Of a stretch of 64,000 bases of DNA, positions 1-64,000 are shown one piece after another. Origin of the DNA: Halorientalis marina (GTDB lineage: Archaea > Halobacteriota > Halobacteria > Halobacteriales > Haloarculaceae). The DNA lies in NCBI RefSeq assembly GCF_023028345.1, contig NZ_CP095487.1, forward strand, positions 1,364,001 to 1,428,000, given 5' to 3'. Numbering within the stretch: the stretch's first letter is position 1; every line of letters begins with the position of its first letter. The translations under genes and the position numbers were made by a program. The notes beneath the pieces were generated by a model. It searched no databases. It saw nothing but the letters and a program-made list of their open reading frames with translations, and was not told the DNA's origin.

Positions 1-21
1 CGACTTGAGGAGTCCGATCAT
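1..21 (-). CDS. nuoI: NADH-quinone oxidoreductase subunit I, N-terminal fragment
   Basis: Only the first seven codons (MIGLLKS) lie inside the window; the gene continues beyond base 1. The identification rests on position, directly downstream of nuoH in the order A-B-CD-H-I usual for haloarchaeal complex I operons, and on the start resembling haloarchaeal NuoI. NuoI would carry the two [4Fe-4S] clusters that pass electrons to NuoB. The ATG lies 34 bp after the nuoH stop. Confidence 0.6.
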
Positions 22-55
22 AGCGTATCACCTCTGACTGTCGCGAGCGGGACCA

Positions 56-1132
56 TTAGACGACCACCCCGACGATGATCGCCGTCAACAGCAGGTTCGC
101 GAAGGAGAGCACGAGCATCCCCTTCCAGCCGATCTGGATCAGCTGGTCGATGCGAACCCGCGGTAGCGCCGACCGCGCCCACTGCGTGAACAGGAACACG
201 GCCCAGATCTTGATGACGAACCAGACGATCCCCGGCAGGACCGGCCCGGCCGGGCCGCCGAGGAAGATCGTCGCGATGATCGCGCCGCCGAGGAACACGT
301 GGATGAACTCGCCCAGGTACAGCAGGACGAAGTACACCGACGAGTACTCGGTCTGGTAGCCGGCGACGATCTCGGTCGGGGCTTCCGGGATGTCGAAGGG
401 GTTCCGGCCGACCTCCGCGAGGTTCGCGACCATGAACAGCACGAACGCGAAGGGGTTCACGAACGCGAACCACGAGGGGATCGAGATCCCGCCGACGGTG
501 AATAGCGTCTGCTGTTGCACCCCGACGATCGTGTTGGGGGCGTTGACGTTCCCCAGCTGGAGCGTCCCGGCGAAGATGACGACCGACACGCCCGTCAGCA
601 CGAGCGGAATCTCGTAGGCGAGGTTCTGCGCGACCGCGCGCAGACTCCCGAGCAGGGAGTACTTGTTGTTCGACGCGTAGCCGGCCATCACGAGTCCGAG
701 GGACGCGATGGAGGCGACGGCGAACACGTAGGCCAGCCCCGTTTCGGGGTCGGCCACCTGAATGCCGTTGCCCATCGGGATGACCGCGAAGCCGAGCAGC
801 GCGGAACTGGCGAGCACGAGGGGTGCGAGGTCGTAGGCCGGCCGGTCCGCCTTTTCGGGTATGATGAGTTCCTTCGAGAGCAGGCGCACGGCGTCGGCGA
901 CGATGATCAGGAGGCCGAACGGGCCGACGCGGTTGATCGCGATCCGGTCGGTGAACGCTGCCGTGATCTTCCGTTTCGCCCAGATGACCAGCGCGGTGTT
1001 GGTCAGCATGAAGGTCCCGACTAGTGCCGCGCCGACGATGGACATCGCGAACAACGACAGCGGGTCGTTCGGGTTGAGCCCGACGAGCCGCGCCAGGGTC
1101 TCGGGAAGCGGTGCGCTCTGCAGGAGGACCAT
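56..1132 (-). CDS. nuoH: NADH-quinone oxidoreductase subunit H (complex I membrane subunit)
   Basis: This 358-residue multi-spanning membrane protein is the complex I subunit that helps form the quinone chamber between the peripheral arm and the proton-pumping membrane arm. Two family signatures are visible: NRVGPFGLLIIVADAVRLL near residue 67 and the loop NPFDIPEAPTEIVAGYQTEY near residue 245. About eight hydrophobic segments are seen, the normal topology. The start overlaps the nuoCD stop by one base (CATCA), so translation is probably coupled. Haloarchaeal complex I usually lacks the NADH-binding NuoEFG module; none is seen here, but the operon runs off the window. Confidence 0.97.
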   Translation of the reverse strand: MVLLQSAPLPETLARLVGLNPNDPLSLFAMSIVGAALVGTFMLTNTALVIWAKRKITAAFTDRIAINRVGPFGLLIIVADAVRLLSKELIIPEKADRPAYDLAPLVLASSALLGFAVIPMGNGIQVADPETGLAYVFAVASIASLGLVMAGYASNNKYSLLGSLRAVAQNLAYEIPLVLTGVSVVIFAGTLQLGNVNAPNTIVGVQQQTLFTVGGISIPSWFAFVNPFAFVLFMVANLAEVGRNPFDIPEAPTEIVAGYQTEYSSVYFVLLYLGEFIHVFLGGAIIATIFLGGPAGPVLPGIVWFVIKIWAVFLFTQWARSALPRVRIDQLIQIGWKGMLVLSFANLLLTAIIVGVVV

Positions 1133-2817
1133 CAGCGGTCCACCTCCCCGAGCACGATGTCGAGACTACCGAGCGAGGCGATCATGTCGGGGATGTACTC
1201 GCCCTCGGACATGACCGGTAGCGTCTGCAGGTTCGAGAAGCACGGGCTGCGAATCTTGAACCGGGCGGGCTTGTCGGTGCCGTCCGAGCGGATGTAGATG
1301 CCGAGTTCCCCTTTGGCGCCTTCGACGGCACGGTAGATCTCGGTGTCGGGCTCGGGCTTCAGGGTCCGCGGGACGTTGGCCTGGATGGTCCGCTCCTCCT
1401 CCGGCCAGTCCTCGAGCAGGTCGACACACTGCTCGATGATCTTCGCCGACTCCTCGACCTCTCGCATCCGGCAGAGCACGCGACTGTAGTTGTCACAGCC
1501 GTCTTCGGTCACCACGTCCCAGTCGAGTTCGTCGTAGTAGCCGTAGGGATCGTCCCTGCGGAGGTCGTAGTCGATGCCGGACCCGCGCGCGACCGGCCCC
1601 GTCGCGCCGTAGTCCTTGACGGTCTCCGGGGGGAGAATCCCGGTGTCGACACACCGCATCTGGAAGATCTCGTTCGAGGTGATGAGGTCGTGGTACTCCT
1701 CGAGTTTCGCCGGCAGTTCGTCGAGGAAGTCCCGGGTCTTCTCGAAGAACTCCTCGCGTGGCTCGGGGAGGTCCCAGACGACCCCGCCCAGCCGGAAGTA
1801 GTTGAACATCAGCCGCTGGCCGGTCAGGTCCTCCAGGATGTCCTGGGTGATCTCACGGTCGCGAATCGCGTACTGGAAGATCGCCGTGAAGTCGCCGTAG
1901 ACGTCCAGCGCGAACGTGGCGAGCGCGAGCATGTGCGAGGCGATCCGGCACAGCTCCGCGCCCATCGTCCGGATGATCTGGGCGTACTCGGGCACCTCGA
2001 TGTCCGCCAGGTCCTCCGCCGCACGGGCGTAGGCCCACTCGTTGAGCAGGCCGGCCGAGATGTAGTCCCACCGGTCGGGGTAGGGCATGATCTGGTGGCG
2101 GTAGGTCCCCTGCTGGCAGAGTTGCTCCTCACAGCGGTGGAGGTAGCCGATGTCCGGGTCGATGTCGGCCACCTGCTCGCCGTCGAGCACCGTCTCGACG
2201 TGGAGGACGCCGTGGGTCGCGGGGTGGTGGGGACCGATGTTGATGAACATCGTGTCCGCGTCCTGGGCGGCACGCTGGTCTTCCGCCAGCGGATTGGCGT
2301 GCTCGCGGAGGGAGACGATCTGTGGCTGGGTCTGGTCGTAGTCCAGCGACAGGGGGTGTCCCTGCCAGGTCTCGGGCAGGAGGATGCGACGGAGGTCCGG
2401 GTGGTCCTCGTACTCGATACCGACGAGGTCGTAGGCCTCCCGCTCGTGCCAGTCGGCGGTCCGGAACACGTCGTTCGCGCTCTGACTCACGGGGTCGTCC
2501 TTGCTCGTCGGGACGACGACGCTGAGTTCCTGTGTCGGGTCCTCGTACTTCTTGAGGTGGTAGATGGACTCGTAGCGGTCCCCGTACTCCTGGGCCGTGA
2601 CGCAGGAACAGTGGTCGAAGCCGGCTTCGTTCTTGAGCCGCGAGAGCACGTCCTGCACCGCGTCGGGCCGGATGACGAACCCCTCGGCGTTGACGTGTTC
2701 CTCGCGACCGAGGAGGTCGTCGCCGACGAGGTCGGCCAGCGCGTCGTAGTCGAGGCCGTCCGCGGTCTCGCCGACGGCCGGCAGGTCAGCGTCGGGTTCG
2801 GGTTCTTCAAGGCTCAT
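1132..2817 (-). CDS. nuoCD: NADH-quinone oxidoreductase subunit C/D fusion
   Basis: This 561-residue protein fuses NuoC (30 kDa subunit, about residues 25-165) to NuoD (49 kDa subunit, about 190-561). The NuoD part has the hallmark GPHHPATHGVLH, followed by a version of the LHR-G-x-E-K motif (YLHRCEEQLCQQGTY), and ends in the conserved LGEVDR. NuoD and NuoB together shape the quinone-reduction site at the peripheral/membrane arm junction. The fusion occurs in haloarchaea and some bacteria. An acidic leader of about 20 residues precedes the NuoC fold. The gene overlaps nuoB by four bases (ATGA), typical of translational coupling. Confidence 0.97.
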   Translation of the reverse strand: MSLEEPEPDADLPAVGETADGLDYDALADLVGDDLLGREEHVNAEGFVIRPDAVQDVLSRLKNEAGFDHCSCVTAQEYGDRYESIYHLKKYEDPTQELSVVVPTSKDDPVSQSANDVFRTADWHEREAYDLVGIEYEDHPDLRRILLPETWQGHPLSLDYDQTQPQIVSLREHANPLAEDQRAAQDADTMFINIGPHHPATHGVLHVETVLDGEQVADIDPDIGYLHRCEEQLCQQGTYRHQIMPYPDRWDYISAGLLNEWAYARAAEDLADIEVPEYAQIIRTMGAELCRIASHMLALATFALDVYGDFTAIFQYAIRDREITQDILEDLTGQRLMFNYFRLGGVVWDLPEPREEFFEKTRDFLDELPAKLEEYHDLITSNEIFQMRCVDTGILPPETVKDYGATGPVARGSGIDYDLRRDDPYGYYDELDWDVVTEDGCDNYSRVLCRMREVEESAKIIEQCVDLLEDWPEEERTIQANVPRTLKPEPDTEIYRAVEGAKGELGIYIRSDGTDKPARFKIRSPCFSNLQTLPVMSEGEYIPDMIASLGSLDIVLGEVDR

Positions 2818-3500
2818 GGCGAATCAACCCAGTTGTACCGCATGACGAGGTCGTCCTCGTCGATCTGGTCGGCCAGTTTCTCGACGATCTCGTCCTGTTC
2901 GAGGTCGCCGAACTGCTCCATCTCGTAGGGCTTGACCGTCACCGGGGCGGTCTCGCCGTTGGCGATGCGCTCCTGGAGCTTTGCGACGCCGTAGATGAGG
3001 GCTTCGGGCCGGGGCGGACAGCCGGGGACGTGGATGTCCACCGGGATGACCTCCTCGGCGCCCTTGATGACGTTGTAGCCCTCCTGGAACGGGCCGCCGG
3101 AGATGGTACACGACCCCATGCCGATGACGAACTTCGGCTCGGGCATCTGGTCGTAGACCCGCTTCATCCGCGGGGCGAACTTCGAGACGATGGTCCCTGG
3201 GACGATGATCACGTCGGCCTGTCGCGGCGACGCGCGGGGCACGCCGGCCCCGAAGCGGTCCAGGTCGTGCTTGATCGCGTACGTGTGAATCATTTCGATG
3301 CTGCAGCAGGCGATCCCGAACTGCAGCATGAACATGGAGGAGCCCCGGACCCAGTTCATGAACTTGTCGAACTTGGTCAGGATGAACGGGGTCGACCCGA
3401 AGGCCTCCCGAAGTGGGGAGTTGAAGCGGTTGTCGACGCCCTCCCCGATCCGGGCTTCCTGTGTTGACTGTCCCGCGCCGGCCGTGTTGTCGCTACTCAT
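2814..3500 (-). CDS. nuoB: NADH-quinone oxidoreductase subunit B
   Basis: This 228-residue subunit binds the terminal [4Fe-4S] cluster N2, which hands electrons to quinone. The cluster ligands are visible as [12 protein letters not shown] (tandem cysteines), [10 protein letters not shown] and [12 protein letters not shown]. The ATG at 3500 (MSSDNTAG) is preferred over an upstream in-frame start because it overlaps the nuoA stop as ATGA and gives the short acidic N-terminus usual in haloarchaea. It lies between nuoA and nuoCD in one polycistronic unit. Confidence 0.97.
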
Positions 3501-3910
3501 GTACGTTCGACCTCCTGTTCGCTGGCCCGCGGTGAGCGGACCCACTTGACCGCGCCGTTACGCCACGCCCAGCCGAGGCCGACGACGAGAACCCCGATGA
3601 ACACGAGCATCGGTACCAGAATCTTCGCTAGCCCGACCCCGTTGTCCAGTGCGCTCCGGTAGATGACCGTCCAGGGGAAGATCAGGACGGTCTCGATGTC
3701 GAAGACGACGAACAGGAGCGCGACCATGTAGTACTGGATGTTGAACCGGATACGCGTGTCACCGGTGGGAATCTCGCCGCTCTCGTACGTGGAGCGTTTT
3801 CCCTGCTCGGGCACGCTGGGCCGGAGCAACTTCGATATCGCCATCATCCCCAGTGGGATGAGAACTCCGACCAGCGCCAGCGCCCCGATGGCTATCCATG
3901 GATTGCTCAT
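3497..3910 (-). CDS. nuoA: NADH-quinone oxidoreductase subunit A
   Basis: This 137-residue subunit has three transmembrane helices and is the first gene of the operon. The loop after helix 1 shows the family pattern YESGEIPTGDTRIRFNIQYY followed by VVFDIETVLIFPW. In most bacteria the first motif is YECG; here the cysteine is a serine. In mitochondrial homologues the corresponding cysteine marks active/deactive conformational switching, so the change may remove that sensitivity. The ATG at 3910 begins MSNPWIAIG; a longer upstream start would add a polar extension with no membrane signal. Confidence 0.95.
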   Translation of the reverse strand: MSNPWIAIGALALVGVLIPLGMMAISKLLRPSVPEQGKRSTYESGEIPTGDTRIRFNIQYYMVALLFVVFDIETVLIFPWTVIYRSALDNGVGLAKILVPMLVFIGVLVVGLGWAWRNGAVKWVRSPRASEQEVERT

Positions 3911-3947
3911 CCGTGTGCACCTATCGTTTTGCGGGTTAGGAACGGTT

Positions 3948-3957
3948 GCATATAAGG
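3948..3957 (-). promoter_or_regulatory. Putative TATA box of the nuo operon
   Basis: On the minus strand the sequence reads CCTTATATGC, a good match to the haloarchaeal TATA element, about 40 bp before the nuoA ATG. Transcription would start near 3925 and leave a short leader. No other A/T-rich element occurs in the 188-bp gap between nuoA and the lipoprotein gene. Confidence 0.55.
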
Positions 3958-4098
3958 ATTCATTATCGCCCCGCACAGCCTCTACGTCCGTTGACGTGTC
4001 GCCACAGCTGGTGTCGCGATTTCGAAACGAACGGTCGGTTCCGATGCCATCAGGCGGTCAGTTTCGAACGAATGGCCGGCCTCGGCCCGCCACGCCGT

Positions 4099-4902
4099 TC
4101 ACGGACGTTCGTAGTCCGTCAGCTCGATGCTTCCACCGCTCATCTGTCCGCCGGTCGCGGAGAACGTCAGCGCGAACGGCCAGTCGGCCTTCACGCAGGA
4201 CTGGATCGCCCCATCCTGCTGTGGCGACGAGGCCTCGATGTTGTAACACTGGGTCCCGGCGATCTGGGACGTCCCGGTCACCTCGACCGTGATCTCCTGT
4301 GGCGTGGCCGTCTGTCCGCCGCTGGTGCCGGTCTCGAGTTCGTCACTCGAGATCGTCCAGGAGTTCCCGACTTCGAGCGACCGTCCTTCGGTCAACTGCG
4401 ACGGGAGCTGGAGGAACACGAAGGTCAGCGCCTGCAGGTTCTGGGTTTCCCCGCCGAAGATGTCTCCCTGCGGCCCGGTGAGGGTCGACGTCTGCTGACC
4501 GTCGGACTGCGGGCTCTCGACGGCGAGTTCGACGGTTACCTCCCCGTCGCTGACGTCGGTCACGGTCCACGTGTAGGTCGAATCGCCCTGCTGGGAACTG
4601 GCGACGTACGTGTAGGACTCGCCCTCGGTCCACTCGTACCCCGACGCCATCTCGCCGGGTGTCGTCCCCTCGCCGGGCGTCATCTCCTCACCCGGTGTCG
4701 TTCCTCCCTCCGGGGCCGTCGTCGTCGAGCCACCGTCGGTCATCGTGGACTCGTCGGCTTCCGTGTCCGTTACGTCGTCAGTCTCGTCGTCCGACCCGTC
4801 CTCGGTCGTCGCCGGTCCGTTACCACCGCTACAGCCTGCGACTGCGACAAGCAACACCAACAGCACTGTCAGTGCCACCTGTCTGCTTGGGAGCCATCGC
4901 AT
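4099..4902 (-). CDS. Secreted haloarchaeal lipoprotein of unknown function
   Basis: This 267-residue protein starts with a Sec-type signal peptide and a lipobox (LVAVAGCSGG), so the mature protein should be lipid-anchored outside the cell membrane. A Thr/Glu/Gly-rich linker of about 75 residues follows, including TPGEEMTPGEGTTPGE repeats, and then a beta-rich domain (about 100-267) with YEWTEGESYTYVASS near its start and one Cys pair that could form a disulfide. I do not recognise the domain. The ATG at 4902 is chosen because a TATA box lies 22-32 bp upstream (leaderless); the upstream in-frame alternative is a TTG. It is a monocistronic gene facing away from nuoA. Confidence 0.75.
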   Translation of the reverse strand: MRWLPSRQVALTVLLVLLVAVAGCSGGNGPATTEDGSDDETDDVTDTEADESTMTDGGSTTTAPEGGTTPGEEMTPGEGTTPGEMASGYEWTEGESYTYVASSQQGDSTYTWTVTDVSDGEVTVELAVESPQSDGQQTSTLTGPQGDIFGGETQNLQALTFVFLQLPSQLTEGRSLEVGNSWTISSDELETGTSGGQTATPQEITVEVTGTSQIAGTQCYNIEASSPQQDGAIQSCVKADWPFALTFSATGGQMSGGSIELTDYERP

Positions 4903-4924
4903 GGCGTGCCGTATGTTCAATACT

Positions 4925-4934
4925 GATATAATAG
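4925..4934 (-). promoter_or_regulatory. Putative TATA box of the 4099-4902 lipoprotein gene
   Basis: The minus strand reads CTATTATATC with its 3' end 22 bp before the ATG at 4902. This is the spacing expected of a leaderless haloarchaeal transcript and supports the chosen start. Confidence 0.55.
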
Positions 4935-4972
4935 TAGGGGATAAAGAACTAGACCCGGCCGGTCTCGGGCCG

Positions 4973-5614
4973 TCAGTCCCGCCGTTCTCTGAACGCCGGC
5001 GTCCCGAGTTCGTGGAGGTCCCGGGACACCTCGGCGACGCCGCCCTGTAGCCCCTCGTGATAGTCGACGAGCCGCTCGCGTAGTTCGGAATGCTGCCGGG
5101 AGAGCAACTGCACCGCCGAGAGCGCGGCGTTGAACGATTTTCCGGCGTCGACCGCGGTCAGCGGCGCGCCCTGTGGCATCCCGATCACCGAGTCGACCGA
5201 CTTCTCCTGGACCGGGACGCCGATCACCGGGAGCGGGTAGGCGATGGAGGCGGTCATGTTCGGCAGGTCCGCCGACTTCCCGCCCGCGCCGGCGATGATG
5301 GCGTCCAGTCCCCGATCCTCCGCGGTCTCCGCGTACGCGTACATCAGTTCCGGGGTCCGGTGGGCCGAGACGACGAACGTCTCGAAGGTGAAGCGGGCCT
5401 CCGGGGGGTCGTCGTAGCTCGTCTGCTCCGCGAAGCCCAGTTCCTCGGTCAGGACGTCGTACGCCCCCGGTCGGCCCGTCTCGGAGCCGGCCATCACGTC
5501 GAGGTCCGAGTCCGACCCCATCACGATACCGATCTCGGGGGTCTCCTCGGTCGGTCGGTCGCGCTCCGCCTCCTCGTGGAAGTCGTCGATCAGTGTCTGT
5601 AGCTCGTCGGTCAT
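4973..5614 (-). CDS. purE: N5-carboxyaminoimidazole ribonucleotide mutase
   Basis: PurE isomerises N5-CAIR to CAIR in de novo purine synthesis. The 213-residue protein shows the phosphate-binding IGIVMGSDSDLDVM near residue 27, the catalytic histidine motif VVSAHRTPELMYAYA, and IAGAGGKSADLPNMTAS, the haloarchaeal form of the AGAAHLPGM loop. It is longer than bacterial PurE (about 165 residues) because of an acidic N-terminus and an inserted stretch (residues 40-60). It overlaps the purK stop by four bases, so purK-purE is a two-gene operon making consecutive enzymes. Confidence 0.96.
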   Translation of the reverse strand: MTDELQTLIDDFHEEAERDRPTEETPEIGIVMGSDSDLDVMAGSETGRPGAYDVLTEELGFAEQTSYDDPPEARFTFETFVVSAHRTPELMYAYAETAEDRGLDAIIAGAGGKSADLPNMTASIAYPLPVIGVPVQEKSVDSVIGMPQGAPLTAVDAGKSFNAALSAVQLLSRQHSELRERLVDYHEGLQGGVAEVSRDLHELGTPAFRERRD

Positions 5615-6777
5615 GGGTCCTCCTCGGGGTGGAACGTACAGCCGTCACGCAGGTCTCGTGCAGTCCGGAGAACGTCGTCGGGACCAGTGCCACCGTCGCC
5701 GCTGACGGTGACGTGCCCCATCTTCCGCAGGCGGTACACTTCGGATTTGCCGTACCAGTGGAGGTGTGCCCGGTCGGTCCCGAAGACAGCCTCCTCGCCG
5801 CGGAGCGTGGCCGGCTGGCGTTCGCTCACGTCGCCCAGCAGATTCGCCGTCGCCGTCGGCCCCCGGCGCTCGGTCGACCCGAGGGGCCGGCCCGTGACCG
5901 CCCGGACGTGTTGCTCGAACTGGGAGGTGTGACAGCCCTCGATGGTCCAGTGGCCGGAGTTGTGCGGGCGCGGTGCGATCTCGTTCAGGAGGATGTCGTC
6001 GCCGGTGTCGAACAGCTCGATGCCGAACACGCCGCGCCCCGCCATCACGGAGAGCACGTCGTCGGCGACCGCCCGTGCGGCCGACAACGTCGCGTCGTCG
6101 GTGCGTGCGGGGGAGACCATCGTCCGAAGGATCTCCTCCTCGTGGATCGTCTCGGTGACCGGGAACGCGTCGGTGCCGTCGACGCCGATACAGCCCATCA
6201 CGGCGAGTTCGCGCTCGAAGTCGACGAACTCCTCGACCATCGCGGGGCCGGCGATCTTCTCGAAGGCTGCGTCCACCTCGTCGGGCGACTCCACGAGGAC
6301 GTTCCCGCGGCCGTCGTACCCGCCCTCTCGGGCCTTGAGCATCGCCGGGTAGCCGAGTTCCTCCAGCGCCGTTCGCAGCTCCGCGGCGGAGCCGACGGCG
6401 CGGAACTCGGGGACTGGCACCCCCGCATCCCGGAGCCGTTCTTTCTGGACGAGTTTGTCCTGGATGATCCGGAGCGTCTCGGGTGCGGGATGGACCGGGA
6501 CGCCGGTCTCCTCGCTCACCGACTCCAGCACGTCGGGGTCGGTGAGTTCGATCTCGTATGTGAGGTAGTCGGCCCGCTCGGCGAGGGTGCGGACGGTCTC
6601 GGGATCGTCGAAGTCGCCGACGATCTGGTCTCGGGCGACCGGCGCGGCCGGCGCGTCCGGTGTCGGGTCCGAGACGACGAGTTCGACGCCGAGCGGCGCC
6701 GCGGCCTCGCCGAGCATCCGGCCGAGTTGGCCGCCGCCGACGACGCCCAGCGTCGGGCCTGGTACGGATAGCGGCAT
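5611..6777 (-). CDS. purK: 5-(carboxyamino)imidazole ribonucleotide synthase
   Basis: PurK is the ATP-grasp enzyme that carboxylates AIR with bicarbonate to give N5-CAIR, the substrate of PurE. The 388-residue protein opens with the Rossmann-like TLGVVGGGQLGRMLGEAA and contains the ATP-grasp stretch MLKAREGGYDGRGNVLV and the metal-binding end LLNEIAPRPHNSGHWT. Length is normal. It is the first gene of the purKE pair; the ATG at 6777 is the only sensible start. The 160 bp between it and the next minus-strand gene hold no recognisable element. Confidence 0.96.
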   Translation of the reverse strand: MPLSVPGPTLGVVGGGQLGRMLGEAAAPLGVELVVSDPTPDAPAAPVARDQIVGDFDDPETVRTLAERADYLTYEIELTDPDVLESVSEETGVPVHPAPETLRIIQDKLVQKERLRDAGVPVPEFRAVGSAAELRTALEELGYPAMLKAREGGYDGRGNVLVESPDEVDAAFEKIAGPAMVEEFVDFERELAVMGCIGVDGTDAFPVTETIHEEEILRTMVSPARTDDATLSAARAVADDVLSVMAGRGVFGIELFDTGDDILLNEIAPRPHNSGHWTIEGCHTSQFEQHVRAVTGRPLGSTERRGPTATANLLGDVSERQPATLRGEEAVFGTDRAHLHWYGKSEVYRLRKMGHVTVSGDGGTGPDDVLRTARDLRDGCTFHPEEDP

Positions 6778-6938
6778 TCGTCCGCCGCTTCCCGAGCGTC
6801 CCGCTTAAGCGTTATCACACGGTGACAGCCGTGGGGTCTACCGCCCCGGCCGCGGTCCCGTGCCTGCCGGGCGGTCTCGCCCGGTCGGGCTCCGCCGTCG
6901 CTTTTCCCCGGCCCGGGTTCGCTGTGGGTACCGCCCGG

Positions 6939-8729
6939 TCAGGAATCGCTCTCGTTCCGGACGTAGTCGGGGTGGACGAAAAACGCCGTCTCGGTCCCGT
7001 AGGTCCGGAGTTCGTAGGAACGCTCCTCGTACTCGGGGAACTGCTCGCGGACCACGTCCGCGGGGTTGCGCTGTTCGTCCTCGCCGGCCTTGTCCCGGGT
7101 GACGATCACTGGGGGCTGTGACCCGGCCTGCTGGCGCAGTTCCGTCGGGTTCTGGGCACACTCCACTGCCGAGTCGTGCGCGGAGAAGTACCACGGCAAG
7201 GGCAGGGCGTTGAACCACTTCACGCACGCGGGCGACCGGGTCGCGTTCTCGTCGCCGTCGACGTAGAACTCCCCGTAGACCAGCACGTCGGTCCCCTGGT
7301 TCGACGCCGAGGCGGCCTGCATCTCCCGGACGACCGGCTTGATGTCACCGCCGGGCTGGGCGTACTGGACGACTTTGTTCTCCCGGTCCTGTGGAGCGAG
7401 GTACACGGTCCAGAGGCCCGCGCCGGCCATCTGCCCGACGAGAACGACGATGAGCAAGAGCGCGATGCCGACGTCGATGCTGTCGTCGCGGGCCATGGCC
7501 TCCCGTCCCCACCGGAAGAGCATGGCGAAGCCGACGGCAGCGGGAATCGCCAGCGGCAAGACGGCGTGAATGGCCGCCCACGGCGCCTTGATGTCGGTGA
7601 CGATGGGGTAGCCGAGCACCGAGGCCAGTCCCCAGTAAAAGGAGAACGCGACGATGTCACGAGGGCCGCCGGCGGCGTATCGGTCCGCGAGGAAGCCGAC
7701 CACTGAGAGGAGACAGAGCGCGAGCGCCCCGTAGCCGAGCGTCTCCGCGAAGTCACCCAGGTAGGGGAGGTAGGCGTGGTCCTGGTGGCCGCCGTCGACC
7801 CACAGCCCGTAGAACTCCTTCCAGGAGCCGATGGTCGCCTCGTTGACGACGGAAAACAGCATCGACGGGTCGCCGCCCCCGAGCGCGCCGAAGGCGTTGT
7901 ACAGACCGAGTTCGTTCGGCGTCCCCGACCGCGGCGCGTAGAAGAACACGATGATGAGGACGAACCAGACGACCGCGAGGAGCAGGAACGGCGCCCACCG
8001 TTTCGTCCAGCCGAGGTCCGGCTTGAGGTAGCCTTTCGCCAGCGCCTTCCAGTCCTGGTCGCGGTCCTCGGCCCGCAGGAGCCGGTGGTCGACGACGATG
8101 GCCGTCGCCCCGATCCAGGTGACCAGATAGAGGAGGGCGTTCTCCTTCGCGGTGAAGGCGAGGGCGGTACAGGTGACGCCGGCGAAGAGGTACCGCGCCT
8201 GGCCGAAGTCGACGGCGCGGACGAACAGGACGAACGCGGTGAGCATGAAGACGCCGACGATGGGGTCCCCGCGCATGAACCGCGAGTAGTAGAGCAGGAG
8301 GGGGTTCACGGCGAGAAAGAGCGCGAGCGCGACGATCTCGGCGTCGCGGAGGCGGTGACGGAGACCGAGCGCGACGAACGGGAGCAGACCGCCGAGCAGC
8401 GCCGTCACGAGCCGCATCGCCGCGTCGGTCGCCCCGAAGAGGGAGAAGACGAACCTGTTGACGTGGTGGTGGAAGGGGCCGTGGATGATCGCGCGGTACT
8501 CGTAGTTTCCGGACTGCATGTAGTCGAGAATCCACCAACCGACACGTGCCTCGTCCCAGTGGGCGACGCGGGCGCCGAGCGCGAACAGGCGCAAAAACAG
8601 CGCGAACGCGACGATGCCGCCGACTGCGAGGACGATCCGGTCGATGCCGTACTCGGTGGGGAGGGCTGTCTCGGAGGCACGGCCGGTCTCCGAATCGGCG
8701 GGGGAATCCTCGTCCTCGAGGGTTGCCAT
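6939..8729 (-). CDS. Agl23-like (TIGR03663 type) polytopic membrane protein
   Basis: This 596-residue protein has about twelve transmembrane helices and a C-terminal soluble domain (about 470-596). The first external loop LGARVAHWDEARVGWWILDY and the segment YYSRFMRGD recall the dolichyl-phosphate-sugar-dependent glycosyltransferase (GT-C) fold, with an acidic residue in the first loop. Archaeal members of the TIGR03663 family are named Agl23 for association with N-glycosylation flippase activity. It probably acts in protein or lipid glycosylation at the cell membrane. A leaderless promoter precedes it; no other agl gene lies in the window, so the specific role is an inference from family. 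Confidence 0.75.
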   Translation of the reverse strand: MATLEDEDSPADSETGRASETALPTEYGIDRIVLAVGGIVAFALFLRLFALGARVAHWDEARVGWWILDYMQSGNYEYRAIIHGPFHHHVNRFVFSLFGATDAAMRLVTALLGGLLPFVALGLRHRLRDAEIVALALFLAVNPLLLYYSRFMRGDPIVGVFMLTAFVLFVRAVDFGQARYLFAGVTCTALAFTAKENALLYLVTWIGATAIVVDHRLLRAEDRDQDWKALAKGYLKPDLGWTKRWAPFLLLAVVWFVLIIVFFYAPRSGTPNELGLYNAFGALGGGDPSMLFSVVNEATIGSWKEFYGLWVDGGHQDHAYLPYLGDFAETLGYGALALCLLSVVGFLADRYAAGGPRDIVAFSFYWGLASVLGYPIVTDIKAPWAAIHAVLPLAIPAAVGFAMLFRWGREAMARDDSIDVGIALLLIVVLVGQMAGAGLWTVYLAPQDRENKVVQYAQPGGDIKPVVREMQAASASNQGTDVLVYGEFYVDGDENATRSPACVKWFNALPLPWYFSAHDSAVECAQNPTELRQQAGSQPPVIVTRDKAGEDEQRNPADVVREQFPEYEERSYELRTYGTETAFFVHPDYVRNESDS

Positions 8730-8751
8730 CGTCCGCTCACAGGCCCCCGGG

Positions 8752-8760
8752 ATTTAGAAT
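8752..8760 (-). promoter_or_regulatory. Putative TATA box of the Agl23-like gene
   Basis: The minus strand reads ATTCTAAAT ending 23 bp before the ATG at 8729, consistent with a leaderless transcript. Confidence 0.45.
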
Positions 8761-8873
8761 CCTTCTGGTTCCTGCTGGCGCTTCGGGCCGCTCCGCACCG
8801 GCCTGGGGCCGCCACGGCACCCTGTCACCGATCCGTCACGGTTGTTCCCGAGTCGGTCTCCGAACGGTATTTC

Positions 8874-8879
8874 TTTAGG
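8874..8879 (+). promoter_or_regulatory. Putative TATA box of ribH-aspB
   Basis: TTTAGG lies 23 bp before the ribH ATG at 8902, in the divergent region shared with the Agl23-like gene. The match is moderate but is the only A/T-rich element at a suitable distance. Confidence 0.4.
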
Positions 8880-8901
8880 TCGTGGCCGCCATCTCCGGGA
8901 C

Positions 8902-9306
8902 ATGGTACGGCTCGGACTGGTAGTCGCGGAGTTCAACCGCGACGTCACCGAACCGATGGAGGAACGGGCCCTGGAGGCCGCCGAGGAACTGGGCGTGGCG
9001 GTCGTCGAGACCATCCACGTGCCCGGTGCCTACGACGCGCCGCTGGCGGCCGACCGCCTGGCCCGCCGCGATGACGTCGACGCGGTGACCGTCGTCGGCG
9101 CGATCAAGTCCGGCGACACGGACCACGACCGCATCATCGGCGAGGCCATGGCACAGGGGCTGACCGACGTGAGCCTCGACCGCGACACGCCAGTCACGCT
9201 CGGCGTCACCGGCCCCGGCATGAGCATGGACGAAGCCCACGCTCGGACCGGCTACGGCGCCAGTGCCCTCGAAGGAGCCGTCGACCTCGTGGAGGAACTA
9301 CAATGA
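8902..9306 (+). CDS. ribH: 6,7-dimethyl-8-ribityllumazine synthase
   Basis: RibH condenses 5-amino-6-ribitylamino-uracil with 3,4-dihydroxy-2-butanone 4-phosphate to give the riboflavin precursor lumazine. The 134-residue protein shows RLGLVVAEFNRDVTEPM at the N-terminus, HVPGAYDAPLAA, VVGAIKSGDTDHDRIIGEA with the conserved histidine, and DTPVTLGVTGPGMSMDEA. Length fits the short archaeal form. The ATG at 8902 is supported by the family N-terminus and a TATA-like element. It overlaps the next gene by four bases although aspB has no obvious role in flavin synthesis. Confidence 0.95.
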   Translation: MVRLGLVVAEFNRDVTEPMEERALEAAEELGVAVVETIHVPGAYDAPLAADRLARRDDVDAVTVVGAIKSGDTDHDRIIGEAMAQGLTDVSLDRDTPVTLGVTGPGMSMDEAHARTGYGASALEGAVDLVEELQ

Positions 9307-10451
9307 GCATGGACTTCGCAGCCCGCGTACAGCGAGTCGAACCGAGCGCTACACTGGCTATCAGCAACCTCGCCGCCGAACTCGAAGCCGACGGCGTCGA
9401 CGTCGTCGACCTCTCGGTCGGCGAACCCGACTTCGACACCCCCGAGAACATCAAAACCGCCGGCAAGGAAGCGATGGACGCCGGCCACACCGGCTACACC
9501 CCCTCGAACGGTATCCCGGAACTCCGGGAGGCCATCGCGGACAAACTCGCCGACGACGGGCTGGACCACGGCCCGGAGAACGTCATCGTCACGCCCGGCG
9601 GGAAGCAGGCCCTCTTCGAGATCTTCATGTCCCTCATCGACGACGGGGACGAGGTCTGCCTGCTCGACCCCGCGTGGGTCTCCTACGAGGCGATGGTGAA
9701 GATGGCCGGCGGCACGCTGACCCGCGTCGACACCTCGGCCGCCGACTTCCAGCTCGAACCCGTCCTGGACGACCTCGCGGCGGCCGTCTCCGACGACACC
9801 GAGTTGCTCGTCGTCAACTCCCCGTCGAACCCGACCGGCGCCGTCTACTCCGACGCCGCCCTCGAAGGCGTCCGCGACCTCGCGGTCGAACACGACATCA
9901 CCGTCATCTCCGACGAGATTTACAAGGAAGTCACCTACGGCGTCTCCCCGACGAGCCTCGGGACCCTCGACGGCATGGGCGAGCGGACGCTCACGCTCAA
10001 CGGCTTCTCGAAGGCCTACGCGATGACTGGCTGGCGGCTCGGCTACTTCGCCGGCCCCGAGTCGCTCATCGAGCAGGCCGGGAAGCTCCACAGCCACTCC
10101 GTCTCCTGTGCCGTCAACTTCGTCCAGCACGCGGGCGTCGAGGCCCTGGAGAACACCGACGAGGCCGTCGTCGAGATGCGCGACGCCTTCGAGGAGCGCC
10201 GCGACATGCTCGCGGACCTCTTCGCCGACCACGGCGTCGACGTCCCCGTCGGCGACGGCGCGTTCTACATGATGCTCCCGGTCGACGACGACGACCAGGC
10301 CTGGTGTGAGGGCGCTATCGAGGACGCCCACGTCGCGACCGTCCCCGGCAGCGCCTTCGGCACGCCCGGCTACGCCCGCCTCTCCTACGCCGCGAGCAAG
10401 GAGCGCCTGCAGGAGGGCGTCGAGCGACTGGCCTCGGAAGGCTACCTCTAG
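9303..10451 (+). CDS. aspB: Pyridoxal-phosphate aminotransferase, aspartate type
   Basis: This 382-residue class I/II aminotransferase shows the N-terminal VVDLSVGEPDFDTP, VVNSPSNPTGAVYS, VISDEIYKEVTYG and the PLP lysine motif NGFSKAYAMTGWRLGYF, and ends with PGYARLSYAASKERLQEGVERL. It most likely interconverts aspartate and oxaloacetate; aromatic or branched substrates cannot be excluded. It is co-transcribed with ribH (ATGA overlap). Its last 91 bp occur again, almost unchanged, 2.4 kb downstream at 12809-12899, on the far side of the surface-protein gene. A paralogue of similar size lies at 46201-47340. Confidence 0.93.
   Translation: MSMDFAARVQRVEPSATLAISNLAAELEADGVDVVDLSVGEPDFDTPENIKTAGKEAMDAGHTGYTPSNGIPELREAIADKLADDGLDHGPENVIVTPGGKQALFEIFMSLIDDGDEVCLLDPAWVSYEAMVKMAGGTLTRVDTSAADFQLEPVLDDLAAAVSDDTELLVVNSPSNPTGAVYSDAALEGVRDLAVEHDITVISDEIYKEVTYGVSPTSLGTLDGMGERTLTLNGFSKAYAMTGWRLGYFAGPESLIEQAGKLHSHSVSCAVNFVQHAGVEALENTDEAVVEMRDAFEERRDMLADLFADHGVDVPVGDGAFYMMLPVDDDDQAWCEGAIEDAHVATVPGSAFGTPGYARLSYAASKERLQEGVERLASEGYL
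10361..10451 (+). repeat. Direct repeat copy 1: 3' end of aspB
   Basis: These 91 bp, ending in the aspB stop TAG, match 12809-12899 at 87 of 91 positions by hand alignment: one T/G change (Tyr to Asp), one silent G/A change and two changes that swap TAG for TGA. The similarity stops abruptly on both sides. The two copies flank a 2.36-kb stretch holding the surface-protein gene. Confidence 0.9.
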
Positions 10452-10483
10452 CGACTTCTGCTGGGGAGCGGCCGACGCCCGCC

Positions 10484-12502
10484 TCAGTTCCCGTCACGGC
10501 GGTGCGCCAGCCCAGCCACGAGCGCGAACACGCCCACGAGTGCCCCGATCATCCCGAAGCCGGGACCGGACGCAGTCGTCCGTGCACCGTCTCCGGTCCC
10601 GGGACCGTTCGTCGTGTCACCGGTACGGTCGGGTTCCACTGTCGTCGCGTCGGTCGTCCGACCTGACGGGTCCGTCGTCCCGGTTAGCACAGTGGTCGTC
10701 TCGGGCCGTGTCGTCGTGGACTCGAGCGGTGTACCCGCGCCCGGCCCTGGGGTCGTGGCGGGTCCCGTCGACGTGGTCGGAACTCTCGTCGTGGGCCCTG
10801 GTGGTTCGGCACTCACAGTCGTCGGCGCCGCGACCGCCACACGCATGGTGTCCGTGTCGCTGTTTCCGCTCTCGTCCCAGACGCGCAGGGACACGCGGTG
10901 CTCGCCGGGGCTATCGAACGTCAGGGTCGCTGTCAGTCCTCGCTTTTCGTATCCGCCGTCGTCGTCGATGTCCCACTGGATCGTCCCCAGTTCCTCGTCG
11001 TCGGAGGAGTTACCGGCGTTGATGGTAACGGACTCGCCGACCGTGATGGCTCGATCAGGGCCAGCGTCGGCGGTCGGTGGCGTCTCGTCGGGCGGGTCGT
11101 AGCTCCCGCTAGGAGCGGTGACGCCGGTGACGGTGAGCGTGATCGTCGCCTGATCGGTGCCGCCGTTCCCGTCGTCGACGGTGTAGGTGAAACTGTCAGT
11201 GCCCGAGTCGCCGTCGTCGAGTGCTTCGAACTGTCCGTTCGGGTCGTACGTCCAGCTCCCGTCACTGTTCGCGGTGACCGTCGCTCCGCTCTCGAGCGTG
11301 ACCGGCGTTCCCGAACTGAAACTCGTCCCGTCGATGGCATTGAGCGAGAGAGTGTCCCCGTCCGGATCGCTGGCGAGTTTCAACAGGTCGGTACTCGCAC
11401 CGTCACTGACCGAGAGTGGGGTGTCTTCGTCCGTACTCCCGGTGCCGTCGCTCGCCGTCGGGGCGTCGTTGACCGGGTTGACCGTGATGCTCAGCGTCGC
11501 GGTATCCGTGCCGCCGTTGCCGTCGCTCACCTCGTAGGTGATCGACACGTCGCTGGTCCGGTCGGTGCCGGGGTCGAACTCGATCTCGTCGTTGCTCGCG
11601 CCGGTGATCAGTGCCGTCCCGTGGCTCGGGCCGTTCGTGATCGCACTCACGTCGAGCGGATCACCGTCGGGGTCGTCGTCGTTACTGACCACGTCGACGG
11701 TGACGGTCGTGTCCTCGTCCGTACTCGCGGTGTCGTCGTTCGCCGTCGGCGCTCCGTTCACGACGGTGCTCGTCTGCGTGGTCGCAGCACCGCCGAAGAA
11801 GTTGAACGATCCCGCCTGGTTCTCGGTCACGTCGATGGTGACCTCTTCGAGCGTTTTGCTCGAATCCGCCGACACGGCGTATCCCCAGATCGCGGGGTCG
11901 TTCGCGTTCTCGTAGCTGGACCCGTATCGGTCCATGTCGTCCCGGACAGCGTAGCCGGGATCGCTCGGCGGTGACCCGAACCAGTCCGGGACGGTGAACT
12001 CCGAGGAGGTGACCGTCGAACCATCGGCATAGTGGAGTATTAGCTTGAATCGTGCTGGAGTGCTGGGGTCTGCACCGCCCGCTGATGCGACGACGTGAAC
12101 CGTCTCGTACTGGTCGTTGCTGACGCTCGCGGTGACGCTTCCGGTGCCGAGGGTTTGCCAGGCGTTGTTGTCGTCGGAGTTGAAGTCCGCGAGATCGAAC
12201 TCGGGGTGGACGTCCGTCACCGCCGGGAAGACGCCGTCGTCCGGAACCCCGTCCTCGGCGGGGTTGCCCTTGTTCTGGGCCGTCGACGACGACACGAGTG
12301 TGTAGCCGCCGTTGTCGAAGTCACCGTCCGTACTGTCTGCCGTCCCGCGGACGACGTCGGCGTTGTAGATGCTCGAGAAGTCGAGTTGTGCCGTATTCGC
12401 TGCCGCTGCCGCCCCGGAGAACGCCGTGAGGCCACCGAGAACCGACACGACGAGCAGCACTGACAGCGTCACTGCCCGCAGTTTCCGGCCACTCGATTTC
12501 AC
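10484..12502 (-). CDS. Large surface protein: cadherin-like and PKD domains, Thr/Pro stalk, PGF-CTERM anchor
   Basis: This 672-residue exported protein has a signal peptide ending SGAAAAA, an N-terminal beta domain of unknown type (about 40-240), two tandem cadherin/VCBS-like Ig domains (about 245-455) with DDDPDGDP and SDPDGDTLSLNAI calcium-site-like loops and YEVSDGNGGTDTATL / YTVDDGNGGTDQATI ends, a PKD-like domain (PTADAGPDRAITVGESVTI), a Thr/Pro/Gly stalk and a C-terminal PGFG-hydrophobic-basic tail. The tail is the PGF-CTERM signal processed by archaeosortase ArtA. The GTG at 12502 gives a normal signal peptide and follows AGGGGG; an ATG at 12580 would add 26 residues. Role: cell-surface adhesion or structure (inference). 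Confidence 0.85.
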   Translation of the reverse strand: MKSSGRKLRAVTLSVLLVVSVLGGLTAFSGAAAAANTAQLDFSSIYNADVVRGTADSTDGDFDNGGYTLVSSSTAQNKGNPAEDGVPDDGVFPAVTDVHPEFDLADFNSDDNNAWQTLGTGSVTASVSNDQYETVHVVASAGGADPSTPARFKLILHYADGSTVTSSEFTVPDWFGSPPSDPGYAVRDDMDRYGSSYENANDPAIWGYAVSADSSKTLEEVTIDVTENQAGSFNFFGGAATTQTSTVVNGAPTANDDTASTDEDTTVTVDVVSNDDDPDGDPLDVSAITNGPSHGTALITGASNDEIEFDPGTDRTSDVSITYEVSDGNGGTDTATLSITVNPVNDAPTASDGTGSTDEDTPLSVSDGASTDLLKLASDPDGDTLSLNAIDGTSFSSGTPVTLESGATVTANSDGSWTYDPNGQFEALDDGDSGTDSFTYTVDDGNGGTDQATITLTVTGVTAPSGSYDPPDETPPTADAGPDRAITVGESVTINAGNSSDDEELGTIQWDIDDDGGYEKRGLTATLTFDSPGEHRVSLRVWDESGNSDTDTMRVAVAAPTTVSAEPPGPTTRVPTTSTGPATTPGPGAGTPLESTTTRPETTTVLTGTTDPSGRTTDATTVEPDRTGDTTNGPGTGDGARTTASGPGFGMIGALVGVFALVAGLAHRRDGN

Positions 12503-12638
12503 GGTTCCCCCTGTCCGTGATCGAGCGAGTGTTTCCAGCGAGTCGGCCCCAGTCGGCCCGGCACCCGTGTACGGTACCACCGTTTCTCGGGAGCGGACTC
12601 ACCAAAGGAACGATGCATGCACATAGTCGACTACTGGC

Positions 12639-12647
12639 ATATAAAAT
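12639..12647 (-). promoter_or_regulatory. Putative TATA box of the surface-protein gene
   Basis: The minus strand reads ATTTTATAT. Initiation near 12615 would leave a leader of about 110 nt to the GTG at 12502, or about 35 nt to the ATG at 12580. This keeps the start choice open. Confidence 0.45.
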
Positions 12648-12738
12648 CGTTCGGACAATACTCGTCCTCGAACCGTCCGCTCACGCTGGCACATCGAACG
12701 CCTCCTCGAGTCTTCTGAGAGCGTTCCCCGGTGCCGCC

Positions 12739-12764
12739 CGGTCGTTCGTATGACCGAACGACCG
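12739..12764. repeat. Perfect 10-bp inverted repeat with 6-bp loop
   Basis: CGGTCGTTCG, spacer TATGAC, CGAACGACCG. It lies 45 bp before the duplicated aspB end and overlaps the first codon of the small open frame there. It could be a hairpin, an operator, or a scar of the rearrangement that produced the duplication. Confidence 0.75.
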
Positions 12765-12899
12765 CTGCGCGTCATCGCGGTCGCTCCGGTTACGGCTCCC
12801 CGTGTCGACACGCCCGGCTACGCCCGCCTCTCCGACGCCGCGAGCAAAGAGCGCCTGCAGGAGGGCGTCGAGCGACTGGCCTCGGAAGGCTACCTCTGA
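12750..12899 (+). pseudogene. 49-codon open frame carrying the duplicated aspB C-terminus
   Basis: An ATG at 12750 opens a frame of 49 codons: about 20 residues unlike AspB (MTERPLRVIAVAPVTAPRVD) followed in the correct AspB frame by its last 29 residues with one substitution (Tyr to Asp), ending in TGA. The fragment lacks the PLP lysine and all substrate-binding residues, so it cannot be an aminotransferase. It is most simply a gene remnant; whether it is translated is unknown. The near-identity to aspB, including silent positions, points to a recent event or gene conversion. Confidence 0.6.
12809..12899 (+). repeat. Direct repeat copy 2: 3' end of aspB
   Basis: Second copy of the 91-bp repeat at 10361-10451, same orientation, ending in TGA instead of TAG. 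Sequence on either side does not resemble the aspB surroundings. Confidence 0.9.
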
Positions 12900-12955
12900 A
12901 CCGACGGGGCGCCGGAACCGAACCCTCAAACACCTCTTTGACCCTCGTGAAAGCG

Positions 12956-12961
12956 TTTATA
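12956..12961 (+). promoter_or_regulatory. TATA box of the 12984 lipoprotein gene
   Basis: TTTATA 22 bp before the ATG at 12984, the spacing of a leaderless haloarchaeal promoter. Confidence 0.6.
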
Positions 12962-12983
12962 CGTGCCGCCGAGTCCTTCGTGT

Positions 12984-13499
12984 ATGATCGAACGACGGAC
13001 ATTCTTCACCGCGGTCCTCGTCGTCGCCCTCGCGACGGCGGGGTGTGTTAGCGGGCCCGGCCAGCAGGCGACCGACGGCACGGCCGACGAAACGCCGGCG
13101 GGGACCGACTCGGCGACAGTGCCGCCGACCGACACCGACGTGCCACGGCAGAGCGGCGAGGTCGAGTGGCCCGACGGCCCGAAAGAGCGCCCCGACCGTC
13201 CCGACGAGTGGTCCGAGTCCGCGGCCCGCGAGTTCGTGAAGACACACGAGTACCGCTACGCATACAACAGCCTGTGGTACGGCGACGCCTCCGACGTGAA
13301 CCTGGAGTGTGAGGTCCACAGCAGCAGTCCCGCCGGTGACGGCTACGAGGTCGTCGTCTCCTGTACGGGCTACTCGAACACGCAGACGGTCGTCGACGAG
13401 GGCGGCACGCCGGTCGAGATGCACGCCGACTGGTTCACGCAGACGTTCACCTACTACGTCGACGACGATTCCATCGTCCGGGAGCGCACGGACGGCTGA
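12984..13499 (+). CDS. Small secreted lipoprotein of unknown function
   Basis: This 171-residue protein has a short basic start (MIERRTFF), a hydrophobic segment and a lipobox (ALATAGCVSG), so it is probably lipid-anchored on the outer face of the membrane. After an acidic Thr-rich linker (about 25-75) comes a compact domain (about 80-171) with SAAREFVKTHEYRYAYNSLW, LECEVHSS and VVSCTGYSNT; the two cysteines may form a disulfide. I do not recognise the domain; it looks like a haloarchaea-specific lipoprotein. The start is fixed by the leaderless TATA box. It converges on ribL with a one-base gap. Confidence 0.75.
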   Translation: MIERRTFFTAVLVVALATAGCVSGPGQQATDGTADETPAGTDSATVPPTDTDVPRQSGEVEWPDGPKERPDRPDEWSESAAREFVKTHEYRYAYNSLWYGDASDVNLECEVHSSSPAGDGYEVVVSCTGYSNTQTVVDEGGTPVEMHADWFTQTFTYYVDDDSIVRERTDG

Positions 13500-13500
13500 C

Positions 13501-13938
13501 TCAGTCGGAGTCGCAACGCTCCGCGCAGATCCGGTCGACGATCCGGCCGGTCGAGAGGAGTTCGCCGTCGAACCGCTTCTCGCGGCCGGAGGCGCGGCGC
13601 ACCTCGCAGTCGATACCGGCGTCGGCGAGCGCGTCGGCGAGGGCCTCCTCGTCGTGGTGCTGGTCGAATCCCAGCGCGATCACGTCGGGGTCGATGTCGC
13701 GGATGGGGACGAAGAAGTCCTCGGGGTGGCCGACGCGGGCGTCGTCGACGGGGTCGAGGGCCGCGACCATGTCCCGGCGCTGGCGGTTGGGGAGGACTGG
13801 CGGGTCCTTGTGGGTGACGTTCTCCCGTCGCGCGACGATGACGTGTAGTTCCTCGCCCATGGCCGCGGCCTCGGAGAGGTAGTGGGCGTGGCCGGGGTGG
13901 AGGATGTCGAACGTGCCCTGTGCGACGACGCGTGTCAT
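13501..13938 (-). CDS. ribL: Archaeal FAD synthase (cytidylyltransferase family)
   Basis: RibL adenylates FMN to FAD in archaea. The 145-residue protein has the nucleotidyltransferase signature [14 protein letters not shown] at residues 8-21, the haloarchaeal [13 protein letters not shown] segment, and [17 protein letters not shown]. The ISSTxxR motif near the C-terminus is represented by LLSTGR. Length matches the family. Another cytidylyltransferase activity such as glycerol-3-phosphate cytidylyltransferase is possible but less likely. It lies 21 bp downstream of the JAMM gene on the same strand; ribH lies 4.6 kb away. Confidence 0.88.
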
Positions 13939-13959
13939 GCGGTAGCCTCCGGTGCCATC

Positions 13960-14451
13960 TCAGAACTCCTTGTCGCGTAGTTCGCGGTCGATGTCGGCCT
14001 GCGTGAAATCGAAGAAGTCGTCCTCGGGGAGGTCCACGTCGAGGACGTCGAGGTCCCGCGGTTTCCCTTCCTGGTCGAAGGCGCGCCAGTCGTCCGGGCC
14101 GTAGGGCGCGCCGAGGATGATGTGGACTTTCCCCTTCCCGAACGTGGCGAGGTCGGCGTCGCTCGGCCGGAGGACGCCGTTGGGATGGGAGTGGATCGAG
14201 CCGGCAGCGCGCATATCGTTCGGGATCATGCTCGTTTTGACCGTGGCGCTGACGGGGTTGGACTGGGTGCCGGGAATGACGAGCACGTCGGTGATGACGG
14301 TACCCTTGCGGTCGAGGTCGAGTTTCCGCGCGTCTTCGCCGCGGAGCAGTCCCATGTACTCGTCGGGGTGGGAGTCCTCCGAGGCCTCGCGCGCGAAGGT
14401 GAGCGCCTCTTCGGCGATGCCGAGAATCTCACTCGACCGGAACAGCCGCAT
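13960..14451 (-). CDS. JAMM/MPN+ metalloprotease (possible SAMP isopeptidase)
   Basis: This 163-residue protein is a compact MPN domain. The zinc site is complete: a glutamate in DEYMGLLRG, then HSHPNGVLRPSDAD, i.e. H-x-H-x7-S-x2-D. Small archaeal JAMM proteins of this type remove ubiquitin-like SAMP proteins from targets, as shown for HvJAMM1 in Haloferax; that role is an inference here. The ATG at 14451 (MRLFRSSEI) is chosen because upstream in-frame sequence is low-complexity and overlaps the divergent promoter region. It probably forms an operon with ribL. Confidence 0.85.
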   Translation of the reverse strand: MRLFRSSEILGIAEEALTFAREASEDSHPDEYMGLLRGEDARKLDLDRKGTVITDVLVIPGTQSNPVSATVKTSMIPNDMRAAGSIHSHPNGVLRPSDADLATFGKGKVHIILGAPYGPDDWRAFDQEGKPRDLDVLDVDLPEDDFFDFTQADIDRELRDKEF

Positions 14452-14624
14452 ACCAACAACTCGGTGTGGTTGCCTTCTAAGACTTCCGGATGCCGTGCCG
14501 GGCGCCGCATCGCTCCTGCCCTCGCCGTTCCCGGAGCCACCGTCTCCGCTCTCGCCGCTTTCGCCACTGCTCCCGCTGTGGTGTTTCCAAAGCTTCAAAC
14601 GGCGGAGCGCCGAAAACGACCTAC

Positions 14625-16535
14625 ATGAGTCCATCGCAGACTCCCGACGACGGGGCGGACGTATCCGCCGACGGGACACCGGTCGTCTACCGACTCGCGG
14701 ACCGCTGTTCGCTCGACGATATCGAGGCAGGCGAGTACTACCACGCCGAAGTCAACGGCGTCGTTCCCTACGGCGTGTTCGTCGATCTCACCGAGACCGT
14801 CTCCGGGCTCGTCCACGAATCGAACCTCCAGGGCGACTACGCGGTCGGCGACGAACTGGTCGTCGAACTCGTCGAAGTCCGCGACGACGGCGACGTGAGT
14901 TTCGCCGAGGCCGGGGTCGACGACTACGACACCGAACACGTCGAAGCCGGCCCGGACGTGTCCGTCGCCGAACTCGACGAGGCCGTCGGCGAGACGATCG
15001 CACTCGACGGCGTCGTCGTCCAGATCAAACAGACCGGCGGCCCGACCATCTTTCACCTCCGGGACGACACCGGCGTCGTTCCCTGTGCGGCGTTCGTCGA
15101 ACCCGGCGTCCGGGCCTACCCCGACGTGGAAATCGACGACGTGGTCCGCGTGATCGGCCGCGTCGAGACCCGCGACGACGCCATCCAGATCGAGGTCGAC
15201 GACCTCGACCGGTTGGAGGACGACGACGCCGAGGAGACCCGCGCGGACCTCGACGCCGCCCTCGACGAGCGCGCCGAACCCAACGAGGTCGACCCGCTCG
15301 TCGAGTGGGAGGCCTTCGAGAAGCTCCGCCCGGACCTGCGGGCGGTCGCCAAGCGACTCCGGAAGGCGGCCCTGAACGGCCGGCCGATCCGGATGCGACA
15401 TCACGCGGACGGCGACGGTATCTGTGCCTCCGTGCCCGTCCAGCTCGCGCTCGAACGGTTCGTCGAAGCCCACCACGAGGACCCCGAGGCACCGCGACAC
15501 CTCCTCAAGCGCCTCCCGAGCAAGGCACCCTTCTACGAGATGGAGGACGTGACACGCGACCTCAATTTCGCCCTCGAAAACCGCGAGCGCCACGGGCAGC
15601 GGCTCCCGCTCCTGTTGATGCTCGACAACGGCTCCACCGAGGAGGACACGCCGGCGTACCGCAACCTCGCCCACTACGACGTTCCCATCGTCGTCGTGGA
15701 CCACCATCATCCCGACCCGGACGCCGTGGGGCCGCTCGTCGACGAGCACGTCAACCCCTATCTCCACGACGAGGACTACCGCATCACGACGGGGATGATG
15801 TGCGTCGAACTCGCGCGGATGATCGACCCGTCGCTGACCGACGACCTCACCCACGTCCCCGCCGTCGCCGGCCTCGCTGACCGCTCGCAGGCCGACGCAA
15901 TGGCCGACTTCCTCGACCTCGCCGCCGAGAAAGGCTACGATCAGTCCGACCTCGAAGACGTGGGCGAGGCACTCGATTACGCCACCCACTGGCTGAAGTA
16001 CAACGACGGGCGCGAACTCGTCGACGACGCCCTGAACGTGAACTGCGACGACCGCGAGCGCCACGAGGACCTCGTCGACTTCCTCGCCACCCGCGCCGAG
16101 CGCGACGTGGAGCGACAACTCGACGCCGCCATGCCCCACGTCGAACACGAACGGCTCGACAACGACGCCCACCTCTACCGCATCGACGTGGAGAACTACG
16201 CCCACCGATTCACTTACCCCGCGCCCGGGAAGACGACCGGGGCGATCCACGACCGGAAGGTCGAGGAGACCGGCGACCCCGTCATCACCATCGGCTACGG
16301 CCCCGACTTCTCCGTCCTCCGGTCCGACGGCGTCCGCCTCGACATTCCCCTGATGGTGGAGGAACTCACCGAGGAGATCGACGGTGGCGGCGTCTCCGGC
16401 GGCGGCCACCTCGTCGTCGGCTCCATCAAGTTCGTCAAGGGCCGCCGCGAGGACGTCCTCGACGCCCTCGTCGAGAAGATGGCCGACGCGGAACTCGACG
16501 CTGCCCTCTCCGCGACATCGACCGCCGACGAGTAG
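14625..16535 (+). CDS. S1-OB-DHH/DHHA1 phosphoesterase (archaeal RecJ-like)
   Basis: This 636-residue protein has an S1 RNA-binding domain (about 30-95), an OB-fold nucleic-acid-binding domain (about 115-195: GETIALDGVVVQIKQ, HLRDDTGVVPCAAF), a DHH catalytic domain and a C-terminal DHHA1 domain with GGGVSGGGHLVVG. Catalytic motifs are intact: MRHHADGDGICAS, LMLDNGSTEED and VVVDHHHPDPDAV. Family knowledge suggests a manganese-dependent single-strand exonuclease or nucleotide phosphodiesterase acting on DNA or RNA. Its stop abuts the convergent PLD gene. Compare the degenerate DHH paralogue at 25619-26794. Confidence 0.88.
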   Translation: MSPSQTPDDGADVSADGTPVVYRLADRCSLDDIEAGEYYHAEVNGVVPYGVFVDLTETVSGLVHESNLQGDYAVGDELVVELVEVRDDGDVSFAEAGVDDYDTEHVEAGPDVSVAELDEAVGETIALDGVVVQIKQTGGPTIFHLRDDTGVVPCAAFVEPGVRAYPDVEIDDVVRVIGRVETRDDAIQIEVDDLDRLEDDDAEETRADLDAALDERAEPNEVDPLVEWEAFEKLRPDLRAVAKRLRKAALNGRPIRMRHHADGDGICASVPVQLALERFVEAHHEDPEAPRHLLKRLPSKAPFYEMEDVTRDLNFALENRERHGQRLPLLLMLDNGSTEEDTPAYRNLAHYDVPIVVVDHHHPDPDAVGPLVDEHVNPYLHDEDYRITTGMMCVELARMIDPSLTDDLTHVPAVAGLADRSQADAMADFLDLAAEKGYDQSDLEDVGEALDYATHWLKYNDGRELVDDALNVNCDDRERHEDLVDFLATRAERDVERQLDAAMPHVEHERLDNDAHLYRIDVENYAHRFTYPAPGKTTGAIHDRKVEETGDPVITIGYGPDFSVLRSDGVRLDIPLMVEELTEEIDGGGVSGGGHLVVGSIKFVKGRREDVLDALVEKMADAELDAALSATSTADE

Positions 16536-18218
16536 CTACCGCCGCTCCGGCCCCACACCCTTCCGCCCGCCGAACTCGATTCGACGAGCGACTGCCACGG
16601 TCACTAGCGCCGCCAGGAGGACGGCCGCGGCCAGTCCCGCCGGGAGCCGCCGGATTCCGCCCTCCCAGTCCGCGTCGAAGACCGCGGCGTAGTAGCCCGC
16701 GACCGCTTCGCCATGCAGGACCAGTGCGACCTCGCGGTTGTCCCGCGCGGAGTTGTTGTTCCAGTTGAGGCTCCCGATAACCACCTGCTCGCCGTCGATT
16801 ACGACGCCTTTCGCGTGCACCTTCTCGAATCGGTTGTTGGGTTCGGCGAGTTCGGCCTCCAGCGGGAGGTCCTCTCGGGCCGCGCGGTCGTTCAGCCACC
16901 GCACGAGCCGGCGGTTCTCCTCCTCGACGTACCACGCGCTGCTGAGGAGGATGCGCACGTCGACGCCGCGGCGCGCTGCCCGAAGTGCCGCCCGGAGGAA
17001 CGGCTGGTGCCGGCTCCCGACCGACACCTGCTCGATTCGAATCGAGTCGTCGGCCTCGTCAAGCAGCGCGACGAGTCGCCGTTCGGCGTTGTCGGGTGCG
17101 ACCAGGAGTTCGACGCGCTCGGCCCGGACGCGCCGGGGTTCGAATCGGCTCGGGAAGGTTCCGTTCGCCGGTGCTGCCGCCGCCGGTTCGAACGACCGGC
17201 CACGCCTGAACGACCGCCAGTCGGTCGCACCGCGCCAGCCCGCGTCCGCTCGGAAGGTTTCCACGAGTCCGGCGACGACCTCCTGCTGGCCCACGACGAC
17301 GCCCCAGCCGCGGCTGCTGTGGCCGCCCGTCCCTGCGGGTTTCCAGTTCTCGGTCGTCACGAGCGCGCGGTCGTCGACGATGGCGTACTTCGCGTGGTGG
17401 AAGTCGTACCTGGCCCGGTCGCCACCGAGCACGCGGACGGAGACGTTCGCGGCAACGAGCCGATCCAGCGCGGCCGCCTCCCGTCGCGTCAGTCCGCCGA
17501 CCGGGGCGGCGTCGACCAGCACACTGACCGCGACCCCGCGCCGACTCGCGTTCGCCAGCGTCGTGACGATTCGCTCCGAGGTGAGCGTGTAGCCGGCGAG
17601 CAGGAGTCGGTCGTCCGCGTCCCTGACTGTCGCCAGCGGAACCGCGGGCGCGTCCGGGAGGACGAAGGGGCGGACCGTTCCACCGTCGGCGGTCACGACC
17701 GGCCGGTCCGTCGCACCGAGGGGGTGCCACCCGCTCCCTCCGTCTGCCGGCCGCGCGAGTTCGCCCTCCGGCGCATCTGCGTAGGTCAGTGTTGCCACTA
17801 CGTGGCCGTTCCGACGGAGCGTGACCCGTTCCCCGGTGTTTGCGAACCGGGGTAACTCCGCTCGGACCACCCGCGCGTCGGTCCGGTTCCGCGTTCGGTT
17901 CGGTGTGGGCGAGAGCGCGACGTGCCCCTCGACGGTGACGTTCGGCAAGGCGGCGCGGCCGTCGTCGTCGGCGACCGTGTAGGTCCCGAGTGCTGTCCGT
18001 TCTCGGGCCCGGAGGACCACGAACTCGCCGCTGTCGCCATCGGCGACCGGATTCGGGTAGACGGCCGTGATGTCGACCGGGGGCCCGGCGTCCGTCCCGT
18101 TGTCCGCCCGGTCCGGGGCCCCGGGCCCGGCGAATCCCGGCCCGGCGGCGCCGACGAGTCCCGAAACCGCGACGCTCGCGAGGAGTGCGAACACGAGGGC
18201 TCTGACGACAGCGGTCAC
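16536..18218 (-). CDS. Exported phospholipase-D-superfamily protein with lamin-tail domain and membrane anchor
   Basis: This 560-residue protein has a signal peptide (ALLASVAVSGLVGAAG), a lamin-tail-like beta domain (about 45-150: PVDITAVYPNPVADGDSGEF, RFANTGERVTLRRNGHVVAT), two PLD catalytic half-sites and a C-terminal transmembrane helix with a basic tail. The HxKx4D motifs are HHAKYAIVDDRALVTTENW (about residue 275) and HAKGVVIDGEQVVIGSLNW (about residue 470), both complete. It should sit outside the cell and act on phosphodiester bonds in DNA or lipid. The start is a GTG at 18218; a TATA box 25 bp upstream supports leaderless initiation. Confidence 0.85.
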   Translation of the reverse strand: MTAVVRALVFALLASVAVSGLVGAAGPGFAGPGAPDRADNGTDAGPPVDITAVYPNPVADGDSGEFVVLRARERTALGTYTVADDDGRAALPNVTVEGHVALSPTPNRTRNRTDARVVRAELPRFANTGERVTLRRNGHVVATLTYADAPEGELARPADGGSGWHPLGATDRPVVTADGGTVRPFVLPDAPAVPLATVRDADDRLLLAGYTLTSERIVTTLANASRRGVAVSVLVDAAPVGGLTRREAAALDRLVAANVSVRVLGGDRARYDFHHAKYAIVDDRALVTTENWKPAGTGGHSSRGWGVVVGQQEVVAGLVETFRADAGWRGATDWRSFRRGRSFEPAAAAPANGTFPSRFEPRRVRAERVELLVAPDNAERRLVALLDEADDSIRIEQVSVGSRHQPFLRAALRAARRGVDVRILLSSAWYVEEENRRLVRWLNDRAAREDLPLEAELAEPNNRFEKVHAKGVVIDGEQVVIGSLNWNNNSARDNREVALVLHGEAVAGYYAAVFDADWEGGIRRLPAGLAAAVLLAALVTVAVARRIEFGGRKGVGPERR

Positions 18219-18242
18219 GTGACGGCGTGGTCCCGCTCTCCG

Positions 18243-18250
18243 ATTTAAAA
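18243..18250 (-). promoter_or_regulatory. TATA box of the PLD-family gene
   Basis: The minus strand reads TTTTAAAT ending 25 bp before the GTG at 18218, supporting that unusual start codon. Confidence 0.6.
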
Positions 18251-18294
18251 CTCGGGGGACAGGGGCCGGTCGGTGGATGGGCAGTGGCGCCCAG

Positions 18295-21200
18295 TCACTC
18301 CGCGAGTGCGTCGGCGACCCGCTCGATGGGGTGTGGTGGTTCCTCGTCCGCGTCCGGTCGGTCGCCGAGCTGTGTCCGGCAGGAGGCGCCGGGCGCGACG
18401 ACCTGCTCGCCGTCGCTGTTGCCCACCTGGTCGAAGAGGATGTCGCCGATGGCGCGGCTCATCGAGTAATGTTCGGCCTCGTAGCCGAAGGAGCCGGCCA
18501 TCCCACAGCACCCGGAATCGAGCGGGTCGACGCCGTAGCCGGCGCGCCGAAGCACGCCGACCGCGTGGTGGTCCTTCTTCGTCGCCTTCTGGTGACAGTG
18601 GCCGTGGTAGGTCAGGTGCTCGCCCGGGTCGCCGAAGGCGATGTCCTCGTCCAGTCGGTGGCGGTCGAGGTATTCGAGGACGCCGTAGGCGTTGGCGGCG
18701 ACGGTCTCGGCCGCGGCCGCGTGCTCGCCGTCGCCGAGGAGGTCGAGGTAGTCCGACTGGAGCATGACGGCGTCGGAGGGTTCGACGAGGACCACGTCCC
18801 AGCCCTCCCGGACCCGCGGTGCGAGCGTCTCGACGTTCTCGGCGGCCGTCGCCCGCGCGTCGTCGAGAAAGCCCTTCGAGAACGCCGGACGTCCGCTGTC
18901 GGTGATGTCCGCGACGCGGACGTGGACGTCCGCGGCTTCGAGGACGTGGATCGCCGCCTTGCCAGCCTCGGGGTTCGTGTAGTTCGTGTACGTGTCCGGC
19001 AGGAGCAGGACCTTCCGCTCGGCCTCGCTCTCGGGGACGAACGGCGTCCGGCCGTCGGCCCAGTCCCGTAGCGTCTCCCGCTGGAACGTGGGGAGCGTTC
19101 GCTCGCCGGCGATTCCGATTGTCTTCTCCATGACCGTCCGCGCACCGGGCACCTTGCTCGCGAGGTTCGAGAGGGGTGCGAGCGCGCTGCCCACGGCGGC
19201 GAGGCTGTCGATGTTCGCGAACAGTCTGTCACGGAGGCTCGCGCCCTCGCGCTGGTGGTACTCGTGGGTGAGTTCCGCCTTGAGCTTCGCCATGTCGACC
19301 TCGCTCGGGCAGTCTTTGGCACAGCCCTTGCAGCCGATACAGAGGTCCATGACCTCGGTGACGAACTCGTCGGAGAACTGCTCGTCCGCCGGGAGGTCGC
19401 CGGCCATCGCCTGCCGGAGCATGTTCGCCCGGCCGCGCGTCGACAGCGACTCCTCGCCGGCCGCGCGGTAGGTCGGACACATCACGCCGCCGGTGGTCTC
19501 CTGGTGGCCGCGACAGCCGCCACAGCCGTGACAGAGCTCCGCCATCCCCTGCATCCCGTTGTCGACGTCCCAGTCGAGCGTCGGCTCGAACCCGGCGTCG
19601 AACTCGTAGTCCGGATCGAACCGGAGGTTCTCGGTCAGGTCCGTCGGGTCGTCGTCGCGGAAGACCACCTGCCCGGGGTTGAGAATCCAGTCGGGGTCGA
19701 ACGCGCTTTTGAGTTCCTGGAACGCGGTCCAGATCTCCCCGCCGTAGAGTTTCCGGTTCCACTGGGTTCGGGCCCGCCCGTCGCCGTGTTCGCCGGAGAC
19801 GCTCCCGTCGTACTCGACGACGAGGTCGGTCACCTCGTCGGCGATGGACGCCATCTCCTCGACGCCGGTCTCGGTCTTGGTGTCGATCAGCGGGCGGATG
19901 TGGAGGACGCCGGGGCCGGCGTGTGCGTAGAAACTGGCGTACGTGTCGTGGTCGGCGAGGATTTCGCGGAAGTCAGCCACGAAATCCCGGAGGTTCTCGG
20001 GCGGAATTGCCGTGTCCTCGAGGAAGGCGATGTGTTTCTCGTCGGTCGTCCGCCCGAGCAGGATGGGGAGGCCCGATTTGCGGAGCTTCCAGAACCGCTT
20101 TCGCTCGGCGTCGTCGTGGGCCTCGTCCGCGGAGGCCGCCTGAATCGGCTCGCCCGTGTCGACGCCGTCCGCGGTCGGGTCTGCGGCGGTGTCGGCCCCT
20201 GGCACGCGGTCGGCGAGGAGGGTCGCAACCTGCTCGCGGCCCGCCGCGTCGTCGTCGGCGTAGAACTCCACGAGCAGGACCGCCTCGGTCCCCTCGGGCA
20301 CCATCTCGCCCACGAGGTCGCCGAACTCCTCGGTCTCGCGGGCGAGGTCGAGGAGCACGTCGTCGAGCACCTCGACCGCGGCGGGGTCGTGGTCGAGGAT
20401 CGGCACCACGTCGTCCATCGCGTCGAGGTAGTCGTCGTACCGGAGCAGCGCCATCGACTTCGTCTCGGGGACCGGTTCGAGCGAGATCTCGGCCTCGGTG
20501 ACGACCGCGAGCGTCCCCTCGCTACCCGCGAGCAGCCCCGGCACGTCGACGACGCCCTCCTCGCGGGCCCGCTCGACCAGCCAGTCGAGGTTGTACCCCG
20601 AGACGTTCCGCTTGAGGTCGGGGTAGGCCGTCTCGACCGTATCGCCGTAGTCGTCGATCAGTCGCCCGATTTCGGCGTAGATGCGGGCTTCGAGGTCGCC
20701 CTCGGGGTCGGCACGCTCGTCGAGTTCGTCGCGGGGCATCTCGCCGACCGTCGTGACCGTCCCGTCCGCGAGGACGACCTCGCACTCCTCGACGTAGGCG
20801 TCGGTCTTCCCGTACTTCAGCGAGTGGGCGCCGGTGGAGTTGTTGCCGATGGCACCGCCGAGGACGGATTTGTCTCCCCACGCGGGGTCCGGCGCGAACT
20901 TCAGGCCCGCGTCGGCGAGCGTGGCGTTCAGTTCGCCGAGCGTGATGCCCGGTTGCGCGCGTGCCCGGCGCTCGTCGGCGTCGAACTCGACCAGGCCGTC
21001 CATGTGTCGCGTGGTGTCGAGGACGACCGCCTCGTTGACCGTCTGCCCCGCGAGGCTCGTGCCGCCGCCTCGCGGGAGGACCGGGATCTCCCGCTCGGCG
21101 CAGTACTCGACGACTGCCGCCACGTCCGCCGTCGAAGTCGGGAAGACGACGCCGATGGGCGTTACCGAGTAGATGCTGGCGTCGGTCGCGTACAGCTGCC

Positions 21201-21345
21201 GGGAGTACTCGTCGAAGCGGACCTCGCCGTCGACCAGGCCGTCGAGATCGTCGACGAGACCGGGTCGTGCCGTGTCACCGCCGGCGTAGTCGTAGCTCGC
21301 CCGCGCGTCGTCTCGTGGGTCCACGCGGGCGTCGGTATCGCTCAT
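18295..21345 (-). CDS. Giant FAD-linked oxidase / Fe-S cluster / CCG-domain oxidoreductase
   Basis: This 1016-residue protein fuses a GlcD-like FAD-linked 2-hydroxyacid dehydrogenase to a GlpC-like iron-sulfur module. FAD-binding motifs include PVLPRGGGTSLAGQTVN and GDKSVLGGAIGNNSTGAHSL (about 70-180). Fe-S ligands follow as CHGCGGCRGHQ with a later CPTYRA, and CIGCKGCAKDCPSE (about 675). The end has heterodisulfide-reductase-type cysteine-rich elements HCHQKAT and SGCCGMAGSFGYE. It probably oxidises a 2-hydroxy acid such as D-lactate, glycolate or 2-hydroxyglutarate and passes electrons to the membrane chain; the substrate cannot be read from sequence. The ATG at 21345 (MSDTDARV) is preferred over a low-complexity upstream extension. 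Confidence 0.9.
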   Translation of the reverse strand: MSDTDARVDPRDDARASYDYAGGDTARPGLVDDLDGLVDGEVRFDEYSRQLYATDASIYSVTPIGVVFPTSTADVAAVVEYCAEREIPVLPRGGGTSLAGQTVNEAVVLDTTRHMDGLVEFDADERRARAQPGITLGELNATLADAGLKFAPDPAWGDKSVLGGAIGNNSTGAHSLKYGKTDAYVEECEVVLADGTVTTVGEMPRDELDERADPEGDLEARIYAEIGRLIDDYGDTVETAYPDLKRNVSGYNLDWLVERAREEGVVDVPGLLAGSEGTLAVVTEAEISLEPVPETKSMALLRYDDYLDAMDDVVPILDHDPAAVEVLDDVLLDLARETEEFGDLVGEMVPEGTEAVLLVEFYADDDAAGREQVATLLADRVPGADTAADPTADGVDTGEPIQAASADEAHDDAERKRFWKLRKSGLPILLGRTTDEKHIAFLEDTAIPPENLRDFVADFREILADHDTYASFYAHAGPGVLHIRPLIDTKTETGVEEMASIADEVTDLVVEYDGSVSGEHGDGRARTQWNRKLYGGEIWTAFQELKSAFDPDWILNPGQVVFRDDDPTDLTENLRFDPDYEFDAGFEPTLDWDVDNGMQGMAELCHGCGGCRGHQETTGGVMCPTYRAAGEESLSTRGRANMLRQAMAGDLPADEQFSDEFVTEVMDLCIGCKGCAKDCPSEVDMAKLKAELTHEYHQREGASLRDRLFANIDSLAAVGSALAPLSNLASKVPGARTVMEKTIGIAGERTLPTFQRETLRDWADGRTPFVPESEAERKVLLLPDTYTNYTNPEAGKAAIHVLEAADVHVRVADITDSGRPAFSKGFLDDARATAAENVETLAPRVREGWDVVLVEPSDAVMLQSDYLDLLGDGEHAAAAETVAANAYGVLEYLDRHRLDEDIAFGDPGEHLTYHGHCHQKATKKDHHAVGVLRRAGYGVDPLDSGCCGMAGSFGYEAEHYSMSRAIGDILFDQVGNSDGEQVVAPGASCRTQLGDRPDADEEPPHPIERVADALAE

Positions 21346-21445
21346 AGTCAGGTTTTGGACCGGGCCGTAGAAAGCGTGGCGCTCGCGGCGGTCCATACGG
21401 TCGCCTCGGAAAAGAACTGGCGTCGAGCCGGGACCCGACCCGTCG

Positions 21446-23218
21446 TCAGGCCGCGCTTTCGGTCGCAGCCCGTGCCTTCTCGGCCTCGGCCTGGACGATG
21501 TAGGCTGCGTCGTCGGCGTACTCGGCGGCGACCTCGCGGGCGCGCTCGGTGCCGATACGATTGAGCGCCCACGCGGCGCTGGCGCGCACCTCGTCGGCCG
21601 CGTCGGCCTCCAGCACGTCGGCGAGCGGTTCGATGGCGCGGGTGTCACCGATGAGGCCGAGCGCCCGTGCCGCGGTCGAGCGCACTTCGGCGTCGTCGTC
21701 GACCAGCTGGTTCGCGACGATCTGCGTCGAGTCCTCGCTCCCGATCATCCCGATGGCCCGGAGCGTGACCTTCCGGAGCGCCGTGTCGCCGCCGTCGACG
21801 AACTCGTGGATGGTCTCCAGCGCGCGCTCGTCGCCGATGCGACCGAGGATGCGGATCGGCTGTTTGTTGCGCTTCTGGGCGAGTTGCTCGAGTTCGTCGA
21901 ACGCCTCCGGCGGCGCGATCCGCTCCAGGCTGTCGAGCACGTTCTCCTCCATGAAGTCGGAGGTCAGCTTCTCCATCGCCAGGAGGATCATCTCGATTGC
22001 CTCCTCGTCGCCCTCCTGATACTGTTTCTCGTAAATCTTGACGGCGTTCCACTCCGGCGGGAAGTCCTTCCGGTTCTCGGGGTTCAACACGTCGTACAGC
22101 CCCTTCCGGTCGAGTTCCTGCTGGACGGTCAGGTCCGTCCAGGCCTCCGCGGCGTCGAGCTGGTCGGTCATCGTCTCGGCGCCGTCCAGCAGTGTCACGA
22201 CCGTCTCCCTGTCGCCGTCGGGGTCGAGGCCCGTCTCGCCGACGATGCCGCGCACGTCGGCCAGCGCCGCCGCGAGGTCGGCCCCGGAGTCGCTGGCTGC
22301 CTCGAAGGTGTCGACGAACTCGCTCCCGGCGAGGTCGAGAAACTCCTCGACGGCGACGGTCGCGTCGTCGAGGCCCGCCGGCGTCCAGTCGGTCTCGGTC
22401 AGGGTCTCCTCCCCGGACTCGATTTCCTCCTGTACGTCCTCGGCGTAGGGGCCGCGCTTGTCCTCGATGGTGCTCCGCAGGTCCGCAACGGTCTCGCGAA
22501 GCGCCTCGATTTCGGCAGGCTCGTCGGGTTCGTCGTCTTCCTCGTCGTCCTCGCCGTCGTCTTCGGCCTCGCTTTCCTCCGCGTCGGCCTCCTCGCTCTC
22601 GGCCGCGCCGCCGCCCCAGTCGATGGCGTCGATGTCGGCCTCGACGTCGTCGAGTTCGGCTTCGACGTCGTCGAGTTCGGCCTCCAGTTCGGCGTCTTCG
22701 AGTTCCGACTCGATGTCTTCGAGTTCGCCCTCGAGCGCCCAGACGGTCGCGTGCCAGTCCGGCGGGACCTGCTCGCGCACGTCCGCGACCCGCGATTCGA
22801 GGCCGTCGTACTCGTCGGCGTCGGCGGGGATCGACGAGTCTTCGATGTCCCCGAGGATGTCGTCGAGCCGGTCGTGGAGGTCGTCGAGGTCCGCCTGGCT
22901 CTCGGCGCCCTCGATATCGGCTTCGACGGCGTCGATCTCGTCTTCGAACTCCCAGACTGCGACCGTCCACTCGGGCGGGATGGCCTCGCGGACCGCGTCG
23001 ATCCGTGCCTGGAGGTCGTCGGCCGCCTCGCTGTCCTCGGGCACGTCGGAGTCGGCAACTGCGGATTCGATTGCGTCGACCCGCGATTCGAGTTCGTCGA
23101 GGTCTTCCCGCGACTCGGCGGCGTCGATGTCTCCCTCGACGTCGTCGAGCCGGGCCTGGAAGTCCTCGACGACGGACTGCCACTCCGCGCTCTCGCCGTC
23201 GTCGTCCCCGGTGCTCAT
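21446..23218 (-). CDS. Acidic coiled-coil protein with 71-residue repeats and C-terminal HEAT repeats
   Basis: This 590-residue protein has two 71-residue N-terminal repeats (residues 12-82 and 83-153) plus a partial third, each starting [ED]W and ending PP, and rich in Asp/Glu heptads that suggest helical hairpins. A Glu/Asp-rich low-complexity linker follows (about 205-250), then a helical middle domain and four or more HEAT/PBS-lyase-type repeats at the C-terminus (ALRKVTLRAIGMIG, VRSTAARALGLIGDTRAIEP, VRASAAWALNRIG). HEAT repeats usually mediate protein binding. The molecular role is unknown. The ATG at 23218 (MSTGDDDG) is preferred to an upstream in-frame start. Confidence 0.8.
   Translation of the reverse strand: MSTGDDDGESAEWQSVVEDFQARLDDVEGDIDAAESREDLDELESRVDAIESAVADSDVPEDSEAADDLQARIDAVREAIPPEWTVAVWEFEDEIDAVEADIEGAESQADLDDLHDRLDDILGDIEDSSIPADADEYDGLESRVADVREQVPPDWHATVWALEGELEDIESELEDAELEAELDDVEAELDDVEADIDAIDWGGGAAESEEADAEESEAEDDGEDDEEDDEPDEPAEIEALRETVADLRSTIEDKRGPYAEDVQEEIESGEETLTETDWTPAGLDDATVAVEEFLDLAGSEFVDTFEAASDSGADLAAALADVRGIVGETGLDPDGDRETVVTLLDGAETMTDQLDAAEAWTDLTVQQELDRKGLYDVLNPENRKDFPPEWNAVKIYEKQYQEGDEEAIEMILLAMEKLTSDFMEENVLDSLERIAPPEAFDELEQLAQKRNKQPIRILGRIGDERALETIHEFVDGGDTALRKVTLRAIGMIGSEDSTQIVANQLVDDDAEVRSTAARALGLIGDTRAIEPLADVLEADAADEVRASAAWALNRIGTERAREVAAEYADDAAYIVQAEAEKARAATESAA
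22610..23185 (-). repeat. 71-residue tandem protein repeat
   Basis: Unit 1 spans 22973-23185, unit 2 spans 22760-22972 and a partial unit 3 spans about 22610-22759. Units 1 and 2 align without gaps and share 31 of 71 residues by hand count, including the EW start, the SxxVPxD-like turn and the VRExxPP end. Confidence 0.85.
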
Positions 23219-23275
23219 AGTCGGCACTGCGTGTGTCCGGCCAAAAGGCGTTTCCATTCCAGGCGGTCGCCGAAC

Positions 23276-23995
23276 TCACGCGCCCGCGTCCGACCGCTCG
23301 TCGACGAGATAGCGCCGGTAGAACCACGGCCCGATGAGATAGAGGACGGCCATGACGAGCAGCGCCCGCGGAAAGAGGCGGTAGAAAGCCGTCGGCGCGA
23401 CGATGGCGCCGGCCTGGACCGCGCCCATCCCGATGGCGTGGGAGTCGTTCAGCTCCGGGTACTCGATGGTCGTCACCATCAGGTAGGTAAACACGACCGT
23501 CAGCCCGAGGACGAACGCGGCCCGCTGGATGCCGGCGAGGTAGACGACGGTGAGGATGGTCGCCGCGAGCGTCGTCTGGACCCCCTCGGTGTCCCGGGAG
23601 CCGATGTCGTAGGCGGTGTACATCGCCAGCCGGACGACGCCGGCGCCGACGTACAGCGCGGGGACGAGCAGGGCCACGGCGAGCAGGGCGGGCGGGTCGC
23701 TCGGCGACAGTGTCAGCCCCCACTCGGCGCGGGCGACGGCGAAGACGAACACCGCGGGCGCGACGCAGAACGAGGCCACGTCGGCCAGCGAGTCGACGAA
23801 CTCCCCGACGGGCGTGCCGCCGAACTTCCGGGCGAGCACGCCGTCGAGCCCGTCGGCGATGGCCGCGAGCAGGACCAGGCGCGCGCCCAGCGCCGGGTCG
23901 ACCAGCGCCGCGACGGCGGCCCCGAACCCGAGCATCGCGTTGGCGACGGTGACGACGTCGGCGACTCCCAAGCGACCGACGAACCGCGGCTTCAT
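23276..23995 (-). CDS. pssA: Archaetidylserine synthase of the protein-sorting system
   Basis: This 239-residue CDP-alcohol phosphatidyltransferase has about seven membrane helices and the complete motif D-G-x2-A-R-x8-G-x3-D-x3-D (DGLDGVLARKFGGTPVGEF followed by VDSLAD). PssA makes archaetidylserine from CDP-archaeol and serine; in Haloferax, PssA with PssD is needed for ArtA-dependent processing and lipid anchoring of PGF-CTERM proteins. That link makes it a functional partner of the PGF-CTERM protein at 10484-12502. The ATG at 23995 (MKPRFVGRLG) directly follows GGGAGGT. The first cytoplasmic segment and N-terminal helix match the family. Confidence 0.85.
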   Translation of the reverse strand: MKPRFVGRLGVADVVTVANAMLGFGAAVAALVDPALGARLVLLAAIADGLDGVLARKFGGTPVGEFVDSLADVASFCVAPAVFVFAVARAEWGLTLSPSDPPALLAVALLVPALYVGAGVVRLAMYTAYDIGSRDTEGVQTTLAATILTVVYLAGIQRAAFVLGLTVVFTYLMVTTIEYPELNDSHAIGMGAVQAGAIVAPTAFYRLFPRALLVMAVLYLIGPWFYRRYLVDERSDAGA

Positions 23996-24093
23996 ACCTC
24001 CCGGTCCGCCCACCGCCGTCTTAGTCCGTTCGATACGGTCGTCACGGCCGCCCCACGGTCCCTCCCCCGCACTGCCGGCCCCGAACCACGCCA

Positions 24094-24100
24094 CATATAT
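24094..24100 (+). promoter_or_regulatory. TATA box of the halocyanin gene
   Basis: CATATAT ends 24 bp before the ATG at 24124, fitting a leaderless transcript. Confidence 0.55.
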
Positions 24101-24123
24101 CCGTACGGACCCGACCGTCACGT

Positions 24124-24648
24124 ATGCGCAGACGGGCTTTTCTCGCGACGCTCGGCGCCTCGACCGTCGCCGCTGCCGGCTGTCTCGGCTCGGGGAGTAC
24201 CGGCGGTGCCAGCGAGTACGACGTCGGGATGTCGGTCTCCCGCTTCCGGCCCGAAGAGCTGGCCGTCGCGCCCGGCACCACCGTCGTCTGGAAGAACACG
24301 AGCAAGTCCAGCCACACCGTCACCGCCTACGAGAACGCCATCCCCGAGGAGGCCGCGTACTTCGCCTCCGGCGGCTTCGACTCCGAGGACGCCGCCCGCG
24401 ATGCCTGGAACGCGCGAAGCGGCGGCAGCATCAGCCAGCGCGAGACGTACTCCCACACCTTCGAGATTCCCGGGACCTACAACTACGTCTGCATTCCCCA
24501 CGAGCCAAACGGGATGGTCGGTAGCGTCGTCGTCAGCGAGGACGCCACGCTGACGCCAGAGGGTGGTCGCGTAACGGTGACGACCGACCGCGGCGGGACG
24601 CCGACCGACGGCACGGCGAGTACCCCGGACGCGACGTCGACCGAGTAA
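24124..24648 (+). CDS. Halocyanin-like blue copper protein
   Basis: This 174-residue exported cupredoxin starts with a Tat signal (MRRRAFLATLGAS) and lipobox (AAAGCLGSG), so it is folded before export and lipid-anchored. The plastocyanin-like domain (about 35-140) shows all four copper ligands: the His of KSSHTVTAYE, then YVCIPHEPNGMVG supplying Cys, His and Met. It probably carries electrons on the outer membrane face between respiratory complexes. An insertion between the first ligand and the Cys loop (FASGGFDSEDAARDAWNARS) is common in haloarchaeal halocyanin-like proteins. The C-terminus is a low-complexity Thr-rich tail. Confidence 0.9.
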   Translation: MRRRAFLATLGASTVAAAGCLGSGSTGGASEYDVGMSVSRFRPEELAVAPGTTVVWKNTSKSSHTVTAYENAIPEEAAYFASGGFDSEDAARDAWNARSGGSISQRETYSHTFEIPGTYNYVCIPHEPNGMVGSVVVSEDATLTPEGGRVTVTTDRGGTPTDGTASTPDATSTE

Positions 24649-24679
24649 TCGAGACGGCCCTGCGGCTGTCCACGTTCGG

Positions 24680-24697
24680 AAAAAACGAAACGAAACG
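24680..24697 (-). terminator. T-rich terminator after rps3ae
   Basis: On the minus strand, just after the stop codon, the sequence reads TTTCGTTTCGTTTTTT. T-tracts of this kind end transcripts in archaea without needing a hairpin. It would close the rpsO-recJ-pcc1-rps3ae operon. Confidence 0.55.
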
Positions 24698-24702
24698 CGG
24701 CG

Positions 24703-25395
24703 CTACTCCTCGTCGGCTTCGGCCGACTCGTCGGCGGCCGTGTCCTCTTCGGCCACGTCCTCGACGTCCACGTCCTCCTCGCTGACGGAGACGCTTGTCT
24801 CCTCTTCGGCGGCGACTTCCTCGGGGTGGGCTTCGAGGGTCGTCTTCTGGATTTCGACGCGGCGAAGCGGGTAGATGGTCTTCGCCTCGTTGTAGATGGC
24901 CGAGGAGATGCGACCGTTGATGACGCTGTCGACGAGGTCCTGAAAGGTGCGGTCGCTGGCGGCGTCCTCGACGAGGTCGATCATCGTCCGGCGGATGGCC
25001 TTCTCCTGGCTCTCGTCGGCCGACTTCGTGGTGAACGCGACCGGCTGAATCTGGAGGCGGTAGTCGTCCGTCGTCAGGACGGTGACGAACGCCTCGATCT
25101 TCGAGGAGCCACGGCGGACGAGACTGCGCGTGTAGTCACGCGTCAGTTCGAACTTCGTGAACTCGCTGTAAGCCGAGTCGCCGGCGACCTCGTTCACCTT
25201 GAAGGTGAGCTTCTTGTTGTTCTCGCTGGCGTCGTTCTGGAGATCGCCCAGCGTGGTTTCGATGGTCCGTCCGAGGACCTGTTCCGATTCCTCCGCAGGG
25301 GTATCGCCCAGCTCCTCCCGCTCGAACTGCTCCGGAGCGAGCACGGTGTACCACTGCTTGCCCTGCTTCTGTCGTGAAACTGATCGTTCGCTCAT
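24703..25395 (-). CDS. rps3ae: 30S ribosomal protein S3Ae (eS1)
   Basis: This 230-residue protein is the archaeal homologue of eukaryotic eS1, a small-subunit protein near the mRNA exit site. The N-terminus RQKQGKQWYTVLAPEQF and the core NKKLTFKVNEVAGDSAYSEF followed by LTRDYTRSLVRRGSSKI are characteristic. The last 30 residues are an acidic tail usual for haloarchaea. It is the last gene of the rpsO operon, overlapping pcc1 by four bases and followed by a T-tract. Confidence 0.97.
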   Translation of the reverse strand: MSERSVSRQKQGKQWYTVLAPEQFEREELGDTPAEESEQVLGRTIETTLGDLQNDASENNKKLTFKVNEVAGDSAYSEFTKFELTRDYTRSLVRRGSSKIEAFVTVLTTDDYRLQIQPVAFTTKSADESQEKAIRRTMIDLVEDAASDRTFQDLVDSVINGRISSAIYNEAKTIYPLRRVEIQKTTLEAHPEEVAAEEETSVSVSEEDVDVEDVAEEDTAADESAEADEE

Positions 25396-25622
25396 GATTG
25401 TGTCGTGTCCGTGAGTTCGTCCGCGATCCGTACGTTAACGACGTAGTCGTCGACGGTCGCCTGCAGCCCGCCGGTCGTCTCCCGCTCGATGGTCATCGTC
25501 ACCTGCCGGCCGTCCGTCGTCGTCGTCATCTCGTCGGTGTTGTCGGGGGTGAGCGCGGCCGCGACCATCGCGGCTCGCTTGGCGCTCCCGTGGTCGGTCG
25601 TGATCGTCGCCGTTCGACTCAT
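25392..25622 (-). CDS. pcc1: KEOPS complex subunit Pcc1
   Basis: This 76-residue protein matches Pcc1, the small dimerising subunit of the KEOPS complex that installs threonylcarbamoyl-adenosine (t6A) at position 37 of tRNAs. The fold signature is the N-terminal strand TATITTDHGSAKRAAMVAAAL, and the helix GGLQATVDDYVVNVRIADEL that packs against Kae1. It overlaps both neighbours by four bases (ATGA), so its synthesis is tied to two ribosomal proteins. Confidence 0.92.
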   Translation of the reverse strand: MSRTATITTDHGSAKRAAMVAAALTPDNTDEMTTTTDGRQVTMTIERETTGGLQATVDDYVVNVRIADELTDTTQS

Positions 25623-26794
25623 AGTGCCTCCCTGAAGGCCATGATGAACTCGGCGGTGTCCGTCTCGAAGCGTGCCTGTGCGCGCCGCGTGCCGCCCGCG
25701 GCCCGGCCGTCGACGGCGTCGGCGGCCTCGCGCATCGTCGCGGCGAGGTCGCGGTCGTCGGCGGCCGCGCCAGCCGCCCGTCCGTCGGTGACGAACAGCG
25801 CGACCGGCTCCGGCGAGCGGAAGTCCCGGAGGAGCCGTGCGGCCGTGCCGACCGGCACGTCGCCGGGGTCGGTCACGCCCAGGTCGGCCGCCGCGCCGCG
25901 TGCGACGAACAGCCCGTCGTACCGGCCGGTCGTCGCCGAGCGGACGGCACCGTGGGCGCGCTCGCCGTGGGTCCGCCAGGCGTCGAGTGCCGCCGCGCGC
26001 GCGTCGTGGCCGAGTGCGAGTGCGACGCCGGTTCCCGGTTCCTCGCGCGCCACGGCGTCGAGCACGTCGGCGTAGCCGCCGACCGTCTCGAAGGGGCCGC
26101 CGACGACCGGGCGCAGGACGCGCTCGACCGTTTCGGCGGCCCGTTCGCTGGCGTCGTTCGCGCCGACCGTTCGGATCGCAACCATCGACGCCAGCCGCCG
26201 GTGTGCGCCCTCGTCGAGGGTCGCGTCACCGGTCGCCTCCGCGAGGAGGTTCAGGTCCGCGAGCGCGGCCTTCGCCGTCTCGGGGTCGCCCGAGAAGGGA
26301 GCGTGGACGAGCGTCGAGTGGCCGAGTCCGTCGGCGATATCGGCCGTCGGGACGGCGACGCCCGGTCGACGCGTCGTGCCCGCCGCTTCCGCTGCCTCGA
26401 CGAGGGTGGCGCTCGGTCCGGTCTCTGCCGCCGTCGCGCCGGCGAGCGCGAGCACCGGGTCGGCCGCGCCGCCGAGTTCGTCGGCGACCAGGAACGCGGT
26501 CTCGCTGACCGGGGTTCCGTCGGCCGTGACGGTGTGGTCGGCCGCTGCGTCGGCACTCCCGAGGGAGACTGTCACGTCCGCCTCCGTCCCGCGAGCCGAG
26601 GATGCCGGCGGCTCGGTGACGCTCGCCTGGAACGGCACGTCCAGGCGGGCGAGCGCCCGAGCGAGTACGCCGGTGGCGGCGAGTGCGTCGCCATCGGCCG
26701 TCGCGACGAGCCGGACGAAGCCGGCGTCGCGACAGGCGCCTGCGACGGCACTCGCGGCCGCCTCGGTCCCCGTGGAACGGTCGGCGGTCGACAT
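25619..26794 (-). CDS. DHH-superfamily RecJ-like paralogue, probably catalytically dead
   Basis: This 391-residue protein sits where haloarchaea usually carry a RecJ-like gene, between rpsO and pcc1. The DHH motif I region is reduced to LVATADGDALAATGVLARAL, and I find no DHH triad and no GGGH motif; the DHHA1-like end reads YDGLFVARGAAADLGV and AGGTRRAQARFETD. So a DHH-type fold is likely but metal-dependent hydrolysis is doubtful. Archaeal RecJ-like proteins can serve as structural partners of GINS and MCM; a comparable role here is only a suggestion. Composition is strongly Ala-rich. It overlaps pcc1 by four bases. Confidence 0.7.
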   Translation of the reverse strand: MSTADRSTGTEAAASAVAGACRDAGFVRLVATADGDALAATGVLARALARLDVPFQASVTEPPASSARGTEADVTVSLGSADAAADHTVTADGTPVSETAFLVADELGGAADPVLALAGATAAETGPSATLVEAAEAAGTTRRPGVAVPTADIADGLGHSTLVHAPFSGDPETAKAALADLNLLAEATGDATLDEGAHRRLASMVAIRTVGANDASERAAETVERVLRPVVGGPFETVGGYADVLDAVAREEPGTGVALALGHDARAAALDAWRTHGERAHGAVRSATTGRYDGLFVARGAAADLGVTDPGDVPVGTAARLLRDFRSPEPVALFVTDGRAAGAAADDRDLAATMREAADAVDGRAAGGTRRAQARFETDTAEFIMAFREAL

Positions 26795-26797
26795 GTC

Positions 26798-27265
26798 CTA
26801 CTCCTCCAGGATGTCGACGGCCACGTCGTAGGAGTACGTGAAGTCGACCGGCATCTCGTCACCGCGATAGTAGTCCACCAGGCGGCGGATCTTCGCCTCC
26901 GCGTTCTGGAGGGCTCGCTTGTTCTGGTAGTCGGTCGGGTTCTCCTCCATGTGGTCGCGCAGGCGGACGGCCCGATCCATCAGGTTCCGCAGGTCCTCGG
27001 GCACGTCCGGCTCCGCGTCGTGGTCCTCGAGGATTTCGGTGACTTTCTTGTCCGTGGCGAGTTTGACGTCGGGAATCGGCGTTCCCTGGACGCCCTCGTC
27101 ACGGAGCTTCATGCCGATCTCGCTCGGCGAGTGACCCTGTTCTGCCAGTTCGACGACGCGCTCCTCGATGGCATCGGCGTCGACGTCGCTCCACTCCGGC
27201 GGTTCGTCTGCCACGGGCTTGTCCGAATCGGACGAGCCGCGGCGGCGTGTGTGCATTCGTGCCAT
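26798..27265 (-). CDS. rpsO: 30S ribosomal protein S15 (uS15)
   Basis: This 155-residue protein is the archaeal/eukaryotic form of uS15, with an N-terminal extension (MARMHTRRRGSS) and the core QGHSPSEIGMKLRDEGVQG, and ending in RALQNAEAKIRRLVDYYRG, the 16S rRNA-binding helices. It is the first gene of the operon rpsO - DHH paralogue - pcc1 - rps3ae. Three bases separate its stop from the next start. I see no clear TATA box in the 297 bp upstream. Confidence 0.97.
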   Translation of the reverse strand: MARMHTRRRGSSDSDKPVADEPPEWSDVDADAIEERVVELAEQGHSPSEIGMKLRDEGVQGTPIPDVKLATDKKVTEILEDHDAEPDVPEDLRNLMDRAVRLRDHMEENPTDYQNKRALQNAEAKIRRLVDYYRGDEMPVDFTYSYDVAVDILEE

Positions 27266-27562
27266 TGTTGTGGTTGGAACTGCACTGACCGCGGCGTAGT
27301 CGGTGCGACGGACGGGGCTGCCGCCCGCGCGTGCCGAGACACTACCGCAATCCCAAGCCGCGAAAGCGGACTGTCCGCCCCGGGCCTGTCGCCCGGTGGC
27401 GGATTCCTGCGGCGAGTCGGATTTGCGGCCGTGCTGTTCCCACCCGTACGTGCTCGTTCGGACACTTGACGGTTACTACTCGGCCCCGCCGTGCCCCTGC
27501 GAGTCTCACGAGGAATAATCGACCAGTGCGCTTATGTCTCGGGATGGGAAACCTCATCTACC

Positions 27563-29134
27563 ATGTCTCCGGGCAGGGCCCAACGGCGCGGGTCCGACGA
27601 CGACCGTGGGCAGTCGAACGTCGTCGGCTACCTCCTGGTTCTCGCCATCATCATCGGCGGCACGTCGCTCGTGGTCGTGCTCGGTGCCGACGCGCTCGAG
27701 CAGACCAACAGCGTCTCCGAGCTGAAACGCGCCGAGCAGACGATGACGCTGTTCGACTCCAGGGCGGCGATGGTCGCACTCGGCACCTCCGACACCCAGA
27801 GTCTGAACGTCAAACAACAGAGCGGGCAGTTCGAGACCGACCCCGACGCCGGCTACATCTCTATCAAACACGTCAATTACGAGGAGGGAGCGACCGAAGA
27901 GGTGTACAACCAGTCTCTCGGTGCCGTCGTCTACGAGAACAACGACCGTCGGATCGCCTACCAGGGCGGTGGCGTCTGGCGGCTGGACCCGCGGGGCGAG
28001 GCCCGGATGGTTTCCCCGCCGGAGTTCCACTACCGCGGGGCGACGCTGACGCTCCCGATAATCCAGGTTCAGGGCCAGTCGAGCGCGAGCGGGTCGCCGT
28101 CGGTCACCGTCTCCAGCGACGGGGACGCGAGACGGGTCTACCCCAACACGAGCGCGGACCTCGGTGCTGGCAACAACGGTACCGGTGCACCCTACGACTA
28201 CCAGGGGACCGACCGCCACTACCGGAATCCGGTCAAGAACGGGACGGTCCGGGTGTTCGTTCACAGCGAGTACTACCAGGGCTGGGCGAACTACTTCGAC
28301 CAGCGCACGAGCGGCGAGGTCAGGGTTTACGACAACAACCAGACGGTCCGGCTGACGCTGGTCAGCCTCGGCGGCGCGCCCGGGCAATTCCCCATTCCGG
28401 ACGAGGGCGTCGGCCAGGAGATCAGTGGGGTCGGCGAGGGCCACCCGCTGAGGGAGTTCACTCTCTCGCTTGAACCGGGCAAGAACATCAACGGAGAGAG
28501 CCATTGGTCGATGTTTGCTTCCGAGAACAGCAGGGAGATGGAGATACACATCACCATGGAAAACAGCGGTGGCTGTCGGGACGCTACGATATCGTATCTT
28601 TATACCAGCCCGACGGAGTACCGCGAGTGGTCGACCCCTCCGATCAGTCCTAACACCACCGACGTTTATGAGTGCGTCCCCGACGGCTCCAGCAAGGTCG
28701 AGAGACTCTACTTCAACCTCTCGGGGACCGACGTCGATGCCGAATACGAAGACGTGACCGCCAACGGCGCGGCCAGCGGCAAGTGGTGCTTCTCTCCGAA
28801 CGAAACACCGGACTCTGGTATAGAAATCGACGACCACACAGAGGATCCCGGCACCGGCACGACGATCTCACCGGTGTCGGGCCACACTCAGTCGGTAAAC
28901 TGGACCACGAGCCACTACATCTCAAAGATGGGAACGAACTACGAACTCAAGGTCGGGGACAGCCAGGGATCGACTCCGTCGGCGGAGTGCGACGCGACAA
29001 CTAGCGGAGGAGGCAGTGATATGATCGAAGAGGGCGCTTCCGTCGGGTTCCTCGATTACGAGGAGGCCACCGGCGCGGAGTACATTACCTACCTTCACAT
29101 CACCGAAAACGAGATCGACGTCGACTTCGACTGA
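27563..29134 (+). CDS. Large pilin-like protein, locus A (DUF7289-like)
   Basis: This 523-residue protein has a prepilin-peptidase-like site (DRG/QSNVVG) followed by one hydrophobic helix (about 20-45) and a beta-rich external domain. Conserved landmarks shared with the 33566-37534 protein are LGAVVYENNDRR, GGGVWRLDP, MVSPPEFHY and a W-x-x-Y motif (GWANYFDQ, Trp 241). The family name DUF7289 is from memory and unchecked. Four cysteines in the C-terminal half may form disulfides. It probably assembles into, or caps, a type IV pilus-like fibre. It converges on the minus-strand operon of locus A with a 275-bp gap. The ATG at 27563 puts the processing site 18 residues in. Confidence 0.75.
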   Translation: MSPGRAQRRGSDDDRGQSNVVGYLLVLAIIIGGTSLVVVLGADALEQTNSVSELKRAEQTMTLFDSRAAMVALGTSDTQSLNVKQQSGQFETDPDAGYISIKHVNYEEGATEEVYNQSLGAVVYENNDRRIAYQGGGVWRLDPRGEARMVSPPEFHYRGATLTLPIIQVQGQSSASGSPSVTVSSDGDARRVYPNTSADLGAGNNGTGAPYDYQGTDRHYRNPVKNGTVRVFVHSEYYQGWANYFDQRTSGEVRVYDNNQTVRLTLVSLGGAPGQFPIPDEGVGQEISGVGEGHPLREFTLSLEPGKNINGESHWSMFASENSREMEIHITMENSGGCRDATISYLYTSPTEYREWSTPPISPNTTDVYECVPDGSSKVERLYFNLSGTDVDAEYEDVTANGAASGKWCFSPNETPDSGIEIDDHTEDPGTGTTISPVSGHTQSVNWTTSHYISKMGTNYELKVGDSQGSTPSAECDATTSGGGSDMIEEGASVGFLDYEEATGAEYITYLHITENEIDVDFD

Positions 29135-29160
29135 ACCCGACTCCTGACGCACCTTGGTAG

Positions 29161-29165
29161 TTTTT
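29161..29165 (+). terminator. Possible T-tract terminator after the 27563-29134 gene
   Basis: A run of five T residues (GTAGTTTTTGCG) begins 27 bp after the stop codon. It is short, so this is a weak call. Confidence 0.3.
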
Positions 29166-29409
29166 GCGACCGTTCGGCCAGCACCTGCCACCCGTCCAGT
29201 ACCCGCTGCGCCACGACGAGCTGACCGTCCCGGTCCAGGACCGGGACGATATCCCACACGCGCTCCCGTGACGGGGTCACGGTCCCGACGGCAGTCAATC
29301 GGCGACACGTCCACTGCTCCCCACCGATGCAATCCGCGAGCGGTGGCCCGGCCGCTCACGTCGGGCAGTATCCTCCCCTCCAGAAACGTGTCCCGAACGC
29401 GTCGGCCGC

Positions 29410-30174
29410 TCACCTGGCGATCTCGACGGTGACGGGGTAGACGGCGATGTAGAGCTGGTCGCGCGTGTCGAGGTCACAGGTCACCCGGTCGCGCTCTCCC
29501 GGCGCGTCGCCCAGCGAGCAGTCGGTGCCGGGTTCGCGCTCCAGGTACGACGCCCAGATGTCTGCCCGCGGCGAGGTTATCTCCACCTCGAGCTCGTCGT
29601 ACATCGACCCCTCGCCGGTGGTGATGATGCGGGGGGTGTTCCGAACGCCGCGCACGCGGAGCGTCGTCCCGCTGTACGTCGAGGGCTCGAACCCGTCAGT
29701 GTCGATCACCGGCAGGATCGTCCGGTCGGTCGCCATCTGGAAGGGCGGTTCGGTGACCACGATTCCGCCCTGCCGTTGCTCCCTGATGACGGCGCCGAAC
29801 TCGTAGCTGATCCGCGTGTCGTCCCCGCCGCGTGGCTGCCAGACGATCGGATTGACGGTCCGATTGACCGTGAAGTTGGTGTCCGGGTCGGAGCTGTCCC
29901 ATCCCGTGATGTTGATCGTTGCCGTGCCGGTCGTGTCGATCTGCGCGTCCTGGAGGCTGATCTCCGTCGCCCGGCTCGGGGCACCCTCCCGGTGGACGTC
30001 GTTGAGATTGTCGCTGAGCACGTCGAACGCCCGTTCGGCGTTCCGGCTCTGCTCGCCCTGTTTGATGTCGTTGAGTGCGTCCACGCCGGTCACGGAGACG
30101 ATGGCGATGACCGACGCCACGAGGCTGAATATCAGGAGGAAGCCGATCACGTTCGAGGCCGCGCGACGGTTCAT
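29410..30174 (-). CDS. Pilin-like membrane protein 1, locus A
   Basis: This 254-residue protein begins MNRRAASNVIGFLLIFSLV, a prepilin-peptidase-like site (RRA/AS) running straight into one membrane helix. The external part has SYEFGAVIREQRQGGIVV and the W-x-x-Y motif (IWASYLERE), linking it to the large pilin-like proteins and to its paralogue at 38028-38792. Two cysteines in the last 45 residues may pair. It is the promoter-distal gene of the five-gene operon and overlaps its upstream neighbour by four bases. Probable role: minor subunit of a surface fibre. Confidence 0.7.
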   Translation of the reverse strand: MNRRAASNVIGFLLIFSLVASVIAIVSVTGVDALNDIKQGEQSRNAERAFDVLSDNLNDVHREGAPSRATEISLQDAQIDTTGTATINITGWDSSDPDTNFTVNRTVNPIVWQPRGGDDTRISYEFGAVIREQRQGGIVVTEPPFQMATDRTILPVIDTDGFEPSTYSGTTLRVRGVRNTPRIITTGEGSMYDELEVEITSPRADIWASYLEREPGTDCSLGDAPGERDRVTCDLDTRDQLYIAVYPVTVEIAR

Positions 30175-30659
30175 GGGTCACCCTCCTGGATCGTGACCGT
30201 GCCGTCGTCACGGTACGTGAACACGACTTTCCCGCCGTCGACGGTGTTCCCCGTCACTGCCGTCCGGTTCGAGAACTCGACTGTCACGTTCAGCTCCGGG
30301 TTGTTCGTCGTCAGCCGGAGGTGTGGGTCCGCCCGTTCCACGAGCTCGATCTCGTAGGTCGACCCGGCGACGTTCGGCGGGAGGTCACGGGAAAAGTTGA
30401 CGGTGTCGCCGGGCTCCGTCGTGTTCGCCAGCCGGTCGGTCGCCTCCATGCTAGCGGCCACCTGCTGGCCGATGACCCTGAGTTCCGACCGCGACGCCTG
30501 TTCCTGCTGGTTGCTCACGAATCCCCCTCCGGCGATGAGCAGCCCGGTCACGAGCACCGTGGCGATGGCGATCCCGATAGTGTAGTTGAGCGTGACCGCC
30601 TGCCCGCGGTCGCCCGCGTTTGCCCGCCCATCTGTCGGCCCGCGGTCGGCCCTACGCAT
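30171..30659 (-). CDS. Pilin-like membrane protein 2, locus A
   Basis: This 162-residue protein has a basic/polar N-terminus, the site GDRG/QAVTLNYTIG and one hydrophobic helix, then a short beta domain with LRVIGQQVAASMEATDRLAN just after the membrane, resembling the neck helix of pilins. Its paralogue at 38795-39256 shares the ITRIDRLATT-type helix and overall size. Possibly DUF7266 by recollection. The ATG at 30659 overlaps the stop of the upstream gene; a GTG at 30668 is an alternative start. Confidence 0.7.
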   Translation of the reverse strand: MRRADRGPTDGRANAGDRGQAVTLNYTIGIAIATVLVTGLLIAGGGFVSNQQEQASRSELRVIGQQVAASMEATDRLANTTEPGDTVNFSRDLPPNVAGSTYEIELVERADPHLRLTTNNPELNVTVEFSNRTAVTGNTVDGGKVVFTYRDDGTVTIQEGDP

Positions 30660-31617
30660 CGGCCTCACCCGGGACCACCCGGAAGTCCGTCACGTACTCC
30701 AGCACGTCGCTCTCGTAGTCGACTTCGACCGTGACGCCCCAGATCGCCGGATCTATCCTCGGGCATCGGGAGTTCGGTCCGTAGTCGACGCCGGACGTAT
30801 CGACGTTGCTTCGGGTCTTGTTCACGATAAACGAGTAACTCCCGTTCGCGTTGTCGCTGTGGTTGAACTCGACCGCTTCGACGGTCCCGAGACCCTCGAA
30901 CGCGAGTTCGGAACACGATTCGGTCCCGCCGCTCCCGTCCGCGACCGTCCCGGCCGAGACGTTGATCCGGAACGGCGTGGCGCCCGAGGGGGGCCCACAC
31001 TCCGTCGTCGTTCCGGACGGCGTCTCGACCTGTATCGCGTCCCCGCTCCGGACTTTCATCTCCCACTCGTCGCCGTCGCCGTCCTCGGCAGTGACGTTGA
31101 ACGCGGTTCCGCTGTGGATCTCCGTGACGTTGAACTCCATCCCCCTGACGCCGTTCGCACTGCCGTTGATCGGTGTCCAGTTGGTCGCGTTGGTCGCACT
31201 GGTGAAGTTCCGGGAAGCGTTCGTCTGCTGTACCAGGGTTCCGTTCTCGAAGTCACGGATCGAATCGTCGACGACCTGGCCGTCCTCTAACTGTTGGTCT
31301 ATCATCACCGCTGTCATGTTCTCGAACGCCCACGTCACGTTCTTCGCTACCGGGTCGTACCCGCTCGCGTTCGTCGCGTTGTACTCGTTGACGTACTCGA
31401 TGATCCGTTCGGTCCCCGCTTCGAGGGACTGCTTGTGGATGACCGGGTCCGAGGTGGTCGTGCTCTCGCTTCTGGTCGCCAGGTTCTCGGTGTAGATGAC
31501 CGAGTTGAACACGAGCGCCAGGCCGACGAACACCACGGCGAGCGCGAAGCCCGTGACCAGCAGTATCTGCCCGCGCCGCTCGGTGTCCGTCGGCGCCAGC
31601 CGCCTCAGATCCGCCAT
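30652..31617 (-). CDS. Pilin-like membrane protein 3, locus A
   Basis: This 321-residue protein begins with TERRG/QILLVTGFALAVVF, a prepilin-peptidase-like site plus one membrane helix, followed by a helical neck and a beta-rich domain with many potential N-glycosylation sequons (NAT, NES, NRT, NGS types). Its counterpart in locus B is 39256-40239, which shares the RGQLLLVGG start and a similar length. Possibly DUF7261 by recollection. It overlaps the upstream gene by 13 bases, indicating coupled translation. Confidence 0.7.
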   Translation of the reverse strand: MADLRRLAPTDTERRGQILLVTGFALAVVFVGLALVFNSVIYTENLATRSESTTTSDPVIHKQSLEAGTERIIEYVNEYNATNASGYDPVAKNVTWAFENMTAVMIDQQLEDGQVVDDSIRDFENGTLVQQTNASRNFTSATNATNWTPINGSANGVRGMEFNVTEIHSGTAFNVTAEDGDGDEWEMKVRSGDAIQVETPSGTTTECGPPSGATPFRINVSAGTVADGSGGTESCSELAFEGLGTVEAVEFNHSDNANGSYSFIVNKTRSNVDTSGVDYGPNSRCPRIDPAIWGVTVEVDYESDVLEYVTDFRVVPGEADA

Positions 31618-32189
31618 ACGACCACCTCCACGCGGAGGACGCTGTAGGTCCCGCTCTCCGGCGACACGTCCGGGGCATAGAAGTTCGACCTGTTGACCGG
31701 AATCTCCGTCTCCCGGCCCTCGTGGTCGTACAGCGTCGCGTCGTCCGTGAGCGTCATCGTCCGCCCGGACCGGACCGCGTTGTCACTGGGCTCGCCCTGA
31801 TAGACCATCTCCTGGACGCGCCGCCCGCCGCCCGCCGTCTTGTAGATCACGTAGACGTTGTAGCCGATACCCTGGTCGCCGAAGGCACGCTCCAGGCGCT
31901 CCCCGAAGGCGTTCGGCGGGGCGCGACTGCTGTAGAAGTCGTCGCTCGATGTGTTGTGGAACTGGCCCGAGGAGTTGTTCCAGAAGAGGAGCGCGGGCCG
32001 CAGTTCGCCGTTCTCGGCGGCGCCCGAGAGGACGCCCTCGACGCTCGCCTGCTGCTGGTTCTCGATGTGCTGGCTCGACGTGCTCGCCGACAGCGGCGTG
32101 ACGGCCGTGATCTGGAGCGCAAAGAGGATGCTCGTCACCATCAACAGGGCGGCCACGATCGCTTCGAGTGTGTGTACCTGTGCTCTCAT
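31605..32189 (-). CDS. Pilin-like membrane protein 4, locus A
   Basis: This 194-residue protein starts MRAQVHTLEAIVAALLMVTS, with the cleavage-like site almost at the N-terminus, and continues ALQITAVTPLSASTSSQHIE. It ends in a strand VLRVEVVVWRI. Paralogue: 40233-40850 (MRDDRSQAYTLEGVFAAII; end EVRLVVW). The shared YTLE / HTLE pattern places a glutamate at about position +5 of the mature helix, as in type IV pilins, where Glu5 guides assembly. Possibly DUF7288 by recollection. One base separates it from the upstream gene. Confidence 0.72.
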   Translation of the reverse strand: MRAQVHTLEAIVAALLMVTSILFALQITAVTPLSASTSSQHIENQQQASVEGVLSGAAENGELRPALLFWNNSSGQFHNTSSDDFYSSRAPPNAFGERLERAFGDQGIGYNVYVIYKTAGGGRRVQEMVYQGEPSDNAVRSGRTMTLTDDATLYDHEGRETEIPVNRSNFYAPDVSPESGTYSVLRVEVVVWRI

Positions 32190-32190
32190 G

Positions 32191-32760
32191 TTACCACAGT
32201 TCGACGATCAGCGTCGCGTCCGTGCCGTCGATGTCGACGGTTCGGCGGGCCTTGACCGACGTTCCCGACCGCTTGGGCGGGGACGCCCCGCTCCGTAACT
32301 CCGTCCCGCCGCTACAGTTGTCGCGCTCGGCGAGCGTCCCCGAGGACTCGATACAGAGGATGTCCGCCCCGTCGCCGTCGTTCGAGAGGTTCCCCCGGAT
32401 CGTGACGTTCGCGAACTGCCTGTCCTTGAGGCCGAGTCGTTTCGTCAGGTCGCCGCTCTCGAATCCACAGCCGTCCGGCGGACTCCCACCGCCGTCTTTG
32501 AAGAACTCGCGCGTGCACGTCGCGTTCAGCGTGTGCGGACCCGCCGGATCGCCAAGCAGTCCCTCGGAGAGGCTGTCGGCGACCCGGTTCGCGGAGACGA
32601 TCTCCTCCTGGCCGCCCTCCGCGAACGGCTGGAGCGTCCCCGGGACGAAGATGAACACCGAAATGAAGACGATCAGAAACAGGCTCACACCGACGGCGAA
32701 ATCGAGCGTCGTCTGGGCCCGGTCGCGACGGTCGCGTGACTCCGCGACCCGACCACCCAC
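32191..32760 (-). CDS. Pilin-like membrane protein 5, locus A (first gene of operon)
   Basis: This protein of about 189 residues has DRRDRA/QTTLDFAVGVSLFL, then a single helix, and an external domain with four cysteines, ending ATLIVELW. Paralogue: 40852-41388 (DRGQTTQDYILGV; end YLVVRVW). Possibly DUF7287 by recollection. No ATG precedes the helix. I use the GTG at 32760, which gives a short N-terminus like the paralogue; a GTG at 32847 would add 29 Ser/Gly-rich residues. The operon promoter may be the minus-strand element GCATTATATCC near 32932-32942. Confidence 0.65.
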   Translation of the reverse strand: MGGRVAESRDRRDRAQTTLDFAVGVSLFLIVFISVFIFVPGTLQPFAEGGQEEIVSANRVADSLSEGLLGDPAGPHTLNATCTREFFKDGGGSPPDGCGFESGDLTKRLGLKDRQFANVTIRGNLSNDGDGADILCIESSGTLAERDNCSGGTELRSGASPPKRSGTSVKARRTVDIDGTDATLIVELW

Positions 32761-33042
32761 GTTACGAGCGCCGCCGTCTGGGGTCGACCGTGCCGACCCG
32801 CCTGCCCCAGAGGCGGATCGAGACCCCGATGATTGGGATGCCAACACCGTCGATCTGGTCCGTTGTATCCGATGCCGGGTCTGCCCGGGCCCGGCACTGC
32901 GTCGGTCTGCTATCGGGTGATTGTCTGTCCGGGATATAATGCTTCTGGCCGAACTACCGCCTGTGATAATGACTCCTTACACCGTGGCAGTTCGGGGGTC
33001 TGTCGGCTCTCGACCACCCATCCGTCTCACCGCTTCGATGGG

Positions 33043-33050
33043 TTTAAGAA
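33043..33050 (+). promoter_or_regulatory. Putative TATA box of tRNA-Ala
   Basis: TTTAAGAA lies 26 bp before the tRNA 5' end, the expected spacing for an archaeal tRNA promoter. Confidence 0.55.
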
Positions 33051-33076
33051 AACCCACCGGGTATCCGGTGATGCGA

Positions 33077-33148
33077 GGGCTCGTAGATCAGCGGTAGATC
33101 ATCCCCCTGGCACGGGGAAGGCCCCGGGTTCAAATCCCGGCGAGTCCA
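33077..33148 (+). tRNA. tRNA-Ala, anticodon GGC
   Basis: A full cloverleaf of 72 nt without CCA can be drawn: acceptor GGGCTCG pairing with CGAGTCC (one G-T pair), D stem GATC/GATC, anticodon stem TCCCC/GGGGA with loop CTGGCAC (anticodon GGC, reading GCC and GCT codons), variable loop AGGCC, T stem CCGGG/CCCGG with loop TTCAAAT, and discriminator A. No intron is visible. It sits between the two paralogous pilin loci; I see no second copy of its 3' end in the window. Confidence 0.95.
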
Positions 33149-33534
33149 TCGGAGCGACCGAGTTTTCGAGGGGGCGAGAATGAGTGAGACGCACTCGAGT
33201 CCCCGGACCGGCCCGTCGGCGTGCCAGCTTCGTTGCGCCGGCCTCTTGACCATCGTTTCTACCAGTGATACTATCAAAAACTGGTGAAGGGTACCACTCA
33301 CTCCACAGGAATACGGCTTTCGCGGCTGTCGACGCCGCTGGAACCCGTCCGCCGACTCGATTGCTGTCTCGTATATAATCTGTGACAAACGAGCCACGAC
33401 GGCGTTCAATTACACTACATTTTCGGATTCGAGACTCGAACTCGTCGAGGGTCGCGATTCGACAATCTGCAGTAGAGGCGCCTGAAACCCCCGGTACTGG
33501 CACCTCTGTGTCGACGGTGGAAACTGACGATGGA

Positions 33535-33540
33535 TTTATA
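33535..33540 (+). promoter_or_regulatory. TATA box of the 33566-37534 gene
   Basis: TTTATA lies 25 bp before the ATG at 33566, fitting a leaderless transcript and a separate promoter for the large pilin-like gene of locus B. Confidence 0.6.
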
Positions 33541-33565
33541 GGTACGTATCAGTAATGGAAGCCGT

Positions 33566-36500
33566 ATGAAAAATTTGGGGGCCGCACGCACAAGTGATGA
33601 GCGAGCGGTATCAAATACGATAGCAGTGGTCCTCCTCTTCGGAATCGCGATCGTCGGCGCTCTCCTGGTGGTTACCTTGGGCGGGAGCGCGGCCGACGAG
33701 GTTCGACAGCAGAACGACATGGAAGTGGCCCAGCAGTCGATGCAGGCTCTCTCGAGCCGTTTGTCTGGGCTGAAGACGGGCGACGAAGAGACAGCATCGT
33801 TCAGTCTGCCGGATCGGATGCAGGGGAACACGGAGGTCATCCGACAAACTTCGATCGAACTCGTCGCGGAAACGGAGAGCGGAACGACGTGCACGACCGG
33901 AGATGTCCAGATCTCGACGCTCGTCTACGAAAACCGCGACAACGAGCTGGTCGGTTACGAGGCAGGTGGTGTCTGGCGGAGCTATCCGGACGGCGGATCG
34001 ACGATGGTATCGCCGCCGGCCATCAGCTACCGGAACGGTCGGGTCGAACTCTCGATGGCGAACGTCGAGGGGCAGATGAACAGCCAGATCCAGGCACGAC
34101 TCGACCGACTCGAAACACGGCGGTTCAACGAGAATCTCACCCAGTCCCTGTTCGTCGACGAGACGGCCGACGAACTCCAGTCCGGCTCGTCGACATCCGG
34201 CATCAAGTGTGCCCCCGAAGACCTGGATTCGGTCACGATGACTGTTTCGGGGAGCCCCTTCTCGACTGCGTGGAGTAACTACGCGAACGACCAATGGGAC
34301 TCACGGCCCCAGGCGTCGATCGTCTCTGGCCCGGATCCGCTCACGGTCGAGTTCGATCTCGGCGATACGCGCCGAGCGGAGTTCGCCGTCAACGATAGTG
34401 ACCTCACCCCGACACACGAAGAAGGCGAGCAACTGTCGTTCGATCCGGCGATCAGAAACGTCGGCGGGGAACCCGGGAGCAGTACTGTCGAAACTCGACT
34501 GTACGTCGAGGACGGCGACGGATGGTCCGAGCAGGCGTCTTCGACCGAAACGACGTCGACGCTCCTCGTCGAGGAGAACGAACGACTCGACTTCCAGTTT
34601 GCCGGCTCCAACTTCGATGCGGACGCGGACGGCGAACCGGACGAGGGAACGGACTACAAGATAGAAATCGACACCGGTGACGAGGTCAGCAGTACGATCA
34701 TCAACGTCACTGACGATCCCGCGGATCTCGACATCACCGTCGACAGTTCCACCCCCAGTTCGGTCAGTCAGACCGACGACGAGGACTTCGTCGTCAACGT
34801 GGAGAACACCGGCGCCGTCCCGACCACCCGTGACTTCCAGTTCCACTTCGACACTGACGACGACGGGAGTATCGCCGACGATGTCATCGAAGTGAAAAAC
34901 GCGACCACGATCCCAGCGGGATCGACCCGGACTCTCAGTTTCGCGATCCCGACAGTTACACAGGCCCCGAATCTCGATGCGAAGGTCAGGACTGCCGCTC
35001 TCGATCCGGACGGCGACCTCCCCGAGAGTCCGGTGACACGGATTTCGGTCGGTGACAACCCGTACTACGCGATCGACGACCTCGGTCTATCCGGGTCGAA
35101 CACGCCGCTGAAAGATACGTCGATAACGGTCGAAGCGGACGTAGAGAACACGGGCGGTACGCCCGCTCAGCCTGGCACAGCCAGCGAGCGGGTGACGTTC
35201 GAGATACGGCACGCCGGGAACAGGACACTCGTCGAGGACGCAAGCACGAGCGGGACGGTGCTGACCGACGATCAGGCAGGGGTGGTTGCCCCCGGTAACA
35301 CCGAAACGTTCGATTACACGTTCTCCGGTATCGAACATCCCGGTGAGTACGTCTACACACTGGAGACCGCGAACGTCTCCCAGACCGGCGGCTTCAGTGT
35401 CGTCGAATCCACCAGTCCCTACTTCCTCGTCTCGGAGGTAGAACTGACGCCGGAACCGGCCATCCAGGGCGATACGGTCAACGTCTCGGCGCTCATCACG
35501 AACACGGGCGCGACGACCGGCACGCAGGACGTCACGGCGTCGCTCAACGGCACCGAGATGGACGTGGTCTTGGACGAAACCGTCGATAGCGGCAATTCCG
35601 AGCGCGTGAATCTAACGTTCGACACCGACAGTGCGAACATCGTTGCCAACGAGGTCACCGTCGAGACCGCCGATACCTCGCTCTCGAGAACGCTCAACGT
35701 CTATCAAAACAGTTCGGGGATCGGGATCGGCGGGAGCGGGAACGCGACGATCAACACGACCCGCAACATCACGGCCAGCCTGACGGTTCTGGGGACCGCT
35801 CTGACTGGGACTGGCTACTGGTTTGACGCCCCGGATTACTGGGAGGGCCCCCACTATATCAACCGAGGTCCCGTGACCATGCACATCTATACCAGCAACG
35901 AGTCGAACCCCAACGAGCGGATCTACGCGTGGGGGCCGGAAACTGATCTTAACACGCCGACCATGCGCGTCCGCCAGATTCAGGAGAGCCCGATGCTCAA
36001 CAAGTCCGTTACCGTTGGCCCTGGGACGCAACTATCCGTATTCGCCGCTTCGTACCAAGGCACTTCGTGTGCTTCCAACGACGTTGACATCGACTTCGAT
36101 AGGGGCGTCGGCGCCCCCGACGACGGCGTCAGGACGTACTACGACGAGACGACCGACACATACGAGGATGCGAACCGACTTCGGTGCGATTTCGACACGA
36201 ATGATGCGTGGCACAACGTCAGCAAGAGCAGCAATCAGGGGAACCTGAAGATCCTGAACCGGACCGACAGCAAGATCCCCAATTTCGAGGAAGCCCGACC
36301 GGACCAGCGGAGCGCGGCTGACATCATCTCCGAGAGCAGTCGCGTCGACATCAACAGCACGGGACACGTCCAGCTCGAACCCGACCAGCGTCTCCTGCTA
36401 TACGAACTCTCGGAAGACAACGCCGAGTACGAGAACGCGGACACGGCGGGCGACCCGGACTATAACGACGCCGTCGTGCTGTTCGAGGTCGTCGAGGTAC

Positions 36501-37534
36501 AGGAGACGACCAGGACCGAACCGGAGTTCGAACTCCTGAACACGAGCGGCCCGGCACAGGTCACGCGGCCGAACGACGCCGGATTCGAGGTCGGCATCCG
36601 TAACAACGGCGGCCTAGATGGCAGCACCGAGGTCGACGTCTACGTCGACGGTTCGCTGGAGAAATCGGTCGATACCGGGTCCATCCCCGGAACGAGCAAC
36701 GAAACGGTCTCCGTCCCCGTTTCCTCGACCGGCCTCTCGGAGGGACTCCACGAGGTCGAGTTCCGACTGGCGAGCAACGAGGACCAGCGCGAGCGGCGGA
36801 ACCTCTACGTCGGTACCCAGGTTCAGCCGTTCTTCATCCCCGGGTTCGAGTCGATCCCGGACGCGGTCGAACCCGGGACGGACTTCGACGTCACCGCCGG
36901 CGTGAACAATATCGGACAGGAGGATGGGACACAGACCGTCGAGGTGTCCGTCGCCAACTCCGGGTCGTCGGTCTCGCTCGATTCGTCGCCGACCTGGCCC
37001 GTGACGATTCCCCGGGACGACGAGCGGACGAACGTCTTCTCGTTCGACGCTGGCCCCGACCACGGTGAGGCGACCATCGAGATCGAGACGGAGAACACGA
37101 CGGCGTTCAGGACCGTCGAAGTCACCGAACCGGAGTTCGAGATCGATGCCGTCTACGTCGGCACCGAGCGCTACGACCGTGGCGACACGATCACCAGAAC
37201 GAGCATCGACCAGCTCACTGCCGTCGTCCAGAACGCCGAACCGATCAGCGATACGCAGGACGTCGAACTGCAGATCGACGCTAACGACGACGGGACCTAC
37301 GAGGACCTGCCGGATTCGGAACCAGTCACACTGGAAAACAGCGCGACGACCGTCGACCTCGACACCGGACTCGGGTCCGCAACGCCCGATATCTACGACT
37401 ACAGGATCGTCACCGACGACGACGAGTTCGAGGGCACTATCAGGATCAAAGACGACCCGTCGGGTTACGACATGGACGAAACCGCCGAAAGTGACCTGAT
37501 CTCGGTCAATGTCAACAAAATCCAGTTGGGGTAA
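33566..37534 (+). CDS. Giant pilin-like protein with Ig/CARDB-like domains, locus B (DUF7289-like)
   Basis: This 1322-residue protein starts MKNLGAARTSDERA/VSNTIA, a prepilin-peptidase-like site, then one membrane helix. Residues to about 260 match the locus A protein: STLVYENRDNELV, GGVWRSYPDGGSTMVSPP, W-x-x-Y (TAWSNYAND, Trp 236). The remainder is a chain of beta-sandwich units with CARDB/APHP features such as FVVNVENTGAVPTTRDF, VNVSALITNTGATTGTQDV, FEVGIRNNGGLDGSTEVDV and FDVTAGVNNIGQEDGTQTV. A middle region (about 735-940) has cysteines and a different pattern. Such chains usually project a binding end from the cell, so a pilus-associated adhesin is likely (inference). Many sequons suggest N-glycosylation. 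Confidence 0.78.
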   Translation: MKNLGAARTSDERAVSNTIAVVLLFGIAIVGALLVVTLGGSAADEVRQQNDMEVAQQSMQALSSRLSGLKTGDEETASFSLPDRMQGNTEVIRQTSIELVAETESGTTCTTGDVQISTLVYENRDNELVGYEAGGVWRSYPDGGSTMVSPPAISYRNGRVELSMANVEGQMNSQIQARLDRLETRRFNENLTQSLFVDETADELQSGSSTSGIKCAPEDLDSVTMTVSGSPFSTAWSNYANDQWDSRPQASIVSGPDPLTVEFDLGDTRRAEFAVNDSDLTPTHEEGEQLSFDPAIRNVGGEPGSSTVETRLYVEDGDGWSEQASSTETTSTLLVEENERLDFQFAGSNFDADADGEPDEGTDYKIEIDTGDEVSSTIINVTDDPADLDITVDSSTPSSVSQTDDEDFVVNVENTGAVPTTRDFQFHFDTDDDGSIADDVIEVKNATTIPAGSTRTLSFAIPTVTQAPNLDAKVRTAALDPDGDLPESPVTRISVGDNPYYAIDDLGLSGSNTPLKDTSITVEADVENTGGTPAQPGTASERVTFEIRHAGNRTLVEDASTSGTVLTDDQAGVVAPGNTETFDYTFSGIEHPGEYVYTLETANVSQTGGFSVVESTSPYFLVSEVELTPEPAIQGDTVNVSALITNTGATTGTQDVTASLNGTEMDVVLDETVDSGNSERVNLTFDTDSANIVANEVTVETADTSLSRTLNVYQNSSGIGIGGSGNATINTTRNITASLTVLGTALTGTGYWFDAPDYWEGPHYINRGPVTMHIYTSNESNPNERIYAWGPETDLNTPTMRVRQIQESPMLNKSVTVGPGTQLSVFAASYQGTSCASNDVDIDFDRGVGAPDDGVRTYYDETTDTYEDANRLRCDFDTNDAWHNVSKSSNQGNLKILNRTDSKIPNFEEARPDQRSAADIISESSRVDINSTGHVQLEPDQRLLLYELSEDNAEYENADTAGDPDYNDAVVLFEVVEVQETTRTEPEFELLNTSGPAQVTRPNDAGFEVGIRNNGGLDGSTEVDVYVDGSLEKSVDTGSIPGTSNETVSVPVSSTGLSEGLHEVEFRLASNEDQRERRNLYVGTQVQPFFIPGFESIPDAVEPGTDFDVTAGVNNIGQEDGTQTVEVSVANSGSSVSLDSSPTWPVTIPRDDERTNVFSFDAGPDHGEATIEIETENTTAFRTVEVTEPEFEIDAVYVGTERYDRGDTITRTSIDQLTAVVQNAEPISDTQDVELQIDANDDGTYEDLPDSEPVTLENSATTVDLDTGLGSATPDIYDYRIVTDDDEFEGTIRIKDDPSGYDMDETAESDLISVNVNKIQLG

Positions 37535-38027
37535 CAGCAACCGGGACCCGGCACTCACATACCCGCATCTCGTCGGTCACTCCTGGGCTGTCTACCGACC
37601 GATACCCCGGAGCGATACCCTCGCTCTCCTTTCCTGATAGGACGCCTCCTCTTCCGGGACCGCTCCTGGTTTGGCCTTTCGAGATAACACGAACTCCGGA
37701 CCCGACCGAGCCATTCGACGCTCGTCGGAACTGGGGCAAACGGGGCGGTGCCGAGACGCGAGCGGCGCGACCGCTCGTCGTCACCGCGCTCTCACCCCTC
37801 CCGAACGGCGGAGCGGCCCGAACACTGCCCAATCCGATCGGAACGGACCGCCTGGAACCATGGGCGAATCGCGGCCCCACGGGAGAAACCGTTTCGTCGA
37901 ACCCCGCCCGGCCGTCCGCGGAGCCGTGTAGCTCACCACACGGACGATGCCGTGCACCTCACAGCCGACCTCGTGTTCGGATCGGGCGGGCCGCACCTGG
38001 GATTCTGGGCAGGGCACGTGGTCTCGT
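37535..38027. other. 493-bp gap between convergent genes, no gene seen
   Basis: Between the 3' ends of the giant pilin-like gene and the locus B operon I find no supported gene, RNA or clear repeat. The corresponding gap in locus A is 275 bp. Codon-like periodicity in the last 200 bp is weak and no frame resembles a known protein. Confidence 0.55.
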
Positions 38028-38792
38028 TCAGTCGATCGCTTCGACGTTGATCGTCGTCTGTCGGATGTAGACGCGGTTGACATTGCACGTATAGACGCCG
38101 TTGCTGTCCTGTACCCAGTCCTGTTCGGAACCCAGCCGGTCGAGATAGTTGTCCCACGCGGACGCGTAACGCGAGTCAGTCACGTCGATCGTAATTTCCG
38201 TCGCCTTGGGTGAACTACCGGGAGACGGATAGAGTCGACGTGTCTCGGTCTGACGTCCGGTGACCTGGACGGGGTCTTCGACGCTGATACTTACCGACCC
38301 CGTGAGCTGGACGACGGATAGAATTGCCGTGCCATCCTCACAACTGAACACGGGGCGATGCCGGATTATGCTCCCCTGTTCTCCGACCTGGAACAGGGCC
38401 CCACTCTCGTAGGCGATCTCGTCGGCGGAGCCACTGCGACTGACCGTGAGTGCGTTCGTTTCGATGTCGAACTCGCGTGGACTACCGGGTCCGGTCGTTT
38501 CTTTCACTCGTAACTCGATACCGGATTCCACGAGATCGAGGTTCGCACCATCGATGCCGACGTCGAGTGATCGCTCCGGGACGCCCTGCCTGTGGATGTC
38601 CTCGAACGTCTCCGCGACGCCACGCATCGCTCGATCGGCGGTCTGGACGTCCTCGTCGTCGCTGAAGTCTTCGAGCGTATCGAATCCGACGAGGTAGATC
38701 AGGCTAACACTGCTGGCGATGATCGAGAACATGAGGATGAACCCGATCAGATCGGAGACACTCCGTTCCGTCGGTCTAGTAATTCCTGACAT
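38028..38792 (-). CDS. Pilin-like membrane protein 1, locus B
   Basis: This 254-residue protein has TERS/VSDLIGFILMFSIIASS, a prepilin-like site with Ser in place of the usual Gly/Ala before the cut, then one helix and a neck (VQTADRAMRGVAETFEDIH). The external domain has IAYESGALFQVGEQGSIIRH, PVFSCEDG and the W-x-x-Y motif (AWDNYLDRL). It is the counterpart of 29410-30174 in position, length and motifs. The ATG at 38792 is chosen; a GTG at 38798 would overlap the upstream stop and cannot be excluded. Confidence 0.7.
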   Translation of the reverse strand: MSGITRPTERSVSDLIGFILMFSIIASSVSLIYLVGFDTLEDFSDDEDVQTADRAMRGVAETFEDIHRQGVPERSLDVGIDGANLDLVESGIELRVKETTGPGSPREFDIETNALTVSRSGSADEIAYESGALFQVGEQGSIIRHRPVFSCEDGTAILSVVQLTGSVSISVEDPVQVTGRQTETRRLYPSPGSSPKATEITIDVTDSRYASAWDNYLDRLGSEQDWVQDSNGVYTCNVNRVYIRQTTINVEAID

Positions 38793-38794
38793 TG

Positions 38795-39256
38795 TCACCT
38801 GCTGGTCGGTTGCAGCGAGATACAGTCGTCCGAATTGTCGTAGACGATTCTGATCGGCCCGCCGTTGATAGAGCGTGGGCAGACGTCGGAATCGAGTGAT
38901 AGCTGTACCTGCCGGGAGAGTCCCGATGCGTTCGCGTACAGGACTGCCGTCCCGCTGCGCTCTCGCAACGTGATATCGTACCCCTCGCCGGCGATCCGGG
39001 CGGGGAACGTCACGCGCGAGGAGAGATCGGCGTCCGTGTTCCCGTCGGTGGTGGCGAGTCGGTCGATACGGGTAATCTCGTTCGTAACGCCCTCGCTCAC
39101 GTCTGCCAGCCCCTTTTCGGTGACGCGTTCGGTCTGTCGGTCGAGTAACTGCCCGCTTCCCAGCAACAGACCTGCGATCAACAGCGCGGTGATTCCGAGA
39201 CTCAACGCGTGTGTGAGCGGGATCGACGCCCCGCGACTATCGTCACGCAGCCACAT
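38795..39256 (-). CDS. Pilin-like membrane protein 2, locus B
   Basis: This 153-residue protein starts MWLRDDSRG/ASIPLTHALSLG, prepilin-like, with one helix and a neck helix (GVTNEITRIDRLATTDG), then a small beta domain with RVTFPARIAGEGYDITL and two cysteines. Counterpart of 30171-30659. The ATG at 39256 overlaps the stop of the next upstream gene. Confidence 0.7.
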   Translation of the reverse strand: MWLRDDSRGASIPLTHALSLGITALLIAGLLLGSGQLLDRQTERVTEKGLADVSEGVTNEITRIDRLATTDGNTDADLSSRVTFPARIAGEGYDITLRERSGTAVLYANASGLSRQVQLSLDSDVCPRSINGGPIRIVYDNSDDCISLQPTSR

Positions 39257-40239
39257 CAGCTCCCACCTCCGGTCGCGTTGAGGTAGATCGTCGTCCGATA
39301 GTCCAGCTCCGGTCGCCGGTAGGTGAGGTCCACCGCTGGACGGAGTACCGGGTTCGTGATCTCCGGTTGAACGCCTCCGCCCGACTGCGTGTCGAGATAG
39401 CGGCTGTCGGTGCCGATCCGGTACGTGCCCTTCGGGAGTTTTCCGGCACCGAGACCATTTTGCTCGTTGTCGATTTCCACTGTGTAGGGACGCGAGACGT
39501 ACTCGTTGAACTCGAAGGCCGGGACGGTCGTCGTTCCCGAACCCGGGTCCGCCTCCAGTTCCCCGGTCCCGAGGTTCACGCTCGCGCCGGGATCGACTGA
39601 CTCGACAGCTCGCTGCTCGCCGTTCACGATTGCAATGAACGCAGGCCCATCTATCGGATCGGTCTCGGAACGGTTAATCCGCAGCTCCCACACGTTCCCG
39701 TCACTACCTGTTACGCGGATCGTCGTGTTCGGTCTATTTGCACCGTTGTTATCCGGAAAGTCATCGACTGTGAATTCCATCGGCGCTAGGATCATCATCT
39801 CGTTGCCGACAATCCAGTCGTTTGCCACCGTCGGATCGGCAAGCTGGAACGTATCGGTCGACGTCTGTTCGAGCAACCGCCCGTTCTCCGAGGCGCTTTC
39901 GTTGAACGTCGCGTTGACGAACACGATTCCGTCCTCGAAGGTCATGTTCGAGTACAGTTGCGCGTACGTGGAGACGTTCGACCGGTACGCACTCTCCAGT
40001 TTCCCGGAGTCGGTGACGTCGGTTCCGGCGGCGACGCGCGACGCCATCCGCTGGAGGTCCTGTCTGACCATTTCCTGGGTCCGCTCGGCGTTCTGGAGGG
40101 CCTGCTGGTTCCCCTGTGATCCGATGGTGTCGTTGAACTGCATCCCGTTCAGCAGGACGACGGTCCCCAGGATGACGATCCCGAGGACGATGCCACCGAC
40201 CAGAAGCAACTGCCCTCGGTCACGCGAGCCAGTCACCAT
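39256..40239 (-). CDS. Pilin-like membrane protein 3, locus B
   Basis: This 327-residue protein starts MVTGSRDRG/QLLLVGGIVL, prepilin-like, with a helix followed by a long neck (QGNQQALQNAERTQEMVRQD) and a beta-rich domain with several N-glycosylation sequons. Counterpart of 30652-31617. The ATG at 40239 is chosen because it gives the short N-terminus of the paralogue and overlaps the upstream stop by seven bases. Confidence 0.7.
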   Translation of the reverse strand: MVTGSRDRGQLLLVGGIVLGIVILGTVVLLNGMQFNDTIGSQGNQQALQNAERTQEMVRQDLQRMASRVAAGTDVTDSGKLESAYRSNVSTYAQLYSNMTFEDGIVFVNATFNESASENGRLLEQTSTDTFQLADPTVANDWIVGNEMMILAPMEFTVDDFPDNNGANRPNTTIRVTGSDGNVWELRINRSETDPIDGPAFIAIVNGEQRAVESVDPGASVNLGTGELEADPGSGTTTVPAFEFNEYVSRPYTVEIDNEQNGLGAGKLPKGTYRIGTDSRYLDTQSGGGVQPEITNPVLRPAVDLTYRRPELDYRTTIYLNATGGGS

Positions 40240-40850
40240 ACGACCAGACGCACCTCCACGATGTTGTACAGTGGCTTGTCGGGTTCGGCATCGGGCATGT
40301 AGAATGGGGACGTATCCTTCAGGGAGTCGAACTCGGTGCCGCACTCGCGGGCGTCGGTTTCCGTGGTGTACAGGCTCGACTGGTCGTCGTAGACGGCGAT
40401 CCGGCGACTCACGATGGCCGCGGCGTCTGAGGGGGCCGCGATATCACCGCTGGTCTCGAACTGACGTGATGCGACGACACGCTCTTGCTCACCGGAGCCG
40501 TCCCAGTAGTAGAAGTAGAGATTGTACTCGTAATCCCGCTCGTCGAACGTCTTGTTCAGCATCCGTTCGAGCGTAGTGGACCGTGGCGTTCCCGTATTGA
40601 GGCGGCCCCCGTCGAACGCCCGTTTCCCGGCAGTCCCGTAGCATCTGACGGCACGGCTCAGTGTTCCGTTGCTCGCAGCCAGATCGAGCGTATCCGCGGC
40701 CTGGCTCCGGAGCTGCTCGGTCCGTTCTGCGGACTCACTCGTCCAGGGCCCCACGTCCACGATCTGGAGTCCGTACAGCATCGCCGAGAGGACGATTATC
40801 GCCGCGAACACGCCTTCTAGAGTGTACGCCTGTGATCTGTCGTCGCGCAT
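40233..40850 (-). CDS. Pilin-like membrane protein 4, locus B
   Basis: This 205-residue protein starts MRDDRS/QAYTLEGVFAAII. The conserved Y-T-L-E places a glutamate near position 5 of the mature helix as in classical type IV pilins. It ends NIVEVRLVVW, matching the C-terminal strand of its counterpart 31605-32189. Two cysteines occur (RCYGTAG and ARECGTEF). One base separates it from the upstream gene. Confidence 0.7.
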   Translation of the reverse strand: MRDDRSQAYTLEGVFAAIIVLSAMLYGLQIVDVGPWTSESAERTEQLRSQAADTLDLAASNGTLSRAVRCYGTAGKRAFDGGRLNTGTPRSTTLERMLNKTFDERDYEYNLYFYYWDGSGEQERVVASRQFETSGDIAAPSDAAAIVSRRIAVYDDQSSLYTTETDARECGTEFDSLKDTSPFYMPDAEPDKPLYNIVEVRLVVW

Positions 40851-40851
40851 T

Positions 40852-41388
40852 TTACCACACCCTCACCACCAGATAGCAGGCCGGACTGCACTCGCTGCTC
40901 GGATCCTCGCTGAACGTGACAACACGTGTGCGTGTCGCTGCGGACTGGTTGTCGTAGTCGTCACCGAACTCGTAGAATCCACGCCCCTCGAAATACACCG
41001 GTTCACGGATGTCGCTGTCACCTTCGAGTGTGAACTCCGATGCATTGACCACGGCTACGTTGACGTTCGGTTTCGCCTGCCGTTCGGTCTGCGTGTTTAG
41101 CCCGGCCCGTTGCCTGAACCGCTCGAAGTCGGTCGAGAGGTTCGAATACAGGTCGTCCGAGCTACCACCAGTCTCGTTCCGGAGGATGTTCTGTTTCCCG
41201 GGAACGCTGTACTCGGCGACGATGTACTCACTGGCTCGTTCGGCCTGTTCCTGATCGATTCCGTCGACGGAACTCTCGTACGACTCGAACACCCCCGGCA
41301 GGAACCCGAACACGAACAGGACGGTCGCGAGCATGATGCTCACGCCGAGGATGTAATCCTGCGTCGTCTGTCCCCTATCCCGTGTCAT
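40852..41388 (-). CDS. Pilin-like membrane protein 5, locus B
   Basis: This 178-residue protein starts MTRDRG/QTTQDYILGVSIM, prepilin-like, with a single helix and an external domain ending CSPACYLVVRVW. Counterpart of 32191-32760. It follows the pilC-like gene with a 12-base gap, so the operon reads pilB - pilC - pilin 5 - 4 - 3 - 2 - 1. Confidence 0.7.
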   Translation of the reverse strand: MTRDRGQTTQDYILGVSIMLATVLFVFGFLPGVFESYESSVDGIDQEQAERASEYIVAEYSVPGKQNILRNETGGSSDDLYSNLSTDFERFRQRAGLNTQTERQAKPNVNVAVVNASEFTLEGDSDIREPVYFEGRGFYEFGDDYDNQSAATRTRVVTFSEDPSSECSPACYLVVRVW

Positions 41389-41400
41389 GATTCGATCCCG

Positions 41401-43437
41401 TTACCCCACCAGCATCCAGGTGATCAGCGCCAGCGTCGGCAGTGCGACGGCGAACTTCACGCCCGAGATCAGATCGACCTCCCGGATGTACCCGGCGATG
41501 AACGACGAGAAGATCGCCTGGAGCGTGACGGCGTGGAAGAACAGCATCGACAGCATCCCCGTGTCGACGTTGCTCCCGAACTGCCCGCCACCGGCCGCGC
41601 TCCCGCCACTGCCGCCCGCGGAGCTTGCCTGGTTCGCCAGCCCGGACATCACGTCGAGGAACTGCGTTTTCAGCAGCGCCATCACGCCGAGCAGGGTGAG
41701 GTAGGTCATGATGATGATGACCATCTGCATCCGGGTCCGGGACTTCCGTTCCCGGTCGATGTCGTCCTGGTTCTCGGAGGCCTGTGCCGCGGTCGTCAGG
41801 ACGTCCTCGATCTGACTCGAGGCCTCCTGGGCCTTGCTGATGAGCTTGACCGTCCGGGCCAGCCGCGGGATGTGGTACTTGTTGTTGAACTCCCGCATCG
41901 CGTCTTTCAGGTTGGTGCCGTACTTGACCTTCGCGTGCATCGTCTCGAACTCGTCGGACAGCGTCCCCGAGGACGTGTCCGAGACGACGCGCAACGATTC
42001 GAGCAGCGTCATCCCGGTGTCGTTGGCCGAGGAGAGCTTCCGGAGGTTCTCGGAGAGGTCGCCGATCACGCCGCGTCGCGACCGGACGTTCCACTCGTAG
42101 AAGATCGCCAACGGCAGGAAGTTGATGTAGAGTGGGACGTACAACCAGAAGAACGTCCCGCCCACCGGGTTGGCGATCATCCCGTCGATGGACAGCGGCG
42201 CGAGGCCGTACAGGATCGCGAGGCCAACCGCGATCAGCGACAGCGGGACGGTAAAGACGAGGATGATCGTCGGGTTGTCGCGGAAGAAGATGTGCGGGCG
42301 TGCGAGAATCTGCCCGAGTTCGTAGGACCGCTCTTTGCTCTTGACTTTCTCGAAGAGGGCACGCTCGCCGGTGAACCGCTCGACGAGGCCGAGGTTCATG
42401 ACGTCGAGGCCCTCGCGGACGGCAACGTCGTCGCGGACCTCGTCCGGGCGGAGGTAGCCGTCACCGATCTCGTCCTGGGTGACCGTCGAGACGAGCACCA
42501 GGAAGCCGAGGCTGATCAGCGGGATCAGTCCGTAGACGGTCCCATAGAGGAGCATGTCCTGGGCCTGCCCCATCATCGACATGATGACGAGGATGATGAT
42601 GAGAAGCAGAGGGAACAAAGAGAGGGTCATGTACATCTCGCCGAACAGTTCCATCGTCTCGAGGACCATCTCCTGTTCCTGCTTGGCCGTCCGCATGTGT
42701 TTCTCCTTCTGGTCCTCGAGGAAGCTCGTCATGTCACCCCCGGAGTTGATGATCGAGAGCATGTCCGTCAGGAACTGCGCGAGTTCGTCGCTCGGGGTCT
42801 GGAGCGCCTGGTTGCGGATGGCGGTCCGGTAGTCCGTATCGAAATACTCCGTCTCCAGGACGATGGACTGGAACTCCTGGGAGACCTCGCCGTAGGTGTC
42901 GTCGGCTTTCGCCATCGCCTGCAGGATTTCCAGTTGGTTCAGGCCCCCGACCGAGAGGGCGTACATGAACGAGATCGAGTCCGACAGCAGGACGTTGATC
43001 TCGCGTTTCCGGGCGCCGGCACGGAAGTAGGGGATCGACACGAGCGACCCGAAGCCGATCCCGAAGCCGATCAGCCCGAACACGAGACCCGTGACGATGA
43101 TGAGGATCGGGACCTTCAGCGTCAGCAGGATCTCCGGAATCTGGGACTCCCCGAGCCCGAGCAGTGTCGGCGCATCGGAGAGGAAAATCGTGAAGATGGC
43201 GTAGCCGAGGATGGTTCCGACCAGCCACAGCGCGAGGCCGGCCAGCGCGCCTACCGCGAGCGCGCGCGAGAGGAACAGTTCGACGTTCTGGGGCATCCGC
43301 GCCTGGGCCAGTTTGTTCTCGACGGAGGCGACGAAATCGCCCTCGCCGTCGAACAGGTACTGGTAGAGCGGGTAGAACGTGTCACCGATACTACTCGTCC
43401 CACTGACGGTCTTCCCGCTACGCGTGTCGAGGCTCAT
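41401..43437 (-). CDS. Archaeal type IV pilus / type II secretion platform protein (PilC/TadC family)
   Basis: This 678-residue membrane protein holds two T2SSF domains (about 145-275 and 455-580), each ending at hydrophobic helices; about nine membrane segments are visible. Archaeal pilus platforms usually have this double arrangement. Landmarks are SDSISFMYALSVGGLNQLEI and SSANDTGMTLLESLRVVSD. The protein anchors the ATPase at the membrane and draws pilin subunits out of the bilayer. A Gly/Ser/Ala loop lies between the last two helices. It is separated from the ATPase gene by three bases. Confidence 0.9.
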   Translation of the reverse strand: MSLDTRSGKTVSGTSSIGDTFYPLYQYLFDGEGDFVASVENKLAQARMPQNVELFLSRALAVGALAGLALWLVGTILGYAIFTIFLSDAPTLLGLGESQIPEILLTLKVPILIIVTGLVFGLIGFGIGFGSLVSIPYFRAGARKREINVLLSDSISFMYALSVGGLNQLEILQAMAKADDTYGEVSQEFQSIVLETEYFDTDYRTAIRNQALQTPSDELAQFLTDMLSIINSGGDMTSFLEDQKEKHMRTAKQEQEMVLETMELFGEMYMTLSLFPLLLIIILVIMSMMGQAQDMLLYGTVYGLIPLISLGFLVLVSTVTQDEIGDGYLRPDEVRDDVAVREGLDVMNLGLVERFTGERALFEKVKSKERSYELGQILARPHIFFRDNPTIILVFTVPLSLIAVGLAILYGLAPLSIDGMIANPVGGTFFWLYVPLYINFLPLAIFYEWNVRSRRGVIGDLSENLRKLSSANDTGMTLLESLRVVSDTSSGTLSDEFETMHAKVKYGTNLKDAMREFNNKYHIPRLARTVKLISKAQEASSQIEDVLTTAAQASENQDDIDRERKSRTRMQMVIIIMTYLTLLGVMALLKTQFLDVMSGLANQASSAGGSGGSAAGGGQFGSNVDTGMLSMLFFHAVTLQAIFSSFIAGYIREVDLISGVKFAVALPTLALITWMLVG

Positions 43438-43440
43438 CGA

Positions 43441-45996
43441 TCACTCCCCCTCTTCGGCTTCGGCGCCCGCCTTGGTCACGAACTGGCCGAAGTCGATCTC
43501 GGCGTCGTCCGCCTCCTCTTCTTCGACCGGTTCGATGTCATCCTGGGTGTCGATGCCGGACAGCGCCTTGACGATCTCGGGCGTCTCCTTGCTCTTGAAC
43601 CGGTCGAACAGCGGTTCGGCGTTCTCCAGGATCTCGTCGGTGTCCCCGAGCATTTCCTCGTTCGCTTCCGGCCGCGGGACCATCTCCTCTTTCTCGGGGT
43701 CGATGTCGATCTTGACCGACTCCATCTCCCGGAGGTCCTCGAGGCTCTCGGAGAGCTTGTCGTGGGCGATCAGCGTGATGATCGTGTCCGGGTCGTTGAT
43801 GAACGCCTGGAGGGTCGCTGCCACCTGCTGGTAGGTGTTGATGTTGTTGTTGATCAGGTACGCGAGGACGACCTTCCGCTTGAACAGTTCCTCGTCGAGT
43901 TTCTCCTGGTTCCACCCGCGGTCGAACTTGATCTCCTCCAGGGTGTTGGACTGGCCCATCTGGATGAACGTGTCCGTCTCGGCCTGCCACTGGTAGACGT
44001 CCCTGACGTTGATTTCGTCGTGTTCCGCGGAGTACTCGTTGATCTCGGTCAGGGTCTTGTTTCGGCGCACCTTCTGGCCGTCGTTCCGCGTCTGTGTCTG
44101 GATGGAGACGAGGTCCAGCGCCGTAAACAGCGTCTTCGAGACGTTGATCGGCTCGGTCGTGAACCGCTTGATGACCTCGCCCACCGAGTCGGCGTGGAAC
44201 GTGGTGTAGGTGGTGTGGCCCGTTGACATGACCTGAAAGAGGGTCCGCCCCTCTTCACCACGAATCTCACCCATGACGATGTAGTCCGGCCGTTGCCGCA
44301 GTGCGGCTTCCAGCAGGTCGAACTCGTCGACGTCGCCCGTGTCGTCCTCGCCGAAGGACGGCCGGGTGACGGACGCGACCCAGTTGCGCTGGGGCAGTTC
44401 GACCTCTCGGGTGTCCTCGATGGAGACGATCTTCGCGCTGGAGGGGATGAAAAGCGAAACGGCGTTCAGTGAGGTGGTCTTCCCCGACGCCGTCCCGCCC
44501 GCGAAGATGAGGCTCTTGTTGTTCTCGATACAGAGCCAGAGGAACGCCATCTGGTCGAGCGAGAAGGTGTTCCAGTTGATGAGGTCGATGGGGGTGAAGG
44601 GGACGTCCTTGAACTGACGGATGGTGTAGTTGGTCCCGTGGTCGGAGACCTCGCTGCCGAGCGTCAGCTGTGACCGCGATCCGTCCGGGAGCGTGGCGTC
44701 GACCTGTGGCTGTCGTTTGGAGATGCCCTTCCCGGACCGCTGGGCGAGCTTGACGACGAAGTCGTCGAGTTCCTCCTTCCCGTGTTCGACGTTGGAGATG
44801 ATCTGTTCGTAGTCGGTGTGGTAGACGAACACACGCGAGTTGTACCCGTTACAGGAGATGTCCTCGACGTTGATGTCGTGTTTGATCGGGTCGATTTTCG
44901 AGAAGCCGATGAAGTCGCGTTTGAGCTGGTAGAGCAGTTTCTCGACCTGGTACTCGGAGAGCGTATCGGGGTCCTCTTCGAGGATGACCGGCTCGGGGCG
45001 AGCCTTGATCCCGCCGAGGTCGCCCTGCTTCTCCGGGAGTTCGACCTCCATGCCGAGCATCTGTTTCATCTGCCCGATGGTGCCGACCGACTGGCCCACG
45101 TCGTCCTCGTAGAGGTCGTACCGTTCGAGGAGGCGTTCGGTCTCGCGCTGGATGACCTGTGCGCGGTCCTCCTCGCTGCCCTCGACGACGACGTCGTCCT
45201 CGCTGTACTTGATCGCCGTCTTGAGCTTTCCAGAGAGGAACTCGAACAGCTCGCTTTCGATAGAGTTGAGGTGTGGCTCGATGACGTAGTACTTCTTCTC
45301 GTTTTCCTTCCGGGAGTGGAAGATAACGACACAGGAGTAGGGCTTGTTTACCCAGTAGCGTTCCAGTTCGGTAAAGTGAGATTTCTTCCGCAGCGGCACC
45401 GCTTTCTCCAGATCGTAGCGATTGACGACCGTCGTTCGCCCGTCGACGGTCGAGAAGAAGGCGTCCTCGTCCAGGTCCTCGTTGACGTCGACGGTCCGCT
45501 CGTCGAGGACATCGTCGACTTCACTCGCCAGTTCCTCGGCGAAACTCAGCACGCCCTCTACCTCGGTGGGGTCGAAGCCGAGTTCCTCCCCGGGCTGGAA
45601 GGGCTTTTTCTGCCCGTCGCTCGTCGTCGGCGGCTGCCCCTCCGAGTCGTAGTAGTACTCACGCTTGTAGTGTTCCCAGGTGTAGGCGTCCTTGGTGACC
45701 GGGAACTGATCGGGGTTGAGGTATCGCTGCCAGGGCTCGTCGATCCCCTTGGCGGCGCTGGCGCCCTGCAGGAGCTTGTCCTCCATCTTCCGCGGGTCGA
45801 AACCCAGGAACTCGGTCCTGTCGAACGGCCCGCCCGTGTGGAACTCCCGACGGAAGTCTTCCCACGTGTACTCACCGACCGCGGCGCGCTCGACGCGGGC
45901 GAGGACGGCTTCCGCCTCCGTATCACCGGCCTCGTCGCCCTGGGCCTCCGTCTCCACGCCGTCTGACTCGCCCCCCTCTTTGTCATCAGTTGCCAT
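43441..45996 (-). CDS. Type IV pilus assembly / secretion ATPase (PilB/TadA family)
   Basis: This 851-residue cytoplasmic hexameric ATPase powers pilin assembly. The C-terminal T2SSE domain shows Walker A FAGGTASGKTTSLNA (near residue 500), the Asp box VSIEDTREVELPQRNW, Walker B PDYIVMGEIRGEE and the His box STGHTTYTTFHAD. The N-terminal half is about 300 residues longer than in typical bacterial PilB, acidic and partly coiled-coil. It also has an approximately 100-residue C-terminal acidic extension. It heads the locus B operon, with a TATA-like element within 50 bp upstream. Motifs are intact, so it should be active. Confidence 0.92.
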   Translation of the reverse strand: MATDDKEGGESDGVETEAQGDEAGDTEAEAVLARVERAAVGEYTWEDFRREFHTGGPFDRTEFLGFDPRKMEDKLLQGASAAKGIDEPWQRYLNPDQFPVTKDAYTWEHYKREYYYDSEGQPPTTSDGQKKPFQPGEELGFDPTEVEGVLSFAEELASEVDDVLDERTVDVNEDLDEDAFFSTVDGRTTVVNRYDLEKAVPLRKKSHFTELERYWVNKPYSCVVIFHSRKENEKKYYVIEPHLNSIESELFEFLSGKLKTAIKYSEDDVVVEGSEEDRAQVIQRETERLLERYDLYEDDVGQSVGTIGQMKQMLGMEVELPEKQGDLGGIKARPEPVILEEDPDTLSEYQVEKLLYQLKRDFIGFSKIDPIKHDINVEDISCNGYNSRVFVYHTDYEQIISNVEHGKEELDDFVVKLAQRSGKGISKRQPQVDATLPDGSRSQLTLGSEVSDHGTNYTIRQFKDVPFTPIDLINWNTFSLDQMAFLWLCIENNKSLIFAGGTASGKTTSLNAVSLFIPSSAKIVSIEDTREVELPQRNWVASVTRPSFGEDDTGDVDEFDLLEAALRQRPDYIVMGEIRGEEGRTLFQVMSTGHTTYTTFHADSVGEVIKRFTTEPINVSKTLFTALDLVSIQTQTRNDGQKVRRNKTLTEINEYSAEHDEINVRDVYQWQAETDTFIQMGQSNTLEEIKFDRGWNQEKLDEELFKRKVVLAYLINNNINTYQQVAATLQAFINDPDTIITLIAHDKLSESLEDLREMESVKIDIDPEKEEMVPRPEANEEMLGDTDEILENAEPLFDRFKSKETPEIVKALSGIDTQDDIEPVEEEEADDAEIDFGQFVTKAGAEAEEGE

Positions 45997-46200
45997 TAGT
46001 CTCTTCTCTAACGTTACGGGGGAAAAAACCTTATGTCCACCTTATCAAATGAAAGAACCCGCGTTCTATCGATTCATCGGGGTTCTCATCCCCCTCAGTT
46101 GCTCCTCTACCGTAACTAAGGGCTAACCGACTAGGCACCTCCTTATCTCAAACAATGATAATGGTACGCACACTCACGGGTGTCCTAGTACGTGAGAATG

Positions 46201-47340
46201 TCACGCGACGAACGATTCGAGTCGGGCCATCGCCTCCTTGAGTTCGCCGAGGCTCGTCGCGTACGAGACGCGGAGGTGACCCTCGCCGCCCTCGCCGAAG
46301 ACGTCGCCGGGGACCATGGCGACCCGTTCCTCGTGGAGGAACGCCTCGGCGAACTCGTCGGCGTCGTCCCACGGACACTCGGGGAAGGCGTAGAACGCGC
46401 CCTTGGCCTCGAAACACTCGATGCCCATGTCCGCGAACCGCGAGAGGACGAACTTCCGGCGGCGGTCGTACTGTTCGACCATGTCGTCCACCTCGTCGTC
46501 GCAGTTCTCCAGGGCATCGAGCGCGGCGTGCTGGGCCGTCGTCGGCGCCGAGAGCATCGTGTACTGGTGGATGCGATTCATCCCCGTGATGGCCTCGGCC
46601 GGCCCCATGGCGTACCCGAGCCGGAGGCCGGTCATCGCGTAGGCCTTCGAGAAGCCGTTGAATACGACCGTCCGCTCGCGCATTCCCGGCAACGTCGCGA
46701 TGGAGGTGTGGTCGTGTTCGTAGGAGAGCTCCGAGTAGATCTCGTCGGCGAACACGAGCAGGTCGTGCTCGCGACAGAAGGCGGCGACCTCCTTCAGCTC
46801 CTCGCCGGTCATCGTCGCCCCCGTGGGGTTGTTCGGGTAGCAGTAGACAAGCGCCTCCGCGTCCTCGGCACCTGCTTCCTCCAGCACCTCACGGGTAAGC
46901 TTGAAGTCGTCCTCCGCGCGCGTGGGCACGCGGAGAGGGTCGCCGCCGGCGAAGACGACACCCGGGACGTACGAGATGTAGCTGGGCTGGGCGACGGCGA
47001 CGGTGTCGCCGGGGTCGACCAGCGCGCGGAAGGCGAGGTCGAGGGCCTCGCTCGCGCCGGCCGTGACGAGTACCTCCTCGTCGGGGTCGTAGTCCAGCCC
47101 GTACCGCCGCCGCTGGTCGCGCGCGATGGCCTCGCGGAGTTCGCGTTTCCCGCGGTTGGCGGTGTAGGAGGTCTCCCCCCGCTCCAGCGAGGCGATGGCG
47201 GCGTCGCGGGCGCTCCAGGGGGCCGAGAAGTCCGGCTCCCCGACGCCGAGCGAGATGATGTCGTCCATCTCCTCGGCCAGCTCGAAGAAGCGCCGGATGC
47301 CCGAGGGCGGCACGTCGTTGACGCGGTCCGAGAGCTTCAT
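46201..47340 (-). CDS. Pyridoxal-phosphate aminotransferase, class I/II
   Basis: This 379-residue aminotransferase shows DIISLGVGEPDFSAPW, CYPNNPTGATMT, VFADEIYSELSYEHDH and the PLP lysine motif NGFSKAYAMTGLRLGYA. Such AspB-type enzymes act on aspartate, alanine or aromatic amino acids; the substrate is not predictable. It is a diverged paralogue of the 9303-10451 gene. It overlaps an upstream Lrp-type regulator gene by four bases, so regulator and enzyme are one transcription unit, and the regulator probably responds to an amino acid handled by the enzyme. Confidence 0.92.
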   Translation of the reverse strand: MKLSDRVNDVPPSGIRRFFELAEEMDDIISLGVGEPDFSAPWSARDAAIASLERGETSYTANRGKRELREAIARDQRRRYGLDYDPDEEVLVTAGASEALDLAFRALVDPGDTVAVAQPSYISYVPGVVFAGGDPLRVPTRAEDDFKLTREVLEEAGAEDAEALVYCYPNNPTGATMTGEELKEVAAFCREHDLLVFADEIYSELSYEHDHTSIATLPGMRERTVVFNGFSKAYAMTGLRLGYAMGPAEAITGMNRIHQYTMLSAPTTAQHAALDALENCDDEVDDMVEQYDRRRKFVLSRFADMGIECFEAKGAFYAFPECPWDDADEFAEAFLHEERVAMVPGDVFGEGGEGHLRVSYATSLGELKEAMARLESFVA

Positions 47341-47825
47341 GGCGAGACCGAGAGGCGGTCGTCGTCGTTGCCGTCGCCGAACTCGATGCCGCTCTCCTTG
47401 TAGGATTCCATCACGTAGTGGGTGACCGTCTGGGTGATCTCCGGGACCGGCGCGACCTTGTCGCTGATGAACCGCGACACCTCGCGCATGGAGTCGCCCT
47501 CGACCTCCATGTCGAAGTCGTAGTCGCCGCTGACGAGCCGCAGGCCGGTGACTTCGGGGAACTTCGCCAGCCGGTCGGCGATGTCTGCGTAGCTGGTCTC
47601 GCGGTCGAGCGTGACGTTGAGCTCGACCAGCGCGCGGACCCGTTCCTCGTCGGTCTCGCCCCAGTCGACGACGGCCGTGTACCCGCGGACGATACCTGCC
47701 GCTTCGAGGTCCTCGATGGCCGCCTCGATTTCGCCCTCGTCGAGGTCGGTCTGTCGCGCCATGTCCTCGATGGTGTACCGGGCGTTCTCACGGAGCAAGG
47801 CCAGAATCTCGCCGCGACTGCTCAT
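47337..47825 (-). CDS. Lrp/AsnC-family transcriptional regulator
   Basis: This 162-residue protein has an N-terminal winged helix (about 1-55: GEILALLRENARYTIEDMA, DEGEIEAAIEDLEAAGIVRG) and a C-terminal RAM domain (about 65-145: ALVELNVTLDRE, EVTGLRLVSGDYDFDMEVEG) that binds amino acids and forms octamers. It is translationally coupled to the aminotransferase downstream. The ATG at 47825 fits a leaderless promoter; a second ATG four codons upstream would lie before the predicted transcription start. Confidence 0.9.
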   Translation of the reverse strand: MSSRGEILALLRENARYTIEDMARQTDLDEGEIEAAIEDLEAAGIVRGYTAVVDWGETDEERVRALVELNVTLDRETSYADIADRLAKFPEVTGLRLVSGDYDFDMEVEGDSMREVSRFISDKVAPVPEITQTVTHYVMESYKESGIEFGDGNDDDRLSVSP

Positions 47826-47847
47826 ACCGTTACCCATCCGAGCGCGG

Positions 47848-47855
47848 ACTAAAGG
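47848..47855 (-). promoter_or_regulatory. TATA box of the Lrp-aminotransferase operon
   Basis: The minus strand reads CCTTTAGT ending 23 bp before the ATG at 47825, favouring that start over 47837. Confidence 0.45.
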
Positions 47856-48031
47856 CTTTCTGCATCCCGCTCCCGTCGGTCCACGACACGCCGCGGCCGT
47901 GCGGACGGACTGGGGCGATTCCTGAGACGGTCACCACGAACGACTCCACCCCCGTGTCGGTCCCGACCTTGACATGTCTACACCGACTTATTTGTGCCCG
48001 TGTGTGGATTGTTGTCGCGGTGTGCGATAAC

Positions 48032-49591
48032 ATGAACGGACACGAACACGGACCTGACTGTGGCTGTGACGGGACGAGTCGGCGCGGATTCATGACCGGC
48101 TGTGGCGCGACGCTGGCGTTCGCCATCGCCGGCGGTGGTATCGGGACGGCGGTCGCACAGGAGGAGGGGCCCCAGCCCATCGGGCCGCTCCTCGACGACA
48201 TGCCGGACAACTGGGGGCGGTGGGGCGACGACGACGAACTCGGCGCCATCAACTATCTCGGCGGCAGCCAGATCGCCGCGGGGATGGAGGCGGTGACGAG
48301 CTACGACCCCGAGAGCGCCACTCGGATCACGCTCCAGGACCCGATTACTGGCTACGGCATCGACTCGCTGGTCAGCGGCGCGGAGAACCCGACGACCGAC
48401 ACCGGCGACCCGATGTTCCCCGGCCGCTTCCCGGCTCGGCGGACGAACTGGGCCGACGCCAGCGACGAGACGGGGTCGCTCGCGACCGCCCCCGAGGAGG
48501 GCGGGATGGCCTTCGCCGACGACGCGTTCGCCGCCCCGCTGTACATCCAGGGGGCGACCCACGCCGACGCGCTCGGTCACGGCTGGTACGACGGCCAACT
48601 CTACAACGGCTTCGACGCCTCGACCACCCACACGGCCCGCGAGTTCGAGGAGGAAGTCTCCGGCATCAACAACATCAACGCACTCCCCGGCGACACCGAA
48701 CTCGGCAACGTCGGCACGACCTACGGCCTCGGCCGGGCCGACATCTCGCAGGCCGCCGACGCCGGCGTCGTCGGCCGTGGCGTCCTGCTGGACGTGGGCC
48801 GACACATGGGGACCGAGGGGCCCGACGGGAACTGGCTCCCACTCGACCCGGCCGGGACGAACGAGGACGCGTCGATCACGCTCCAGGACCTGCAGGACAC
48901 CGCCGAGGCACAGGGCGTCGAAATCCGGGAACGGGACATCGTCCTCATCAGGACGGGCGCCATCGAGCGCACGAAAGACCCCGACGCCGAGTGGCACGCG
49001 CTGGGCGAGCCGGGGCTGACCTACAGCGACGACCTCGTGCAGTGGGCCCACGACATGCAGATTCCCTACATGGGCGCGGACAACCTCGCACTCGAACAGA
49101 TCACCCACCAGGTGACCGAAGACGACCTCGGTGACGGCCGCGCGGACCTCGCCGGGACCTACGTGCTCCCGCTGCACGGGGCCTTCCTGCGGGACCTCGG
49201 CTTGACCATCAACGAGGTCATGAACCTCTCCGAACTCGGCGCCCAGTGTGCCGAGGACGGCATCTACGAGTTCCTCTTCTCGGCGGCGCCGCTGCACGCC
49301 GAGATGGCGACCGGCGGCCCGATCAACCCCGTCGTCGTGAAGGCGACCGAGGGCGGCACGGACAACGGCGGCATGAACGGTGGCGGGACGGAGACGACTA
49401 CCGAACCGGACGACGGCGAGACGACGACGGAGGCGGACGACGGCGAGGAGACGACCGACATGGACACCGGGACCGGCGGCGGGACGACACAGGCCTCCGG
49501 CGACGGCTTCGGGATCGCGACGGCGGCGGCGGGCCTCGCCGGGCTGGCGGGGGCCGCGGGCCGGGCGCTCCGGGACGGTCCCGCGGAGTGA
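48032..49591 (+). CDS. Tat-exported cyclase-family (kynurenine formamidase-like) protein with C-terminal anchor-like tail
   Basis: This 519-residue protein carries a Tat signal (SRRGFMTGCGATLAFAIAGG) ending AVA/Q, then a cyclase-family domain (about 45-440) with the metal-site region QGATHADALGHGWYDGQLYN; family members use H-x-G-T-H-x-D-x-P-x-H, so this is a variant. Other landmarks are VGRGVLLDVGRHMG and RERDIVLIRTG. After the enzyme comes a Thr/Glu/Asp-rich stalk (about 445-485) and a tail GDGFGIATAAAGLAGLAGA ending in basic and acidic residues, resembling a PGF-CTERM signal without the Pro. It probably hydrolyses an amide or ester outside the cell; the substrate is unknown. Confidence 0.8.
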   Translation: MNGHEHGPDCGCDGTSRRGFMTGCGATLAFAIAGGGIGTAVAQEEGPQPIGPLLDDMPDNWGRWGDDDELGAINYLGGSQIAAGMEAVTSYDPESATRITLQDPITGYGIDSLVSGAENPTTDTGDPMFPGRFPARRTNWADASDETGSLATAPEEGGMAFADDAFAAPLYIQGATHADALGHGWYDGQLYNGFDASTTHTAREFEEEVSGINNINALPGDTELGNVGTTYGLGRADISQAADAGVVGRGVLLDVGRHMGTEGPDGNWLPLDPAGTNEDASITLQDLQDTAEAQGVEIRERDIVLIRTGAIERTKDPDAEWHALGEPGLTYSDDLVQWAHDMQIPYMGADNLALEQITHQVTEDDLGDGRADLAGTYVLPLHGAFLRDLGLTINEVMNLSELGAQCAEDGIYEFLFSAAPLHAEMATGGPINPVVVKATEGGTDNGGMNGGGTETTTEPDDGETTTEADDGEETTDMDTGTGGGTTQASGDGFGIATAAAGLAGLAGAAGRALRDGPAE

Positions 49592-49629
49592 CCCGTCCCC
49601 GGTTCGGCGCGCCGTAGCAGCCCATAGGA

Positions 49630-49635
49630 TTTAGA
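49630..49635 (+). promoter_or_regulatory. TATA box of the 49664 gene
   Basis: TTTAGA lies 28 bp before the ATG at 49664, consistent with a leaderless transcript. Confidence 0.5.
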
Positions 49636-49663
49636 CCGTCGAGCTACTCCCCGTAGCCGTCAC

Positions 49664-49978
49664 ATGGAGGGAGACACGCGACTGCACTCCGGCTGGCACG
49701 TCGTCGCCGAAGCCGAGGAACTGCCGACGATCATCGACACCGTCCTCTCGCTCGACACCGACCGGACCTACACCCGGTCGGAAATCGCCGAAGCGAGCGG
49801 GATTCCGCTGAAAACGCTGCACCTGAAAGACGACGTGGCCTACGCCGTCGAACTCGGGATGCTGGCGAAACACGACGACGACGGCGAGGAAGTCGCCTAC
49901 AGCGTCAACCCCGACAGCGACGTTCTCGACGCGGCCCGGGCGTTCGGCGAGGCCGTCTCCGCCGCCCGCTCCGATTGA
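49664..49978 (+). CDS. Small winged-helix-like protein, haloarchaeal
   Basis: This 104-residue acidic protein has a likely helix-turn-helix (TYTRSEIAEASGIPLKTLHL, about 36-55) followed by a wing-like segment (VAYAVELGMLAKHDDDGEEV and then AYSVN). That pattern suggests a single-domain DNA-binding regulator, but I cannot name a family. It is monocistronic, between the cyclase-family gene and the decayed hydrolase gene, and its target is unknown. Confidence 0.7.
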   Translation: MEGDTRLHSGWHVVAEAEELPTIIDTVLSLDTDRTYTRSEIAEASGIPLKTLHLKDDVAYAVELGMLAKHDDDGEEVAYSVNPDSDVLDAARAFGEAVSAARSD

Positions 49979-50061
49979 CGGCCGCCGACCGCCGGCCGTG
50001 TGGGTGGGAGAAACTGTTGCTGGTAAACGTGTGTTTATTATTTGTGTGTCAGTCTCTAACG

Positions 50062-50075
50062 TCGTTAATTAACGA
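50062..50075. promoter_or_regulatory. Perfect 14-bp palindrome, candidate operator
   Basis: TCGTTAATTAACGA is its own reverse complement. It lies 30 bp after an A/T-rich promoter-like tract (GTTTATTATTT) and overlaps the ATG at 50075, a position where a bound dimeric regulator would block transcription or initiation. Confidence 0.5.
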
Positions 50076-50496
50076 TGGTCAAGGACGACACGATGTTCGA
50101 CCGGCGGGAGTATCTCGCCCTGCTGAGCCTGGCTGCGGCGGGCGGTGTGGCCGGCTGTGGGGAGTCGGGACGGGGGACCAGTACGGCGACGACGGGTGCA
50201 CCGACGGCGTCGTCCGGGCGAAGTACCGCAACTCCCTCGAGGAGAAAGAGCCGCTAACGCCCGAGGAAGTGTACGAACTCGACGTGGAACTGCGGCCGAC
50301 GGCCCACACCTTCCAGGCGGACCACCGCATCCGCGTCCAGGTCACGAGCAGTAACTTCCCGCGTATCGACCGCAACCCCAATCAGGCGATGCAGGTCTCG
50401 GACGCCACCGAGGACGACATGGAGACCGCAACGCAGACGATCCACCACTCCGAGGCGCGCCCCTCGCGGCTGCAACTCCCGGTGATGGACAACTGA
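50075..50496 (+). pseudogene. Remnant of a lipoprotein CocE/NonD-type hydrolase gene
   Basis: The first part (ATG at 50075 or 50093) encodes a Tat-like lipoprotein signal, MFDRREYLALLSLAAAGGVA ending in the lipobox cysteine, and a Ser/Thr linker. From about 50200 a different reading frame carries the conserved C-terminal end of CocE/NonD (X-Pro dipeptidyl-peptidase-like) acyl hydrolases: TDGVVRAKYRNSLEEKEP, HTFQADHRIRVQVTSSNFPR and DRNPNQ. The catalytic alpha/beta-hydrolase domain, some 450 residues, is missing and the two parts are out of frame. So a large internal deletion and a frameshift have destroyed the gene. Confidence 0.8.
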
Positions 50497-50508
50497 TCGG
50501 TACGTCCC

Positions 50509-52161
50509 TCACTCGATTCCGTCCCGCTCGCGCAGTTCCAGCCGCCTGATTTTGCCGGTCGTGGTCTGTGGCAGTTCGTCGACGAACGCGATCTCCCGGG
50601 GGTACTCGTACTCGGCGAGGTTCTCGCGCACGAGATCGCGAATCTCCGCACGGAGGTCGTCGTCGCCGCCGACGCCGCTCGCGGGTTCGACGTAGGCTTT
50701 GATGATCTCGCCGCGGGTGTCATCGGGGACGCCGATGACGCCGGCCTGTGCCACGTCCGGGTGTTCGAGGATGGCCTCCTCGACCTCCATCGGCCCGACG
50801 CGGTAGCCAGCCGTGATTATCACGTCGTCCTTGCGCGATTCGAACCGGACGTACCCCTCGTCGTCGCGCTCGGCGAGGTCGCCGGTCAGGAACCAGTCGC
50901 CGACCCGCTTGGCCGCGGTCTTTTCGGGCATGTTCCAGTACTCGTCGAAGAAGACCGAGCGGTCGTGGGGCCGGAGGGCGATCTCGCCGGTCTCGCCCGT
51001 CCCCAGTCGGTCGAGTTCGCCGTCGTCGTCGGTCTCGGGGTCGATGATCGCCAGGTCGTAGCCCGGGAGGACCTTCCCCATGCTCCCCGGTCGGGTCTCG
51101 AACCACGTCGCGGAGTTCCCGACCGCGAGGTTCAGCTCCGTCTGCCCGTAGAACTCGTTGAGTGCCACGTCGTCGAAGGTCGACTCGACCCACTCGACGA
51201 TCTCGGGAGTCAGCGGCTCCCCCGCGGCGGCGAACGTCTCGACGTCGAGGTCGTACTCCGCGGCCGGGTCCGCGACCCCCATCAGCATCCGGAGCGCGGT
51301 CGGGGGCATGAACGAGTGGGTCACGCCGAACTCGTCCAGGAGGCCAAAGGCCTCCTCGGGATCGAAGGACTGCTTCGGGAAGCCGACGACCGTCCCCCCG
51401 TGGTGCCAGGTGGCGAAGAGGGTGCCGCCGAGCGCCGCGCCCCAGGCCCAGTCCGCGGGGGTCCAGACCGTCGCCGACGGGCCGAGCCCCTGGTCGAAGT
51501 AGTTGAACGCCGCGGCGGCCCGGCCGAGCCACAGGGCGTGGCTGTGCAGGACGCCCTTCGGCGGCCCCGTCGATCCCGAAGTGTACATGATCGCCGTCTC
51601 GGTGTCCGGCGTCGCGTCGTAGGGGTCGAGGTCGACCGACTGGTTCTCCGCGCCGACGAGTACGTCCCGGAAGGCGCGCGCGTCGCCCGCTGGGTCGTCG
51701 GTCTCGATTTCGACGACGTGTTCGAGGTCCGGGCAGCCGTCCCGGACGGCGTCGATCTCGTCGCGCACGCTCGGGTCGATTACGACCGCTTTCGCGCCCG
51801 CGTCGGCCAGCCGGTACCGGAGCGCGTCGGGGCCGAACAGCACGGTGAGGGGGACCGAGACCGCGCCGAGTTTCCAGTTCGCGAGATGTGTGAGCGGGTT
51901 CTGGGGCTTCTGGGAGACGACGACGCCGACGCGGTCGCCGGCCTCGATGCCGAGGTCGGCCAGGCCCGCGGCAAGCCGGTCGGAACGGCGGTCGAGGTCG
52001 CCGAAGGTGTAGGACTCGCGGCGCCCGTCGGGGTAGGCCTGTTCCAGCGCGACGCTGTCGGTGTCGTGTTTTCGTACGAAATCCACGGCAGGATTGAACG
52101 AGTCGGGCAGGTCCCACTCGAACGCCGAGCGGGCCTGCTCGTACGTGTCGAACGACGGCAT
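50509..52161 (-). CDS. AMP-forming acyl-CoA synthetase
   Basis: This 550-residue ANL-superfamily enzyme activates a carboxylic acid with ATP and transfers it to CoA. Motifs are TAIMYTSGSTGPPKGVLHSH (P-loop-like A3), LNEFYGQTELN (A5), WFLTGDLAERDDEGYVRF (A7/A8) and the C-terminal lysine in PQTTTGKIRRLELRE (A10). The overall layout resembles acetyl/medium-chain acyl-CoA synthetases (Acs/MACS). The ATG at 52161 (MPSFDTYEQA) is preferred; an ATG at 52176 adds five residues. It is divergent from nothing and convergent with the decayed hydrolase gene. Confidence 0.9.
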   Translation of the reverse strand: MPSFDTYEQARSAFEWDLPDSFNPAVDFVRKHDTDSVALEQAYPDGRRESYTFGDLDRRSDRLAAGLADLGIEAGDRVGVVVSQKPQNPLTHLANWKLGAVSVPLTVLFGPDALRYRLADAGAKAVVIDPSVRDEIDAVRDGCPDLEHVVEIETDDPAGDARAFRDVLVGAENQSVDLDPYDATPDTETAIMYTSGSTGPPKGVLHSHALWLGRAAAAFNYFDQGLGPSATVWTPADWAWGAALGGTLFATWHHGGTVVGFPKQSFDPEEAFGLLDEFGVTHSFMPPTALRMLMGVADPAAEYDLDVETFAAAGEPLTPEIVEWVESTFDDVALNEFYGQTELNLAVGNSATWFETRPGSMGKVLPGYDLAIIDPETDDDGELDRLGTGETGEIALRPHDRSVFFDEYWNMPEKTAAKRVGDWFLTGDLAERDDEGYVRFESRKDDVIITAGYRVGPMEVEEAILEHPDVAQAGVIGVPDDTRGEIIKAYVEPASGVGGDDDLRAEIRDLVRENLAEYEYPREIAFVDELPQTTTGKIRRLELRERDGIE

Positions 52162-52237
52162 GACGGTCCAGGTCATTTTGAGGGCACCGTCGCCGCCCGC
52201 CGGGGTTTCCCTTTCGGTTTCGGTCCAGTGGGCGTGA

Positions 52238-52717
52238 CTACGCCTCGACGACCAGTTCGGGGTTCGATTCCTCGTCGACGTAGTTACTGCCCGGCGGCGT
52301 CACGACGCCGACGGACAGCGTCCCCCCGGATTGGCCCTCGTCCAGGCCCAGCCCGTGGCTGCCGTCGAAGGCGACAGTCACCGACTCGGCGGTGATCTGC
52401 CTGACGATGGACTCTTCGAGCGTCGCACTCCCCGCCGACACGGTGACGGTCAGCCCGTCGACCGTCACCGTCTCGCCGTCGGTGTCGACGACGGTAATCT
52501 CGACGGAATCTCCCTCACCGCTCTCGACTGCACCGAGGGCGACCCGGTCGTCATCGCCGAACTCGACGGAGACCTCCGTCGCGGTCGCCATCGTCCGCTC
52601 GTCGTTATCAGCAGTTGTCGTACTCCCGCCGCTCGCCGAACAGCCCGCAAGCAGGGCCGCTCCGGTGCCCGCACAGCCCGCTAACAGCTGGCGCCGGGTC
52701 GGATCCGGACGTACCAT
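52238..52717 (-). CDS. Tat-exported lipoprotein of unknown function
   Basis: This 159-residue protein has a Tat motif (TRRQLLAGCAGTGAALLAGC) with a lipobox cysteine and a beta-rich acidic domain with regularly spaced valines and threonines (VSVEFGDDDRVALGAVESGE, VEITVVDTDGETVTVDGLTV). It should be lipid-anchored outside the membrane. I do not recognise the domain. The ATG at 52717 gives the twin-arginine motif near the N-terminus; upstream in-frame sequence does not look like protein. It is transcribed divergently from the thioredoxin-like gene. Confidence 0.75.
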   Translation of the reverse strand: MVRPDPTRRQLLAGCAGTGAALLAGCSASGGSTTTADNDERTMATATEVSVEFGDDDRVALGAVESGEGDSVEITVVDTDGETVTVDGLTVTVSAGSATLEESIVRQITAESVTVAFDGSHGLGLDEGQSGGTLSVGVVTPPGSNYVDEESNPELVVEA

Positions 52718-52862
52718 TAACAACTCGTTTTCAATTGTGAGAAGTAAGGCTCCGGAACCGGTACCGATTCGAGGGTCTGTGACACACTCTTTCGATGGCG
52801 AGCAGCATAGCGTGGGCCAGCGGACTCGAAGGCTTTTGGTGTACGTGGACGTACTCGCGGGC

Positions 52863-53429
52863 ATGGTCGCTCTCGGCTCAGAGGACGACGCGATTCAGCG
52901 TGGCGAAGCCGCACCCGACTTCGAGCTCCCGGGCACCGACGGGGCGACGTACTCGCTCGACGACTTCGCGGACCACGAGGCGCTGCTCGTCGTGTTCACG
53001 TGCAACCACTGTCCGTACGCGAAAGCGAAGTTCGACGAACTGAACCGCATCGCCGAGCGCTACGACGATGTCGCTGTCGTGGGCATCAATCCGAACGACG
53101 CCGAGGAGTACCCCGACGACTCCTTCGAACGGATGCGGGAACTGGTCGACGATGGCACTATCCGCTACGACGCGTACCTCCGCGACGAGAGCCAGGACGT
53201 GGCCCGCGAGTACGGCGCTGTCTGTACGCCGGACCCGTTCCTGTTCGCACGCGAAAACGGCGAGTTCCGCCTGGCCTACCACGGTCGCATCGACGACGCG
53301 CTGAATCCCGACGACGAGCCGACCGAGATGGAGATGCGCGATATCATCGACCGGCTGCTCGCGGGCGAGGAGATCGACGACGAGTTCAAACCGAGTCGCG
53401 GCTGTTCGATCAAGTGGACCGACGACTGA
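52863..53429 (+). CDS. Thioredoxin-like redoxin (AhpC/TSA-TlpA type)
   Basis: This 188-residue cytoplasmic protein has the redoxin start APDFELPGTDGATYSLDDFA, a C-x-x-C active site in VVFTCNHCPYAKAKFDEL, GINPNDAEEYPDDSFERMRE and the C-terminal PSRGCSIKW. It matches the 'thioredoxin family protein' group that contains two conserved cysteines plus a conserved C near the cis-Pro loop (VCTPDPFLFA). It probably reduces or isomerises disulfides or peroxides; the partner is unknown. The ATG at 52863 precedes the family N-terminus; no signal peptide is present. Confidence 0.88.
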   Translation: MVALGSEDDAIQRGEAAPDFELPGTDGATYSLDDFADHEALLVVFTCNHCPYAKAKFDELNRIAERYDDVAVVGINPNDAEEYPDDSFERMRELVDDGTIRYDAYLRDESQDVAREYGAVCTPDPFLFARENGEFRLAYHGRIDDALNPDDEPTEMEMRDIIDRLLAGEEIDDEFKPSRGCSIKWTDD

Positions 53430-53465
53430 GCGCGTGACGGCGACAGGCGAAACGAATCGGCCGGC

Positions 53466-53484
53466 TGGTCCCACCGTGGGACCA
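53466..53484. terminator. 9-bp inverted repeat between convergent genes
   Basis: TGGTCCCAC, one base, GTGGGACCA. It lies in the 81-bp gap between the thioredoxin-like gene and the small membrane-protein gene and could form a hairpin on either strand, acting as a bidirectional transcript end. There is no T-tract next to it. Confidence 0.4.
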
Positions 53485-53510
53485 CGGCACTCCAGGCGGG
53501 TCCTCCGAGG

Positions 53511-53804
53511 TCATTTCGCCGCGGCGCCGGTCGCCGCGGTCGCGGGCTCTTCGGCCGGGCGCGGCGTCGCCACCTTGTAGACCGCGGCGGCGAACCACAC
53601 CAGCAGGCCCAGCGCGATCAGGTACGCCCGGACCTCGACCGGGAATGTCGTCGTCGCGATGACCTGACCGGCCTCGTTCGTTACGGGAACCGGACTCGGA
53701 TTCCCGATCAGTGCGTCCAGCGTTCCCAGGACGACGGTTCCGAGCAGCACGAAGGAACCGCCGACGACCATGGCGAGTTTGTCAGCTGTAGTGGGTTCGG
53801 ACAT
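53511..53804 (-). CDS. Small two-helix membrane protein paired with DoxX
   Basis: This 97-residue protein has two transmembrane helices (about 10-32 and 55-75) separated by a short external loop (GNPSPVPVTNEAGQV) and ends in an Ala/Pro/Thr-rich tail. I do not recognise it outside haloarchaea. It follows the DoxX gene and overlaps it slightly if the GTG at 53813 is used; the ATG at 53804 is preferred. The pairing suggests it is a subunit of the DoxX complex. Confidence 0.7.
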   Translation of the reverse strand: MSEPTTADKLAMVVGGSFVLLGTVVLGTLDALIGNPSPVPVTNEAGQVIATTTFPVEVRAYLIALGLLVWFAAAVYKVATPRPAEEPATAATGAAAK

Positions 53805-53809
53805 CGTGA

Positions 53810-54352
53810 TCACCCCAAGAGGTACTTCAGCCGCGGGTGGTTCTGTACCAGGTCCGTCTCCTCCAGGTAGGCGTCGAGGCCCATCACGCGACCGGCGCCC
53901 AGCACGATCAGCGTGACGAACAGCAGCAGGGCCATGAGGTCGCCGTTGACGAACCCGTGGGCCCAGTCGGCGTTCCCGAAGTAGAAGAACGTCATCAGGA
54001 ACGCGCCCCAGAAGGCCGCGAACCGCACGAGGACGCCCAGCATGAGCGCCAGCCCGATGAGCAACTCACCGAGCGGGATCATGAAGTTCACGAACCAGGG
54101 GATGGTGTTCCCGGCCCAGACGGTGATGGGCGCCACGATAGTCCCCTGGGTCGCACCGGTCAGCCAGCCGGTCGCGCTGAACGGCTCCGCCCCGGCGTAC
54201 CAGAGGTTGGCGTACTTTGTGAGGCCGGCATGGAAGAACCAGTACCCGGTCACCAGTCGTAGCATGGCGACCCAGTACCCGGTCCACGTGCCGGACAGCT
54301 CGAACGTGACGTCCCTGCCGAGAACGTCTTGAGTTTGTAATTGGTTAGTCAT
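53810..54352 (-). CDS. DoxX-family membrane protein
   Basis: This 180-residue protein has four transmembrane helices and DoxX landmarks (LRLVTGYWFFHAGLTKYANL, IPLGELLIGLALMLGVLVRF, MTFFYFGNADWAHGF). In Acidianus, DoxD/DoxA-type proteins form thiosulfate:quinone oxidoreductase, and bacterial DoxX members link to redox stress; the function in haloarchaea is unknown. The insertion between helices 1 and 2 is long. The ATG at 54352 is chosen over a GTG three codons upstream. It forms an operon with the small membrane protein downstream. Confidence 0.87.
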   Translation of the reverse strand: MTNQLQTQDVLGRDVTFELSGTWTGYWVAMLRLVTGYWFFHAGLTKYANLWYAGAEPFSATGWLTGATQGTIVAPITVWAGNTIPWFVNFMIPLGELLIGLALMLGVLVRFAAFWGAFLMTFFYFGNADWAHGFVNGDLMALLLFVTLIVLGAGRVMGLDAYLEETDLVQNHPRLKYLLG

Positions 54353-54616
54353 CGTCGACACCTCTACACGTGCATCTCGCTCCCCGACGTGTATGAATCA
54401 GTGACCCAGTTCTCAGAAGCCTGGAATCGCTAAGCCATCAGCTACTGTTCGATACTTACTAAGACCCATCGTGAACACGTTCGGGCTCACCTGGCTCCCG
54501 TCCCATCTCCAGGGACAACCGCGTGACGACTGGCCGAGTGACTGCGGACGCGGTGGTCGCCGCCGGCCCGGTTCGAGGGCCACACCGTTTTGCCCTCCCC
54601 GCCCGAACCCCGGGCC

Positions 54617-55285
54617 ATGACCGACGAGATCGTTCCGGCCGCGACCGCCGAGTTCGCCCGTACTCTCGGCCCCGAACCCGACGACGTGCTCGAGGCGATG
54701 GACGCACAGGCCAACGAGGAAGGGTTTCCAACGGTCGGGCCGGCGGTCGGGGGGTGGCTCCAGTTGCTCGCGCGCATGGTCGATGCCGAGCGGGTATTCG
54801 AGTTCGGCTCCGGTTTCGGCTACTCTGCGTACTGGTTCGCCCGCGCACTCCCTGTGGACGGCGAAATCGTGCTGACGGAGGTCGACGCGGACGAACTCGA
54901 CCAGGCCCGCGAGTACATGAGCCGCGGCGGCTTCGACGACCACGCGCGCTACGAACTCGGCGACGCCATCGAGACGGTCGACGACTACGACGGCCCGTTC
55001 GACGTAGTGTTGATCGACAACGAGAAACACCGCTACCGGGAGGCGTTCGCGGCCGTCCGCGAGAAGGTCGCGCCCGGCGGGGTCGTCGTCGCGGACAACG
55101 CGATGACCGCCGGCCCGATGGACTTCGCGGCCCTCCGAGCGCTCGTCGCCGGCGAGTCCGTCGACACTGACGAGCACACGCGGGGCGTGGCCGAGTACCT
55201 CGACCACGTCGGCACGGACCCCGATTTCGAGACCGTGCTCTTGCCCCTCGGGGAAGGCGTCGCGGTGAGCCACCGGACCCATTGA
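54617..55285 (+). CDS. SAM-dependent O-methyltransferase
   Basis: This 222-residue class I methyltransferase matches the catechol/caffeoyl-CoA O-methyltransferase-like group. The SAM-binding motif VFEFGSGFGYSAYWFARALP (about 60-80), the acidic residue in IVLTEVDADE, the metal-binding region FDVVLIDNEKHRYREA and VVVADNAM follow in family order. The substrate is unknown. The start ATG at 54617 directly precedes the family N-terminus. It is monocistronic; upstream bases 54362-54616 show only weak promoter-like tracts. Confidence 0.88.
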   Translation: MTDEIVPAATAEFARTLGPEPDDVLEAMDAQANEEGFPTVGPAVGGWLQLLARMVDAERVFEFGSGFGYSAYWFARALPVDGEIVLTEVDADELDQAREYMSRGGFDDHARYELGDAIETVDDYDGPFDVVLIDNEKHRYREAFAAVREKVAPGGVVVADNAMTAGPMDFAALRALVAGESVDTDEHTRGVAEYLDHVGTDPDFETVLLPLGEGVAVSHRTH

Positions 55286-55359
55286 GGCCGGCCGCTGTCG
55301 GCGACGCTCGCCGGCGCCACCGCCGGACGTTACAGGTTTTGATACTCGCTGGGGACCAG

Positions 55360-55366
55360 TTATATA
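55360..55366 (+). promoter_or_regulatory. TATA box of the cheC gene
   Basis: TTATATA lies 36 bp before the ATG at 55402, so the transcript would have a leader of about 10-15 nt. Confidence 0.55.
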
Positions 55367-55401
55367 GGTTCCGCGGATACGTCACGAGTAACCGGATCAC
55401 C

Positions 55402-56007
55402 ATGAGCGAGTTGATGATCGACATCCGGAAGTTGAGTATTTTCAATAAGATGGCGAAGGAGGGTGGGAACACGGTCGCGAGCCACATGAGCCAGATGACG
55501 GGGATGGAGACGGAGATGGAGATCACGAAGATCAACTTCATCGATATCCCGGATATCAAAACCCACGTGGGCGACGAGGAGCAGATCGGCATCTACATCG
55601 AGATGCTCGAACCGCCCCACGGGCACGTCCTGTTTCTGTTCAACTCCGAGAGCGCGAAACTGCTCGCCGGCGGGATGCTCGGCGAGATGGGGGGTGCCGA
55701 GCCGGACGCCGACGGGTTCACCGAGATGGAGAAAAGCGCGATCCAGGAGATCGGCAACATCATGACCAGCGGCTTCATCGACGGGTGGGCGAACGTTCTG
55801 GAGACGACCATCGACATGTCCACACCGAACTTCACGTTCGGTCCCGGCAGCGGCACCGTCGACGAGATCATCGGCGACCGCGAGGGCGACATGGCACTCA
55901 TGTTCGACTCCCGCGTTCACGCCCAGGACGCGGACATCAACGTCAAGGTCTACACGTTCCCGCAACTGGCCGAACTGGTCGATCTGATGCAACGCCTCGA
56001 AGCCTGA
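55402..56007 (+). CDS. cheC: CheC-type CheY-P phosphatase
   Basis: This 201-residue protein matches the CheC/CheX/FliY family, which dephosphorylates CheY-P in archaeal and bacterial chemotaxis. Both E-x-x-N active-site helices are present: KMAKEGGNTVASHMSQM near residue 22 and KSAIQEIGNIMTSGFIDGWAN near residue 118. It carries no flagellar C-ring domain. No other che or archaellum gene lies in the window, so it is an isolated copy; haloarchaea often carry several CheC proteins. The ATG at 55402 (MSELMIDIRKL) is chosen for its spacing from the TATA box. Confidence 0.88.
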   Translation: MSELMIDIRKLSIFNKMAKEGGNTVASHMSQMTGMETEMEITKINFIDIPDIKTHVGDEEQIGIYIEMLEPPHGHVLFLFNSESAKLLAGGMLGEMGGAEPDADGFTEMEKSAIQEIGNIMTSGFIDGWANVLETTIDMSTPNFTFGPGSGTVDEIIGDREGDMALMFDSRVHAQDADINVKVYTFPQLAELVDLMQRLEA

Positions 56008-56097
56008 GCTGGGCGATTCCGCCGCCAGAACTCTACTGAGTCGTGTGAACACGTCACCTGGGGAAAAAACATTAGCGATGCGCCTCTGGTTTACGCT

Positions 56098-57759
56098 ATG
56101 CCAGGAGGTACTGACCAGACGTTGCGGCCGTTCTTGTGGCGCGCGGAGAAACTGTATCCCGACACGGAGATCGTCTCCCGCACTCACCAGGGGATCGAGC
56201 GGTACGACTACACCGAGTACAGCGAACGCACGGCACAGCTCGCCCACGCGATGGACGAGACCGGCGTCCCGGACGACGCGCGGGTCGCCACGTTCTGCTG
56301 GAACCACAACCGACACTTCGAGACCTACTTCGCGATTCCGACGACGGGCAAGCAGCTGCACCTGATCAACCCGCTGCTCCCCGACGAGCACATCCAGTAC
56401 ATCGTCGGCAACGCCGAGGACCGGATCATCTTCGTCGACCCGTCGCTACTGGAGAAACTGGAGGGTGCGGCCCAGAGTGCGGACGAGTTCGACAACGTAG
56501 AGCAGTTCGTCGTCATCGGCGACGAGGTGCCCGAGACCGGCCTCGAACCCGTCACCGACTACGAGTCGTTCATCGAGGGTCACCCCACGGACTACGACTG
56601 GCCGACGCTGGACGAGGACCGACCGGCCGGGATGTGTTACACCTCGGGGACGACGGGCAAGCCCAAGGGCGTCGAGTACACCCACAAGATGCTCTGGAGC
56701 CACACGATGACCACCCTGACGCCCCAGGGGATCCCGATGGCCGACGACGACGTGGTGATGCCGGTGGTACCGATGTTCCACGTCAACGCGTGGGGGATGC
56801 CCTTCACCGCGACGGCGGCCGGGTCCAAGCACGTCTACCCCGGCCCGTCCCCGGAGCCCGAGGACCTCGCGCACCTCATCGAGGAGGAGGGCGTCACTAT
56901 CACCGCCGGCGTCCCGACGGTGTGGCTGGGCCTGCAGGAGTACATCCAGGCCGGTAACGACGTGGACCTCTCGACGCTCGACACGGTGATCATCGGCGGG
57001 AGCGCGGCGCCGAAGGCGATGATCGAGTGGTTCGACGAGCGCGACGTGGAAGTGCTCCACGCGTGGGGGATGACCGAGATGTCCCCCATCGGCTCCGTCG
57101 GCCACCTCAAAAGCGACCTGGAGGACGCCGACTACGACACGCAGGTCGAAAAACGAGCCAAGCAGGGCCTGTCCGTGCCGGGACTGGAGTGGAAGGTCAT
57201 CGACGACGAGGGCAACGAGATCGAGGAGAACGGCGAGGACTTCGGTGAACTGTACGTCCGCGGTCCCTGGGTGACCAAGGAGTACTTCAAACGGCCGGAG
57301 GCCAACGAGGAGGACTTCGAGGACGGCTGGCTCAAGACCGGCGACGTGGTGACCATCGACGAGGACGGCTACATCAAGATCGTCGACCGTGCGAAAGACG
57401 TGATCAAGTCCGGCGGCGAGTGGATCTCCAGCGTCGAACTGGAGAACGCCATCATGGCCCACGACGACGTGAAAGAAGCAGCCGTCGTCGGCGTGCCCCA
57501 CGAGCGCTGGCAGGAACGGCCCGTCGCGTTCGTCGTGCCGATGGAGGGCGCCGACCCGACGCGACTGGAACGCGAGATCACGGAGATGATCGAGGAGGAC
57601 TACCCCAAGTGGTGGATGCCCGACGACTTCATCAACATCGACGAAGTCCCCAAGACCGCAACGGGGAAGTTCTCGAAGAAGGACCTCCGCGAGGAGTACG
57701 CCGACCAAGACCTCGTCGAAGGGCAGGTGCCCGACGAGGCCGCACCTGACGACGACTGA
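56098..57759 (+). CDS. AMP-forming long/medium-chain fatty acyl-CoA ligase
   Basis: This 553-residue ANL enzyme shows GMCYTSGTTGKPKGVEYTHK, LHAWGMTEMSPIG, DGWLKTGDVVTIDEDGYIKI, RAKDVIKSGGEWISSVELEN and the A10 lysine KTATGKFSKKDLREE. The pattern DRAKDVIKSGGEWIS is that of fatty-acid CoA ligases (FadD-like, long/medium chain). It lies directly upstream of an acyl-CoA dehydrogenase on the same strand, so activation and the first oxidation step of beta-oxidation may be co-regulated, although a 162-bp gap with its own promoter separates them. Confidence 0.92.
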   Translation: MPGGTDQTLRPFLWRAEKLYPDTEIVSRTHQGIERYDYTEYSERTAQLAHAMDETGVPDDARVATFCWNHNRHFETYFAIPTTGKQLHLINPLLPDEHIQYIVGNAEDRIIFVDPSLLEKLEGAAQSADEFDNVEQFVVIGDEVPETGLEPVTDYESFIEGHPTDYDWPTLDEDRPAGMCYTSGTTGKPKGVEYTHKMLWSHTMTTLTPQGIPMADDDVVMPVVPMFHVNAWGMPFTATAAGSKHVYPGPSPEPEDLAHLIEEEGVTITAGVPTVWLGLQEYIQAGNDVDLSTLDTVIIGGSAAPKAMIEWFDERDVEVLHAWGMTEMSPIGSVGHLKSDLEDADYDTQVEKRAKQGLSVPGLEWKVIDDEGNEIEENGEDFGELYVRGPWVTKEYFKRPEANEEDFEDGWLKTGDVVTIDEDGYIKIVDRAKDVIKSGGEWISSVELENAIMAHDDVKEAAVVGVPHERWQERPVAFVVPMEGADPTRLEREITEMIEEDYPKWWMPDDFINIDEVPKTATGKFSKKDLREEYADQDLVEGQVPDEAAPDDD

Positions 57760-57850
57760 GGCACCCGAATACACCGCTTTCTTTCGCCGTCACCACCTCA
57801 CCAGCGGCGGCCACCGCCGGAACCGTGCGTGGTGTTCCGCACCGCAAGAA

Positions 57851-57894
57851 ACTTAAATTTAGTTTATAGTTTATCGGGTTCCGCACGTTATTTG
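57851..57894 (+). promoter_or_regulatory. A/T-rich promoter of the acyl-CoA dehydrogenase gene
   Basis: Two TATA candidates occur, TTTATA (57863-57868) and TTATTTG (57888-57894). The second would start transcription just before the ATG at 57922. The tract also contains a TTTAGTTTATAGTTTAT repeat that might bind a regulator. Confidence 0.5.
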
Positions 57895-57921
57895 TGGCTA
57901 CGACCCTTCCTGTTGGTGAGT

Positions 57922-59070
57922 ATGGATTTGCTGACCGAGGACGTCGTTCCGGCGGACGCCCGGGACGTCAAGGCGGAGGCGCGGGAGTTCGCCGAGGAGC
58001 ACATCGAGCCCAACGCCGAGGAGTACCACGAGTCCGGCGAGTACCCCTGGGAGGTGCTGGAGGCGGGGATGGACGCGGGGCTGATCGCACAGGACATCAG
58101 CGAGGAGTACGGCGGCCGCGGGCTCTCCCTGCACGAAATCCTGGCGATGGCCGAGGAGTTCTACAGGGCCGACGCGGGGATCGCCCTGACGATGCAGCTG
58201 GCGAGTTTCGGGGCCGAGATCACTCAGGAGTACGGCTCCGAGGAACAGAAAGAGGAGTACCTGCGCCCGGTCGCGGAGAACGACCAGCTCACGGGCCTGG
58301 CGGTCTCGGAACCGGACACCGGGAGCGACCTGGCCGGGATGGAAACGACCGCCGAGAAAGACGGCGACGAGTACGTCCTCAACGGCGAGAAGTACTGGAT
58401 CGGCAACGGCGTCGAGGCCGACTGGGTGACGCTGTACGCCAAGACCGGCGACGACGAGAACAACCGGTACGGTAACTACTCGCTTTTCATCGTCCCGACG
58501 GACACGGACGGCTACGAGGCCGAACACATCCCCGAAAAGATCGGCTTTCGCGCCTCCAAGCAGGCTCACATCCACCTGAACGACGCGCGGGTGCCCGCCG
58601 AGAACGTCATCGGCAACGAGGGCGCCGGCTTCTACATGCTCGCGGACTTCTTCAACCACGGGCGCGTGGTCGTGGGCGGGCACGGCCTCGGGCTGGCCGC
58701 GGCGGCCATCGAGGAGACCTACGACTTCGTCCACGGGCGCAAGGCATTCGGGCGCAACGTCAGCGAGTTCCAGAAGGTCCAGCACATCCTCGCGGACATG
58801 CGCACGGAGTTCGAGGCTGCTCGAACGCTCAACTGGCGCGCGGCCGACCACGTCGCCAACGACGACAACGCCGGTTTCTGGGCCGCCCAGGCCAAAGTCA
58901 AGTCCACGGAGACGGCCGACATGTGCGCCGAACGCGGGATGCAGCTCCACGGCGGGCGCTCGGTACTCAAGGAGAACCGTATCTCGCGGGTCTACCGCGA
59001 CGTGCGCATCCCGGTCATCTACGAGGGTGCGAACGAGATTCAGCGGAACCTCATCTACGGTCAGTGGTGA
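57922..59070 (+). CDS. Acyl-CoA dehydrogenase
   Basis: This 382-residue flavoprotein introduces the alpha-beta double bond in acyl-CoA. Family signatures are LTGLAVSEPDTGSDLAGM, EYVLNGEKYWIGNG, AFGRNVSEFQKVQHILADM and the C-terminal MQLHGGRSVLKENRISRVYR followed by YEGANEIQRNLI, with the catalytic Glu of the YEG motif. Length is normal. The ATG at 57922 gives MDLLTEDVVP. Chain-length or branched-chain preference cannot be read. Confidence 0.93.
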   Translation: MDLLTEDVVPADARDVKAEAREFAEEHIEPNAEEYHESGEYPWEVLEAGMDAGLIAQDISEEYGGRGLSLHEILAMAEEFYRADAGIALTMQLASFGAEITQEYGSEEQKEEYLRPVAENDQLTGLAVSEPDTGSDLAGMETTAEKDGDEYVLNGEKYWIGNGVEADWVTLYAKTGDDENNRYGNYSLFIVPTDTDGYEAEHIPEKIGFRASKQAHIHLNDARVPAENVIGNEGAGFYMLADFFNHGRVVVGGHGLGLAAAAIEETYDFVHGRKAFGRNVSEFQKVQHILADMRTEFEAARTLNWRAADHVANDDNAGFWAAQAKVKSTETADMCAERGMQLHGGRSVLKENRISRVYRDVRIPVIYEGANEIQRNLIYGQW

Positions 59071-59106
59071 GGCAGTGAGGGCGCCGGGTCGGGGGCCGGG
59101 ACCTCG

Positions 59107-59823
59107 CTACTGTTCGAGGACGCCGTAGGTCGAGTCGAGGTAGTCCACGATCCAGTCGACGGTGTCGGGGTCGTAGGTCCAGAAGCCGTAGAACTCGCGG
59201 TCGCCGCGTTCCTCCGCGAGGAGGGCGCACTTGCTCTCGTCGGCGCCGTTCCCGTCGAAGACGACGAACCACGACCGCTCGATCTCGTCGGCGCGCTCGA
59301 TGTGGAGGGTGAAGCCCTCGTGGTTCGGCGGGTCCTCGTCGGGGGCGGCGTAGGCGTGGACGTCGAGGTTCTTCGAGGCGAGGCGTTCGTAGACGGGCAA
59401 CTCCCCGCGGAGCGTCGAGAGGTACTGGAAGCCGGCGTGGAGCTGTCCCTCGCCGACGCGCCAGGCGCGGTCCTCGATCTCCCGGGAGGCGGAAACCATC
59501 TGGTCGATTCCCCAAGACGTGAACATCGTCTCGTCGAGGTGATCGAGGATCGGACGGTAGGGGCTCTGCTCGACGCCGAGCATCGAGTCGTCGTTGACGA
59601 TTTCCGCGAAGTCAGCGATCCCGGTCGCCGTCAGCACGTCGCCGTTCTCGCTGAGCGTGACGAACTTGCCGGGCTTTCCGCTCGGCGTCGTCTCGGTCGC
59701 GACGGTGACGTTCCGGTCCGCGAAATACTCGCGGAACTCCTCGGCGACGGCATCGTCGGCGTTGAACACCGTGAGCCGCTTTTCGTGTTCCTCGACACCA
59801 GCAATGAGCTCCGAAAGGGTCAT
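59107..59823 (-). CDS. DICT-domain sensory protein
   Basis: This 238-residue cytoplasmic protein matches the haloarchaeal DICT (diguanylate cyclase/two-component-associated) sensory domain, with MTLSELIAGVEEHEKRLTVF at the start, ATGIADFAEIVND in the middle, TMFTSWGIDQMVSASREIED and FYGFWTYDPDTVDWIVDYLD at the end. The domain is thought to bind a small signal, often linked to light or redox output; no output domain is present here. It is transcribed divergently from porAB with a TATA element 29 bp before its ATG, so it could share control with that operon. Confidence 0.8.
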   Translation of the reverse strand: MTLSELIAGVEEHEKRLTVFNADDAVAEEFREYFADRNVTVATETTPSGKPGKFVTLSENGDVLTATGIADFAEIVNDDSMLGVEQSPYRPILDHLDETMFTSWGIDQMVSASREIEDRAWRVGEGQLHAGFQYLSTLRGELPVYERLASKNLDVHAYAAPDEDPPNHEGFTLHIERADEIERSWFVVFDGNGADESKCALLAEERGDREFYGFWTYDPDTVDWIVDYLDSTYGVLEQ

Positions 59824-59851
59824 CCGCTCACTAGCAATCGAAGCTCCGTCA

Positions 59852-59857
59852 CTATAG
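59852..59857 (-). promoter_or_regulatory. TATA box of the DICT gene
   Basis: CTATAG within GGGCTATAGTG on the minus strand, 29 bp before the ATG at 59823. Confidence 0.5.
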
Positions 59858-60055
59858 CCCTTGCGTGCCCTCGCTCCTCGCCCCCGCTCGTTCCGAACCC
59901 TCTCGACACCCAGAAACCACTGCCGAGTTTCCGGTGAACGTTCGTGATAAAGTGTCAGGAACATCACTATTAATGTATGTGAACGTGTCGCAAACCCTTT
60001 TTGTTCTGGGGGTCGTTTCTCCGTTACGGCGGCCGCGTTCGGCCGGTGATCTACC

Positions 60056-61945
60056 ATGACAGACAGGGAACTGATGTGGCGCATCGCGGGCGGTTCCGGC
60101 GACGGGATCGACTCCACGAGCCAGAACTTCGCCAAGGCACTGATGCGCTCGGGACTGCACGTATTCACTCACAGACACTATCCGTCGCGGATACGCGGCG
60201 GGCACACCTACGTCGAGGTCCGGGCCGACGAGGACCCGGTCCGCTCGCGGGGGAACGGCTACAACTTCCTGCTCGCGCTCGGTGACAGCTTCGCCCGGAA
60301 CCCACAGGAGGGAGCCTACTACGGCAACGAGGAGGTCAAACCCCTGTCCGAGAACCTCGACGAACTCAACGAGGGCGGGGTCATCGTCTACGACGAGGGC
60401 CTCGTCGACACCGACGAAGTGGAGAACTTCGAGGAGCGCGTCGAGGAGAACGACTGGCACGTCTACCCGCTGGACCTCCGCGGCCTCGCCCGCGAGCACG
60501 GCCGCGAGGTCATGCGTAACACCGCCGGCGTCGGCGCGACCTGTGCCCTGCTCGATATCGACCTCTCGTACATCGAGGAACTGATGGCGGAGGCGATGTC
60601 CGACGAAATTCTCGAAGCCAACCTCGAAATCCTGGAGATAGCCCACGACGACGTGAAAGAGAACTACGAGTTCACCCACGACCTCCGGGCGCCGACGGGC
60701 GAGCACGACGACCAGCAGGTGTTGCTGTCCGGGTCGAACGCCATCGCCTACGGCGCCATCGACGAGGGCTGTCGGTTCATCTCGGGCTACCCGATGACCC
60801 CCTGGACGGACGTGTTCACCATCATGTCCCAGCGGCTCCCGGAGATCGGCGGCATCTCCGAGCAGGTCGAAGACGAGATCGCCGCCGCTGCGCTCGCGCT
60901 CGGAGCCTCACACATGGGCGTCAAGGCCATGTCCGGCTCCTCGGGCGGCGGGTTCGCGCTGATGTCCGAACCGCTCGGGCTGGCGGAGATGACCGAGACG
61001 CCAATCGTCCTCGTCGAGGCGATGCGGGCCGGCCCCTCGACCGGGATGCCGACCAAACCCGAGCAGGCGGACCTCGAACACGTCCTCTACACGAGTCAGG
61101 GCGACTCCTCGCGGGTCGTGTTCGCCCCCGCCAACGTCCGGGAGTGTTACGACCAGATCCGCCAGGCCTTCCGGCTCGCCTACGAGTACCACATCCCTGC
61201 CATCCTCGTCTACGACCAGAAGCTCCAGGGCGAACTCCGCAACGTCGACGATTCCTTCTTCGACCGGGAACCCAACGGCGACCCCGGGGCGACGCTGACC
61301 GAAGACGAGATCGCCGAGGCCGCTCACCACGCCTCCGGGAAGTTCGAGCGGTTCGACTACGACGCCGAGACGGTGAGTCCGCGCTCGGTGCCCGGCCAGG
61401 CCGGCGGCCGCTTCCTCGCGACCGGCAACGAACACAACGAGGTCGGCCACATCAGCGAGGACCCCGAGAACCGTGTCCGACAGATGGACCGCCGGCTCCG
61501 CAAGCTCGACCACATCCGCGAGGAACTGGACGCGGCCGACGACTCCCATCAGACGATCTACGGCGACGAATCCGCACCCGTCGGCATCCTCACCTGGGGG
61601 AGCCAGCAGGACACCGTCTTCGAGGCTGTCGACGAACTCCAGTCCCGGGGCCACGCGGTGAAGGCGATGGGCGTCAGCGACCTCGCGCCCTTCCCCGAGC
61701 AGGAGGTCACGGACTTCCTCGAATCCGTCGACGAGTGTCTCGTCGTGGAAATGAACGCGACCGCACAGTTCCGCGGACTGGTCCAGAAGGAACTCGGCCG
61801 CTTCGGGCCGAAACTGACCAGTCTGCTGAAGTACAACGGCGAACCCTTCGAGCCGGTGGAGGTGGCCGACGGGTTCGACTCCGCCATCGACGGCGATTCG
61901 GAGGCGCCGGATGGCACGAAGTTCGTCCCCGCAGCAGGTGATTGA
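60056..61945 (+). CDS. porA: Pyruvate:ferredoxin oxidoreductase alpha subunit
   Basis: This 629-residue protein combines a gamma domain (about 1-190: WRIAGGSGDGIDSTSQNFAK) with an alpha domain (from about 205: SGYPMTPWTDVFTIMSQRLP, AMSGSSGGGFALMSEPLGLA) and a C-terminal transketolase-like domain. The reaction oxidatively decarboxylates a 2-oxoacid to acyl-CoA, reducing ferredoxin. Length and the SRIRGGHTYVEVRADED stretch match haloarchaeal PorA better than KorA, whose corresponding start reads GGEAGDGIDSTGK as I recall it, so pyruvate is the likely substrate. porB follows with a one-base gap. Confidence 0.9.
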   Translation: MTDRELMWRIAGGSGDGIDSTSQNFAKALMRSGLHVFTHRHYPSRIRGGHTYVEVRADEDPVRSRGNGYNFLLALGDSFARNPQEGAYYGNEEVKPLSENLDELNEGGVIVYDEGLVDTDEVENFEERVEENDWHVYPLDLRGLAREHGREVMRNTAGVGATCALLDIDLSYIEELMAEAMSDEILEANLEILEIAHDDVKENYEFTHDLRAPTGEHDDQQVLLSGSNAIAYGAIDEGCRFISGYPMTPWTDVFTIMSQRLPEIGGISEQVEDEIAAAALALGASHMGVKAMSGSSGGGFALMSEPLGLAEMTETPIVLVEAMRAGPSTGMPTKPEQADLEHVLYTSQGDSSRVVFAPANVRECYDQIRQAFRLAYEYHIPAILVYDQKLQGELRNVDDSFFDREPNGDPGATLTEDEIAEAAHHASGKFERFDYDAETVSPRSVPGQAGGRFLATGNEHNEVGHISEDPENRVRQMDRRLRKLDHIREELDAADDSHQTIYGDESAPVGILTWGSQQDTVFEAVDELQSRGHAVKAMGVSDLAPFPEQEVTDFLESVDECLVVEMNATAQFRGLVQKELGRFGPKLTSLLKYNGEPFEPVEVADGFDSAIDGDSEAPDGTKFVPAAGD

Positions 61946-61946
61946 T

Positions 61947-62882
61947 ATGAGCACGTTCAGCGCAATCGACGACGACCGCGAGATCGACCGCGAGGAGTTC
62001 ACACCCGGTATCGAACCCCAGGCGACGTGGTGCCCCGGCTGTGGCGACTTCGGCGTCCTCAAGGCCCTGAAACAGGCCATGCCCGAGGTCGGCCGGACGC
62101 CCGACGAGACGCTGCTGGTCACCGGGATCGGCTGTTCCGGCAAGCTCTCCTCCTATTTCGAGAGCTACGGCTTCCACACCATCCACGGGCGGGCACTGCC
62201 CGTCGCGCGGGCCGCCAAACTCGCCAACCCCGGCGTGGAGGTCATCGCCGCCGGCGGCGACGGCGACGGCTACGGCATCGGCGGCAACCACTTCATCCAC
62301 ACGGCCCGGGAGAACCACGACATGACCTACATCGTGTTCAACAACGAGATCTTCGGGTTGACGAAGGGGCAGACCTCCCCGACCAGCCCGAAGGGCCACA
62401 AGTCAAAGACCCAGCCACACGGCTCGGCCAAGGACCCCATCCGGCCGCTCTCGCTGGCGCTGACCGCCGGCGCGTCCTACGTCGCCCGGACCGCCGCAGT
62501 CAACCCCAACCAGGCCAAGGAAATCCTGACGGAGGCCATCCAGCACGACGGGTTCGCCCACGTCGACTTCCTCACGCAGTGTCCCACCTGGAACAAGGAC
62601 GCGAAACAGTACGTCCCCTACATCGACGTGCAGGACTCCGACGACTACGAGTTCGACCACACCGACCGCGCGGAGGCCGGGAAGATGATGTACGAGGTCG
62701 AGTCGAAGCTCTACGAGGGTGAAGTGCTGACCGGCCGGTTCTACGTCGACGAGGAGCGACTCTCGTACGGCGACGAGAAACACGCCGTCGGTGAGATGCC
62801 CGACGAGCCGCTCGCCGAACGGTACTTCGAGGAGGACGCCGAGTGGGAGCGGTCCTACGATCTGATGGAGTACCACCGCTAA
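61947..62882 (+). CDS. porB: Pyruvate:ferredoxin oxidoreductase beta subunit
   Basis: This 311-residue subunit binds thiamine diphosphate and an Fe-S cluster. It shows TWCPGCGDFGVLKALKQAMP near residue 30, GIGCSGKLSSYFESYGFHTI with the conserved cysteine, the TPP signature GGDGDGYGIGGNHFIHTARE with IVFNNEIFGLTKGQ, and a further cysteine in LTQCPTWN. The N-terminus MSTFSAIDDDREIDREEF is close to the haloarchaeal PorB start I recall. Coupled to porA by a one-base gap; an Lrp-type regulator gene follows 76 bp downstream. Confidence 0.93.
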   Translation: MSTFSAIDDDREIDREEFTPGIEPQATWCPGCGDFGVLKALKQAMPEVGRTPDETLLVTGIGCSGKLSSYFESYGFHTIHGRALPVARAAKLANPGVEVIAAGGDGDGYGIGGNHFIHTARENHDMTYIVFNNEIFGLTKGQTSPTSPKGHKSKTQPHGSAKDPIRPLSLALTAGASYVARTAAVNPNQAKEILTEAIQHDGFAHVDFLTQCPTWNKDAKQYVPYIDVQDSDDYEFDHTDRAEAGKMMYEVESKLYEGEVLTGRFYVDEERLSYGDEKHAVGEMPDEPLAERYFEEDAEWERSYDLMEYHR

Positions 62883-62958
62883 CGCGGCCGGTCAGCGATC
62901 TATCCCGACTGTTTTCGGGTTCGGAAGATATTTTTTCACGGATGCAAAACATACCAGT

Positions 62959-63387
62959 ATGGCCGCTGAATCGACGGAGGATCGCATTCTCTCGGTGCTG
63001 GAGGAGGATGCGAAAGCCTCGTACGCAGAGATCGCGGAGCGGGCCGACGTATCGAAGCCCACGGTGCGGAAGTACATCCAGAAACTGGAGGACGAGGGCG
63101 TCATCGTCGGCTACTCCGCCGACGTCGATCCCAAAAAGCTCGCCTCGAAGTCCATCGCCATGGTCGGGCTGGACGTCGAGAGCGAGAAGTACGTCGAGGT
63201 GACGAACCAGCTCAAGGACATCGACGAGGTCGAGGCGCTGTACACCTCCAGCGGCGACCACATGCTCATGGCCGAGGTCCACGCCAGCGACGGCGACGAA
63301 CTCGGCGCCGTCATCAACGACAGAATCCTCTCTATCGACGGTATCCCGGCCGCACACCCCTCGTTTCTCCAGGAGCGGCTCAAGTAA
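62959..63387 (+). CDS. Lrp/AsnC-family transcriptional regulator (LrpA1-like)
   Basis: This 142-residue protein has a winged helix (about 5-50: EDRILSVLEEDAKASYAEIA, VSKPTVRKYIQKLEDEGVIV) and a RAM effector domain (about 65-140: IAMVGLDVESEKYVEVTNQL, YTSSGDHMLMAEVHASDG). It resembles the LrpA1 group of haloarchaea, which controls amino-acid and central-carbon genes. It lies just after porAB in the same direction with its own A/T-rich element (GATATTTTTT) 23 bp upstream, so it may both follow and control porAB. Confidence 0.9.
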   Translation: MAAESTEDRILSVLEEDAKASYAEIAERADVSKPTVRKYIQKLEDEGVIVGYSADVDPKKLASKSIAMVGLDVESEKYVEVTNQLKDIDEVEALYTSSGDHMLMAEVHASDGDELGAVINDRILSIDGIPAAHPSFLQERLK

Positions 63388-63469
63388 CAGGCTGTAGTCC
63401 TCCGTCGGCCCCGTCGCGGCACCTCCGCTGCTGCCGAGCGCGCGCACGCTCGCCGGCCCCTTTCGTTCT

Positions 63470-63490
63470 GCATCAGCGACACTTTGATGC
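63470..63490. promoter_or_regulatory. Inverted repeat, candidate operator
   Basis: GCATCA, nine bases, TGATGC. The half-sites are one helical turn and a half apart (15-bp centre to centre), suitable for a dimeric regulator, and lie about 40-60 bp before the ATG at 63529. Confidence 0.35.
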
Positions 63491-63528
63491 TTGACAAGGA
63501 GAGTATTACGAATAGCAAGGTAAAGAAT

Positions 63529-63903
63529 ATGGATCGATCGACAGTCTCGGCCCGCTGGAACGCGGTCTTCAGGGGTCTCGCGGCCGAACCACGCCGCGAG
63601 ATCGTCCTGGCGCTGTCGAACGCTGGGTGCGACCAGGCAGTGCAACTGCCGGCGGCGGCGATCCCGCCCGATGGGGTGATTGACCGCGAACAGCTCCGTA
63701 TCAGTCTCCACCACACGCACCTCCCGATGCTTTCGGACAACGGCTACGTCGAGTGGTCGACCGAGCCGTTCGTCGCGGAGCGTGGCCCGGCGTTCCCGGA
63801 GGTCCAGTCGGTACTGGAGGCAGTCATCGCAGACGCCGGCCGGCTCCCGGACGCGCTGGTCGAGGGCGACGGACGACTGGAGAGGTCGGTCGAGAGCGGG
63901 TAG
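63529..63903 (+). CDS. Small winged-helix domain protein (DUF7344-like)
   Basis: This 124-residue protein reads VSARWNAVFRGLAAEPRREI at the start, a helix pair typical of haloarchaeal ArsR-like winged-helix proteins, then a recognition/wing segment (DREQLRISLHHTHLPMLSDN, GYVEWST). The family name DUF7344 is from memory. It is probably a transcription regulator or a domain that partners one. The ATG at 63529 is chosen over an upstream in-frame start because the family begins near here; 97 bp of apparent intergenic DNA follow to the window end. Confidence 0.7.
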   Translation: MDRSTVSARWNAVFRGLAAEPRREIVLALSNAGCDQAVQLPAAAIPPDGVIDREQLRISLHHTHLPMLSDNGYVEWSTEPFVAERGPAFPEVQSVLEAVIADAGRLPDALVEGDGRLERSVESG

Positions 63904-64000
63904 CCCTCGCGGGAACGTCGAACCCGTCCGAGCGCGGGCGTGTCACGACCGGTCAGTGGGGCTTATGAGGCTCGGCCCGGGAAGGAACGGTATGCACTCC

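Follow-up and report, generated by a model that had tools for sequence, protein, structure and literature searches.

Two six-gene loci on either side of a tRNA-Ala gene

The window, by which we mean the whole stretch of 64,000 nucleotides of Halorientalis marina DNA analysed here, contains two loci with the same six-gene plan, in which a large DUF7289 gene converges on the series DUF7287-DUF7288-DUF7261-DUF7266-DUF7289 (Pfam). The large subunit of locus A (27563..29134, plus strand) joins a DUF7289 pilin-like N-terminus, with the class III signal DDRGQSNVVGYLL, to a DUF7308 C-terminal module (Pfam). It faces pilin-like minus-strand genes of the families DUF7289 (the small protein, 29410..30174; Pfam, AlphaFold2), DUF7266 (30171..30668; Pfam), DUF7261 (30652..31617; Pfam, and a BLASTP match to its locus B counterpart, B4), DUF7288 (31605..32189; Pfam, alignments and AlphaFold2, with an invariant R-x-Q...E signal) and DUF7287 (32191..32847; Pfam). 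The true start of the last is uncertain, and its pilin signal falls near residue 41. A tRNA-Ala(GGC) gene (33077..33148, plus strand; ARAGORN) parts the A slot from the B slot.

Beyond it lies the large subunit of locus B (33566..37534, plus strand), a DUF7289 N-terminus followed by four stretches of CARDB (Ig-like) repeats. Its minus-strand partners, all assigned by Pfam, are the small DUF7289 protein (38028..38798), DUF7266 (38795..39256), the DUF7261 protein B4 (39256..40239), DUF7288 (40233..40850) and DUF7287 (40852..41388). The B4 reading frame stays open to 40344, but the gene probably starts at the inner ATG near 40239, which is used here. Between the convergent halves of locus B sits a tRNA-Arg(CCG) gene (37803..37875, minus strand; ARAGORN); ARAGORN found none at this position in relatives, and its place within the locus is probably incidental.

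Adjacent to each other on the minus strand follow genes for a PilC4-type platform protein (TadC/T2SSF, 41401..43437) and a PilB4-type assembly ATPase (T2SSE with PilB3_C, 43441..45996). Pfam matches for this motor were PF00437 (E 3e-31), PF00482 (E 1e-28) and PilB3_C (E 3e-7); in NCBIfam the pilins had no match, and the motor matched ArlI/ArlJ-type families only below the cut-off. A profile search of the window's genome returned five T2SSE matches, none of which adjoins locus A. With neither an ATPase nor a TadC gene, locus A is a motorless pilin cassette.

An earlier note on this DNA had described these coordinates, strands and gene order, with the tRNA-Ala gene between the loci and a motor at B alone, and we re-derived each of these points. 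Its one-to-one correspondence of A and B genes also held: each of the six pairs falls in one common Pfam family, and every pair is a reciprocal best BLASTP match within the window (E 1e-6 to 3e-22). Where the note spoke of six different subunits, the count of six genes stands, but they represent five families, since DUF7289 occurs twice. The large plus-strand gene and the last gene of the operon both belong to it and match each other (A1 against A6, E 1e-9, BLASTP), and the four DUF7289 genes of the genome all lie inside the window.

Pilin-like character of the small subunits and modules of the large one

The pilin-like genes behind the motor carry class III signals, that is, R-G/A-Q-type cleavage motifs ahead of a hydrophobic stretch. 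In the large protein and in DUF7288, DUF7266 and DUF7289 an automatic count of signal motifs worked; it did poorly on DUF7287 and DUF7261, whose motifs were read by eye from the window sequences. AlphaFold2 models of the locus A DUF7289 and DUF7288 proteins display the type IV pilin layout of a long N-terminal helix followed by a globular head: the small DUF7289 protein has a helix at 3-62 and a beta head (pLDDT 91.8), and DUF7288 has helices at 2-28 and 35-59 and an alpha/beta head (pLDDT 91.8). Foldseek comparison of the two models with solved structures gave no significant match, and none of the chains listed was a pilin; a profile search returned no relative of DUF7288 with a solved structure. 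Weak Foldseek and VIA-align matches of the models to ribosomal S3-like folds, sensor domains and Top7 were unspecific and were set aside. The signal peptides, the locus and the modelled helix-plus-head shape together suggest that these proteins are pilins. In the alignments an invariant glutamate is confined to DUF7288; an automatic count of acidic residues near mature position 5 is crude and names no major pilin.

The large subunit consists of a DUF7289 pilin-like base and an extra C-terminal module, which may be CARDB, VWA, DUF7305 or DUF7308 (Pfam). The module differs among the types of motor-side set (CARDB repeats, VWA or DUF7305), and A-type sets carry DUF7308/DUF7305. Lengths do not overlap, with 1252-1446 aa in type i, 715-786 aa in type ii and 471-615 aa in A. 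We know of no function for DUF7305 or DUF7308. We infer that the large subunit is a modular adhesin, that it would take the tip position and, likewise, which of the subunits may be the main one.

A comparable architecture is found in the type 4 pili of Streptococcus sanguinis, whose modular tip pilins PilB and PilC carry a VWA and a lectin module, respectively (PMC9934059). Common to both systems are a C-terminal adhesive-type module, VWA included, on a large pilin-like protein and the encoding of such proteins alongside small pilins; the S. sanguinis pili are bacterial and lack paired cassettes on one motor, and the likeness is one of architecture alone. Archaea offer a further comparison in the hypervariable module of Thermococcales (PMC8416519), where the locus encodes a large and variable protein with Ig domains and CARDB is mentioned. 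In the portions of that paper available to us, the locus has no shared motor, and no pilus cassette is described.

Pilin sets and motors across haloarchaeal genomes

The six-gene plan occurred in 55 of 59 Halobacteria genomes and is that of a common haloarchaeal locus, the PilB4-type type IV pilus, a locus type already known. The earlier note knew these proteins only as domains of unknown function; the system matches the PilB4-type pilus in the accessible portions of Makarova et al. 2016 (PMC4858521), where the example is the Haloferax volcanii HVO_1160 locus (clade 2, Fig. 4B) and arCOG02911 is a duplicated pilin family of variable length. DUF7289, which ranges from about 240 to 2296 aa and is also duplicated, resembles arCOG02911 by description alone. 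In H. volcanii, our control, we found matches to DUF7288, DUF7289 and DUF7261; other Haloferax loci carry the plan, and the label PilB4-type is used here by gene plan and families. As far as those portions of the 2016 paper go, its locus and locus B share an ATPase with halobacterial extra domains, TadC, and their own set of several pilins, a duplicated family of variable length being present in each. The arrangement here differs in pairing one motor with two complete pilin sets, one of which occupies a fixed slot, in the replacement of the motor-side set and its large subunit as a unit, and in the module classes distinguished for the large subunit; in the same portions we met neither two sets on one motor nor unit replacement nor module classes. 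The new part is the arrangement, a constant set and a repeatedly replaced motor-side set with a single motor.

One motor with two sets proved to be a recurrent state, as pilin sets outnumbered PilC4 motors in 44 of the 79 set-bearing genomes of the window's family, mostly 2:1. The earlier note's view of a fibre made of several fixed subunits is supported, with the addition of one special large subunit, and so is inheritance of the six genes as a unit, the order being the same in nearly all 63 sets of our first survey. The case that it named as refuting, genomes in which the six occur independently, was seen only in part: in family f2 DUF7261 lies outside the operon, and in families f3/f7 the large DUF7289 gene is unlinked, but the genomes concerned still contain the gene in question.

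The sets in the A slot, between tRNA-Ala(GGC) and rps15, formed one clade with a support of 100 (24 rows, a single change), which is retained in about 10 genera. Judged from sequence, the A set is inherited vertically and resident in the Haloarculaceae core, and A-type sets are under purifying selection, with dN/dS mostly 0.02-0.4 among related intact sets. Motor-side sets of the same family (n=27) required at least 10 changes on the pilin tree, whose deep branches are weakly supported, and fell into several remote clades even inside one genus, while the motor tree followed genera. AU tests rejected a single origin of the motor-side sets in three genera (p 4e-13, 4e-87 and 4e-6), the tested groups having been picked after the first tree was inspected. 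Between the strains G041 and G096 the motor genes are 97.1/99.1% identical and the pilins behind them 27-31%. Their DNA is 96.6% identical up to the PilC stop codon and again from 133 bp before tRNA-Ala, the stop codon marking the limit of the exchanged segment. Such sequence comparisons establish wholesale exchange of the motor-side cassette, large subunit included, in relatives.

In relatives, tRNA-Ala(GGC) is an integration site, with scars and an integrase there; in the window we found no copy of the tRNA-Ala 3' end at up to 3 mismatches. We offer only as a speculative and rather doubtful idea that the slot from the PilC stop to tRNA-Ala(GGC) is a cassette exchange site fed by elements integrating at the tRNA 3' end, by which adhesion specificity would be swapped. 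If true, the slot would act in the manner of serotype switching, with five pilins and a tip adhesin swapped and a second pilus held constant.

A probable shared motor and its alternatives

We think it probable that one conserved PilB/PilC motor serves resident and exchangeable pilin cassettes, with the large subunit as a modular tip adhesin; that locus A uses the motor on the B side is strongly suggested. Along with its one large modular subunit, each cassette would supply five small pilin-like ones. A prepilin peptidase would cleave all six prepilins, and the PilB/PilC motor would assemble fibres from either cassette. At the tip would sit the large subunit, its module binding a surface or a cell, and a cassette swap would provide a new binding target for the same engine.

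The earlier note had taken the loci for tandem paralogues. Adjacency, common plan and common orientation would fit a recent duplication in which A was copied from B, or the reverse, and the motor genes were then lost. However, A and B proteins are just 22-33% identical and fall in different, well-supported clades, so they are old homologues by sequence. The nearest relatives of A are other A-type sets, a clade of their own in the same slot in other genera, and those of B are other motor-side sets; we regard a recent duplication as extremely unlikely. A recent chance adjacency was also rejected, as the order motor-set-large-tRNA-Ala-set-large-rps15 recurs in at least three genera, partly decayed in G041. 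That locus A is a functionless, decaying relic could draw on its partial deletion in G041, where DUF7287 and a truncated large gene remain, and in Halorhabdus salina, but this too is very unlikely given that in the window none of the six A genes is disrupted, that dN/dS is low in related sets and that the clade spans so many genera.

Two further readings concern the motor. A and B might be independent type IV pili, B on PilB4/C4 and A on PilB3/C3, their adjacency being historical. The genome does hold a PilB3-like ATPase/TadC pair without pilins of its own (locus L076), and in Haloferax volcanii PilB3-C3 rescues loss of pilB1-C1 (PMC6491452), so A could use that motor. Nevertheless, A-type sets are the only sets beside a PilB4-type motor in some genomes (Halosimplex, G099), and PilC4 is present in 77 of the 79 set-bearing genomes and absent from seven genomes of one genus that lack any set (one phylogenetic event), which makes this reading unlikely. 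Alternatively, A and B subunits could be mixed in one hetero-polymer, or one set could do no more than regulate the other or serve as its decoy. In relatives, purifying selection maintains the two sets together, and their common families would permit co-assembly; the presence of just one set and one motor in 28 of 79 genomes and the independent swapping of sets on the pilin tree leave this a decidedly improbable account.

The preferred reading, a motor shared by resident and exchangeable cassettes, recasts domains of unknown function as a machine open to test, with one motor, a constant kit and an exchangeable kit, in which the large subunit would carry the variable, adhesin-like part. It suggests that the swapped part is the surface that viruses, mating partners and biofilm neighbours would meet, and a cell could change its sticking target with the machine unchanged. 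It also bears on how far a pilus motor accepts different pilin sets, a question raised in 2016 and put to a Haloferax test in 2019. Natural experiments are at hand in near-identical strains with the same motor and different pilins and in genomes with one motor and unlinked pilins, such as G002, G073 and G139, each with one set that is not linked to its one motor.

Paired pilin sets of a known locus type

The earlier note had described two pilin loci sharing one gene plan, with a motor at one of them. Re-reading the sequence placed locus A at 27563-32847 and locus B at 33566-45996, each with a large gene on the plus strand and an operon on the minus strand. In both, Pfam assigned the operon the order DUF7287, DUF7288, DUF7261, DUF7266, DUF7289 and the large gene to DUF7289. 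Sequence, Pfam and BLASTP confirmed the pairing: members of each A/B pair belong to the same Pfam family, and all pairs were backed by pairwise BLASTP within the window. The ATPase (PilB) and platform protein (PilC) were found behind B only, as the note had held. Its “six different subunits” hold as six genes but not as six families; there are five, because DUF7289 is present twice in each set. The four DUF7289 genes of the whole genome all lie within the window.

Both DUF7261 proteins of the window scored only ∼30 bits and, from sequence, may form a separate subfamily; a third, much stronger match (220 bits) lies remote from the window at G000:C1:781776-782288. AlphaFold2 models of the A DUF7289 and DUF7288 proteins had a confident pilin-like shape, an N-terminal helix plus head, and neither matched any solved pilin significantly. 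A tRNA-Arg(CCG) gene sits at 37803-37875, between the convergent halves of locus B; none of the relatives examined has it there, and many carry tRNA-Arg(CCT) past the ATPase.

This locus type is already known. DUF7288 was present in 55 of 59 Halobacteria genomes surveyed, and its neighborhoods nearly always comprised ATPase, PilC, DUF7287, DUF7288, DUF7261, DUF7266 and DUF7289, with a convergent large DUF7289 gene in most families. The expected co-occurrence with PilB and PilC was borne out, the ATPase and PilC heading nearly all neighborhoods. Independence of the six genes, which would speak against a fixed set, was rare: the genes are almost always co-linear, but in family f2 DUF7261 lies outside the operon, and in families f3 and f7 the large DUF7289 gene is unlinked. 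Window-type neighborhoods fit the PilB4-type pilus described by Makarova et al. 2016 (PMC4858521). Haloferax expresses PilB4/PilC4 (PMC4371748; PMC7305310; PMC12542753), and we found no studies of these pilins themselves in the literature as searched. What is new, as far as could be searched, is that one motor is probably shared by a resident and an exchangeable set whose large subunits are type-specific, an arrangement not described in that literature.

Two slots and one motor

DUF7288 occurred in 79 of 86 genomes of the window's family, here Haloarculaceae plus genera such as Halorarius (Natronomonadaceae per NCBI). Counting motors as PilC4 relatives at E below 1e-120, we found two sets and one motor in 40 of these 79 genomes, one of each in 28, two of each in four, three sets with one motor in three and with two motors in one, and a single set with no motor in two and with two motors in one. 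Thus, a second set is common and no accident of the window's genome. The named loci come from Haloarcula, Halorientalis, Halosimplex, Halapricum, Halomicrobium and other genera; PilC of Halorientalis persicus and H. salina, both in the window's genus code, shares 84% and 81% identity with that of the window. Neither DUF7288 nor a PilC relative (E 1e-40 or better) was found in any of the seven genomes sampled from genus code g34 of the family. Genome G050 has three sets and one motor: next to the motor, two motorless sets flank a DUF7289 protein of 2296 aa (L057 2743-19334), and a third set occupies slot 2.

Gene order is conserved: aspC-type aminotransferase, ATPase, PilC, the slot 1 set with its large gene (B in the window), tRNA-Ala(GGC), the slot 2 set with its large gene (A), rps15 and rpS3ae. 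The tandem state recurs in at least three genera. Halorarius and Halomarina have a single set, and the interval from tRNA-Ala to rps15 is empty. Rearrangement has parted slot 2 from the motor by ∼72 kb in G058 and about 150–170 kb in Haloarcula. In G041, only DUF7287 and a truncated large gene are left in slot 2, in unchanged position, and the slot 2 set of Halorhabdus salina is likewise reduced.

That A uses the PilB4-type motor is suggested by Halosimplex and G099, where this motor is adjoined by an A set alone; in addition, a separate remote system is present in G099 and, elsewhere in the genome, a second, motorless set in Halosimplex. In G002, G073 and G139, the only set is unlinked to the only motor, so that action at a distance is normal, provided the system works. 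A-type sets in relatives are under purifying selection (dN/dS mostly 0.02–0.4, highest 0.58, a few values being spoiled by frame choice). Possibly PilB3/C3 drives A instead: among five T2SSE matches in the window's genome, including the locus B ATPase, the second is an ATPase/TadC pair without pilins, which we read as PilB3-like. The third adjoins an archaellin-like gene (archaellum), and there are two more. At L078 5735-11128 of the same genome, a 640-aa ATPase has two pilin-like neighbors and no detected PilC, possibly another type IV filament system.

Exchange of the motor-side set

In a tree of 82 sets (concatenated DUF7287, DUF7288, DUF7266 and small DUF7289; LG+C20 PMSF), all 24 slot 2 sets fell into a single clade (support 100) with one change, and the family's 27 motor-side sets required 12 changes, at least 10 of them forced by starred branches. 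The motor tree (ATPase and PilC) tracks genera (family core support 100). A single clade of motor-side sets was rejected in three genera by AU tests (p = 4e-13, 4e-87 and 4e-6) on groups picked after a first tree and under a simpler model. The three main motor-side types are i (window B, most Halorientalis, Haloarcula), ii (G115, two Halapricum, Halorhabdus, and a motorless copy in Halosimplex) and iii (G041, G129, and unlinked sets such as that of G002).

The replacement is sharply bounded in G041 versus G096. Their DNA is 96.6% identical from aspC through the PilC stop codon, lacks homology across the slot 1 set and large gene save one 58-bp patch, and resumes at 94% from 133 bp upstream of tRNA-Ala; identity is 97.1% for PilB and 99.1% for PilC, but only 27–31% for the five pilins. 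In seven further pairs, homology likewise stops within ∼65 bp of the PilC end. A 58-bp stretch, 88% identical (L064 12438-12495 and L198 17325-17381), lies where the convergent ends of a set face each other, in slot 1 of G041 and in slot 2 of G096, and is possibly a terminator or a recombination trace.

Many relatives carry copies of the last 24 nt of tRNA-Ala, with 0–3 mismatches, 85–270 bp behind the tRNA gene. In Halapricum hydrolyticum, such a copy lies 10.7 kb off, bounding an insert at the tRNA-Ala(GGC) 3′ end (L194 6924-17706, ∼10.7 kb), between tRNA-Ala and slot 1, that carries a gene for a tyrosine (phage-type) integrase together with restriction-modification genes, for a NotI-like restriction enzyme, a DNA methylase and an HsdR-N protein. 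The G041 break point also coincides with an end copy, and these three observations together mark tRNA-Ala as an integration site. Ordinary homologous recombination at the conserved flanks, PilC on one side and tRNA-Ala on the other, would account for the swaps as well; no element with a pilin cassette turned up at tRNA-Ala among the relatives examined, and the window has no end copy.

Type-specific large subunits

Judged from sequence, the large subunit, a putative tip adhesin, looks like a pilin base joined to an exchangeable, presumably binding, module. The Streptococcus sanguinis tip pilins PilB, with VWA, and PilC, with lectin (PMC9934059), resemble it in working, a likeness that says nothing about kinship. 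Large-subunit lengths do not overlap among A (471–615 aa), ii (715–786 aa) and i (1252–1446 aa), and type iii (650–767 aa) overlaps ii. C-terminal regions matched within type in 21 of 21 pairs for ii, 10/10 for iii, 18/28 for i and 126/300 for A, and more rarely across types (at most 25% of pairs). As modules, type i carries CARDB repeats, type ii VWA and type iii DUF7305; A-type and canonical sets have either DUF7305 or DUF7308.
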